Shown here: positions 1 to 30,285 of the stretch, piece by piece | Layout of the letters: every line of letters starts with the position of its first letter | Numbering within the stretch: position 1 is the stretch's first letter | Origin: a virus | IMG/VR virus record: IMGVR_UViG_3300045911_000098 | Coordinates: 1 to 30,285 of that record | DNA: 30,285 nucleotides | Reading direction: 5' to 3' (one strand) | Notes under the pieces: generated by a model | What the model was told of the DNA's origin: nothing | The model's input: only the letters and a program-made list of their open reading frames with translations | Databases searched by the model: none | Program-made: the position numbers and the translations under genes

Positions 1-267
1 GTTTTCTTTTATATATTTGTGTGTAATAAGTTTAAATGTTTTGATATCAAATTCGATTTCTTTAAGGCTACGTGTTTGAATATTTCTATCTTTTGTAGGA
101 ATAGCAAAAGCATCACCATGCCAACCTCTTCCTACGCCCCAGGGAAACTTGAAGTTGTTATGTGCTATAAGAGCTGCACCAGCACTGTGCAACCCTTTCA
201 GATTAGATCCAAATACAAAAATCTGGTTACTGCCGGGCAACGTACCATCTTTATGAAAGGAAGGCAT
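1..267 (-). CDS. Macro-like conserved phage protein, 3' truncated by the window edge
   Basis: An 89-codon reading frame opens at an ATG preceded by AAGGAG at good spacing and runs off the left edge with no stop. The N-terminal part reads IFVFGSNLKG, then a SAGAALIAH segment, WGVGRGWHGDAFAIPTKD and a helical region. This is the layout I know from the A1S_2505-type phage non-structural family, which looks like a compact macro (ADP-ribose-binding) fold: a glycine-rich FGSN loop and a G-x-G-x-G stretch. No biochemical role is established for that family. The gene follows a run of small ORFs with short spacing and is probably co-transcribed with them. Family assignment is moderate; ligand binding is only inference. 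Confidence 0.7.
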   Translation of the reverse strand, partial: MPSFHKDGTLPGSNQIFVFGSNLKGLHSAGAALIAHNNFKFPWGVGRGWHGDAFAIPTKDRNIQTRSLKEIEFDIKTFKLITHKYIKEN

Positions 268-287
268 AAATTCTCCTTGAAGATTTA

Positions 288-515
288 CTAAGTACGATTG
301 AATTTAACACCATTAGGTAGAATAAGACCGGTAGGATTGTGTTGCTTCTCTATGTTATAAACTGTTTGTCGCATTAGATTTAAAGCAAATTCAGGGCTTG
401 TATTACATGTAAAATCTACTTGAGTCCCATCAATCAAAATGAGCACATAGCCCATTCCAGGTTTAATGCTTTCCTTCAAAGCCTTTTCAATCTTTTTCTG
501 GTCCGCATCATTCAT
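288..515 (-). CDS. Small hypothetical protein (75 aa)
   Basis: I do not recognise this protein. It starts with ATG at 515, with a GGAGA ribosome-binding site lying in the last codons of the preceding gene. It has a charged N-terminal helix (DADQKKIEKALKES), a beta-rich middle (YVLILIDGTQVDFTC) and a C-terminal helix ending in a short basic tail. There is no signal peptide or membrane segment, so it is likely a small soluble alpha/beta protein. It sits between two other small genes in a chain with only 1-20 nt gaps, typical of accessory early phage genes. Codon use resembles its neighbours. Confidence 0.7.
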   Translation of the reverse strand: MNDADQKKIEKALKESIKPGMGYVLILIDGTQVDFTCNTSPEFALNLMRQTVYNIEKQHNPTGLILPNGVKFNRT

Positions 516-516
516 C

Positions 517-729
517 TTAATTCTCCATAGCGTTGTCTGAAATTATAATCGTATAATTCTGCTCAACTAATGCAGTTAAAAAGCCATATGAGACACTAGC
601 AAAGTCAGCATCATGCACCCAACGATCTACTACTGGATACCCAGGCCTAAAGGCATGAATATAAACAACACTAGTTGCGTTTGGGAAAGTCTTTCGAAAT
701 TCCTCATACGTGTTAAATAATCTTGACAT
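517..729 (-). CDS. Small hypothetical protein (70 aa)
   Basis: An unrecognised 70-residue protein. ATG at 729 is preceded by AAAGAG within the end of the upstream frame, whose TAA lies at 731-733, so translation is probably coupled. It starts with a helix containing EEFRKTFPNATS, followed by beta strands (VVYIHAF, YTIIISD) and aromatic residues (W37, Y48). No membrane segment or motif is visible. Position in a chain of small late-operon ORFs is the only functional hint. Confidence 0.7.
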   Translation of the reverse strand: MSRLFNTYEEFRKTFPNATSVVYIHAFRPGYPVVDRWVHDADFASVSYGFLTALVEQNYTIIISDNAMEN

Positions 730-730
730 A

Positions 731-939
731 TTACTCTTTTATTGTGAGCAAAGCAGCTTCTTTAATAGCTTTGCTTATTGCACTTCCGAACTCCTGACAA
801 AATAAGAGTTACAGAAGACCTTTGAGTTCTTGTACAACCCGTTGTAGTTTGCTTCGACGGGTATTCTGCCATGTCTTTCAGCAGTCTTCCACAGATGATC
901 AAGAGACAGTGGTTGAACTACCGTTACTTGACTGCTCAT
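731..939 (-). CDS. Small protein apparently split by a -1 frameshift
   Basis: Two overlapping frames make one plausible product. The first starts at ATG 939 (upstream GGAAAGC), inside the end of the previous gene, and runs 54 codons to TAA at 775-777. The second has no start of its own; it is closed by a TAA upstream but reads CQEFGSAISKAIKEAAL and ends at 731, immediately before the next ATG. Joining them at the T4 run (plus-strand AAAA at 799-802) by a -1 step gives about 69 residues with a protein-like junction, SYF then CQEFG. At that site a P-site UUU can re-pair with UUU. It may be programmed frameshifting, a true broken gene or a homopolymer sequencing error; the sequence cannot decide. 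Function unknown. Confidence 0.5.
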
Positions 940-1135
940 CAGCTTTCCAATAAATTTTGATATCGTACATTATTGTATTTTCTGCCTTGATACCTTCCTT
1001 ATTGTACCAAAGCTTATAGGCTGTAGTAGCCCACATAGTCTTGTATTTATAGATCACAAGTACGCGGCGATCGTTTTTATAATAGCCGTTTCTTTTCACA
1101 ATCTCATCGGCGATAGCTTTGCTTACTGTAGTCAT
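899..1135 (-). CDS. Small hypothetical protein (78 aa)
   Basis: An unrecognised soluble protein. ATG at 1135 overlaps the TGA of the upstream gene by four bases (ATGA), so re-initiation is likely. It opens with a helix (TTVSKAIADEIVKRNG), continues with a basic aromatic beta-rich stretch (YYKNDRRVLVIYKYKTMW) and ends in a polar Ser/Thr tail. The basic face (KNDRR, KYK) could contact nucleic acid, but no known fold is apparent. The last 41 bases overlap the start of the next small frame. Confidence 0.65.
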   Translation of the reverse strand: MTTVSKAIADEIVKRNGYYKNDRRVLVIYKYKTMWATTAYKLWYNKEGIKAENTIMYDIKIYWKADEQSSNGSSTTVS

Positions 1136-1449
1136 TGCTTTTTCATCCAGAATACAAAAGGGCTTGCGTTTTGATCAGCAATTATCAGAGTTCCATTTGT
1201 TTCGAAAATAACAATATACCCGATATAAAAGTCTTTCACTCGACAGTCGTTCATCTCCATTACAAACTCAACAGGAATATTCTTTAAGTCAGATAGACTC
1301 CAGTATTCCTCATTATCGTCAAGCTTCAGGAAATTTGAAGCCTCAACAACTTCTTCTGGTTTGCACTGAAGAATTCTTGCATAGAATTCAACAACAAAGA
1401 GATCGTCTGCATACTCAGGCCACTCAATCATTTTTTCAGGCAAAGGCAT
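1132..1449 (-). CDS. Hypothetical acidic protein (105 aa)
   Basis: The open frame extends upstream to 1491, but that part reads through the terminator hairpin at 1462-1487. The start with a proper site is ATG 1449, preceded by GGAG at six bases. The product is unrecognised: it begins PLPEKMIEWPEYADDLFVVEFY, is rich in Glu/Asp/Trp, and ends with beta strands (YIGYIVIFETNGTLIIAD). It resembles a small single-domain alpha+beta protein of the SUKH/immunity-like shape only in a general way, too weak for a call. It is the first gene after a terminator, so it either depends on read-through or has an unseen promoter. Confidence 0.6.
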   Translation of the reverse strand: MPLPEKMIEWPEYADDLFVVEFYARILQCKPEEVVEASNFLKLDDNEEYWSLSDLKNIPVEFVMEMNDCRVKDFYIGYIVIFETNGTLIIADQNASPFVFWMKKQ

Positions 1450-1461
1450 TAAAATCTCCAT

Positions 1462-1487
1462 AAAAAAGCCCCCAATTTCTTGGGGGC
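1462..1487 (-). terminator. Rho-independent terminator
   Basis: On the minus strand GCCCCCAA pairs perfectly with TTGGGGGC around a four-base loop (GAAA), followed directly by six T residues. It lies about 100 bases after the stop of the three-repeat protein gene and is the clearest classical terminator in the window. It isolates that gene as a separate unit. Confidence 0.9.
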
Positions 1488-1586
1488 ACAAAAACAGACC
1501 GAGGTAGAAAGGTTAACAGCCCGGCGTTTATTGTTACAGGCCTTTTCGTGTCATGCCTAGGACAAATGAACTACTTAAGTTGCCGA

Positions 1587-2177
1587 TTAAGCTTCACTAG
1601 CCGCCGATTGAGCCTCACTAGCCGCTTTTTCGGCTGCCGCCTTCTCAGCAGCTTTGTTAGCACGGTAAGCAGCAAGAGCCTCAGCCGCCTTCGGGTTGAT
1701 CTCACGCTTTTCTTTACCGGCTTCATACGCTTCAAGAATTGCGTCACGATTGCCCAGAATCCAGCCAACCAGCTTCTCGTTGTTGTCAGTAACAGCCATG
1801 AGCGAATTACGAGCGGCAGTAGCCTTCTCTTCATCACTCATACGCTTAACCGAGGGCCAACGGAAGGATTCCTTGATCGCATCTGCATTCTCTTGCAGGA
1901 AAGCAATCTTGGGATTACCTTCAATAGCCTTCAGCGCTTCGAGAGCCTTCTCAAGCTTCTTACGCTCGCTTTGAGTAACACGGCGAATTGTACCAACCTC
2001 GAAAGCAACTTCCACGCTTTCTTGATTGTCAATCAGCCACGTGGTCAAATCAGCATTGTTGCTGGTCAGTTTCTGAAAGGCCGCTTCGATGGCCGGACGG
2101 CGCATGAAGGCAACGGCTTCAGCCTTAGTATCGAATTGCTTATCACCAACAACGAACTTTTGTACAATAGCAGTCAT
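1587..2177 (-). CDS. Three-repeat alpha-helical phage protein (196 aa), probably abundant
   Basis: ATG 2177 is chosen over a GTG at 2192 because AAAGAGAA sits just before it. The protein contains three copies of a 35-40-residue unit: residues 47-85 (WLIDNQESVEVAFE), 93-129 (FLQENADAIKESFRW) and 139-175 (WILGNRDAILEAYE), each followed by a basic turn and a helix. The C-terminus (about 170-196) is an Ala/Glu/Lys-rich helix. No enzyme motif is present. Codon use is more GC-rich than in the replication genes, and the gene has its own long leader and terminator, both consistent with high, separate expression. Similar repeat proteins occur in other phages, as I recall, without a known role. A structural or DNA-associated function is possible but unproven. 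Confidence 0.85.
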   Translation of the reverse strand: MTAIVQKFVVGDKQFDTKAEAVAFMRRPAIEAAFQKLTSNNADLTTWLIDNQESVEVAFEVGTIRRVTQSERKKLEKALEALKAIEGNPKIAFLQENADAIKESFRWPSVKRMSDEEKATAARNSLMAVTDNNEKLVGWILGNRDAILEAYEAGKEKREINPKAAEALAAYRANKAAEKAAAEKAASEAQSAASEA

Positions 2178-2201
2178 GTTCTCTTTCAACACAGTTGTAA
2201 T

Positions 2202-2222
2202 ACCAGTTTAAGCCGAAACTGG
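2202..2222 (-). promoter_or_regulatory. Leader hairpin upstream of the three-repeat gene
   Basis: CCAGTTT and AAACTGG form a seven-base-pair stem with a six-base loop, 25-45 bases upstream of the start codon and outside the ribosome-binding site. It may stabilise the leader or mark a processing site. No U-run follows, so it is not a terminator. Confidence 0.4.
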
Positions 2223-2235
2223 CAACGGACCTTTT

Positions 2236-2258
2236 GAGAATACAGACTCTGTATCTCT
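2236..2258. promoter_or_regulatory. Palindrome in the leader of the three-repeat gene, possible operator
   Basis: ATACAGA-C-TCTGTAT is a perfect 7+1+7 palindrome, extendable outward by GAGA/TCTC with one bulged base. It lies about 65 bases upstream of the three-repeat protein gene, in the region where its promoter should be. It could be a repressor site or an RNA hairpin; nothing in the sequence distinguishes these. Confidence 0.4.
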
Positions 2259-2316
2259 TAGAATAGGGTTAAATTACCGGCATACCAACTCACTGTAGGG
2301 GCTGACGTGAAAATTC

Positions 2317-2413
2317 GCCCGCTAGCAGTCCAAAAACGGCCGAGGTGACGCGCAGGGGGCGGGCTAGTACTCGCCCCATGCCGGCGGAACCGGAGGCACC
2401 TCGGGCCGCTTTT
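2317..2413. terminator. GC-rich structured element, likely bidirectional terminator (copy 1)
   Basis: A GC-rich island in AT-rich surroundings. Outer arms CGGCCGAGGTG (2337-2347) and CACCTCGGGCCG (2397-2408) pair with one bulge; inside are two further stems (GGGGCG/CGCCCC and CCGG/CCGG). T-runs follow on both strands: TTTTT on minus (2332-2336) and CTTTT on plus. On minus it ends the long replication operon. Its plus strand is clearly related to the minus strand of the element at 25978-26081: both share GCCCGCTAGCA at one end and GAGGCAC...GGGCCGCTTTT at the other. Confidence 0.65.
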
Positions 2414-2415
2414 CT

Positions 2416-2607
2416 TCACTTATCTTTGAAGATTTCGTGAGCACGCTGAAGAATTAAAGAATTACTACCTAGCAAGAAAGTTAAGGGGTCTATAACTTTA
2501 TCATTACGAACTCTCCTGACTGTAACCAAAATATCTTTAGGACGATATTTAACGCGAATACAAATTTCGTTATCTTTGTAGACTTCTTTAGTTGTGAAAT
2601 CAGACAT
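2416..2607 (-). CDS. Small hypothetical protein (63 aa)
   Basis: Unrecognised. ATG 2607 follows AAAGGTG and begins five bases after the stop of the DHH gene. The protein is basic and beta-rich (ICIRVKYRPKDILVTVRRV) with a C-terminal helix ending RAHEIFKDK. Its TGA abuts the large GC-rich element, so it is the last gene of the replication operon. The basic character suggests nucleic-acid contact, as inference only. Confidence 0.7.
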   Translation of the reverse strand: MSDFTTKEVYKDNEICIRVKYRPKDILVTVRRVRNDKVIDPLTFLLGSNSLILQRAHEIFKDK

Positions 2608-2611
2608 GGCA

Positions 2612-3442
2612 TTACACCTTTGCTAATACATGATCTCTAGATACAGAAAATCCAGCGGCATTACGGTGTCCTCCACCGCTATATTTTTCTGCAACACGGG
2701 CAACATCAAAATCAATTGACCTCAAACTAAAGACTCTGGCAGTCGGAGTATCAAAGTATGTTGCTGAGAAAATTGATTCTCTACACAGGATGTTACCGAC
2801 ATCACTTGCAAATCGCGGTGGACACATTGCTGTAGGAACAAGTATGTAATCAATTACCATAGTGCGTTTGCAGGTCTCTATAATAGACGCTACATATTTA
2901 TCATGCAGCTTTTGAAGGCTACGTCCTCTGTCATATATTACAGATGGTTGGTACTTCAAATCATACATGAGAGACGCAAGCGCCTCAAAAGTATGTGGTT
3001 CTGAGTTAATTACATGATACACTTCTTTAGTACCAGGTAATTCAAACTTCCACAAGTCTCTATCTGAAATATGCTTAATTAAAAGAGGAGGCTCTGCTCC
3101 AGGATTTAAGTATTCCCAAGCAATCAATGCACCAGACTTTTCTTTAGTACAATTGCTCATATCAAATTTAGGGCCCTCTAACAACCTAATATCAGGATTG
3201 TCTAGAGCTGTTTGATGATGATCGAGCAAGATGATCTCTTCAGCTTCTTCGATAAGTTTTTTCATGACCTCAGGCTTATAACAGAAGTCTACCATAAAAA
3301 CACGTTTTTCTTTTACAGAAGGTGGCGCCCTATCGTAGAATGCCTCAAAGAACTCAAAAGCACTGTAAGATTTATACCAAAAGGCAAATGCTGCACCAAG
3401 ACCATCGGTACAATTGCCATGGTATATTACGAGGTCACGAGT
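2612..3442 (-). CDS. DHH-family phosphoesterase (276 aa)
   Basis: ATG 3442 is selected from the longer frame because AAGGAGAAGT precedes it; it overlaps the upstream gene's end by eight bases. The N-terminal DHH domain has NCTDGLG (D14), MVDF (D53) and the signature LDHHQT (D75-H77), which bind two metal ions. The C-terminal substrate domain ends with YSGGGHRNAAG (GGGH at about 256-259), typical of DHHA1-type subunits. The family hydrolyses phosphodiesters in short oligonucleotides or cyclic dinucleotides (NrnA, GdpP, RecJ are members). At 276 aa it is NrnA-sized, so nanoRNA or cyclic-nucleotide hydrolysis is more likely than RecJ-type exonuclease action. It may recycle nucleotides or degrade host signalling nucleotides; substrate unknown. 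Confidence 0.85.
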   Translation of the reverse strand, partial: TRDLVIYHGNCTDGLGAAFAFWYKSYSAFEFFEAFYDRAPPSVKEKRVFMVDFCYKPEVMKKLIEEAEEIILLDHHQTALDNPDIRLLEGPKFDMSNCTKEKSGALIAWEYLNPGAEPPLLIKHISDRDLWKFELPGTKEVYHVINSEPHTFEALASLMYDLKYQPSVIYDRGRSLQKLHDKYVASIIETCKRTMVIDYILVPTAMCPPRFASDVGNILCRESIFSATYFDTPTARVFSLRSIDFDVARVAEKYSGGGHRNAAGFSVSRDHVLAKV

Positions 3443-3671
3443 CATACTTCTCCTTAAATTCCTTTTCGAGAATCTCGCACGCTTTAACCCAAGCCTTTTT
3501 ATCAAAGAGGTTGTCTAAATTATCAAGCATAGCTGTATCTTTTGTTCTCAAGTAACTAAGAATTGCATGAACCATGATAATCTGAGCCATAGGGCCTGCT
3601 TTAGAGTAAGAACAGATATGACTAAGAAACTCTTCATTAGACATCTTTTTAACAGACTTATTATTTTGCAT
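3435..3671 (-). CDS. Small helical hypothetical protein (78 aa)
   Basis: Not recognised. The frame starts at ATG 3671 within the end of the upstream gene, with no good ribosome-binding site, so coupling or an inner start (M10) is possible. The sequence is mostly helical, with EEFLSHICSYSK, AGPMAQIIMVHAILSYL and a charged C-terminus (EILEKEFKEKYDS) whose codons also carry the ribosome-binding site of the DHH gene. Confidence 0.65.
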   Translation of the reverse strand: MQNNKSVKKMSNEEFLSHICSYSKAGPMAQIIMVHAILSYLRTKDTAMLDNLDNLFDKKAWVKACEILEKEFKEKYDS

Positions 3672-4014
3672 GTGATTTAGTGTGTTTGGCGTTTACGATA
3701 ACTAAATTACTTTGCAGTCTTGTAACAGCATCTTCCATAATCTTAATAGAAGCAGCAAGCCCAGGTCCTAGTTGATTATACATTAGCTCATCTTCTTTTT
3801 TGGTTTTAGCAAGAAATTCAACCAGTATACTGCTAGTACTTGTTTTTGATGTAATAAAGCCGTAAAATGCACCTCTTTCAATTCCGTCCATAAATACAAT
3901 TTTTAACAGCTCCAGTTGTATAGGACTAAAAGGCACATCTAGATTTGACATGTAATTTTCAAACTCTTGCTGACTCCATGTCTTTAAATCAGTAATTCCA
4001 TCAGGGACGATCAT
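3661..4014 (-). CDS. Hypothetical protein (117 aa)
   Basis: Unrecognised protein with ATG 4014 preceded by AAAGGATAACT. It has an N-terminal helix around LKTWSQQEFENYMSNL, a hydrophobic helix LELLKIVFMDGIERGAFYGF that may pack internally rather than span a membrane, and a coiled C-terminal half (IKIMEDAVTRLQSNL). It ends in a basic His/Lys tail. It lies nine bases after the upstream gene within the replication operon. Confidence 0.7.
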   Translation of the reverse strand: MIVPDGITDLKTWSQQEFENYMSNLDVPFSPIQLELLKIVFMDGIERGAFYGFITSKTSTSSILVEFLAKTKKEDELMYNQLGPGLAASIKIMEDAVTRLQSNLVIVNAKHTKSHAK

Positions 4015-4023
4015 AGTTATCCT

Positions 4024-4395
4024 TTAAAGTTTCCGCTTCATACATCTTTCGTGAAATATATCGTCAAGCTCTTTAACTAAATCCTTTCGTAATAAAAATC
4101 TAACAAGAGTGTATCGTCTAACCTTATAGATCGCTGAAAGCGCTCTGTGAAATAAAGGCTGCCAACTTTCAAGTTCTTCTACACGCTTGTTTAGTTCAGG
4201 ATATAGACTGCTTAGTCTGTCCGCTCTGGCTGTTAACGAGTTTATCTCGTTCCTAATAAGCTCACGAACATATTCTTTCTGTTGAAACTTTTCAGCTGTA
4301 AATTCTTCAGACGCATCTATAGAAAGTCTTGCGTAGTCTGTTACTAAATCCATCAACTTATTAGCTTGATTAAGACTCGGAGATAATTCTGGCAT
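4024..4395 (-). CDS. Hypothetical coiled-coil protein (123 aa)
   Basis: ATG 4395 has GGGG at six bases upstream and is preferred over a GTG at 4407; it overlaps the preceding gene by 26 bases. The sequence is largely helical with heptad-like spacing (EYVRELIRNEINSLTARADR, LNKRVEELESW) and a strongly basic end (RRYTLVRFLLRKD ... HERCMKRKL). It probably oligomerises. No family is recognised. Confidence 0.65.
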   Translation of the reverse strand: MPELSPSLNQANKLMDLVTDYARLSIDASEEFTAEKFQQKEYVRELIRNEINSLTARADRLSSLYPELNKRVEELESWQPLFHRALSAIYKVRRYTLVRFLLRKDLVKELDDIFHERCMKRKL

Positions 4396-4624
4396 CTTCA
4401 ACCCCACTATCTACTATTCGCCAGTTGTCTGGGTTTGCATCATAAACTTTAAGTGCTTCAAGGAGTAATGCAGCATTGCTAAGTGTCATTTCTGCTGTAA
4501 TAACATCTTCTACAAATAGCGCCTTTAAAGTAGCATCATCGTAGACATACAGTTCTATCAGCAGTTTTCTACCACCATCTTTTTCAGCGAATAACTGGAG
4601 CTTGTGTGTTTTCTTTTTTGACAC
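4370..4624 (-). CDS. Small hypothetical protein (84 aa), GTG start
   Basis: The frame begins with GTG at 4624, 41 bases inside the end of the exported-protein gene, with GAGG upstream. It encodes a lysine-rich N-terminus (SKKKTHKLQLFAEKD), beta strands (LLIELYVYDD) and an alanine/leucine helix (TLSNAALLLEALKVYD). Not recognised. The long overlap with the upstream gene is unusual even for this operon, but codon pattern and spacing support it being real. Confidence 0.55.
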   Translation of the reverse strand: MSKKKTHKLQLFAEKDGGRKLLIELYVYDDATLKALFVEDVITAEMTLSNAALLLEALKVYDANPDNWRIVDSGVEDARIISES

Positions 4625-5393
4625 AAATAGCTACCTCATCTTCCTTGCACTTAGGATTCTGCTTCGGTGCTCTCTTAGGCGCCTTGATTTGTGTTGTCTG
4701 CTCTTCATTATAATAGACATTAACAACTGTCGTTTGAGCCGGAGCAGTGGTGTTTGGTACAGCTGTTTCGTATCGAATTTTCTCCGTTAAAGGTGTTTTA
4801 AGAATCGAGCACGCTTCAGGCGATAGATTAACTTGAACATTTGTACTTGCTTCGAAGTCGGGCAACACTTTTTTCGCAAGCAGATTTTCAATTTGCGCCG
4901 CATCATAAAATTGGCACGTTTCAACCTTTGCATTACGGATAGCGATTGCTAAGCAGTTATCGCCATTAGAAGAGGAGTTTGCAATAGAAATGAAGTTCCA
5001 ACCAATAGCAAATGCGTTTGAACTTGCAACACCTTGTGGGCATGCAATAGGCGCAGGAATAGAGAATACAGGGCTTGGGAGTACCCACATTCTAGAACTT
5101 ACTTGTCCTCCTTGTGAGTTAACGTTTGCGTTGTTACTTGCAGACGAATCAGCGATTGCTCCTGAAGTCGAATTACCACCTCCAGCATTTGCACTGGAGC
5201 TCCCTGAACTGGATTGACTAGAAGCGTTACTCCCGGAAGTGCTTCCAGAATTTGCACCTGCAGTCGCTGTTCCATTCGAGACGCTCGTCTGATGTTGTTG
5301 AGTACTTTGAGTTTCTTTCGGGTAGTTAGTCGCATATGATGCTGACGTGTATAGGGATAGAAGAACTGCACAGAAGATAGATGTGTATTTCAT
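4584..5393 (-). CDS. Exported Ser/Gly/Asn-rich protein with C-terminal cysteines (269 aa)
   Basis: The start at 5393 overlaps the upstream stop as ATGA and follows AAGGTG. Residues 1-21 are a clear Sec signal peptide (hydrophobic core IFCAVLLSLYTSASYA, cleavage after AYA-type residues). Residues about 30-100 are low complexity (Ser, Gly, Asn, Ala, Gln). The folded part (about 100-200) contains IACPQGVASS, a GDNCLAIAIRNAK segment and further Cys, likely disulphides in the periplasm. It ends with a Lys/Pro-rich tail. Phages often encode secreted proteins with a low-complexity linker and a short Cys-containing domain; the role is unknown and could concern the cell surface or exclusion of other phages. 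It sits among replication genes, which is odd for an exported protein. Confidence 0.8.
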   Translation of the reverse strand: MKYTSIFCAVLLSLYTSASYATNYPKETQSTQQHQTSVSNGTATAGANSGSTSGSNASSQSSSGSSSANAGGGNSTSGAIADSSASNNANVNSQGGQVSSRMWVLPSPVFSIPAPIACPQGVASSNAFAIGWNFISIANSSSNGDNCLAIAIRNAKVETCQFYDAAQIENLLAKKVLPDFEASTNVQVNLSPEACSILKTPLTEKIRYETAVPNTTAPAQTTVVNVYYNEEQTTQIKAPKRAPKQNPKCKEDEVAICVKKENTQAPVIR

Positions 5394-6394
5394 TCAAACA
5401 CCTTGTCGAGGATTAGGGCAAGATAACTAGAGTCAATCTTGCCACCTGGAGCATCTTTAAGAAGATGCAATACTTGTGCGAAATATGCTAGATCAACACC
5501 AATCAGTTGTTCCCTTAACAAATCCTTGTCAGAAAGGTTAAGTTGGCTTACTTGGAAGATGATCTTAAGAAGTTGCCCGGCGTTGATTCTCCAACCTCTT
5601 TCGAGAAACTTTCGTGTTCTAAAGATAGATGCGACAGGGTATAAGCTGCCAATGTAGACGAGGTTTCGTGAGAGAGTTGCATGGAGAGCTTCTTTACTGC
5701 ATTGTAAATTATCATTAATATAATCATAATAACAAGTAGCATGCACAAAATCAAAATTTCGATGAATATCATTAGGTTCTCCATTAAAACGAATAATTAG
5801 TTGAAAGTTCTGACTTAGTGTAATTGCATTATCTGTCATAAAGACAGGACGAAAACGTGGTTTTGGTGGTACTTTAGGATTCGGACTTACACTGACATCG
5901 ACATCTGCTGCAATGTCCTTAAGATCTTGCATAGAGATATTTGTGATCGCATTATCTAAAGAATCTACAAAATTAATAGCTTCGATCTCCGGACGACTTT
6001 CAAAATAAAAATAAGCTTCCTGTCCTTCTGCAGCAGCTCCTGCACTTCTGATCATAATTTTAATACGCTTTTCAATTTCTCCTTTAATATTTGTAGCAGT
6101 CGTTTCAATAACAGTTGGCTGAATGCTTTTTGAAACATTATTGGCAAGTTGATTTGCAGAGAATCGATTGACGTAGTACTTGGCAGCAGTCAATGCAGCA
6201 TTATAGTTTTTAAAGTAGATATCGTAATCGTTTGGCTTCTCTCCAAGCAACAGAGAGGTTATAGCGCCACCAGACACTAAACAATTTTCTTTTAGATGAT
6301 CATGTATTATCTTGTTAGAAATAGTAGAAAGCCAATCTTCAATACGATCTCTAAGAATCTTTCTGATAGTTGTTGTCTTATACCCTATTGTCAT
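5390..6394 (-). CDS. Nucleotidyltransferase-fold protein (334 aa)
   Basis: The N-terminal region has SGGAITSLLLG (G42-G43, S47) followed by NDYDIYF (D56, D58). This is the G-G-x...S with D-x-D signature of the polymerase-beta-like nucleotidyltransferase superfamily, in which the two Asp bind metal. A third acidic site may be in FDFVHATCYYDY. The C-terminal half is helical with KFLERGWRINAG, as in phage members of this group. The reaction should be transfer of an NMP to an RNA end, nucleotide or protein; the acceptor cannot be told. The ligase gene overlaps it by four bases (ATGA). Length is shorter than a CCA-adding enzyme with full body/tail domains. Confidence 0.75.
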   Translation of the reverse strand: MTIGYKTTTIRKILRDRIEDWLSTISNKIIHDHLKENCLVSGGAITSLLLGEKPNDYDIYFKNYNAALTAAKYYVNRFSANQLANNVSKSIQPTVIETTATNIKGEIEKRIKIMIRSAGAAAEGQEAYFYFESRPEIEAINFVDSLDNAITNISMQDLKDIAADVDVSVSPNPKVPPKPRFRPVFMTDNAITLSQNFQLIIRFNGEPNDIHRNFDFVHATCYYDYINDNLQCSKEALHATLSRNLVYIGSLYPVASIFRTRKFLERGWRINAGQLLKIIFQVSQLNLSDKDLLREQLIGVDLAYFAQVLHLLKDAPGGKIDSSYLALILDKVFE

Positions 6395-7278
6395 CTATCA
6401 TCCTCAGTTCTGAAGCCTACAGCACGTGAAAACCTTGGTTTGTCTTTCATACCATACAGCATGAATCGAAACTTAAGCAGTTTACCTATATACGCCTCTC
6501 TGTCTCGCCAGATTGACTCTAATTCAGAATGTGTGAAACTACCAGGTGCTACTTCTAAAAGCCAGTCATCGTACTTTACAATAAACTTACCAACCATATT
6601 AGTTGGAACTAGACCAGCCTTTGAAGAAGATCTTTCAGAGTAGCCCTGGGCATCTACAGTCTGCACATTGGTATTATGCATCCTTTGCTCAAAATCTACA
6701 ATAACGCCTTCTTCCTCTTGGAATCTTTTCAGCTTGTAGATAATATTCTCTAAGTACGTTGCTCTGCCTTGCTTATAATGACTTCTTGGGTTTCTGAGAA
6801 TAATACCCTCATAGCCTTGACTTAGTACATCTGTCTCGTATTTAATGAGAGAATCATAGTCATTAACCCATTCATGCTTTACAAAACGGTACTCAGAAGG
6901 CAATCTATCACAAATTACTTCTAAGTCATTATATCTTTCTTCATATGGTTTATTTAAATCTCGTAGATAGTCAAATACGTAGTATCGAATTTCACCTGGC
7001 TTATCGTAACTCATTACATGACTTTGGGTCCTATTATAGACGTCAGGATCTGTTGGGTTACCACAGATTAATTCACCATCTAACTGCCCTAGTGATGTAA
7101 ATTCTTCTTGGACCTGCATAGAACGCAGTGGTTTCCACGTTCTAGAATAAGCCACCCCAGACCATGTTACACAGCGAATTCCGTCAAACTTAGGAGAACA
7201 CAGGTATGGATACTTAAGTCCTTTAAAGAAATTAGGATTATTAAGAGGGTCATCTTGTGGACATAACAAGACTCTCAT
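6391..7278 (-). CDS. ATP-dependent DNA ligase (295 aa)
   Basis: The adenylation site is PKFDGIR with the acceptor lysine K30 (motif I, KxDGxR). It is followed by LDGELICG (motif III), YYVFDYL (IIIa), EGIILRNP (IV) and YKLKRF (V), in the right order. At 295 residues it is smaller than T7 ligase (about 359), with a compact OB domain, so it is a minimal phage ligase sealing nicks after primer removal. ATG 7278 has GAGGAG upstream and overlaps the previous stop (ATGA), fixing it in the replication operon with the exonuclease and polymerase. Confidence 0.9.
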   Translation of the reverse strand: MRVLLCPQDDPLNNPNFFKGLKYPYLCSPKFDGIRCVTWSGVAYSRTWKPLRSMQVQEEFTSLGQLDGELICGNPTDPDVYNRTQSHVMSYDKPGEIRYYVFDYLRDLNKPYEERYNDLEVICDRLPSEYRFVKHEWVNDYDSLIKYETDVLSQGYEGIILRNPRSHYKQGRATYLENIIYKLKRFQEEEGVIVDFEQRMHNTNVQTVDAQGYSERSSSKAGLVPTNMVGKFIVKYDDWLLEVAPGSFTHSELESIWRDREAYIGKLLKFRFMLYGMKDKPRFSRAVGFRTEDDR

Positions 7279-7730
7279 TCAATCTCCTCTAGCACATCTG
7301 CGATATCATATAACTCGTTTACAACACCTAGAGCGTCGTTTAAGAAAACATCTAGCGTTATGATGTCGCTCTTGAAATCACTCATATCAGATACAAGCTT
7401 TTCAAGAAGAATTTCAAGATTATCAGCAGCATCACCTAAGTAACCTGCGTTATTACTTATGCCTTCTGCTCTTGAAGTATTTTTTAAATTCTCTGAAAGA
7501 TTATTATACTTCTCTTGCTCTTCATCTGCTGTCTGTCTGAGAATCTCTAAAAATTTGTTTGCTTGTGCTTTAAACTTGTCGTAAATTTCACTAAACTCCT
7601 CTCTTTTGAACCTTGCAGCTTTCTCCAAGACAGTTAAGTCTTCTGCTTGAAACATTTCATCCAAAGATTGGAGAACATCAATATAAGATTCTTTTGCTTT
7701 TTCAAGATCAGCAAGTTGTCTTTTATTCAC
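7275..7730 (-). CDS. Coiled-coil hypothetical protein (151 aa), GTG start
   Basis: GTG at 7730 with GGAGAACG upstream overlaps the previous stop (GTGA). Nearly the whole protein is charged and helical: ADLEKAKESYIDVLQSLDEM, FKAQANKFLEILRQTADEE and a C-terminal region rich in Asp/Leu (DVFLNDALGVVNELYDIAD). It probably forms a coiled coil. It is acidic overall. No family recognised; placed between RNR and ligase. Confidence 0.7.
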   Translation of the reverse strand: MNKRQLADLEKAKESYIDVLQSLDEMFQAEDLTVLEKAARFKREEFSEIYDKFKAQANKFLEILRQTADEEQEKYNNLSENLKNTSRAEGISNNAGYLGDAADNLEILLEKLVSDMSDFKSDIITLDVFLNDALGVVNELYDIADVLEEIE

Positions 7731-7990
7731 AAGCGTTCTCCTGCTCCGTAGTCTTCATCTGTACCCATGCCGGCAGATTGAAGTGCAGACTGATGATCAC
7801 CATCCATTTGACTAGGATCATCAACGTCTAGAGGATACTTGTCTAATTCATTCAGAGCGATTGAGAAATTAAAAAGTGTTCTTGTGAGATACGCTGCAAG
7901 AATACGGTCTGGCACTCCGATGGAATTGTCAATACCGAACTTGTTAACAAGAAGCTTCAATTCATCTTGAAAATTATCCATTGTGTTCAT
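7727..7990 (-). CDS. Conserved small phage protein (87 aa)
   Basis: It has a helical core around FGIDNSIGVPDRILAAYLTRTL and FNFSIALNELDKY, a pattern I recognise from small phage proteins of unknown function that carry an N-terminal x-D/N-x-x-x-x-x-PD-x-ILA-x-YL segment. The C-terminal third is acidic and disordered (DDPSQMDGDHQSA). ATG 7990 has only a weak GGA site, but a hairpin (8007-8025) stands just upstream, after the RNR stop. Role unknown. Confidence 0.7.
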   Translation of the reverse strand: MNTMDNFQDELKLLVNKFGIDNSIGVPDRILAAYLTRTLFNFSIALNELDKYPLDVDDPSQMDGDHQSALQSAGMGTDEDYGAGERL

Positions 7991-7997
7991 ATAAATC

Positions 7998-8025
7998 CAA
8001 TTTTTAAGGGAGCATTAAGCTCCCT
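7998..8025 (-). promoter_or_regulatory. Intercistronic hairpin after RNR, shared motif copy B
   Basis: AGGGAGC pairs with GCTCCCT around a five-base loop, followed on the minus strand by TTAAAAATTG. There is no U-run, so it is not a classical terminator. The sequence CTCCCTTAAAAATTG is repeated exactly after the SSB gene (16546-16560), in the same position between a stop and the next start. Likely an mRNA stability or processing hairpin. Confidence 0.5.
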
Positions 8026-8030
8026 AATTG

Positions 8031-9929
8031 TTAACGAATAGGACATGCGCCTGTAGCGCATTCATCTGACGTATCAAAGTCAGCAAGTTCAACTGTCTTA
8101 ATAAGCTTAGTGCTGTTTACAAGCTTTTCATATTCTTCCTTAGTAACTTCTTCATACGGTGCTTGCATGAAGCCATGCTCACTGTGCAGAAGAAAAGACA
8201 GGCTTTTGAAATTATATTTGTAATACTTCTCTAGATATTGTCTAATTTTAGGAATTTCTTCTTTCTTGTAGTAGATAGTACAAGAGACACTGTTATCAGA
8301 CCACTCAGACTGAAGCTTACGAATAGCTTCCATTTGGTCGAAAGCAGTTACATCCTTAGCAAGCACTGTCCCTTCAGGATAGCTGAACGGAAATGTGATA
8401 ACTACTGTATTATAGTCTTCTGTACCATCAAAGTTCTTTACATACTCTACAGGGTAGCCGTGTGTTCTGCAGACATCAACAAGGTGATGATCTGAAGCTA
8501 CACGAATACGTCTGTACATGTATTGTGCATATCCTGGATGAATGCCAGGAGTTACGCCAGGAAGTAATGAAAGCGTACCAGACGGTTTAACGGTAGTCAG
8601 CTTGATGGACTTATTCCATTCCATTTCTTCAGAGTATTGGGCATCAAGCTCTCGAAGGAACTCATAACCTTCATCCATCCAGCTTCTTTGTATTTCAGTT
8701 GCCTGAAGAATGCCTGTTAAGCCAATACCCATTCGCATGTTTTTACGAACAATAGCCTCTGTTTCTGGATGATGGCAAGGAAGCATGAGAGAGTGTTTAT
8801 TAATCTTGTATAAGAATTCAAGGATATCCAAGAATTCTTCTTTACTTTCAACGTTCGGTAGAAACACTTCTGCAAGACAGCATGTCTCGTAAGGAGCTAA
8901 GCTTTGTTCAGCGCAAGGGTTATAACCCATAACTTCTGGGTCAGGGTATTTAGTTTCACCTAAACGTCCGACAGTTCTAGATAAGGATAGATTAATCAGG
9001 CCGTACGGCTCGCCTTTACCTTCATAGCCATCCCAGAAGTACTCATGAAGCTCTTCTATACTATTGCATGCAACGCTATTATTAGACATTGCACGCCACT
9101 TAGGAATATTGCCCATATCCCAACGCTTTGCCAGTAAGTATTCAACGTCGTCAGGATCACCAATAGCAATTTGTGCAGAACGACGAACATTACCAGCTAC
9201 AATAATATAGCCGATAATATTCATTATATCTAGTGCATCGATTGGTCTAATCTTACGGCCATGACGCTTCATTAGTATTTTAGATATTTCGTTTACACCC
9301 CAGACTAAATCCTCAGGACCAGAGGCTACTCCACCAAATCCCTTGATAGGCGTACCCTTGCCTCTAATACATTGTGTAGAATACGTAAAGGTTCCTTTAT
9401 CTGGTGTTTCAGAAAGGAACGCTGCTTTTAGGGTCTTCCCAAGAAACTTAACCCAACCTTCTCTTGAATCTGGAATGATAAAATCAGCTCCTGCATCATT
9501 CACTCTTGTTGGGGCTTTGAACCACTCTCGGACTTCTGGTAACTTGTCAACATGCTCTTTCTGGATATTATAACCTACACCTGAACCAAGTGCAAGCATA
9601 TCCATTGCCCAGCAGAAAGGTCGTATAGGAGAATCAATAACTGTAAATGCACAATTTTGCAAAGAAGCTAATCCAAAGCGATCAACTGTATGAGTACCAA
9701 GTTGCCACAAAAATCGACCAGCAACAGAGCACTTTAACTTTAGAAAATACTCAGACAGTCTTTCCTTTTCTTCAGGTGTAAACTCTAAAGCGAGCTGAGT
9801 GTAACAAGCGTCAATAACTCTTTGAACGGTTTCTGGAAACTCTTCCGTTCGACCCTCTAATTGCCTAGCGTACGTTCTCTTGTACGTCAAATATCCAATT
9901 GTAGACCACGGGGTATCGATCTGTGACAT
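8031..9929 (-). CDS. nrdJ: Class II (adenosylcobalamin-dependent) ribonucleoside-triphosphate reductase (632 aa)
   Basis: Reduces ribonucleotides to deoxyribonucleotides using a B12-generated thiyl radical. Key residues in the order known from the Lactobacillus leichmannii monomeric enzyme: C93 (QNCAF), NPCAEQ with C339 (radical site) and E341, C350 (C408, E410 and C419 there), VKPSGTLSLL, and a redox pair C624/C629 near the C-terminus. There is no separate small subunit gene. The length is about 100 residues below the L. leichmannii protein, as in phage members. ATG 9929 is preceded by GAAAGGAG. It lies directly after the primase-helicase. It supplies dNTPs independently of oxygen but needs host cobalamin. 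Confidence 0.9.
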   Translation of the reverse strand: MSQIDTPWSTIGYLTYKRTYARQLEGRTEEFPETVQRVIDACYTQLALEFTPEEKERLSEYFLKLKCSVAGRFLWQLGTHTVDRFGLASLQNCAFTVIDSPIRPFCWAMDMLALGSGVGYNIQKEHVDKLPEVREWFKAPTRVNDAGADFIIPDSREGWVKFLGKTLKAAFLSETPDKGTFTYSTQCIRGKGTPIKGFGGVASGPEDLVWGVNEISKILMKRHGRKIRPIDALDIMNIIGYIIVAGNVRRSAQIAIGDPDDVEYLLAKRWDMGNIPKWRAMSNNSVACNSIEELHEYFWDGYEGKGEPYGLINLSLSRTVGRLGETKYPDPEVMGYNPCAEQSLAPYETCCLAEVFLPNVESKEEFLDILEFLYKINKHSLMLPCHHPETEAIVRKNMRMGIGLTGILQATEIQRSWMDEGYEFLRELDAQYSEEMEWNKSIKLTTVKPSGTLSLLPGVTPGIHPGYAQYMYRRIRVASDHHLVDVCRTHGYPVEYVKNFDGTEDYNTVVITFPFSYPEGTVLAKDVTAFDQMEAIRKLQSEWSDNSVSCTIYYKKEEIPKIRQYLEKYYKYNFKSLSFLLHSEHGFMQAPYEEVTKEEYEKLVNSTKLIKTVELADFDTSDECATGACPIR

Positions 9930-9938
9930 ATACTCCTT

Positions 9939-11609
9939 TCAAACCTGGGTGAACTCTTCTTGAATATCGAATTCAGATTTCACAAGTCTACCAGTCTCAT
10001 AAACATAACGAGCACCTCTGATATTACCTGTAAGGCCTGTATATCGACACTTCAAGACTCTCATTTTAATTGTATTACGCTCAGCCTCGTTTTGTGCAAT
10101 AAGATTTCTAGCAAAGGCAAGAATATCCATAGAGATTTGTTTAATAGAGCCAGAGCCTCTAATATCATCAATAGAAGGGATTTTACCCTCTTCAAAAGAC
10201 TTAGAACCGGACATGACTTTTCTAAGGTGTGAAACAAGACCAATCCATACGTTATGTCTCTTTACAACTTTTAATAGATCGTTCATTACTTTATCTTGAG
10301 CTTCGGTACCTCTGAGATCATCAGAGCCTTCAGAGACGAGAATTGTAATGTGATCTATAAATAAATATTTACAGCCATTCAGAGCCATGTATTCCAGTTT
10401 TTCAACAATTGCTGAATCATTCATGGAACCTTGATGATCAAGGACAATTACTCTGTCTTTGCTAAAAACCTTGTCGAAGCCTTTTTTTAAGTCTTCTAAA
10501 GGGATTTCATCTTTAGCTGGGTTTCTTTGAATTGCCATTCCAGCGAGTTTTCTGGCTGTTTCAGCTGGAGACTCCTCAAGAGAAACCACACCAATTTTAG
10601 TCTCATCGTCTGTCGTTTCTAGAACATGAAGCATCACTTCTCTAAGCACGGTACTTTTACCTGAGCCTGTTCCAGAAATAAACAATGCAATTTCACCTAG
10701 ACGCATGCCTTTGAGTTTAGTATTAACGCCTTCCAGACAGTCTGGATACGGTAATGAAGGAATTTTATTATAATCTTCTAGTGCCTTCCAAAGATCTTCT
10801 TTAGTAAGAATACCACTTGGAATATACGGACCTGCGTCCCAGATCGCAGCATTTACCGCATTACTACCTTTTGCCAATAAAAGCTCATTAGCGTCTTTAA
10901 ACCCACCAAGCCTTGTGATTTTAACTTTATCAACACCGATGATCTTTATAGCTTTATTTAGTAGAACTCTTCCTGGTTCATCCTCGTCGAAGCAAAGAAC
11001 TACTTCATCAAAGCTTCTAATCCACTCACGATTTTCTAGTAAGGATTTATCACTAGAAGCTGACGAGACAGAAACAACTGGGTAAATCTTTTTGTATTTC
11101 TCAAGAGATGCTTGTGCAACAGACATAGCATCAATTTCGCCTTCAGTAATTACAAGTCTTTTTCCACCAGACGAGAATCTTTCCTTACCAAACAAATGAG
11201 TAGTTTGAGAATTAATCCAAGAGAATTCTTTAGGCAATTCTCTTTTATGGTATCCAGCACCGCTGTTGTAGGGGTAGTAATGCGTGGTCTGAGAACCATC
11301 CACTCCAAACCCAATTTTAACTCCAAAAAATTCAACAACTTCTCTGGAAAGTTGTCTTTCTTTTATTGAAGAACTTTTAAAAGTATTAATTAAAGAAATC
11401 TTTTCTTCGTCTGTTCTAGACTTATATACTGGTTTTGGAATTTCGTAAGGCTCTGGTTCAAATTCTCCGGTTGCTGCTGTTTGTTCAGCATTAAAGAAAC
11501 TAGAGCAAGAAAAGCAAAAAGATGTCCCGTCTTGATAAATTTGCCGTGCATCCGAAGAGCCACAAGCTGGATCAAGACATGGCATATTTCTTTTTAATAT
11601 GGCACCCAT
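9939..11609 (-). CDS. T7 gp4-like bifunctional primase-helicase (556 aa)
   Basis: ATG 11609 with AAGGATTAAT upstream is preferred over the longer frame to 11639. Residues 11-35 form the primase zinc ribbon (C11, C16, C32, C35; CLDPAC ... CFSC). The TOPRIM catalytic segment has ITEGEID (E156, E158, D160) and CFDEDEPG (D208, D210). The hexameric helicase follows, with Walker A SGTGSGKST (K318), LVSHLRKV and RGSGSIKQIS, matching T7 gp4 motifs H1-H4. It unwinds DNA and makes primers at the fork, working with the polymerase and SSB of the same operon. Length is close to the T7 full-length 63-kDa form. Confidence 0.93.
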   Translation of the reverse strand: MGAILKRNMPCLDPACGSSDARQIYQDGTSFCFSCSSFFNAEQTAATGEFEPEPYEIPKPVYKSRTDEEKISLINTFKSSSIKERQLSREVVEFFGVKIGFGVDGSQTTHYYPYNSGAGYHKRELPKEFSWINSQTTHLFGKERFSSGGKRLVITEGEIDAMSVAQASLEKYKKIYPVVSVSSASSDKSLLENREWIRSFDEVVLCFDEDEPGRVLLNKAIKIIGVDKVKITRLGGFKDANELLLAKGSNAVNAAIWDAGPYIPSGILTKEDLWKALEDYNKIPSLPYPDCLEGVNTKLKGMRLGEIALFISGTGSGKSTVLREVMLHVLETTDDETKIGVVSLEESPAETARKLAGMAIQRNPAKDEIPLEDLKKGFDKVFSKDRVIVLDHQGSMNDSAIVEKLEYMALNGCKYLFIDHITILVSEGSDDLRGTEAQDKVMNDLLKVVKRHNVWIGLVSHLRKVMSGSKSFEEGKIPSIDDIRGSGSIKQISMDILAFARNLIAQNEAERNTIKMRVLKCRYTGLTGNIRGARYVYETGRLVKSEFDIQEEFTQV

Positions 11610-11610
11610 A

Positions 11611-11808
11611 TTAATCCTTCTTAGCAAAAATAGCTGCAATCCCGCCTAGGCATATTAAATTGAAACCAACTACAAGATACTCTAATTGTGTCCACCGGGA
11701 TAAAGGTGTATTAATAGAAAATATTAAGGCAGTCACCATAGATATGACGCCTAGAGCTGTGCATACAAACCAAAGCAGACCCATTATAAATCTAGTAAAC
11801 TCTCGCAT
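11611..11808 (-). CDS. Small membrane protein (65 aa, two TM segments)
   Basis: Two hydrophobic segments are clear: about residues 8-30 (FIMGLLWFVCTALGVISMVTALIF) and about 44-61 (LVVGFNLICLGGIAAIF), separated by a short loop. It begins with a positively charged MREFTRF and ends AKKD, suggesting both ends in the cytoplasm. ATG 11808 overlaps the upstream gene by 17 bases, and the primase start follows its stop closely. Role unknown; an early host membrane effector is possible. Confidence 0.7.
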   Translation of the reverse strand: MREFTRFIMGLLWFVCTALGVISMVTALIFSINTPLSRWTQLEYLVVGFNLICLGGIAAIFAKKD

Positions 11809-12301
11809 TATTCACCCTATCCAAAACGAGTTGTAACCGTTCCTTATGTCTATTTGTGATAGGCTCTTTAACAGACCAGGAAACTTTATCTATCAGATTG
11901 TTGTAAAACTCTTTTCTAGTTGGAGCTTCTACGTAACATAGCGACCACGTCTCAGAATAAGATAACGTACCTTTAGTTAAGTATTGCTCTATACATATAA
12001 ATTCAAATTCTTCCTTAGGTCTGACTTTTAACAAGTCGTTTAATAGCTTAGAAGACGATGTATATTTTCTCCAGTTACTCTCTTTACCTTTGTTCAAAGC
12101 ACCTGTACCTTGAAATAACTTCTTTCCGAGATACGCTCTAACAAGGACAGTGTCAAATATTACATAGATAAAACCCATGTGGTTTCCCATTTGTTCAGGA
12201 AAATCCCAATGACCATTATCAAATTTATTAGTGCTCTTGAGTGGAGACGGAGGTAGTTTTATTGGTTTAAAGTCTGGTACCTCACCACTAAATGCCGCCA
12301 T
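11792..12301 (-). CDS. GIY-YIG-like phage endonuclease (169 aa)
   Basis: After a proline-rich N-terminus the sequence reads MGFIYVIF ... RAYLGKK, a variant of the GIY-YIG pair. It is followed by NWRKYTSSSKLL, an internal YSETWSLCYVEA with a conserved-looking Glu, and NNLIDK. This order (GIY, YIG, Arg/Tyr segment, Glu, Asn) fits the GIY-YIG nuclease fold. Similar proteins are common next to the exonuclease in T7-like phages. It could degrade host DNA, resolve junctions or be a former homing enzyme. It starts at 12301 with a 14-base overlap of the exonuclease gene. The overall family resemblance is good; catalytic competence is not proven. Confidence 0.7.
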   Translation of the reverse strand: MAAFSGEVPDFKPIKLPPSPLKSTNKFDNGHWDFPEQMGNHMGFIYVIFDTVLVRAYLGKKLFQGTGALNKGKESNWRKYTSSSKLLNDLLKVRPKEEFEFICIEQYLTKGTLSYSETWSLCYVEAPTRKEFYNNLIDKVSWSVKEPITNRHKERLQLVLDRVNNARVY

Positions 12302-13115
12302 TCAATCCTCCGAAATACTTCATTACAGGCCATTCTGCTCCTATAAAATCAAATGGATGCTTCTGGATATGGATAAGTTTTAAGTTGGCTAACAGATCGT
12401 TATACCAACCTGGCCCGATCTTATCCATGTAAGTGGCAACAATAGCTTCTTGAAACTCTTCATCAGTCTCACAATCTTTTAGTATTTTTGCAGCCTTAAC
12501 ATCACCAATTCCAGGAGCACCTGGAATACAATCTACGGGGTCACCCTTTAGAACTTGTTCATAGTAACGTCGCTTAGCATCTTGCGGTGTAATTTCAATT
12601 ATTTTTTCTTCCTTCATTCTGTAATGAAGGCCGGGTATCATAAGCAAGTCTTTATCGATAGAACAAATTATAAAAGGAATACCTGCAGCACTTGCTTCAC
12701 AAGCCCATATTCTTAATAAATCGTCTGCCTCCCGACCGATTGCTTCAACAGACATGCCGGCAGAAACTGATAGCTTTCGTAATATGGGTACAAATTTATT
12801 AAGCTCTGATGTAACATTCTTTACACGGTTTGATTTGTATAATGGATATATATCATAACGATAGTTGTGTTCGCCTTTAACAGCCATTACATAGTCTGTA
12901 GCGTATGTTGCACTTATTAGATTGTCAAGGTCTATTTGGAAATTCTCCCAAGATTCTTTTAAGTATTTTTTATTCTCCTCATCAGAGTATTCAAGAGGAA
13001 TTACATTTCCATTCTCATCTAGTTTTCTTAAGTTTACACCATCTACAGCTTTTGTTTGCCATCGTGGCTTGCATGCATTATAAGCCACGACATCACCATC
13101 AATTATCGCAAGCAT
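12288..13115 (-). CDS. T7 gp6-like 5'-3' exonuclease / RNase H (275 aa)
   Basis: FEN-type nuclease. Metal-binding acidic motifs are visible in order: LAIIDGDVVAY near the N-terminus, GREADDLLRIWA, CSIDKDLLMIPG and the helix-hairpin-helix segment DCIPGAPGIGDVKAAKIL. This matches T7 gp6 and T5 flap nuclease layouts. It removes RNA primers and degrades duplex DNA from 5' ends. ATG 13115 has a strong TAGGAGG site. It sits between the MazG-like and endonuclease genes. Length is slightly under the T7 protein (about 300 aa). Confidence 0.9.
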   Translation of the reverse strand: MLAIIDGDVVAYNACKPRWQTKAVDGVNLRKLDENGNVIPLEYSDEENKKYLKESWENFQIDLDNLISATYATDYVMAVKGEHNYRYDIYPLYKSNRVKNVTSELNKFVPILRKLSVSAGMSVEAIGREADDLLRIWACEASAAGIPFIICSIDKDLLMIPGLHYRMKEEKIIEITPQDAKRRYYEQVLKGDPVDCIPGAPGIGDVKAAKILKDCETDEEFQEAIVATYMDKIGPGWYNDLLANLKLIHIQKHPFDFIGAEWPVMKYFGGLNGGI

Positions 13116-13122
13116 GTACCTC

Positions 13123-13443
13123 CTACTTTTTAAACTTTAGCATATCGCCTGTGTAATTTACAGTTCCCATGTTTGCTGAAATATCCATGTAATGCATTGT
13201 TCTTATTTTCTTTCTTATGAGATCTTCAGGGTTTACTTGGATGTTAATACCAAATTCATCTAATAGTTCTTTTATTGCAATTAATTCTGTGTACTCTTTT
13301 CCAAGACGTTCTAAGTTAGATTTAGAGTAACCTGGTGCTACATGGTCTGCGGTAAATCTAATACACTTAATAGCTTCTTTTGAGACTTCTCCAGCTTCTT
13401 CAGCAAGACAAGCTAACAGGTATTCTGTTACGTTCATAACCAT
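13123..13443 (-). CDS. MazG-like NTP pyrophosphohydrolase (106 aa)
   Basis: An all-alpha NTP pyrophosphatase signature is present: LAEEAGEVSKEA (E15, E16, E19) followed after about 30 residues by KEYTELIAIKELLDE (E50, E53), the E-x-x-E-plus-E-x-x-E metal site. Such phage proteins hydrolyse (d)NTPs or ppGpp-like alarmones to monophosphates. ATG 13443 lies within the end of the upstream gene, with GAGAGG as the likely ribosome-binding site; ATG 13437 is an alternative. Single-domain length fits phage MazG-like proteins. Confidence 0.75.
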   Translation of the reverse strand: MVMNVTEYLLACLAEEAGEVSKEAIKCIRFTADHVAPGYSKSNLERLGKEYTELIAIKELLDEFGINIQVNPEDLIRKKIRTMHYMDISANMGTVNYTGDMLKFKK

Positions 13444-13877
13444 ACAGGGGCCTCTCTCTTAGTATATCGCATTTCAAACTGAGATTTCTTACTTCTATAG
13501 TAAGCTCTGTATGAGTTTACTAAATCTTCTTCTTTATATTTATCAGGCATGGCTCGTACTGCTACCGTACCTACACAAGGCATAAATACTAATGGAGTTT
13601 TCAAAGAAGCAATCACATCTTCAGAAGCGTGTGTCTTGTTAAATCGATATGTATATTCTTTACAAATAGCCATACCGTGTAAATATAACCATTCATAGTT
13701 GTGTAAGCCTTCTCCGGCCCATATTACACATGGATGCTTTTGGTGAGTCGGTTTATAGGGTCCACCGTTTATAGTAGACATTATCTGTGCTGTCTCTAAT
13801 GCCATCTTGACAACATGCTTGTCACAGAGGCTCATGGCAGCATTTACTGGATTATAATCTAGTATAAAGATATTCAT
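13434..13877 (-). CDS. Conserved phage protein, possible pyrimidine-dimer glycosylase-like fold (147 aa)
   Basis: It opens with FILDYNPVNAAMSLCDKHVVKMALETAQIMST, a pattern widespread in phage and cyanophage proteins. Further conserved-looking points are HPCVIWAGEG, NYEWLYLHGMAICKEYTYRF and a C-terminal REAPVW. The general shape (DKH near the N-terminus, aromatic core, W-containing end) recalls the Pyr_excise/endonuclease V family, which cuts at UV dimers, but the match is by eye and weak. Four-base overlap with the upstream gene. Treat as conserved with unproven repair role. Confidence 0.6.
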   Translation of the reverse strand: MNIFILDYNPVNAAMSLCDKHVVKMALETAQIMSTINGGPYKPTHQKHPCVIWAGEGLHNYEWLYLHGMAICKEYTYRFNKTHASEDVIASLKTPLVFMPCVGTVAVRAMPDKYKEEDLVNSYRAYYRSKKSQFEMRYTKREAPVWL

Positions 13878-14113
13878 GATGCTTGTCCTGATAAAATATC
13901 TTCATCAGCTACGGGAGTTGCATACTTCAGAATAAAATCAGGATGGAGCATAATTCTGTCTGCAACATGTGGTGAAACACCTGCAAGTCTTCTCCAAGGA
14001 GCACAATGTACATATCCTCGAGATTGCTTAAGGATCTTTACAATAGTGCCTGAAGGTAATTTTATAAAAGCACCATCTACAATACAAACAAGCTTAAACT
14101 CAGTGTGTTTCAT
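13874..14113 (-). CDS. Small hypothetical protein (79 aa)
   Basis: The open frame reaches 14197, inside the polymerase gene, but the natural start is ATG 14113, overlapping the polymerase stop by about 14 bases. The product has beta strands (FKLVCIVDGAFIKLPSGTIV), a KILKQSRGYVHCAPWRR segment and a C-terminal region with HPDFILKYATPV. It looks like a small basic single-domain protein. Not recognised. Confidence 0.65.
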   Translation of the reverse strand: MKHTEFKLVCIVDGAFIKLPSGTIVKILKQSRGYVHCAPWRRLAGVSPHVADRIMLHPDFILKYATPVADEDILSGQAS

Positions 14114-15989
14114 ACCAGTTTTCTCCAATTCTAGCTTCACCATCCATAATAGTGATTCCGTAATCTTTAGGAGCTTCTTTAAACGACTCTTTACCAATCA
14201 CCCTAGCAGTTTCTGCATGTTCTTCCGGAACCATAAATTGAATTTCATCATGATAGAATATGCAAGGGATGTATGGAATTTCTAATTCTTCCAACTTATC
14301 CATTGTTCTTGCTAATGCAGATACGCAGGTGATTTTTTCAGTGCACTGCAGAAGATAAACTAATAGCTTGTGATAAGAGTCTACATAAATTCTGCTACCA
14401 ACAAGACTTGTTATATAGCCATCGCCGTTATTAATATCTCTTGTATTGCTATAGACACCTTCAAGACGATCCACTAAGTTTTTAAATCCTGGTACAGCTT
14501 TCATAAAGCCATTTTTAAGCTTGTTGCCATTAGACATGTCAAGTGTACCAAAGATATAACTCCAAAGCTTACCACCAGATGCTCCGAACAGAAAGGCGTA
14601 TAACACTCTCTTAGCTTGAGATCTGGTTACTGTATAATCAAAGCCTAGATCTTTTAATACTGCTGTTAATGTGTCTGCATTGTATTGGTGAATATCGCCG
14701 GTAAGAAGCGTGTTTATATATGTAGGATCATTCAAATAATGAGCAAGACCTCTGGCCTGATTACCAGATGAGTCACAACCGATGAGTTTCCAACCTGGTT
14801 TAGTTATAAAGAGAGAACGCATCTCCTTACCCCAAGGTGCATCGCCAGAAGGAACATTAACAATAATAGAGTGAGTAGCTCGCATACTTGGTGTACCGAT
14901 GGACTTACAGCTACCGTGGAGGTTGCCTTGTACATCTATGTTCTCTAGCCAAGTACTAAGAATACTATGTCTTGATTTTGCACTGAGAAATTCTGTATAA
15001 AGTTTTCCATCACCACCAAGAAACTCTAGTGAATCTTCAGTAATCTTGGGCGATGTTTTAACCCTCTTGTTTGTTTCTGGATCTATCTTTGTGTTCCATT
15101 CTGTAGGAACCCAACCATTCCTATAAAGAAAGATTTTAACATCTCTGCTAGAGTCTAAACTCAAAGGAACAAATTTAACACGACAATATGGACCTTCTAC
15201 AAGACGCTCTTCACCTTCGAAGCCACTAGGTGGTTCTATTCCAAACCAATCGCAAAGATGTCTATCGTAGAAACCTTGCTTTGTCCATTTAGGTTGTTTC
15301 ACCTCAACAACACCTTTAACTTCATCAACTCTTTCAGTTCTAGTACCGAGTTTTTTGCTTAAGGCATCATATGCCTCTTGCATTTTATCTTTTAACAAGC
15401 CTTCCAAGACTACAGCATTCTCGACGTCAAACGGCCAGCCTTCTATTTCGGCTCTAGCGTTCCACTGATTAGCTCTTTGTTCAGCATAAATATACTTGTA
15501 TAAACGTTGATTGTTTTTAATAGAGTTAAATTCTTTAGAAAGAGCTTTGTAGACCTTGACATTCAATCTCACGTCCTGTTCACAATACTCAACCATTTCT
15601 GGTGATACATGTGACCAATCGTTAAATGAATACTTTGGGTAATTGAAGAAATAACCCCATTCTTCTAGACTATGTTTACCTGATGGAAATCTTTTGTAGT
15701 TAAGCACTTGAGAAAGAACTAATGTATCTGTTATACGACACTTCTTGTTAGGCTTTATTTTGAATAATTTCTCAATTGCTGGTATGTCAAAACCAGATAT
15801 AAAATGTCCTTTCAAATCGGTGGCAGTGGTGTAAATCTCTTTCCAAGTTTCGTCTAAAATAACACCATCGTCATTAGAAACAAATGTTGTCTGTTTCTCA
15901 GTGTCAATATTAAAAAAAGAGATCACCCACATTTTTGTACATTGACGCAAGAGACCATCAGCCTCAATGTCAAAAACGTATCTACTCAT
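14100..15989 (-). CDS. Family A DNA polymerase with 3'-5' exonuclease domain (629 aa)
   Basis: Replicative polymerase of the T7 gp5 type. Exonuclease residues: D7 and E9 (VFDIEADGL), the SGFDIPAIE region and YCEQDV. Polymerase motif A is IGCDSSGNQAR with D406; motif B RSQAKRVLYAFLFGA with R456, K460, Y464; motif C YHDEIQF with D581. T7 has Glu in motif A (E480 in DASGLELR) where this protein has Gln (Q411), and Phe (F468) where T7 has Y530. Y464 matches T7 Y526. It is about 75 residues shorter than T7 gp5. The ATG at 15989 overlaps the upstream stop (ATGA). Confidence 0.93.
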   Translation of the reverse strand: MSRYVFDIEADGLLRQCTKMWVISFFNIDTEKQTTFVSNDDGVILDETWKEIYTTATDLKGHFISGFDIPAIEKLFKIKPNKKCRITDTLVLSQVLNYKRFPSGKHSLEEWGYFFNYPKYSFNDWSHVSPEMVEYCEQDVRLNVKVYKALSKEFNSIKNNQRLYKYIYAEQRANQWNARAEIEGWPFDVENAVVLEGLLKDKMQEAYDALSKKLGTRTERVDEVKGVVEVKQPKWTKQGFYDRHLCDWFGIEPPSGFEGEERLVEGPYCRVKFVPLSLDSSRDVKIFLYRNGWVPTEWNTKIDPETNKRVKTSPKITEDSLEFLGGDGKLYTEFLSAKSRHSILSTWLENIDVQGNLHGSCKSIGTPSMRATHSIIVNVPSGDAPWGKEMRSLFITKPGWKLIGCDSSGNQARGLAHYLNDPTYINTLLTGDIHQYNADTLTAVLKDLGFDYTVTRSQAKRVLYAFLFGASGGKLWSYIFGTLDMSNGNKLKNGFMKAVPGFKNLVDRLEGVYSNTRDINNGDGYITSLVGSRIYVDSYHKLLVYLLQCTEKITCVSALARTMDKLEELEIPYIPCIFYHDEIQFMVPEEHAETARVIGKESFKEAPKDYGITIMDGEARIGENWYETH

Positions 15990-16543
15990 TCAAGATCCTT
16001 TACTTCTTTTGCTTTGATAGGCTTCAATCCATTTTCAACATAAGCGATCATGTAATTGAGATACCACCGAGCCTTCTTCAATTCTTGCAAACGAGGCTCA
16101 TTCTTTCCAGGTCGATCTAAGTACTTTCTAACTTGGAGCTCTACAGCACCTAGAAACACCTCACTCTTTTGAAAGCTAGGAATTCTTGACATAGCATCAA
16201 TCCACTCAAGATCATCAATATAACCTTCATAATGCTTTGCAGCAACTTTTGCAGAAATAGAATCGATTGGTTCTATATCATTAACTTCTGCAGCTACTTT
16301 ACTGGTTTTTCTAGTAGGTTTCCAAATACTTCGTTCAAGTTTAATTTGCCAATCTTCAAAATTCTCTTTTGTTAGTTTAGTTTCTATCACACCTGTAGGC
16401 CTTTCTTCTGATGCAATAATGTAAGCAAAGCTGCTGTATTTAGTAGACTCTTCAACGGCCTCATCAAAGTTTGTAGTTGTGGCCAGTCTATGAGGAGCCT
16501 CTCCTTCATTAATAATGCAGTAGATATCGTAAACGTATTTCAT
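15986..16543 (-). CDS. DUF3310-containing protein, T7 gp1.7-like (185 aa)
   Basis: The C-terminal half has AKHYEGYIDDLEWIDAM ... VRKYLDRPGK and LQELKKARWYLNYMI. This is the HY..., ECIDA-like and K-A-x-W-Y-L pattern of DUF3310, the domain of T7 gp1.7 (a reported nucleotide kinase). The N-terminal half (YDIYCIINEGE, FAYIIASEERP) is a separate beta-rich part. ATG 16543 is used; the frame extends to 16564 (GTG), which would start within a hairpin. No strong ribosome-binding site is seen, so the hairpin at 16546-16582 may matter for initiation. Confidence 0.75.
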   Translation of the reverse strand: MKYVYDIYCIINEGEAPHRLATTTNFDEAVEESTKYSSFAYIIASEERPTGVIETKLTKENFEDWQIKLERSIWKPTRKTSKVAAEVNDIEPIDSISAKVAAKHYEGYIDDLEWIDAMSRIPSFQKSEVFLGAVELQVRKYLDRPGKNEPRLQELKKARWYLNYMIAYVENGLKPIKAKEVKDLE

Positions 16544-16545
16544 AG

Positions 16546-16582
16546 CAATTTTTAAGGGAGGCACCCTTTCGAGTACCTCCCT
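16546..16582 (-). promoter_or_regulatory. GAAA-capped intercistronic hairpin after SSB, shared motif copy A
   Basis: A 12-bp stem (AGGGAGGTACTC with GGGTGCCTCCCT, two G-U pairs) closed by a GAAA tetraloop, followed on minus by TTAAAAATTG rather than a U-run. It lies between the SSB stop and the next start. The 15 bases CTCCCTTAAAAATTG recur after the RNR gene (7998-8012). Likely protects or processes the upstream mRNA, or modulates the downstream start. Confidence 0.55.
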
Positions 16583-16603
16583 ATAACCTTTCTTAGTGGT
16601 TAA

Positions 16604-17125
16604 TTAAACACGCGGAGTTGGTGTTGCGACTTCAGTCTCAGCGTCGTCTTCTTCAACAACTTCCATGTCACCAGCATCACTGAAGTCATCGTCTCGGGCC
16701 TTCGGTGTATACTTAATGAGCTTCGTAACTTGAAGACCCATAAACACCGTTGCAATACCTTGACCGGTAGGTTGCTTTTGATACGTGTACTGGTAGATGC
16801 GAACATTTGCAATACTACCATTTCCGATGATGTTAGGATCTAGATCACGAAGTTTAGCATCAACCACAGTTACCGCAGATGCTGCTTGGCCATCTTCCTT
16901 GATAGACTTCTTACGAAGATTTACACGCCAATACATCTGGGTCGGGTCATCGTCCGGAATAATGGGCTTTACATTAAGCCCGTGTTTCTTCCAGTCTTCG
17001 ACTTGGGCCTTATCGTTTGTTCGAATCTGGACTTCCCAAGTAGGATTCGCCGGGTTAAACTTCTTGTTGGGCCGCTTCGGGTCAGCCTTAACAAACCACA
17101 CTTCACAATTTTGCAGGACGGGCAT
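16604..17125 (-). CDS. T7 gp2.5-like single-stranded DNA-binding protein (173 aa)
   Basis: An OB-type beta-rich body (NCEVWFVKADPKRPNKKF, WEVQIRTND, YWRVNLRKKS, ANVRIYQYTYQ) is followed by an acidic tail from about residue 145 (ARDDDFSDAGDMEVVEEDD). This is the layout of phage SSBs in which the acidic tail contacts polymerase and helicase. Unlike T7 gp2.5 the very end is TPTPRV rather than an acidic-aromatic terminus. Codon use is more GC-rich than the neighbouring genes, fitting high expression. ATG 17125 has AAGGTATAAA upstream. The first replication protein after the RNA polymerase cluster. Confidence 0.85.
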   Translation of the reverse strand: MPVLQNCEVWFVKADPKRPNKKFNPANPTWEVQIRTNDKAQVEDWKKHGLNVKPIIPDDDPTQMYWRVNLRKKSIKEDGQAASAVTVVDAKLRDLDPNIIGNGSIANVRIYQYTYQKQPTGQGIATVFMGLQVTKLIKYTPKARDDDFSDAGDMEVVEEDDAETEVATPTPRV

Positions 17126-17185
17126 TTTATACCTTGAAAGTTGAAATTAGAGATCCCTCACCTTGAGGGTTAAGAAAACGGCACT

Positions 17186-17395
17186 TCATTCTGGGCGGTC
17201 TTTAAACAAATCATCCCATTCTTCTTTAGTAATACCTGTCTTTATAAACTCGCGTTGGTCTGCTGTAAGATTAGGAAAGATTTGCTGTATAAGTCCTTCA
17301 CCTCGTTCATAACGATCTAAGTCTTCTTGAGTAATAGGAAGCTCTAAGGTTCTAACAGTTCCACTTAAGACTGATGTCCTAGTTACACTAAGCAT
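17186..17395 (-). CDS. Conserved small protein (69 aa)
   Basis: The C-terminal two thirds read LPITQEDLDRYERGEGLIQ and FPNLTADQREFIKTGITKEE ending WDDLF. I recognise this pattern from small conserved proteins in phages and plasmids, of unknown function, with the LTADQREFIxTGIxxEEW signature. The N-terminus is a short beta segment with Ser/Thr. ATG 17395 has AAGGAGTAAAC upstream, two bases after the previous stop. Probably helical and soluble. Confidence 0.75.
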   Translation of the reverse strand: MLSVTRTSVLSGTVRTLELPITQEDLDRYERGEGLIQQIFPNLTADQREFIKTGITKEEWDDLFKDRPE

Positions 17396-17397
17396 GT

Positions 17398-17799
17398 TTA
17401 CTCCTTATAAGAAAGCGCTGTGAGTCTTTCAGACTCTGCTATGTTAGGGTAACTCTTCACAAACATATTTGGTATTACATAGGAATCACCTCCAGAGTTG
17501 TTATTAATATTTGCAATTAGACTATAAGAATCGTTTAATTTGCGGAAAACATCAAATGTATCGGCAGCAAGTGTGATTGGAAGGAATTGTCCTAAGCTCT
17601 TTGAATATTTTGATGTCAGGATGGACTCCAAATCAAGAAATGTTTCAACTACATAAATACAACCACCCCATGACTCGGAAATTTCATCAGAGAATTCAGT
17701 ACCTGAATCTTTACAAACATCCTTAATAATTTGAACGTCAAGATCTAGTACACCAGGATACTCTTTCATAAATTCTGAAAACTTCGTAAACTTTTTCAT
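17398..17799 (-). CDS. Hypothetical protein (133 aa)
   Basis: Not recognised. It starts with ATG 17799 overlapping the RNA polymerase TGA (ATGA). N-terminal basic helix (KKFTKFSEFMKEYPG), an acidic middle (DSGTEFSDEISESWGG, YVVETFLDLES) and a mixed C-terminus with SLIANINNNSGGDSYVIPNMF. Its coupling to the polymerase gene could mean it modulates that enzyme, as T7 encodes small RNAP partners, but no sequence evidence supports it. Confidence 0.65.
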   Translation of the reverse strand: MKKFTKFSEFMKEYPGVLDLDVQIIKDVCKDSGTEFSDEISESWGGCIYVVETFLDLESILTSKYSKSLGQFLPITLAADTFDVFRKLNDSYSLIANINNNSGGDSYVIPNMFVKSYPNIAESERLTALSYKE

Positions 17800-20033
17800 G
17801 AAAATGCATACTCCGATTGTAGGATTAAGTTTATATCTAATGTACCAAAGTCTATGTCAGAAATATCTGCATGTATATCCTCTAAAATACTAGACAGAGG
17901 ATCTGCTGAATATAACTGAACAAAAGACTCTCTTACAATTTTGAACAAAGCATCCATATCACAAGGTGATGCACCATATGAATCATGGATAGTTGTTACA
18001 GGAAAACTACAGTTATAAACTGTAAGCGCTAAGTGTGCTGCATCAAGACTATGAATAATATTAGGACTTGCTCCTTGCGATTGTTTACCCTTAGCTGGAA
18101 TTGTATCTTCTATAAAAGAAACATTGATCTGCAGAGTATTTTCATAGTATTTTGTTGCAAGACGTTGCCCTTTTGGTGGGCCATACTGTATCCACAGTTT
18201 CTTTACAATACCCTCTGTGTAATGCTGTATAACTGGAAAGTTCGTAATAGGTACAACCCAGCTAAGAAAGCCACCTTCTTCATCTTTTCGTTTACCTGCT
18301 TTTTCAAACACAGACAATAGTTGCATTGGTCTTTTCAATGCAACTCTGCAATCATTATAAACTTGTCTACCAAGAAAAGCAGCCCAAGAGTGTTCAAGGT
18401 ATTGCAACAGTTCTATGCCATGCTTTCTGGCATCATCTATTTGCTGTTGTGAAAGACCGTATGCTGTACCACCATAAGGTAGAGTCATAATATTTCTTTT
18501 CACAATCTTTCTGATATGCTTAAGGTCTTTTATTCGTGTCCAGAATACTGGTGCACAGATTTGGCCAAGTTCAATGTTCTGACCTTTAAAATCTTTTATG
18601 CAACTAACTGCTTCAGCACGTTCATCTGACTTAGGCTCTTGAGAAACAATATTTTTCTTTAGTTGAACAAGGTTGTCTATATATGTTTGACATTCAGCTA
18701 TCTCTTCTTCAGACAACTGCGCAACTTGGGCGTTAATGTTTTGCCATACATGTTCGCCAATATATCTGTATAGGTCTCCAGGAGCTTTAGTTGGGACTAG
18801 ATTGACATGTGGAGCTGTGGTTTCATCTCTAGTCAATGCAGCAAGATGCTGACAACCATTATTACTACCATCAAGAAATATCTCTACACCTGTCATGTAA
18901 TCGTAATTATCAAAGCTACCAATAAAATACTGGTATTCGCGCAGCCTTCTTAATTCAATACACAACGCTAAGAACTGCCAAGGTTTATCAGCAGACATCC
19001 ACCCTTGTTTTTCTTTAGGATTTTCTGCATAAGAAAGCAATTCTTCTTCATGAGCTACCGCCCACTGAAAACGTTCTTCTAATGGGATTTTGTCAGTCTT
19101 CTCTTTATCAGCTCTATCTGAAACATTCGCCCAGTTCGACGCAAGACCAACCATCAACCACCAGTAACCACGTTCTGTAAGCTTCTTAGGCATATCTCTA
19201 AGTAGTAAACCTCTTGCGAGATCAGAACCTTGTTCATGCAGATAGGCTGTCGCTGGATATTTACGACCACGAAAGTCATAGTAGTAAAGATGATAGAAAG
19301 ATTTTCTAAGAAACTTCTTTGCAATAAGACCTATTGCTTTAGCTTCTCGTAACTTAGTTGCTTTTGCCTCTGGATTCTGCATTTCCCATATTTCAGCAAA
19401 TGCATCAGTTTTATTCTTAAGAGCCCAGAGATATAAGTCGAAGATTTCTTTATTAACTCTCCAACCGACTCTTTGAGCCCTATTAAGAACTTCAAATAAA
19501 ACCTTGTGTGTTTCAGGACGTATCAGCGCTAGTACGTCTTTGCTACCTGTTTTTACTATAGGCATTCCTGTAGAATGATATGCTGTTACCCAGGGTTCAT
19601 ATGGTGTCTCACTGGGTAACTTTTCTATTGTTGCTGCAGGTAGTTTTTGCCATAAGTCAGACAGTACATCATCGTTAACTACACGGACGATATACACAGC
19701 ATGACCATTAGAACCTGGCGCAAGATCTAATTCTACTACACCAGCTTCTTGAAAGCTATACAGAATAAAGGCACCAGTTTTAGCAGCTAGAGATGTGTCT
19801 GTCTTTAGTTTGAGTTGTCTACGTACGACATGACCAATAGCACAAATAACTTCTGAGAAGAAAAAATTGTATTTCTTATTACCTTTCTTTGGTCTAGTAT
19901 ACAAGTACAGGGTGCCAATTACTTTATCGATATACTTATTTACATCATGTTCTTTTAAGTACCTTAGAGGATTGTGTTCTGACAATTCAAGCTCATACCT
20001 TTTCATGAGGCTTGAAATTATCTCTTTTCGCAT
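17796..20033 (-). CDS. T7-type single-subunit RNA polymerase (745 aa)
   Basis: Transcribes phage genes from phage-specific promoters. Catalytic points match T7 gp1: motif A LDGSNNGCQHLAAL with D388 (T7 D537), VKRNIMTLPYGG with K512 and Y520 (T7 K631, Y639), the SPNIIHSLDAAHLALT segment, and TIHDSYGASP with H683 and D684 (T7 H811, D812). Length is about 140 residues below T7 RNAP, mostly missing from the N-terminal promoter-reading part. ATG 20033 has AAGGAGATT upstream. It lies in mid-operon rather than at the genome start. Confidence 0.95.
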   Translation of the reverse strand: MRKEIISSLMKRYELELSEHNPLRYLKEHDVNKYIDKVIGTLYLYTRPKKGNKKYNFFFSEVICAIGHVVRRQLKLKTDTSLAAKTGAFILYSFQEAGVVELDLAPGSNGHAVYIVRVVNDDVLSDLWQKLPAATIEKLPSETPYEPWVTAYHSTGMPIVKTGSKDVLALIRPETHKVLFEVLNRAQRVGWRVNKEIFDLYLWALKNKTDAFAEIWEMQNPEAKATKLREAKAIGLIAKKFLRKSFYHLYYYDFRGRKYPATAYLHEQGSDLARGLLLRDMPKKLTERGYWWLMVGLASNWANVSDRADKEKTDKIPLEERFQWAVAHEEELLSYAENPKEKQGWMSADKPWQFLALCIELRRLREYQYFIGSFDNYDYMTGVEIFLDGSNNGCQHLAALTRDETTAPHVNLVPTKAPGDLYRYIGEHVWQNINAQVAQLSEEEIAECQTYIDNLVQLKKNIVSQEPKSDERAEAVSCIKDFKGQNIELGQICAPVFWTRIKDLKHIRKIVKRNIMTLPYGGTAYGLSQQQIDDARKHGIELLQYLEHSWAAFLGRQVYNDCRVALKRPMQLLSVFEKAGKRKDEEGGFLSWVVPITNFPVIQHYTEGIVKKLWIQYGPPKGQRLATKYYENTLQINVSFIEDTIPAKGKQSQGASPNIIHSLDAAHLALTVYNCSFPVTTIHDSYGASPCDMDALFKIVRESFVQLYSADPLSSILEDIHADISDIDFGTLDINLILQSEYAFS

Positions 20034-20069
20034 CCAATCTCCTTATGATAATGGAGGGCACTGTAACTG

Positions 20070-20198
20070 CTATGCTGGTCTTGTAAACATGTATAGAACA
20101 ATAAGGATACCAACTACATAAGCTACTTTAGCGAGTATGATAGTCAGTACACCAATTGCCATTAAAGCGAAAACAGTTTTTAGTACAAGGGTTTTCAT
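20070..20198 (-). CDS. Very small membrane protein (42 aa)
   Basis: The ORF starts at ATG 20198 with KTLVLKTVFALMAIGVLTII, a single long hydrophobic stretch through residue about 38, then MFTRPA. It is a one- or two-TM peptide. No good ribosome-binding site is visible, but it begins just five bases after the stop of the preceding tiny membrane gene, so coupling is likely. It fills the gap before the RNA polymerase. Function unknown. Confidence 0.5.
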   Translation of the reverse strand: MKTLVLKTVFALMAIGVLTIILAKVAYVVGILIVLYMFTRPA

Positions 20199-20202
20199 AG
20201 GT

Positions 20203-20346
20203 TTAAAAAATGAAAACGTCAAAGAACCAAGGTACTATATAAAACGTAAGTGTGAAAAGAACAAGTACATGCATAATGACAAATACAACTAGCAATAGAG
20301 GTTTAAAGGTTGCTAGTAGTATTTGGGCAATTATGACATGTATCAT
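20203..20346 (-). CDS. Very small membrane protein (47 aa)
   Basis: ATG 20346 is preceded by GGAAGG at ideal spacing. The peptide is almost entirely hydrophobic (VIIAQILLATFKP, LLLVVFVIMHVLVLF, TLTFYIVPWFFDVFIF), consistent with one or two TM segments. It is the first gene after the A22 tract and hairpin, and is followed by a second TM microprotein and the RNA polymerase. Role unknown; holin-like or host-membrane effector functions are possibilities only. Confidence 0.6.
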   Translation of the reverse strand: MIHVIIAQILLATFKPLLLVVFVIMHVLVLFTLTFYIVPWFFDVFIF

Positions 20347-20372
20347 GTTCCTTCCTAATTTATGATTCCCTC

Positions 20373-20394
20373 AAAAAAAAAAAAAAAAAAAAAA
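20373..20394. repeat. A22/T22 homopolymer tract
   Basis: Twenty-two consecutive A on the plus strand (T on the transcribed-sense minus strand), just upstream of a tiny membrane gene. On the minus strand it follows a UUCG-capped hairpin by about 25 bases. The exact length in the sequence may be unreliable, since such tracts are error-prone. Confidence 0.8.
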
Positions 20395-20420
20395 GGGGAA
20401 AATTGAAACGTTTGTACAAC

Positions 20421-20440
20421 CCATGACACCGAAGTGTCAT
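20421..20440 (-). terminator. UUCG-capped hairpin, possible terminator or processing site
   Basis: CATGACAC and GTGTCATG form a perfect eight-base stem with a C(UUCG)G tetraloop on the minus strand, about 20 bases after the stop of the 126-aa gene. The U22 run is too far (about 25 bases) for a standard terminator, but the pair may act together. It could also protect the 3' end. Confidence 0.5.
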
Positions 20441-20457
20441 GAGTCGTACGTGTGATG

Positions 20458-20838
20458 TTACAACAACTTTTTTAACTGTACGACGAGATCGTCGTGTTTA
20501 CGTTTGGCTGCTTTCCACAATGCTTCTCTAGTGTTGCTTTGGTTATTTGAATACCACTCAAAGGTGGTATTAAGGCTATCACGTGCCTTTGAAAGCTCGT
20601 GATTTAATCTTTCAATTTCTTCTGCTTTACTTAAAGTATCTTTAAAAAACGTTTTATTTGCAATAAATGTTTTTAAGACACTTTCTGTATGCAAGAAAAG
20701 GTCTTTAACTCTCCACCAATCGCCAGCAAATAAAAGACCAGCAAAAGGTTTGCTTTCGGTAGACCTGCTGTGGAAGAATTTTATATGTGGATCTTTTTTA
20801 CCAGTCCTTGAATTGGGTTTTACTCCTGAAGTAGTCAT
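20458..20838 (-). CDS. Hypothetical coiled-coil protein (126 aa)
   Basis: Unrecognised soluble protein. The N-terminus is basic and polar (TTSGVKPNSRTGKKDPHIKF), followed by a SKPFAGLLFAGDWWRVKDLF core. The C-terminal 60 residues form a probable coiled coil (LSKAEEIERLNHELSKARDS ... KRKHDDLVVQLKKLL). ATG 20838 has no ideal site close by; AAGGAG lies about 25 bases upstream and may serve a leader. It is the first gene of the replication operon, after the strong terminator, so early expression is likely. Confidence 0.65.
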   Translation of the reverse strand: MTTSGVKPNSRTGKKDPHIKFFHSRSTESKPFAGLLFAGDWWRVKDLFLHTESVLKTFIANKTFFKDTLSKAEEIERLNHELSKARDSLNTTFEWYSNNQSNTREALWKAAKRKHDDLVVQLKKLL

Positions 20839-20871
20839 GGAGGCCGGACTTATGTGTCCTTACTCCTTTCG

Positions 20872-20886
20872 AAAAAAAAAAAAAAA
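20872..20886. repeat. A15/T15 homopolymer tract at terminator
   Basis: Fifteen A on plus, then G and six more A. On the minus strand this is the U-run of the terminator at 20890-20940. Length may be uncertain in the read data. Confidence 0.8.
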
Positions 20887-20887
20887 G

Positions 20888-20940
20888 AAAAAATTCAGCA
20901 AAGGAAACGCCTTGGTAGGCGTCTCCTTGCTGCCTACCAC
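20888..20940 (-). terminator. Terminator with a competing hairpin (attenuator-like)
   Basis: Minus-strand AAGGAGACGCC and GGCGTTTCCTT form an 11-bp stem (one G-U) with loop TACCAA, followed by a T-rich run of over 20. Just upstream, TGGTAGGC and GCCTACCA form an eight-base stem whose 3' arm is part of the terminator's 5' arm and loop, so both cannot exist together. It ends the operon of the two membrane/coiled-coil paralogues and precedes the 126-aa gene. Regulation is inferred; termination itself is well supported. Confidence 0.8.
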
Positions 20941-20941
20941 C

Positions 20942-21238
20942 TCAAGTCCCGAAAACGTTCTTTCCAAATTCCTTGAAGCTTTTCTCCGGGATTACTGCTT
21001 TCTTGCGCGCTTCCACAAAGGCGTCCCGACCCTTCGTAAGCTGTTCAATTTCGGTCTGAAGGACATTCTTTTCATTTTCAAACCAATCCACCTCCTTCTT
21101 GGCAGAGACAATCTCCATCTTCAGCAGCTTGATTTCTCTTTCTTGGGACGTGCTCAATTGCCAGGTCATGAAACCCGTGAAGGCCAAGATGGACAAGCTC
21201 GTGAAAGCCACAACCAGAATCTTCTTGAAGTTCGTCAT
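20942..21238 (-). CDS. Membrane-anchored coiled-coil protein B (98 aa)
   Basis: N-terminal TM segment (about residues 6-26: ILVVAFTSLSILAFTGFMTW) followed by a charged coiled coil (REIKLLKMEIVSAKKEVDWF, EKNVLQTEIEQLTKG) and a tail ending AVIPEKSFKEFGKNVFGT. The upstream neighbour has the same architecture and a similar tail (AIMPDKS), so the two are likely tandem paralogues. ATG 21238 has AAGGAGAAACAC. One TM plus periplasmic coiled coil resembles i-spanin shape, but no spanin partner or lysis context is adjacent. Role unknown. Confidence 0.75.
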   Translation of the reverse strand: MTNFKKILVVAFTSLSILAFTGFMTWQLSTSQEREIKLLKMEIVSAKKEVDWFENEKNVLQTEIEQLTKGRDAFVEARKKAVIPEKSFKEFGKNVFGT

Positions 21239-21253
21239 GTGTTTCTCCTTGAG

Positions 21254-21562
21254 TTAGTTGAAAATCCTCTTCAGCCAGGCCCAAACGGACTTATCAGGCA
21301 TAATCGCTTGGTCGAGATCAGCCCTGGCCGCTTCGAGAGATTCGAGCGCTTGGGCTCGATTCATTGAAAGAAGCTCCACCTCCGCTTGGACAACCGCCAA
21401 CTCCGAGACGGTCTTCAGCTTCTGAGCTTCCAACCACTGGATCTGAGGGACTTGATGCGCGATCTTGTAGAAGTACGCACCTCCGATGAACGCTGCAAAG
21501 CCGAGGTTTGCTGCCACCAGAATGGCAACGATGATCTTTTGAAACCAATTCATCTTGTTCAT
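21254..21562 (-). CDS. Membrane-anchored coiled-coil protein A (102 aa)
   Basis: A TM segment at about residues 10-32 (IIVAILVAANLGFAAFIGGAYF) leads to a coiled coil (LEAQKLKTVSELAVVQAEVE, NRAQALESLEAARADLDQ) and a tail AIMPDKSVWAWLKRIF. Paralogous in layout to the next gene downstream. ATG 21562 is preceded by GAAAGG. Codon use is GC-rich relative to the replication genes, suggesting high expression or different origin. A 15-bp hairpin (21595-21633) stands in its leader. Confidence 0.75.
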   Translation of the reverse strand: MNKMNWFQKIIVAILVAANLGFAAFIGGAYFYKIAHQVPQIQWLEAQKLKTVSELAVVQAEVELLSMNRAQALESLEAARADLDQAIMPDKSVWAWLKRIFN

Positions 21563-21594
21563 AAGAAACCTTTCGTAGTTGAGTATTGGGTTTA

Positions 21595-21633
21595 AACCCC
21601 TTAAATACTCCTTTTGGAAGTATTTAAGGGGTT
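21595..21633 (-). promoter_or_regulatory. Perfect 15-bp stem hairpin in leader
   Basis: AACCCCTTAAATACT and AGTATTTAAGGGGTT are exact inverted copies with a nine-base loop (CCTTTTGGA on plus). On minus no U-run follows; it lies about 33 bases before the start of membrane protein A. Candidate RNase III site, transcription pause or protein-binding dyad. Confidence 0.6.
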
Positions 21634-21848
21634 GCTGGTTTTATACTAGCCAGCACTAGTTCGTTATTCCTAGACTCTCTGTAACAAACAAAATCATGAA
21701 GCCTACATTCGATCCGCATAGAATACAATCCCAAGAACACAACGCTTTCGCATATGCTCAAGGGGTTGCATTCAATAAATCTACCAAGACATTCCGGAAT
21801 GCCATGAGTAGAATACCTACTGCAGCTTATCTGTAATACCTTACTCAA
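21624..21848 (-). CDS. Doubtful small ORF (74 aa)
   Basis: The frame opens with TTG at 21848 without a ribosome-binding site and ends inside the hairpin. The C-terminal part from an internal Met (MRIECRLHDFVCYRESRNNE) looks protein-like, with several Cys, and might be a shorter gene of 31 residues starting near 21719. No family recognised. It may be only an open frame in a regulatory region. Confidence 0.3.
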   Translation of the reverse strand: MSKVLQISCSRYSTHGIPECLGRFIECNPLSICESVVFLGLYSMRIECRLHDFVCYRESRNNELVLASIKPATP

Positions 21849-21858
21849 GGGTATTACG
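21834..21858. promoter_or_regulatory. Inverted repeat
   Basis: GTAATACC and GGTATTAC form an eight-base dyad with a short spacer. It lies in the poorly coding stretch 21634-21993 and could be a hairpin or operator. No U-run follows on either strand. Confidence 0.35.
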
Positions 21859-21961
21859 AGATCGTACGGTTATAGGTCTGAGTAAACCTAACTAAATGCA
21901 TTATAAGCTTCCTCCCGCATCTGTTGTTCACCGTAAGTTCACAGAGGCGGGCCATTGTCAT
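21854..21961 (-). CDS. Possible micro-ORF (35 aa)
   Basis: ATG 21961 (or 21955) lies just after GGGAAGGG. The product is basic (ARLCELTVNNRCGRKLIMHL ... RFTQTYNRTIS) with two Cys. Not recognised. Support is only the ribosome-binding site and position in the leader stretch between two supported genes. Confidence 0.3.
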   Translation of the reverse strand: MTMARLCELTVNNRCGRKLIMHLVRFTQTYNRTIS

Positions 21962-21993
21962 ACCCTTCCCAGGGTTTCGACGCTCTTTAAGGA

Positions 21994-22176
21994 CTACTCC
22001 CAAGGTGGCGTCTCGTCAGTGACGACCTGCTTCGGCTCATCGCACAAGAAGAGCGTAAAGCCTGAGATTTCGATAGACTCTACAGGCATGCAGCCGAGAC
22101 GACTATCGTAAAGTATGGAAAGCTCCATACTGTCCGGGTACATCTCAGTTAATTTTCTCAGTTCTCCAAGTGTCAT
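21994..22176 (-). CDS. Small hypothetical protein (60 aa)
   Basis: A convincing small gene: ATG 22176 follows AAAGGCGAAG. It begins with a helix TLGELRKLTEMYPDSMEL, then strands LSILYDSRLG, VESIEISGFTLFLCDE and a polar tail. Short phage proteins often share this T-x-G-E-L-x-x-x-L-x-x-x-P-D start, but function is not known. It is the first gene after the promoter-like box at 22204-22240. Confidence 0.7.
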   Translation of the reverse strand: MTLGELRKLTEMYPDSMELSILYDSRLGCMPVESIEISGFTLFLCDEPKQVVTDETPPWE

Positions 22177-22203
22177 ACAAACTTCGCCTTTCTGAAGAGA
22201 TTC

Positions 22204-22240
22204 TTTCTCTCTTCATATAAGATGGGCACTTTTGCGCAAA
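22204..22240 (-). promoter_or_regulatory. Promoter-like box P1
   Basis: The minus strand carries CATCTTATATGAAGA followed by a purine-rich GAGAAAG, with TTGCG ten bases upstream of the core. The same arrangement with one mismatch in 22 core bases and the same TTGCG spacing occurs at 24438-24473. The core resembles the TATA-GAAGA start region of SP6-type phage promoters; a host -35/-10 reading (TTGCGC, 16 bases, TATGAA) is also possible. It precedes the 60-aa gene. Confidence 0.65.
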
Positions 22241-22283
22241 CTGAATGATACAAAAGACTGACATATAGCAGCTTTTTCGCAAG

Positions 22284-22547
22284 CTATTCCGCATCCCGGC
22301 TCGCCAGGAACGCGTATGCGTTCATCTCCATCCGCCGTTCCCCTTTATCATGTGCCACATCAGCCGCGTCAGCACTCCCAGCGCCATCAACGCCGGAATC
22401 GCCGCTATCGCCAGCAGTACGTACAAAAGGTTCACGCAGTCCATACGTTTCCTCGTCACTTTGCACGCGAGAGGCATGCGCCCATGTGTCCAGTCTGTCT
22501 CGCGCTGTAAAGCGCATAGGCTTTAAACGGAGGTAATTTGTTCCCAT
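22284..22547 (-). CDS. Hypothetical protein (87 aa), overlapped by a nested gene
   Basis: ATG 22547 has GAGGAACAAA upstream. The N-terminal 45 residues (TNYLRLKPMRFTARDRLDTW ... DEETYGLREPF) look protein-like; the C-terminal half is Gly/Ala/Asp/Ser-rich and coincides exactly with the nested membrane ORF in another frame, so its composition may be dictated by that gene. Not recognised. The true protein might end up being the N-terminal part plus a constrained tail. Confidence 0.55.
   Translation of the reverse strand: MGTNYLRLKPMRFTARDRLDTWAHASRVQSDEETYGLREPFVRTAGDSGDSGVDGAGSADAADVAHDKGERRMEMNAYAFLASRDAE
22322..22444 (-). CDS. Nested small membrane protein (40 aa)
   Basis: In a second frame within the 87-aa gene, ATG 22444 has its own GAGGAAACGT site. 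The peptide has a clear TM segment (VNLLYVLLAIAAIPALMALG) followed by VLTRLMWHMIKGNGGWR, i.e. a positively charged cytoplasmic end. The hydrophobic run is far better than chance, so I regard this as a real nested gene. Function unknown. Confidence 0.6.
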   Translation of the reverse strand: MDCVNLLYVLLAIAAIPALMALGVLTRLMWHMIKGNGGWR

Positions 22548-22617
22548 TTTGTTCCTCGTTGCAATAATGCCCTAACGGGTTAAGCGGACGCCGTGCCGGC
22601 GCCAACACAACTTCAAC

Positions 22618-22692
22618 TGGTAGTCCCAACTGGTTTCGAACCAGTGACCTTCGCCTTGTAAGGGCGGCGCTCTACCACTGAGCTATGGGACT
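22618..22692 (-). tRNA. tRNA-Val (UAC)
   Basis: Cloverleaf on the minus strand: acceptor AGTCCCA/TGGGACT, D-arm GCTC...GAGC, anticodon loop CTTACAA (UAC), T-arm with GGTTCGAAACC, and an encoded CCA (22618-22620). One C-A mismatch at the top of the anticodon stem (27-43). Reads GUA codons. Confidence 0.9.
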
Positions 22693-22696
22693 TTTT

Positions 22697-22785
22697 TGGT
22701 GCGCCCAACGGGAGTCGAACCCGTACGACCTTTTAAAGTCGGCGGATTTTAAGTCCGCTGTGTCTACCTATTTCACCATAGGCGC
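22697..22785 (-). tRNA. tRNA-Leu (UAA)
   Basis: Minus strand. Acceptor GCGCCTA/TGGGCGC, anticodon stem GCGGA/TCCGC with loop CTTAAAA (UAA), a long variable arm as in class II tRNAs, T-loop GGTTCGACTCC and encoded CCA (22697-22699). Reads UUA. Confidence 0.92.
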
Positions 22786-22798
22786 ATAATACAATTAG

Positions 22799-22872
22799 CC
22801 TGCCCAGAGGGAGTCGAACCCCCAACCTGTTGCTTAGAAGGCAACTGCTCTATCCAGTTGAGCTATGGACAG
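22799..22872 (-). tRNA. tRNA-Arg (UCU)
   Basis: Minus strand. Acceptor CTGTCCA/TGGGCAG, D-arm GCTC...GAGC, anticodon loop CTTCTAA (UCU) on stem GTTGC/GCAAC, T-loop GGTTCGACTCC. CCA is not encoded here, unlike the other four. Reads AGA. Confidence 0.9.
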
Positions 22873-22878
22873 ATCTTG

Positions 22879-23169
22879 TCACACAGTCCGAAACTTCTCA
22901 TTCTTGCTAAAGTTTCGCCTCAAGCGCTCTAATGCTTGCGGCACCCGCTTCTCGTATTCGGGGTCGATGTCTCCAAGGACATACCGACTCCCGCTTTTAG
23001 TAAAGGCTACATTACCTACTACCAGTAAGAGATTGCTGGTGACAATGTGTGTGCCGTCAGGGAACTGTCTGCTCCCTTTTGTTTTCCCCTGGAGCTTTGG
23101 AACTTTGAGCTCCGGCGCCTCGTATGGACTGCCAGTCGTGCACAACGACCAATTATAAAGAATTGTCAT
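22879..23169 (-). CDS. Hypothetical protein (96 aa) between tRNA genes
   Basis: ATG 23169 follows GAAAGGTAATGA. Beta-rich N-terminus (TILYNWSLCTTGSPYEAPEL), then HIVTSNLLLVVGNVAFTKSG and a charged helical C-terminus (EYEKRVPQALERLRRNFSKN). Not recognised. It sits between tRNA-Ile2 and tRNA-Arg and its composition is GC-richer than the replication genes. Confidence 0.7.
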   Translation of the reverse strand: MTILYNWSLCTTGSPYEAPELKVPKLQGKTKGSRQFPDGTHIVTSNLLLVVGNVAFTKSGSRYVLGDIDPEYEKRVPQALERLRRNFSKNEKFRTV

Positions 23170-23188
23170 TTCATTACCTTTCTAAACT

Positions 23189-23265
23189 TGGTAGGCCGTG
23201 CTGGACTCGAACCAGCGACCAAACGATTATGAGTCGTCTGCTCTAACCTGCTGAGCTAACGGCCC
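23189..23265 (-). tRNA. tRNA-Ile2 (CAU), AUA-reading
   Basis: Minus strand. Acceptor GGGCCGT/ACGGCCT, anticodon loop CTCATAA (CAU), T-arm CTGGTTCGAGTCCAG, encoded CCA. The anticodon and T-arm half closely matches bacterial ileX, with GACGACTCATAATCG and TTTGGTCGCTGG, rather than elongator Met. It is therefore most likely the lysidine-modified tRNA-Ile that reads AUA; elongator Met is the alternative. Confidence 0.85.
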
Positions 23266-23270
23266 TTTTA

Positions 23271-23480
23271 CTACTTTCGACGATACAACAAATCGTCTAC
23301 CTCAAGGAAAAATTCTAGTTCCTCCTCAAAGGTGCTGCAAAACAACCTGTGAGGAAACGTCCGAGTTGCCAACCCAGCTTCAACCTCACCCCGCATGTTT
23401 GCGTCTCTTGCTTTTTCAAGCAAAAGAGTTTTGGCCTCCTGATGGAGATCTTTCAACTTTTTGTAGAGTTCGGGTACCAT
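23271..23480 (-). CDS. Small hypothetical helical protein (69 aa)
   Basis: ATG 23480 has AAGGAGAACAC upstream. Helical throughout: VPELYKKLKDLHQEAKTLLL, EVEAGLATRTFPHRLF, then acidic EEELEFFLEVDDLLYRRK. Not recognised. Located between two tRNA genes and probably transcribed with them from the upstream promoter-like box. Confidence 0.7.
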   Translation of the reverse strand: MVPELYKKLKDLHQEAKTLLLEKARDANMRGEVEAGLATRTFPHRLFCSTFEEELEFFLEVDDLLYRRK

Positions 23481-23518
23481 GTGTTCTCCTTAAACGTGGC
23501 GTCCAACCTTTCTGAACT

Positions 23519-23593
23519 TGGTGCCGACTGTCAGATTCGAACTGACGACCTACCGCTTACAAGGCGGTTGCTCTACCCCTGAGCTAAGCCGGC
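23519..23593 (-). tRNA. tRNA-Thr (UGU)
   Basis: Minus strand. Acceptor GCCGGCT/AGTCGGC, D-arm GCTC...GAGC, anticodon stem ACCGC/GCGGT with loop CTTGTAA (UGU), T-loop AGTTCGAATCT and encoded CCA (23519-23521). Reads ACA. Confidence 0.92.
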
Positions 23594-23661
23594 ACAACCC
23601 GGATTCCATCTGCATGACACGAAACGAATTCGTGCCATTGATGGAGAACACGATAAAGCAT
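23584..23661 (-). CDS. Possible micro-ORF (25 aa) abutting tRNA-Thr
   Basis: ATG 23661 has GAAAGGACTG upstream and encodes LYRVLHQWHEFVSCHADGIR to a TAG that overlaps the 5' end of tRNA-Thr by ten bases. The overlap with a tRNA argues against translation, but the ribosome-binding site is good. Weak call. Confidence 0.25.
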   Translation of the reverse strand: MLYRVLHQWHEFVSCHADGIRVVPA

Positions 23662-23686
23662 TTCTCAGTCCTTTCAAAAGAAAGTT

Positions 23687-23767
23687 TTAAAACTCAAGCG
23701 CTAGAACAATACCCAGCGCGATAGTAGAACCCCATACGATGAGATATTGCCACCACTTTGCCTTCAT
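23687..23767 (-). CDS. Micro membrane peptide (26 aa)
   Basis: ATG 23767 follows GAAAGGTAACA. The product is KAKWWQYLIVWGSTIALGIV then LALEF: a basic N-terminus and one TM helix. It starts a few bases after the stop of the secreted/membrane protein gene, so co-expression is likely. Function unknown. Confidence 0.5.
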   Translation of the reverse strand: MKAKWWQYLIVWGSTIALGIVLALEF

Positions 23768-23769
23768 TG

Positions 23770-24195
23770 TTACCTTTCTGTTTTATAACAATTGGTTGTT
23801 GGCTGACCGCTGTAGTCAGCCTTGCATGTCTTCCCATTAGGGAATGTGATCCACATCTCCCCTGTCTTATTACCCCACTTGTCTAGTCTGTAAGTTTTTT
23901 GGGGCATCAGTCCAGCTCGCTTATTTGCTCGCATTTGAGCATCCTGTGCTTCTTTTGCACGGTTGCTATCCTTGATCGCCTGAGATTTGGCTTTCTGTTC
24001 CTCAGCAAACTTCTTGCTCTCCTCCTGGTGCTTCCTCCAATCCCAAGGCTGCTGTTCAGCAAATGCAACTCCGCTGAACAAAGCCAGCACTACAACAATG
24101 AGAATCCACTTCATCAATTTTCCTTTTTCAAAGACCCACTTGGCAGCCATGAAGGCCGCCAGAGTGAGCGGTACTGCAAGCACAATGTTTTCCAT
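23770..24195 (-). CDS. Exported or membrane protein with two in-frame starts (141 or 114 aa)
   Basis: From ATG 24195 (site AAAGAGAAA) the protein has a TM segment (ENIVLAVPLTLAAFMAAKWV) and then a second hydrophobic run. From ATG 24114 (site AAAGGAAAA) it starts MKWILIVVVLALFSGVAFAE, a good Sec signal peptide with cleavage after AFA. Both starts have good ribosome-binding sites. The mature part has a charged coiled region (RKHQEESKKFAEEQKAKSQA) and a C-terminal beta region with YRLDKWGNKTGEMWITF and GKTCKADYSG (two Cys). Either two products from one gene or one spurious upstream start. Function unknown; periplasmic location is likely. Confidence 0.7.
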   Translation of the reverse strand: MENIVLAVPLTLAAFMAAKWVFEKGKLMKWILIVVVLALFSGVAFAEQQPWDWRKHQEESKKFAEEQKAKSQAIKDSNRAKEAQDAQMRANKRAGLMPQKTYRLDKWGNKTGEMWITFPNGKTCKADYSGQPTTNCYKTER

Positions 24196-24215
24196 CGATT
24201 TTCTCTTTAAAGTAA

Positions 24216-24407
24216 TCAGCTCAAGAAAGGTTGGTAAGGTTCTTCTTTTTCAAAAGCGCCGTTCAACCACATAAAGTGAAAGTACGCGAGAACTCCAAGC
24301 ACAAACCCTGCGGCAGTAAAGCCTAACAGGGCCAAGATAATCGCGACCGGGCCGGCGTCCCATGACAAGACGCCAAGGGCTACAAAAGTAGAAAGAAGGA
24401 AAGACAT
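24216..24407 (-). CDS. Small two-TM membrane protein (63 aa)
   Basis: ATG 24407 with GGAGAAATGAT upstream. Two hydrophobic segments: about residues 3-16 extending into GPVAIILALLGFTAAGFV, and GVLAYFHFMWL, ending in an acidic EKEEPYQPFLS. It is the first gene after promoter-like box P2. Function unknown. Confidence 0.7.
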   Translation of the reverse strand: MSFLLSTFVALGVLSWDAGPVAIILALLGFTAAGFVLGVLAYFHFMWLNGAFEKEEPYQPFLS

Positions 24408-24437
24408 ATCATTTCTCCATTTGGTTAAGAGTCAGAA

Positions 24438-24473
24438 TTTCTATCTTCATATAAGATGGATGTTTTTTCGCAA
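24438..24473 (-). promoter_or_regulatory. Promoter-like box P2
   Basis: Second copy of the box at 22204-22240: CATCTTATATGAAGA then TAGAAAT on minus, with TTGCG ten bases upstream of the core. Twenty-one of 22 core bases agree between copies. It lies between the zinc-ribbon gene and the two-TM protein gene and should start transcription of the tRNA-containing region. Confidence 0.65.
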
Positions 24474-24494
24474 TTTTCTAGTAGCGTGCCTACT

Positions 24495-24662
24495 TTATTC
24501 AGCCTCTCTAATAGTGTCTGTACTACCGCAATATGGACACTCTAAATTGCCAGCGTCTACTGGCCAGACAGCAGTCCATAAGTGTTCACATGTAAGGCAC
24601 TCTGCTCTTCCATGACACCACACCGGTTCTTCTGGATGCGGTTCCGTTAAGGTACCAGTCAT
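24495..24662 (-). CDS. Zinc-ribbon microprotein (55 aa)
   Basis: ATG 24662 overlaps the endolysin TGA (ATGA), so it is translationally coupled. Four cysteines in two pairs, ECLTCEH at about 22-25 and ECPYCGS at about 42-45, make a classic zinc ribbon; an extra C16/H17 lies before. Small phage zinc ribbons are usually nucleic-acid or protein-binding. Its coupling to the endolysin is unexpected, but similar ribbons occur near phage lysis genes. Function unknown. Confidence 0.75.
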   Translation of the reverse strand: MTGTLTEPHPEEPVWCHGRAECLTCEHLWTAVWPVDAGNLECPYCGSTDTIREAE

Positions 24663-24985
24663 ACTGTCCTTTGGAAGTGAGGAGAGTCTTTAAAGGACTT
24701 CCAGAACATGCCAGCTTGATTTGCAGGGTCCAATGATTGCCAATAATGTCCAAGTTCTTCAGGATATATTAAGGACCCATTTTTTGTAAAGTGAAGGTCT
24801 GCAGCACACTTCTTTAAGTGCATACTATTCATTGTCTTAGAACGCCCTGTTTTAATATAGAACTCTTGCTGTTCTACAGTTCTGAAAACTTCACCAATTC
24901 TGACTTCGTAACCTAGCTCATGTGCCTTGTTAATAAGCTTCACAAGATCTCTAGAGAAAGCTTCTTGTTCACGACCTAATGACAT
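24659..24985 (-). CDS. M15-family endolysin, L-alanyl-D-glutamate peptidase type (108 aa)
   Basis: ATG 24985 is preferred over the frame start at 25000 because GAGGAGAAGTGAC precedes it. The zinc site of peptidase M15 is visible: MHLKKCAADLHF (H56, D63) and SPHFQ (H103). The EVFRTVEQQEFYIKTGRSK segment matches the R-T-x-x-x-Q-x-x-Y-x-x-G-R region of phage T5-type endolysins. It cuts the peptide stem of peptidoglycan. It is shorter than T5 Lys (137 aa) but keeps all ligands. Placed after the holin. Confidence 0.85.
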   Translation of the reverse strand: MSLGREQEAFSRDLVKLINKAHELGYEVRIGEVFRTVEQQEFYIKTGRSKTMNSMHLKKCAADLHFTKNGSLIYPEELGHYWQSLDPANQAGMFWKSFKDSPHFQRTV

Positions 24986-24986
24986 G

Positions 24987-25514
24987 TCACTTCTCCTCAA
25001 TTATTTTGGCAATTACAGCATCTTTATTTTGAGAAGATTTACTAGAACCGTAGAAGAAGAATATGATACCGGGTATAATAGTACCAAAAAGAAAGCCCTG
25101 GAATGTGTCAATCATCCTTATATTCTCAGCAGGTACTTCTAAAAAGAAAAGAGCAAATACAAATAGAATAGCAAATAGGGACCAGAGGATAGCGAAGTAA
25201 TAAACAAATCTTTTACTGAAAACATCATCTTGTCTTAAAGCTTCTGATTGCATCTGCCTAGCACTATCTTTATCTTTAAGATAAGCTAGTTCTACTTCAG
25301 ACTGCAGTTTGTTCTCACGTTCTTGAAAACCCCTTAAAGTCTCTTCATGTCTAAACTCAAATTCTCTAAGCTTAACATAATCAGCGTCTCCAAGGTTTGC
25401 TTTATCTACATCAACTCCTGTCTTCTCTTTAAACCAATCCTTCCCTTTAGCAAGGAAGGCATTAGCAAGAAGAGGCAAGCCTTTAGACATCAGTGCCATT
25501 GCAATCGGATGCAT
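24987..25514 (-). CDS. Holin, 3-TM-family type (175 aa)
   Basis: Near the N-terminus PIAMALMSKGLPLLANAF is a hydrophobic/amphipathic helix; residues about 45-100 are a charged coiled region; two strong TM helices lie at about 103-124 (FVYYFAILWSLFAILFVFAL) and 139-155 (GFLFGTIIPGIIFFFYG), followed by GSSKSSQNKD. This matches phage proteins of the Holin_3TMs group, which end with FFYGSS-type motifs. ATG 25514 has GGAGAAATT. It forms pores that release the endolysin encoded immediately downstream. Confidence 0.8.
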   Translation of the reverse strand: MHPIAMALMSKGLPLLANAFLAKGKDWFKEKTGVDVDKANLGDADYVKLREFEFRHEETLRGFQERENKLQSEVELAYLKDKDSARQMQSEALRQDDVFSKRFVYYFAILWSLFAILFVFALFFLEVPAENIRMIDTFQGFLFGTIIPGIIFFFYGSSKSSQNKDAVIAKIIEEK

Positions 25515-25603
25515 AATTTCTCCAGCCTATAAATTTTACATCTACCCGATTGATGGTGATCGGTATTGAAATTTTTTACAATTGATTCCCCGGTATTAAG
25601 GAG

Positions 25604-25669
25604 ATATTAACTAAGCCAAAAGGAAAGAAAACCGAAAAAAGAAAGAAAAGTTATATTAACGATATTAAC
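25604..25669. repeat. ATATTAAC repeats (iteron-like)
   Basis: Three direct copies of the octamer; the last two are nine bases apart. They lie in the AT-rich non-coding region and could be protein-binding sites or part of an origin. In AT-rich DNA some recurrence is expected by chance. Confidence 0.4.
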
Positions 25670-25709
25670 ATAACCTTTATTTCTTCTTAAGGTTCATGCG
25701 TTTGATGGT

Positions 25710-25729
25710 CGTTCCGCTTTCGCGGAACG
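25710..25729 (-). promoter_or_regulatory. GAAA tetraloop hairpin in lysis leader
   Basis: CGTTCCGC and GCGGAACG pair perfectly around GAAA on the minus strand. GC-rich in an AT-rich region and with no U-run, so probably a 5' leader stabiliser or processing site rather than a terminator. Confidence 0.55.
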
Positions 25730-25977
25730 GATGATTAACACTTCTTGATCCTGACTTACGCTAGTATCCTCTTCTAGTCCCTTTAAGTAGTTAGAAAGAC
25801 GTTTAAGCGTATATTAAAGGATTATGTTTTAAGAACTTCTTAAAGATATAAAATACACATACACATATCGCGATAATTTAACGGTATTTTTAACTTTTGC
25901 GAGACTTCGAAGGAAGCAAAAATTCAGGCTACTAAATACGCATTAAGCAATAGGGTGAAACTTCCAAAAATAAGTAC

Positions 25978-26081
25978 AAAAAAGCGGCCCAGAGTGCCTC
26001 GCGACGCCCACCGATGGGGGCAGCGATGGGCACCTCGCGGTTGGAGCACTCCGGACCAGTTTGCATTGCTAGCGGGCAAAC
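25978..26081 (-). terminator. GC-rich structured element / large hairpin terminator (copy 2)
   Basis: Minus-strand outer stem GGTCCGGAGTGC with GCACTCTGGGCC (12 bp, two G-U), a middle stem CGCGA/TCGCG and inner stem GCCCATCG/CGGTGGGC, then GCTTTTTTG. A small hairpin GTTTGC/GCAAAC with GCTAGC in its loop precedes it, and the TAG there is the stop codon of the GNAT-like gene. It ends the tail operon. Related in sequence to the plus strand of the element at 2317-2413. Confidence 0.75.
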
Positions 26082-26542
26082 CTGTCTATGCTTTTCAGGG
26101 CAACATGACCGTGCCTAATCCAGCCAAGCTTTTCGAGAGAACGTGATAAGACTTGCCTAGAATCCGTAGGAGAGCAAGTTGATATACAGAAGTCAGCTTT
26201 AGTATGAATCGAAGCCGTGTACATCTCAGTATGTAATAATTGTAACGCCTTCACGGCTCTATAACCTTCAAGGTCTGATGCATAGTACTGCTGCTGAAAA
26301 ATTAAAGATTTAGAATGCAATAACGTTGCTATATCTGCAAAAATCCATGCAACAATTCCTCCGGAATCTTCTCTTAGTAACTTTACAAACTTTTTTCGTT
26401 TTACTGCATAGGTCAGATTTGCGATAGCAATTGCATCATCCTTAGGTATTTCATACACGTTCTTATAGAGCTCGACGCATTCTTTTATGTCGTGCATTGA
26501 TTCTATATTTGATAAATGCATGTTAGATCTACCATTAATCAT
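26069..26542 (-). CDS. GNAT-like acetyltransferase-fold phage protein (157 aa)
   Basis: The C-terminal part SRSLEKLGWIRHGHVALKSI is the ending I know from small phage GNAT-type proteins, and GGIVAWIFAD ... HSKSLIFQQQYYASD corresponds to the central strands. A clear acetyl-CoA loop (Q/R-x-x-G-x-G/A) is not evident; GYRAVKALQLLHTEM is the likely position. It may be a degenerate or non-catalytic member. It follows the tail-fibre assembly gene, and its TAG stop is within the structured terminator element. Start at 26542 is preferred; M8 is an alternative, both with weak sites. Confidence 0.65.
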   Translation of the reverse strand: MINGRSNMHLSNIESMHDIKECVELYKNVYEIPKDDAIAIANLTYAVKRKKFVKLLREDSGGIVAWIFADIATLLHSKSLIFQQQYYASDLEGYRAVKALQLLHTEMYTASIHTKADFCISTCSPTDSRQVLSRSLEKLGWIRHGHVALKSIDRFAR

Positions 26543-26569
26543 TAACTTACGTTATCCAGGTTAGTCTCG

Positions 26570-27166
26570 TTACCAAATGATGCTATTTAATTCGGTCTCG
26601 TCTTGAGCTGCTAGTATTGCTGCTCTCTTGTTTTCAAGTTTTTCTTTTAAAGTCTGCGTACGTTGTCTTACAGCCTTATGTAATCTAAGAATTTGAGTAG
26701 CATTCAAAGTTATAAACGAGTTATCTAATAAAAACCATTTTACAGAGAATGTCTCATTTTCTATCTTGGCTGTAGCCGCTTCTTGAGCAGCCTCTAGTAT
26801 TAATGCTTTAGAAGCTGCATTTGCTTGAAATGCAACAGAATTATAGGTAATAGGCTCTTCATTTTCTTTTTCAGCTAACTTCTTAAATTCAAAAAGCTTA
26901 TCTCGCTTTTTCTCATTTAAATCTCTGAGATCTTGCCAGGTTCTAGTTTGTGGGTCCCATTTGTGACCAAGACGAGCCTCTCTTTTCAAGAGCAACTCAG
27001 AAGCAGTATACTCAAACACCTGTCCATCTTTTACATAATAGTTTTCTATTTTACAATCTTTTGGCAAGTCTGCAACTATATGAGGTTCAAGCAAAAGAAC
27101 CATTGGACTAACTGGAGTAATTGATAAAATATGACCATCTACATCGTGTCTAACATAGTGTTCCAT
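26570..27166 (-). CDS. Tail fibre assembly / DUF4376-type protein (198 aa)
   Basis: N-terminal region with VLLLEPHIVADLPKDCKIEN, then KWDPQTRTWQDLRDL, the junction typical of phage tail-fibre assembly proteins before a DUF4376 domain. The latter continues with LNEKKRDKLFEFKKLAE and a long helix ending LNSIIW. Such proteins are usually encoded right after the fibre gene and act as chaperones or are fibre-tip components. ATG 27166 overlaps nothing but lies one base after the fibre stop; its ribosome-binding site is poor. Confidence 0.75.
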   Translation of the reverse strand: MEHYVRHDVDGHILSITPVSPMVLLLEPHIVADLPKDCKIENYYVKDGQVFEYTASELLLKREARLGHKWDPQTRTWQDLRDLNEKKRDKLFEFKKLAEKENEEPITYNSVAFQANAASKALILEAAQEAATAKIENETFSVKWFLLDNSFITLNATQILRLHKAVRQRTQTLKEKLENKRAAILAAQDETELNSIIW

Positions 27167-27167
27167 A

Positions 27168-30100
27168 TTAAACTTTTATAAATTGTAATGAGCCATACCC
27201 TACATAACTCAAACCAATAGCTCCTACTTCTATAGTTATATACGTATCGAGTTGGTAAAAGATTGGGAATATTCTTATACCCATCTCAATATAATCAAAA
27301 TCTGCTGGATTGACATCAAAAGAAGCAACATTTCCAAATGGAATATTCCATTTTCTATTAGTTGCACCAGGTATTGTCAACGTCTGTGTAACCGTATTTG
27401 TAGCGAACCATTGAGTCCAGTTTTGAGTCGCTCTCTCTCTCAAACGCCATGCCACAGCTGTACTAAGAAAGAATTTATACCATCCGTGCAAACTTGCACT
27501 ATCTGTCCAAGCTACGTAACCTTGCTGCTCTATCAGTACATTATCTCCCGCTATTGCTCTTGGCAAGCCACCAGTGTCAAACCAAATAGCATTTCCGCTT
27601 CCAAAAGTAGTCAATACATTTGGTGTGGCAGAGCCATAACTGAAAGAGCTGTTTAAGGAATTTACAACTTGATTTACTTTTAATTTATCCGTAGTAATAG
27701 TATTTGCAATTAGCTTGTCAGCATGTAAACTGCTTATCTGCGCATTTCCAACAGCAAGATTTGCAATGTATGTCGAGGCTGTTTCTGGTTTAATAGGATT
27801 TCTACCACTTATAGCACCACCAGCCAGAAGTGCATCCATAGGAGTTTCTTTACCATCAATGACTTCTACTCTAGGATCATAGAAAGCTGTTACAGAGGCA
27901 TCTTGCGTAGTATAGTATTGATAAACACGTAAACGTAATTGGTTCTTGCCATTATAATTTCTTTGTCTAAAAGCAAAATTATTATTAAAGATTTTGGTTC
28001 CTGCTGTAGTATCCCATACACCACCATGATCTGCTATATTTGTTCTATTAGTATCATTGAAAGGAAAAACATAACCGGTAACAAGATACCAACGACCAGG
28101 AACAAAACTACTTCTATTCCATGAGCCAAAGTACACATTAAACTCTTTCTCTACACCATCAGCTGCATTTAATAAGCGTACTCCAGCAACATCTTCCGCC
28201 GCATAAAGACCAAAGAATATAGAACCAGTAGAAGAAGCCCCAGAAACTTGGAAATAAATACTAAATCTGTATAACTTGGTTGGGTCTGCAGGAAAGTATG
28301 GTGTATGAAACCCGCCTTCTGCATTCTCCGAGGTTGCAGCACCAGACCGTGCGTACCATACTTGTACAGGAGTGCTTTGACTTGGACCATAAAGAATACC
28401 TATATTATTATATCCATTAGGTCCACTAGTTGGGTTTATAAGATAATCAGAAGGTAAAGTTCCTGGATTATTGTTGTAACCTATTGCATTATTCTTCCAG
28501 CTATTAGTGCTTATTAAGTTGCCTTCAGTTACAGGAACCAGCGTTTGAATATTAAGGTTAGAAACAATTGTATTAAGATGAAAAATTGGAATTTTTACAT
28601 AAACTCCATTAGGAAAAGAAATACCTTGTTGCCAAACAAGGCTACCATTCTTGTATAAGAATACTGCACGCCCGTTGTATTCAAAACAAAAAGTATCATT
28701 ATCAGCTTGCGTTGTTACAGGATAAATAAGTGAGCCGCTCTGATTGTAAATAGCTACTTGAGTACCAGAAGGGTGTACTGCAAAATGATTAGATTCATTC
28801 CAGCCTGAATTTGTCACAGCTTCTGTAAACATTATCATGAATCCATTGCTAAGGTTTCCTGAATTTACAGTCCAAGTAACAGACACAGCTTTATATCTTA
28901 TAGGACTATACATAACGGCGTCCCAAGCAGCTGCAGCACCGCTCGTTTTCTTTACATTAGGGCCGTATTGAGTACAGTTGCTTAAATTTATTAAATAAGT
29001 ATAAGTCGCAAATGCAAGTCCACCTGGTGTATTCCCTGCAACAAGAATTGGTGTACCATCCGAAGAATAAATATTTAGACCTGTACCATTAATTCGATCT
29101 GCAGTAAGCTGTCCTGTAGTAATTTTTCCTGCATCTAAATTTGGTATATACGCACTTGGTAGCTGATTGGTATCTCCGGACTTAGTACTTAGAATTATAT
29201 TTCCAGACTCATCTCTTACTCTAAGACCTCGAAATTCAGCGTATCCATCTGAGCCAATTATTGTCTTATTAGTACCAATAGTAATAGAACCTGCGGTAAT
29301 TGCGCCAAGATTTGCACTAATTGCAGATAAAGAACCAACTTTAAAAGATGATAGGTATGGTGCCGTCCATACGGTATTACCAGTAGCTGGGTTGTAAATA
29401 CCATCAATCTGAAAAAGCTTTTCTCCAGCAACTAATGCATGTACGGTTGCTGAAAAGCCTTTTCCACTCACTACAGTACCTCCCCAAACACTATCTAGAG
29501 GAAATGTAGAAGAACCGGAAGTAGTGCTAGTTGTAGGTGTAGTTCCAGGGTCTGCCGTATATACTATATAAGCAGTACGATAAGAATTTCCAGCTGTACC
29601 TGTACTACCCGTAGTACCTTGAGTACCTTGTCGAGCTTTAGCAAATGTCTGCGTTAAAACCAATGATATAGCGGAACCGTCCGCTCTCTTACCAGTTATC
29701 GTATAATTAATAGAAGCTGTGTCTGCCGTAGCGGCTGAGTGCGCACCATAGACAGCATGAGCACCACCATCTGACTTAGTACCAACAGTTATTGAAGTAC
29801 CTACTGCAGTAACGTTCCATGTACCATTAGCTGTTCCAGTGCCATCATACTCTAAAGCTGTAGCTCCTTCATACAACCAAACTTGTGTACCAGAATTAGC
29901 ATAGGAAGAAACAGTACCAGCACTATCTGCGGGCAATACATGAGCACTATTTGTTAAGAATGCTGTAAGAGCGTTTTTTCCGTTTGTACCAGGAGCACCT
30001 GCTGTACCTGTAGCACCATCGGCTACTGCAGGAATGATTTCCTGATCAAGTAATGTAGTAAAGCCACCAGCTTGATACAATTGTACTCTTATTAATTTAG

Positions 30101-30285
30101 TATTAGCTAATACAGTATAAGATCTTGAAGATTCATTAACAGTTGAATCTGTATTAGCTCCGTATGTTGTACCGTCTGTTGATGTAGCTATTCGGAATCT
30201 ACCAGAGTACGCTGTAGGTGCGCCATTACCTGTTACTTGATAAGCATTCGCTGTAATAGATGTTGGTATAAAGTTACCGTTGACA
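27168..30285 (-). CDS. Tail-tip / tail-fibre protein, 5' truncated by the window (>1038 aa)
   Basis: The frame is open to the right edge; the TTG at 30080 is not a real start. Visible parts in order: beta-sandwich-like repeats; collagen-like Gly-x-y stretch (DGATGTAGAPGTNGKNA); more Ig-like beta; a second Gly-x-y stretch (GTQGTTGSTGTAGNS); LGAITAGSITIG and GYAEFRGLRVRDESGN, typical of phage tail-tip J/fibre C-terminal regions; LDAGKITTGQLTADRI; a probable lectin-like domain (NGFMIMFTEA ... FEYNGRAVFLYKNGSLVW); the HADKLIANTITTDKL turn; and a C-terminal domain with RATQNWTQWF, recalling pyocin-knob types. It probably binds the host surface. Confidence 0.85.
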   Translation of the reverse strand, partial: VNGNFIPTSITANAYQVTGNGAPTAYSGRFRIATSTDGTTYGANTDSTVNESSRSYTVLANTKLIRVQLYQAGGFTTLLDQEIIPAVADGATGTAGAPGTNGKNALTAFLTNSAHVLPADSAGTVSSYANSGTQVWLYEGATALEYDGTGTANGTWNVTAVGTSITVGTKSDGGAHAVYGAHSAATADTASINYTITGKRADGSAISLVLTQTFAKARQGTQGTTGSTGTAGNSYRTAYIVYTADPGTTPTTSTTSGSSTFPLDSVWGGTVVSGKGFSATVHALVAGEKLFQIDGIYNPATGNTVWTAPYLSSFKVGSLSAISANLGAITAGSITIGTNKTIIGSDGYAEFRGLRVRDESGNIILSTKSGDTNQLPSAYIPNLDAGKITTGQLTADRINGTGLNIYSSDGTPILVAGNTPGGLAFATYTYLINLSNCTQYGPNVKKTSGAAAAWDAVMYSPIRYKAVSVTWTVNSGNLSNGFMIMFTEAVTNSGWNESNHFAVHPSGTQVAIYNQSGSLIYPVTTQADNDTFCFEYNGRAVFLYKNGSLVWQQGISFPNGVYVKIPIFHLNTIVSNLNIQTLVPVTEGNLISTNSWKNNAIGYNNNPGTLPSDYLINPTSGPNGYNNIGILYGPSQSTPVQVWYARSGAATSENAEGGFHTPYFPADPTKLYRFSIYFQVSGASSTGSIFFGLYAAEDVAGVRLLNAADGVEKEFNVYFGSWNRSSFVPGRWYLVTGYVFPFNDTNRTNIADHGGVWDTTAGTKIFNNNFAFRQRNYNGKNQLRLRVYQYYTTQDASVTAFYDPRVEVIDGKETPMDALLAGGAISGRNPIKPETASTYIANLAVGNAQISSLHADKLIANTITTDKLKVNQVVNSLNSSFSYGSATPNVLTTFGSGNAIWFDTGGLPRAIAGDNVLIEQQGYVAWTDSASLHGWYKFFLSTAVAWRLRERATQNWTQWFATNTVTQTLTIPGATNRKWNIPFGNVASFDVNPADFDYIEMGIRIFPIFYQLDTYITIEVGAIGLSYVGYGSLQFIKV

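What the first reader, a model, noticed from the sequence alone, without database searches (positions are those of the whole stretch)
2317..26081. Two diverged copies of a GC-rich structured element at operon ends, in opposite orientation
Seen directly: 2317-2413 (plus) and 25978-26081 (minus) share GCCCGCTAGCA at one end and GAGGCAC...GGGCCGCTTTT at the other, about 36 aligned bases there with about seven differences. Each holds a long outer stem, inner stems and a T-run. Loops differ while stems keep pairing, including G-U compensation in copy 2. Both sit where a long operon ends and a gene-poor stretch begins. They may be dedicated large terminators, a phage non-coding RNA or a mobile structured repeat. 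Interesting because the orientation is opposite although all genes point one way.
Basis: partly seen in the sequence, partly recalled or inferred. Interest (0 to 1): 0.75.

Follow-up and report, generated by a model that had tools for sequence, protein, structure and literature searches.

The report
Paired inverted noncoding cassettes in phages
Two look-alike stretches of non-coding DNA in this phage belong to a family of short cassettes of nearly fixed length that sit in opposite directions at the same two gene-block boundaries in related phages, where they probably end or insulate one transcript before the next promoter.

Summary
Both copies exist, inverted, and their similarity runs past the T-run. 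In relatives the element has two conserved end boxes (about GCCCCaa..AGsTACCAGgtTGGnCC and GGGCCGCTTTTcTTcryTTATTTT), typically 80-82 nt apart, around a GC-rich interior with little conservation. Six genomes carry copies at both homologous loci, 20-30 kb apart: sense to the genes at one boundary, antisense at the other. One of the six was outside the training set. One genome has an extra copy where three relatives have none, so copies can be gained. RNAalifold finds no shared secondary structure (0 pairs in 15 copies), so the compensatory-stem idea fails for the family. Single copies do fold, and 12 of 15 fold better on the mRNA strand, whichever way their boxes point (copy 1 is an exception). 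Both main loci lie between the end of one gene block and one of the phage's recurrent promoter motifs (CCGTTAAnTTAACCC). Best reading: a retained, occasionally moving terminator/insulator cassette, comparable to T4 PeSL cassettes, whose directional ends act at DNA level. Function is inferred. No Rfam family matched; no convincing match was found in the phage-isolate collection or, by two exact patterns, in host genomes.

The parts
2302..2435 (+). Copy 1 of the element (locus b): boxes on the plus strand, i.e. antisense to the genes
   Evidence: Sequence-only model match, 75.9 bits; 46.9 bits with the window left out of training
2324..2341 (+). 5' box of copy 1 (diverged: AGCAGTCCAAAAACGGCC)
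   Evidence: Motif search at -81 from the 3' box
2405..2430 (+). 3' box of copy 1: GCCGCTTTTCTTCACTTATCTTTGAA, with the tail hairpin TCTTCA-CTTATCTT-TGAAGA reaching a few bases further
25957..26083 (-). Copy 2 of the element (locus a): boxes in gene sense
   Evidence: Sequence-only model match, 58.1 bits; 41.2 bits with the window left out of training
26053..26070 (-). 5' box of copy 2 (AGCAATGCAAACTGGTCC); the region just before it holds the stop codon (26069-26071) of the upstream gene
25963..25988 (-). 3' box of copy 2: GCCGCTTTTTTGTACTTATTTTTGGA
2266..2280 (-). Promoter-like motif next to copy 1 (CCGGTAATTTAACCC, 1 mismatch)
   Evidence: homologous motifs in relatives
25870..25884 (-). Promoter-like motif next to copy 2 (CCGTTAAATTATCGC, 2 mismatches)
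   Evidence: homologous motifs in relatives
17167..17181 (-). Third promoter-like motif of the window, with no element beside it (2 mismatches)
2612..3505 (-). DHH phosphoesterase gene near the end of the replication block, before copy 1
   Evidence: phrog_4771, E 2.4e-79
26069..26542 (-). ORF whose stop codon lies inside the start of copy 2; no family match
17796..20033 (-). 745-aa T7-type RNA polymerase gene, in the block downstream of copy 2
   Evidence: PF00940, E 4.8e-68; phrog_414, E 1.5e-107

Best explanation
A family of roughly 125-145 bp non-coding cassettes. Shown: two conserved, directional end boxes, typically 80-82 nt apart, around a GC-rich interior with little sequence conservation; two homologous loci at the ends of gene blocks, each beside a recurrent promoter motif, with the same opposite orientation in related genomes; one lineage-specific extra copy. 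Inferred: in the mRNA that crosses it the cassette folds into a GC-rich stem-loop that ends or insulates the upstream transcript (late block at copy 2, replication block at copy 1) before the next phage promoter. Also inferred: the directional ends are kept because they act at DNA level (spread of the cassette, or binding of a phage protein), so their orientation need not match transcription.
For: Synteny of both copies with G004. Six genomes hold both loci with the same orientations (window, G004, G013, G019, G010, G046), G046 without having been in the training set. Both-strand motif search: in the top-scoring 22-mer solution 13 of 14 confident 'a' regions are sense and 9 of 9 confident 'b' regions antisense. 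Promoter motif beside both loci; 102 of 108 matches in 25 records are on the gene strand. Gene-sense strand folds better in 12 of 15 copies, and in 15 of 22 'a' and 9 of 13 'b' longer regions. Copy 2 in gene sense ends in a stem followed by T6; copy 1 folds on both strands with a T-run after each. Extra copy in G010: 158-nt gap where G013, G014 and G019 have 1 to 17 nt between the same two genes.
Against: A simple terminator scan lists neither element (its loop limit of 3-8 may exclude them). In the printed sequences most antisense copies other than copy 1 show no T-run directly after the stem in gene sense (read by eye, not tested). The extra G010 copy lies before a head-protein gene with no promoter motif found between them, where full termination would be harmful. 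Three of five promoter classes have no element. Copy 1 itself is not among the 12 copies that favour the gene strand (-46.0 against -46.2), though it does in longer stretches. The strand test has no genome-wide control other than shuffles of each strand. 13 of 24 records show no copy above the shuffle maximum.
Confidence: 0.45

Rival explanations
1. A purely mobile, non-autonomous DNA element with no regulatory role; it tolerates only places after stop codons, and its ends are kept for mobilisation.
For: Lineage-specific copy in G010 and a weak one elsewhere in G009 (E 0.0056); either orientation; ends of copies within one genome somewhat more alike than re-paired ones (3 to 15 of 120 permutations over six tests).
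Against: Two loci are kept in the same place and orientation across phages with RNA polymerases 54-59% identical; no mobilising gene was identified; the ends do not pair consistently with each other; no target duplication shown.
Confidence: 0.15
2. A DNA site for a phage replication, recombination or partition protein, two inverted sites bracketing the RNA polymerase and replication segment.
For: Directional ends with near-constant spacing and inverted pairing in six genomes.
Against: No base-skew sign switch at the elements in the seven genomes profiled; G010 has a third copy; no genome examined shows the segment inverted, all RNA polymerase-side genes running with the rest.
Confidence: 0.12
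3. A start or landing signal for a packaged RNA polymerase (the MuF-RNA polymerase fusion), giving early transcription of the two blocks next to the elements.
For: The clade encodes a head protein fused to RNA polymerase domains; copy 2 stands before the block with the 745-aa RNA polymerase and copy 1 before the block of small ORFs; N4 virion RNA polymerase uses hairpin promoters whose non-conserved stem bases are free (PMC4496689, passages and part of one section).
Against: The two elements point opposite ways while both blocks are read the same way; 3-nt-loop hairpins are not enriched in the 15 copies (3 against 2.2 expected, 24 of 60 shuffles as high) and only marginally in 35 regions (15 against 9.2, 3 of 60).
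Confidence: 0.1
4. Each copy is a gene for a small structured RNA read in box sense and ending at the T-run.
For: Conserved ends, near-fixed length, stem and T-run in box sense.
Against: No shared structure (0 pairs); at the antisense locus the gene-sense strand usually folds better; no promoter of its own was recognised; no Rfam match.
Confidence: 0.1
5. Chance resemblance of two GC-rich palindromes.
For: Inside the window alone the match is weak (E 0.018).
Against: Leave-one-genome-out scores of 41-47 bits against a shuffle maximum of 13.3; syntenic copies in relatives.
Confidence: 0.01

Closest known systems
PeSL cassettes (composite promoter-terminator motifs) of T4-like phages
   Same: Short non-coding stem-loop plus promoter at gene-block borders, regarded as mobile. 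What I know of them here comes from a passage and a reference title in PMC4503421 and from recall; the two primary papers were not held.
   Different: Here the promoter is a phage-RNA-polymerase-type motif, the stem-loop has conserved directional end boxes and near-fixed length, and the same two loci carry it in opposite orientations.
Intrinsic terminators of phage and bacterial RNA polymerases
   Same: GC-rich stem followed by a T-run in copy 2 (gene sense) and on both strands of copy 1.
   Different: Long conserved sequence on both sides of the stem, conserved past the T-run; antisense copies in relatives mostly lack the T-run in gene sense.
MITEs and other short non-autonomous mobile elements
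   Same: Short, non-coding, in either orientation, with at least one lineage-specific copy.
   Different: Ends are not inverted repeats of each other; the interior is less conserved than the ends; no target duplication shown.
N4 virion RNA polymerase hairpin promoters
   Same: Hairpin-forming DNA in a phage with a probable packaged single-subunit RNA polymerase.
   Different: Much longer, with end boxes; no enrichment of 3-nt-loop hairpins in the copies.

Membership tests
Intrinsic terminator | GC-rich stem directly followed by a T-run in the direction of the upstream gene | tested here: inconclusive
   Seen in copy 2 and on both strands of copy 1; the automatic scan listed neither; other antisense copies mostly lack it by eye.
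Intrinsic terminator | Transcripts end there | not testable with these tools
   No RNA data.
PeSL cassette | Stem-loop and promoter together at a gene-block border | tested here: met
   Promoter motif beside both loci in the window and in relatives.
PeSL cassette | Early promoter of the T4 type, in a T4-like phage | tested here: not met
   The motif is CCGTTAAnTTAACCC and the phage is a T7-polymerase-type phage near Naomviridae. The definition is partly recalled.
Structured non-coding RNA family | Shared base pairs supported by covariation | tested here: not met
   RNAalifold 0 pairs on 15 copies; fixed-register tests negative. Flexible-register tail hairpin supported.
MITE | Terminal inverted repeats | tested here: not met
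   5' and 3' ends do not pair better within than between copies at any fixed register (34 of 200 permutations).
MITE | Target-site duplication | tested here: inconclusive
   Flanks of the filled and empty G010-type sites cannot be aligned base by base.
N4-type virion RNA polymerase promoter | Short hairpin with a 3-base loop around -11 | tested here: not met
   No excess of 3-nt-loop hairpins in the 15 copies; marginal in 35 regions. Definition from PMC4496689, passages.

The most novel reading that the evidence does not exclude
The inverted pair marks the two blocks that have to be expressed first, and its conserved ends are the DNA landing or start signal of an RNA polymerase packaged in the head (the MuF-protein fusion) and injected with the genome: a two-site, orientation-inverted early-transcription element quite unlike N4's short hairpin promoters.
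Probability: 0.1. Interest if true: 0.85.

Novelty: new variant of a known kind. Interest (0 to 1): 0.58.

Why it matters
It gives a recognisable family of non-coding cassettes, with a conserved inverted pair, in a clade of uncultivated phages that use single-subunit RNA polymerases. Together with the recurrent promoter motif it predicts the transcription units of these genomes. It also poses a testable question: why are ends conserved in opposite directions when the genes run one way? A DNA-level recognition system, or a new route by which phages spread terminators between gene blocks, would answer it.

Tried and rejected
Chance similarity: rejected. A conserved RNA fold with compensatory changes: rejected for the family. 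An outer stem between the 5' and 3' boxes looked tempting by eye but is no better than pairing boxes of different copies. A 5' hairpin around the TACC centre: 1746, 272, 1960 and 345 of 5000 permutations as good with Watson-Crick pairs over four settings; the best of all scorings was 195 of 5000. The tail hairpin weakens when G-U on the box strand is allowed (40, 70, 23 and 1335 of 5000) and holds when G-U on the other strand is allowed (29, 24, 4 and 24 of 5000); an earlier single-setting run gave 9 of 5000. Base-skew switch at the elements: none seen in seven genomes. N4-like 3-nt loops: not enriched in the copies. Host copies: two exact-pattern scans of the species-genome collection gave none; exact patterns would miss diverged copies. 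Wider viral scan with the 3' box: 27 stretches; the ones with both boxes were known members; L196 and L197 have the 3' box with two promoter-like motifs nearby but no 5' box (E 0.15 for L197) and were left open. DSS3_VP1: no family-model hit in either part; no promoter excess in its first 50 kb (1 match, 2.46 expected, up to 3 mismatches; the second part was not searched for the promoter). Isolate phages by blastn at E up to 10: best E 0.5, nothing convincing.

Rows dropped before counts. Searches used 22 'a' regions: 21 of the 27 printed, plus copy 2. L036, L037, L038 and L049 were left out as AT-rich with no visible element, L079 and L090 as near-duplicates of L044 and L058. They used 13 'b' regions, those printed. 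One search left out G005 (99.996% identical to G004); G001 did not enter (no RNA polymerase in the contig); 24 records were scanned. In one search G045 9409(+), 15.1, also passes the shuffle maximum, but it matches the 3' box only and I treat it as false. The 15 copies were chosen because they carry the boxes, so spacing seen in them is selected; the unselected figure is (10 of 19 at -80 to -82). In some searches weak hits (E 0.0003 to 0.15) in L216, L214, L141, L139, L182 and L089 were not interpreted, except L139, which is the same place as L101.
Full report
WHAT THE WINDOW IS. The window is a 30,285-base record of an uncultivated virus. Its recognisable genes are on the minus strand: T7-type RNA polymerase, DNA polymerase, primase-helicase, ribonucleotide reductase, ligase, DHH phosphoesterase and others, with five tRNAs. 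The best isolate matches of the RNA polymerase are Bacteriophage DSS3_PM1 and DSS3_VP1 at 35% identity; DSS3_VP1 is classed in Naomviridae. Another IMG/VR contig, G001 here, overlaps window 25725-30285 at 100% over 4,561 bases, so the two come from the same or nearly the same genome.

CHECK OF THE OBSERVATION. Both copies are present and inverted. Self-BLAST alone gives only E 0.018 over 44 bp. The case rests on relatives. A pattern from the shared 3' part led to G004, a 76.9-kb contig. It is collinear with the window in reverse and has elements at the two corresponding places, again inverted and about 24.7 kb apart.

THE FAMILY. An alignment of three RNA polymerases brought in 62 loci from IMG/VR. 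A motif search on both strands of the regions upstream of the promoter motif at the two loci (22 'a', 13 'b') gave the 3' box, GCCGCTTTTcTTCAcTTATTTT. In the top-scoring 22-mer solution, regions with posterior 0.9 or more have it in gene sense in 13 of 14 'a' regions (exception L061) and in antisense in 9 of 9 'b' regions; in the next solution the counts are 12 of 12 and 9 of 10 (exception L101). Some of these matches lie at odd positions (L052, L071, L081, G003 'b') and are doubtful. A second motif, AAGsTACCAGGtTGGnCC, searched without any constraint on spacing, lies at -80 to -82 in 10 of 19 copies. MAFFT aligns 15 chosen copies almost without gaps between the boxes. The interior is weakly conserved: mean alignment score 0.34 per position among 'a' copies against 0.26 for shuffled partners.

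HOW SURE, HOW WIDESPREAD. A two-box model, trained each time without the genome being scanned, was run over 24 records. The highest value in 144 shuffled strand scans was 13.3. Scores above it: window 46.9 and 41.2; G004 60.0 and 52.6; G013 60.0 and 48.2; G019 49.9 and 44.3; G010 54.8, 45.5 and 19.5; G014 64.7; G018 59.2; G016 23.4; G046 19.4; G009 17.3; G045 15.1 (3' box only, regarded as false). So 11 of 24 records pass, 10 of them credibly. A sequence-only Infernal model over 88 sources finds the 15 training copies and, in G046, which was not in the training set, both copies in the predicted orientation (E 2.1e-5 sense, 1.9e-6 antisense). Weaker untrained hits are sense upstream of the RNA polymerase (L054, L041, L091) and antisense after the DHH gene (L106, L101). 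Six genomes thus hold both copies: window, G004, G013, G019, G010 and G046. Several other relatives have GC-rich sequence at these loci without recognisable boxes, and some 'a' loci have none.

PROMOTER MOTIF. CCGTTAAnTTAACCC, with up to 2 mismatches, has exactly five gene-strand matches in 12 of 20 records over 60 kb (range 0 to 7), and 102 of 108 matches in 25 records lie on the gene strand (my counts). I take it as the promoter of the 745-aa RNA polymerase; that is inference. Sorted by position into five classes, the downstream sequences look class-specific and several begin with a possible hairpin (by eye). The elements stand beside two of the five classes: the one before the lysis/tRNA/RNA polymerase block (locus 'a', copy 2) and the one before a block of small ORFs (locus 'b', copy 1). 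In the window the motifs beside copies 2 and 1 carry 2 and 1 mismatches.

STRUCTURE. RNAalifold predicts 0 pairs on the 15 copies. Tests that compare pairing within a copy with pairing between parts of different copies give nothing at fixed register (34 of 200; 172 and 168 of 300). With flexible register a small hairpin in the AT-rich tail is supported: 3 to 91 of 5000 permutations as good over four settings (several settings were tried, so the smallest value is optimistic). An interior hairpin is weaker (145 of 5000). The gene-sense strand has the lower energy in 12 of 15 copies, including 7 of 9 whose boxes are antisense; the extra G010 copy reaches z -6.48 in gene sense against -2.44 in box sense. 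Copy 1 is one of the three exceptions by a hair (-46.0 against -46.2), though longer stretches of it favour gene sense. I read this as weak evidence that any RNA role lies in the ordinary mRNA, and that the direction of the boxes serves something else.

MOBILITY. In G010 an extra antisense copy lies in a 158-nt gap between a small ORF and the head-protein gene; in the three other records that have these two genes side by side (G013, G014, G019) the gap is 9, 1 and 17 nt (gaps read from the printed sequence). G009 has a weak sense copy at another place (17.3 bits; E 0.0056). Ends of copies within one genome are somewhat more alike than re-paired ones (3 to 15 of 120 permutations over six tests).

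COMPARISON. No Rfam family in the window or in 15 'b' loci apart from tRNAs; no convincing match in the isolate collection by blastn; none in species genomes by two exact patterns. The nearest known kind is the PeSL cassette of T4-like phages (passage in PMC4503421; the primary papers were not held; otherwise recalled). Six literature searches (listings and starts of abstracts only) showed no paper on such elements in these phages; they cover one open-access library and prove no absence.

VERDICT. A real family of phage cassettes that I could not match to a described one, most likely terminator/insulator cassettes whose ends have a DNA-level function. Function is unproven, and the conserved opposite orientation is the open question.

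Noticed in passing
L028 2136-6824 (-) (G001, same phage as the window); L019 3931-8616; L112 21242-25633 (DSS3_VP1): A head protein of the MuF type fused to single-subunit RNA polymerase domains (phrog_241 plus phrog_414 and phrog_2051; in L019 also PF04233 plus PF00940): probably a packaged RNA polymerase besides the 745-aa one. In DSS3_VP1 it is annotated only as head morphogenesis. Passages of PMC5512222 describe N4-type virion polymerases as fused to other domains; this fusion was not in the passages I saw.
   Followed up: partly
L126 6280-9531 (G010): The G010 member of that head-protein family is shorter (1083 aa) with only a short, weak RNA polymerase match (E 8.8e-7), and the extra element copy lies directly before it.
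   Followed up: no
whole genomes G004, G013, G019 and others: About five gene-strand promoter-like motifs per genome, in syntenic places, with class-specific leader sequences that often could form a hairpin.
   Followed up: partly
window 20373-20394 and 20872-20886 (-): Runs of 22 and 15 T on the gene strand in the gene-poor stretch before the RNA polymerase gene.
   Followed up: no
window 22204-22239 and 24438-24473: A 36-bp direct repeat at 83% identity containing CATCTTATATGAAGA on the minus strand, upstream of small ORFs.
   Followed up: no
window 21595-21633: A 39-bp inverted repeat (CCCCTTAAATACTTCC...GGAGTATTTAAGGGG on the minus strand) in the gene-poor stretch.
   Followed up: no

Follow-up and report, generated by a model that had tools for sequence, protein, structure and literature searches.

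Two copies of a conserved promoter-like element in a fragment of a Naomviridae-related phage, and the phage polymerases that may read them

A viral DNA fragment of 30,285 nt (the window, the whole stretch that was analysed) carries two near-identical promoter-like boxes on either side of a tRNA region, which raises the question of whether the boxes are promoters and, if so, what they transcribe and which RNA polymerase reads them. Box 1 (22204–22240) and box 2 (24438–24473), described in an earlier note that named no strand, both lie on the minus strand. Box 1, read from 22239 to 22204, is TTGCGCAAAAGTGCCCATCTTATATGAAGAGAGAAA, in which GCG, AAAA and CC precede ATCTTATATGAA; box 2, read from 24473 to 24438, is TTGCGAAAAAACATCCATCTTATATGAAGATAGAAA. 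Pairwise comparison gave 83% identity over 36 nt with no indel, and the core identical in both boxes, the 15-mer CATCTTATATGAAGA, has exactly two copies in the window compared with ~0.0002 expected by chance from base composition. Each box is followed by a ribosome-binding site (RBS) and a small gene with no family match, with an ATG at +39 for the 60-aa gene after box 1 (21994–22176, minus strand) and at +42 for the 63-aa gene after box 2 (24216–24407, minus strand). The two boxes resemble each other only within their own borders, and the genes on either side are unrelated, which rules out a duplicated DNA segment. When the whole window was scanned with a 40-column position matrix trained on sites from related phages, both boxes scored 34 bits and the next-best site −0.6, while the top score anywhere in 100 Markov-shuffled windows was 13.5. 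The window therefore holds no further strong copy, as the earlier note had stated.

The phages that carry these boxes are tailed phages of roughly 65–80 kb related to Naomviridae, and across them the boxes belong to a family, here called element A, with the consensus GCG-S-AAAW-N3-GGT/CC-ATCTTATATGAA. In an IMG/VR motif scan in which the spacing was left free between 8 and 14, it was exactly 11 in 54 of 66 matches and 10 or 12 in none. A 745-aa single-subunit RNA polymerase is encoded in 34 of the 39 records with the 11-nt spacing, compared with none of the eight with other spacings. For an unbiased test, loci were picked by the polymerase protein alone and contigs from the motif scan were excluded; element A lay upstream of the polymerase gene in all 39 loci having at least 3.5 kb of upstream sequence. 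These loci contain 90 sites on the polymerase strand and none on the opposite strand, and a reversed-matrix control returned no sites in 1.05 Mb. Because element A is a conserved element of ~30 nt with fixed spacing, on one strand and with RBS-led genes downstream, its sequence pattern makes it very probably a promoter. All of this evidence for promoter function is comparative, which would also suit a strand-specific intergenic signal for RNA processing, replication or packaging. We consider such a signal highly improbable, given the one to three copies before most polymerase blocks and the frequent distal copy, the RBS-led ATG mostly 15–65 nt past the predicted start, the TATA-like core, and 5′ hairpins whose first bases lie close to the predicted +1.

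Those hairpins occur at 64% of the family sites compared with 27% of shuffled sequences, and the signal vanishes once folding begins at +3 or later. In box 1 the predicted 5′-terminal transcript hairpin (22194–22214, minus strand; −9.2 kcal/mol) pairs GAAGAGA with TCTCTTC across a gaaagaa loop. With +1 placed at the G of TATATG (22214 in box 1 and 24448 in box 2), element A consists of an A/T block at −18 to −15, GGT or (T/C)CC at −12 to −10, a TATA-like stretch at −5 to −1 and GAA at the start; its near-invariant part extends from −22 to +3 and includes a conserved GCG at −22 to −20. SP6 promoters have GGT at −12 to −10 and T3 promoters CC at −11/−10. The promoters of SP6, T7 and T3 likewise form a contiguous element with an A/T block near −17, a variable triplet at −12 to −10, a TATA-like part at −5 to −1, a G start and purine-rich first bases. 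Unlike them, element A has the additional GCG, a core of ATCTTATATG rather than CACTATAG, and just one to five copies per genome, mostly before the polymerase gene. The A/T block, triplet, TATA-like part and GAA start bear out the earlier proposal of a promoter of the single-subunit phage-polymerase type, and element A is likely to be of this type, with the predicted start at the G of TATATG and transcripts that are often hairpin-led.

The host multisubunit RNA polymerase, the enzyme with which most phages start, could instead read element A as an early promoter, possibly with a phage activator on the TTGCG/GCG block, like the T4 MotA box before −10. The DSS3_VP1 variant of the element contains a perfect TATAAT, and the GCG block lies ~12–14 nt ahead of the TATA-like part. 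However, the family core TTATATG is a poor −10, a sigma-70 scan (−35/−10 hexamers, 16–18 nt spacing) reports neither box, the upstream T residues of TTGCG vary among relatives (ACGCG and CTGCG occur), and the near-invariant stretch from −22 to +3 exceeds what a host promoter needs. Reading by the host enzyme is thus improbable, although less so than a non-promoter role.

The five tRNA genes (Thr, Met, Arg, Leu and Val; 22618–23593, minus strand) are bracketed by the boxes in position but not in transcription, since box 2 is upstream of all five and box 1 downstream. A tRNA-specific promoter was rejected because one relative (G001) keeps a box at the same place with no tRNAs found in the surrounding 22 kb. 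The suggestion that the boxes serve only the accessory region also failed to hold: box 1 reads into a block ending in the polymerase gene (17796–20033, minus strand), 2.2 kb downstream, and many relatives have an extra copy of element A 12–29 kb further downstream. Upstream of box 2 are an endolysin and a possible membrane protein (24659–25514, minus strand), and the lysis block stands before element A in relatives too. Across the family, one to three copies precede most polymerase blocks and many genomes add the distal copy; element A precedes only two blocks, that of the polymerase and a distal one, and is absent from late blocks. The gene preceded by the distal copy in seven relatives has an orthologue in the window (1590–2177, minus strand; 48–63% identical).

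The window encodes a single-subunit polymerase, as the earlier note had said. The 745-aa protein belongs to the T7 family, having a PF00940 domain (4.8e-68), the catalytic Asp/Lys/Tyr/Asp motifs and the T7 fold (AlphaFold pLDDT 89.5; Foldseek match to 1cez, 1.3e-29), and it also matches phrog_414 (1.5e-107) and T7 RNAP (phmmer, 5.8e-40). That it reads the boxes is questionable, because complete relatives encode a second, head-protein-fused single-subunit polymerase and because a second repeated element is distributed as would be expected for the 745-aa polymerase.

The second polymerase was found in all near-complete relatives and in DSS3_VP1 as the C-terminal domain of a fusion protein (~1,550 aa in the relatives; 1,463 aa in DSS3_VP1, where it is named 'minor head protein-like protein'), the N-terminal part of which contains the head-morphogenesis domain of MuF-type minor head proteins (PF04233). 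In complete copies the catalytic motifs DHRARIY, EQDASSSGAQ, KAQNMVTFYGAG, NGNHSNDA and TIHDAFF are invariant, and the polymerase domain has the T7 fold and matches T7 and virion RNAPs in Foldseek. The fusion gene is absent from the 30-kb window fragment. We predict that the fusion is probably a virion polymerase, the sole pointer to packaging being its MuF domain.

The second repeated element, element C (ACCCCGTTAA-m-TTAACCC), is separate from element A and present in multiple copies ahead of replication, capsid and lysis genes. It is positioned before lysis, after the polymerase and before the capsid, with 58 sites on the same strand and four on the opposite strand. The window copy directly after the polymerase block (17167–17183, minus strand), TGCCGTTTTCTTAACCC followed by a CCCTCAAGGTGAGGG hairpin, is degenerate and was recognised by synteny with relatives. 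A second copy, TGCCGGTAATTTAACCC, follows the DHH gene (2266–2282, minus strand). In several relatives element A lies 35–46 nt behind this post-DHH copy, and the window lacks it; the region ~2257–2282 resembles a decayed element A site at first sight, but an element C copy is the better reading.

The arrangement resembles that of phage N4, in which early promoters are few and confined, and a virion RNA polymerase is followed by a second phage polymerase from the early block (PMC4496689). The relatives similarly have a virion-type single-subunit polymerase, and the gene for a second phage polymerase lies in their early block. In contrast to N4, their polymerase is part of a ~1,550-aa MuF fusion rather than a ~3,500-aa protein, the second polymerase is one chain, and element A has no hairpin or inverted repeat centred at −11: an N4-type repeat (5–7 bp stem, short loop, at −11) was sought at 87 sites, and a 5-bp stem occurred at none and a 4-bp stem at three.

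All long contigs contain both polymerases and element A, so an attempt to tell the readers apart by presence or absence failed. The partial record of EBPR siphovirus 1 (JF412302) includes the fusion, in a form 62% identical to that of the relatives, and copies resembling element C, but not the region of the 745-aa polymerase and element A. G025 offers a natural experiment: its 745-aa polymerase is an outlier (mean identity of 50%, compared with 56–61%), and the specificity loop of this enzyme is shorter by 13 aa. The MuF-polymerase of G025, in contrast, is unremarkable (63%), and its element A is standard; element C was not found in this genome, and a de novo repeat search gave no replacement for it. 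L249 also has a standard element A despite a strongly altered specificity loop. These variants, together with the location of element A, which precedes the polymerase gene instead of following it, and the presence of element C but not element A in late blocks, count against the 745-aa polymerase reading element A in positive feedback on its own gene, with element C read by another enzyme or both elements by the same one. The KP34 RNA polymerase is reported to recognise two unrelated promoters (PMC6834552). The T7/SP6-like anatomy of element A agrees with such feedback, as does its presence at every locus of the 745-aa polymerase for which enough upstream sequence is available. In addition, in L245 the specificity loop of the 745-aa polymerase is divergent and the element A sites are altered (TATATAGAAG), as would be expected of covarying partners if this enzyme read element A. 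However, the GT or CC variants at −11/−10, both of which occur in G016, showed no clean covariation with specificity-loop residues: the residue equivalent to T7-748 is A, G and S in the CC genomes G000, G004 and G018, respectively. We therefore regard reading by the 745-aa polymerase as rather unlikely, although a stronger candidate than the host enzyme.

The layout and these few natural variants lead us to favour, at about even confidence, the boxes being two copies of an early-class promoter read most likely by the predicted virion (MuF-fusion) polymerase. Single-subunit promoters are usually ~23 bp, and the conserved GCG at −22 to −20 falls outside this length, which counts against such a reading, as does the missing N4-type repeat at −11. 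As in N4, the fusion would be carried in the virion and delivered to the cell along with the DNA; it would read element A first, transcribing the tRNA/small-gene block and the gene for the 745-aa polymerase; the latter would then read element C before the replication, capsid and lysis genes.

The Naomviridae (Noahvirus arc, DSS3_VP1; DSS3_PM1) share the 745-aa-type polymerase (35%), the MuF-polymerase fusion (~32%), a variant of element A whose three sites are laid out in the same way, and a similar gene order around the polymerase. They differ in the core (GGCATCTATAATGAAGA) and in the second element (AATAGGGTGCGTTAAAGAGGGGGA), and few other window proteins match. In DSS3_VP1, a cultivated phage whose laboratory host is Ruegeria pomeroyi DSS-3, GGCATCTATAATGA occurs twice upstream of the polymerase and once more, with one mismatch, 25 kb downstream; the model would place early 5′ ends at the element A sites (~35820, 36267 and 67804), and transcripts from the AATAGGGTGCGTTAAAG elements would follow later. 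The papers searched describe neither these promoters nor a fusion of MuF and polymerase domains.

Taken together, these observations tentatively suggest, at slightly less than even confidence, a widespread non-N4 lineage with a two-polymerase cascade, in which an injected MuF fusion acting on linear double-stranded element A switches on a 745-aa enzyme acting on the faster-evolving element C. If this is true, phages other than the N4-like ones would also bring a single-subunit transcriptase of their own into the cell, and in this group joining a polymerase to a MuF head protein would have produced a virion polymerase that acts on a plain linear promoter. The two candidate orthogonal polymerase/promoter pairs would each come with dozens of natural variants, and the early/late programme of a common, hardly studied phage group would become testable.

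Two copies of a 36-nt element, designated A, lie on the minus strand of the window, a linear 30-kb piece of viral DNA (box 1, 22239..22204; box 2, 24473..24438). They are 83% identical with no indels and share the exact core CATCTTATATGAAGA, a 15-mer with 0.0002 occurrences expected in the window. Every window gene given a function is on the same strand, in the order tail fibre, lysis, tRNAs, polymerase, and DNA polymerase with replication genes. As the earlier note had described, a small gene led by a ribosome-binding site stands behind each box (22176..21994, minus strand, ATG 39 nt past box 1; 24407..24216, minus strand, ATG 42 nt past box 2), and a single-subunit RNA polymerase is encoded in the window, as a 745-aa protein at 20033..17796 (minus strand). 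Its statement that no other good copy exists held in a scan with a matrix from relatives, in which each box scored 34 bits, the runner-up -0.6 and the best site over 100 shuffled windows 13.5. Transcription from box 2 would cross five tRNA genes, and that from box 1 would cross small genes before reaching the polymerase gene. The nearest polymerase found first (59% identity), that of genome G001, is accompanied by TTGCGGGAAACGAGGTATCTTATATGAAACC between the lysis genes and the first small gene, which is the place of box 2, and ARAGORN detected no tRNA in the 22 kb around it. Neither observation supports the suggestion that the boxes serve only the accessory region. Between box 1 and the polymerase gene the coding strand has long poly-T runs of ~15-22 nt (~20373-20395 and 20875-20895), and similar runs are present in G006 and G031.

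An IMG/VR scan with TTGCG-N(8-14)-ATCTTATATGAA, its spacing left free, returned 66 matches, with N11 in 54 and N10 or N12 in none; a polymerase relative was encoded in 34 of 39 tested N11 records and in none of eight tested records with other spacings. In 16 genomes and long fragments, scanned with each genome's own sites excluded from the matrix, all 50 sites (2-3 of them weak) were on the polymerase strand, with none on the opposite strand or with the reversed matrix. To guard against motif-search bias, loci were also picked on the polymerase protein without regard to the motif. A stood upstream in each of the 39 loci that had 3.5 kb or more of upstream sequence, although some of them are near-identical and they do not count as 39 independent cases; across 1.05 Mb, 90 sites fell on one strand and none on the other or with the reversed matrix. 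In most genomes the polymerase gene is preceded, at a distance of 1-6 kb, by 1-3 boxes; 1 or 2 further boxes lie 12-29 kb downstream in many. In eight genomes the distal box lies near a DHH gene, ahead of a small gene; in seven of them this small gene is clearly orthologous, and that of G010 gives a weak match. The window orthologue (2177..1590, 48-63% identical to the seven) has no A box ahead of it.

Among the relatives, the polymerase gene of G018 contains two group I introns (locus L174, 1678-1938 and 3366-3570; Rfam RF00028), and those of G003, G012, G027, G035, G019 and G048 have an interruption near residue 520, at the active-site tyrosine (LPY|GG). Because both halves share one unbroken frame in G019 (994 aa) and G048 (926 aa), an intein is possible there. 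Elsewhere in the window are a ribonucleotide reductase with a B12-dependent (class II) insertion domain (8031-9929; 73% identical in G018, without a match in five of six window-family relatives compared), a pyrimidine dimer DNA glycosylase (13434-13877; PF03013) and a GC-rich ~120-bp element present twice, inverted, in long intergenic stretches of this AT-rich phage (2314-2436 and 25957-26080).

With the G of TATATG taken as +1, the A consensus is A/T-rich at -30 to -24, followed by GCG at -22 to -20, G/C and AAAW at -18 to -15. After two to three unconstrained positions come GGT, in fewer cases (T/C)CC, at -12 to -10, then ATCTTATAT at -9 to -1, and GAA. Promoters of the T7 class have an A/T block at about -17 to -13, a specificity block at -12 to -5, TATA and a purine start. 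Element A shares this layout, which agrees with the earlier likening of the core to the initiation region of single-subunit phage polymerases. Predicted A transcripts carried a 5' hairpin at 64% of 87 distinct sites versus 27% in shuffled sequence (-4.9 and -2.1 kcal/mol on average), as in GAAGAGA-gaaagaa-TCTCTTC of box 1. Folding from +3 onwards weakens the signal, which places the start of the 5' arm at about +1. We infer that A is a promoter starting at the G of TATATG; that it is no promoter at all seems very improbable.

Weak secondary matches of the polymerase search uncovered a ~1,550-aa fusion protein, encoded in all near-complete genomes and in the cultivated phage DSS3_VP1. It joins a Phage_Mu_F head-morphogenesis domain at its N terminus to a single-subunit polymerase domain at its C terminus, in which the catalytic motifs are invariant. 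The genes lie outside the window (G001 17861-22498; G038 23651-28294; DSS3_VP1 21242-25633, annotated solely as minor head protein-like) and are split in G034, G018 and G006. The predicted structure (pLDDT 74) matched T7 RNA polymerase in Foldseek (E about 1e-14) and also annotated virion-encapsulated RNA polymerases of N4-like phages. The MuF domain suggests that the fusion may be packaged in the virion. All six contigs >65 kb picked by the fusion protein also have the 745-aa polymerase and an A box. The MuF-polymerase gene looks split in EBPR siphovirus 1 (JF412302 25771-31144), where an HNH endonuclease gene sits between its halves, and in G018 (16074-19295), where the frame stops early. 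A literature search returned no account of these promoters or of the fusion; most subscription papers were outside its reach, and novelty is therefore provisional.

The nearest named phages, DSS3_VP1 and DSS3_PM1 (Naomviridae), have 35% polymerase identity. DSS3_VP1 has no close match to the window-type box, and a repeat search in it revealed AAAAAGTGAGAAAACTAAGGCATCTATAATGA at 35790 and 36237 and GCATCTATAATGA recurring at about 67793. These two variant A sites upstream of the polymerase and one distal reproduce the layout of the window's relatives, which DSS3_PM1 shares. A second element, AATAGGGTGCGTTAAAGAGGGGGA, occurs in about ten copies in DSS3_VP1, after the polymerase and ahead of terminase, tail, portal and other structural genes. 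The window's relatives also have a second element, C, with the sequence ACCCCGTTAA(A/C)TTAACCC. In 16 genomes it occurs 58 times on the polymerase strand and 4 times on the opposite one; it lies ahead of lysis genes, 2.8-3.5 kb past the polymerase gene start and at the distal site; in G001 it is directly behind the fusion gene, ahead of capsid genes. Whereas A is nearly invariant across clades, C differs (CCGTTAAATTAATGAT in G031/G016, CCGTCAGTTTAAGGG in G018). Degenerate, syntenic copies are at 17183..17167 and 2282..2266 of the window (minus strand). C may be a middle/late promoter. Behind the form ACCCCGTTAAmTTAACCC there is often a CCCTC..GAGGG hairpin.

From these patterns we infer the reader of A and the timing of its transcription, weighting the candidates by judgement rather than calculation. 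A stands ahead of the block with the 745-aa polymerase gene and one further small-gene block, not ahead of late genes, whereas the pattern of C is wider and late-type, which favours the fusion polymerase. G025 has an ordinary fusion polymerase and standard A, even though its 745-aa polymerase is an outlier with a specificity loop 13 aa shorter and no C was detected; L249 likewise has an altered loop and standard A, with no C in the stretch examined. That A is kept despite altered loops, and conserved where C is not, again favours the fusion. Against it, the N4 early promoters carry a -11 hairpin (PMC4496689) that A lacks, and at locus L245 a divergent specificity loop accompanies altered A sites. 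The latter would fit reading by the 745-aa polymerase, and one enzyme could serve both A and C, since KP34 polymerase recognises two unrelated promoters (PMC6834552); given the standard A of G025, we regard this enzyme as a possible but less probable reader. The host polymerase is an unlikely one, for neither box has a sigma-70 match, although TATAAT occurs within the DSS3_VP1 variant. We therefore give the fusion polymerase about an even chance of being the reader of A. A packaged polymerase acting first would need promoters exactly at the blocks that A precedes, and the late genes would rely on newly made enzyme.
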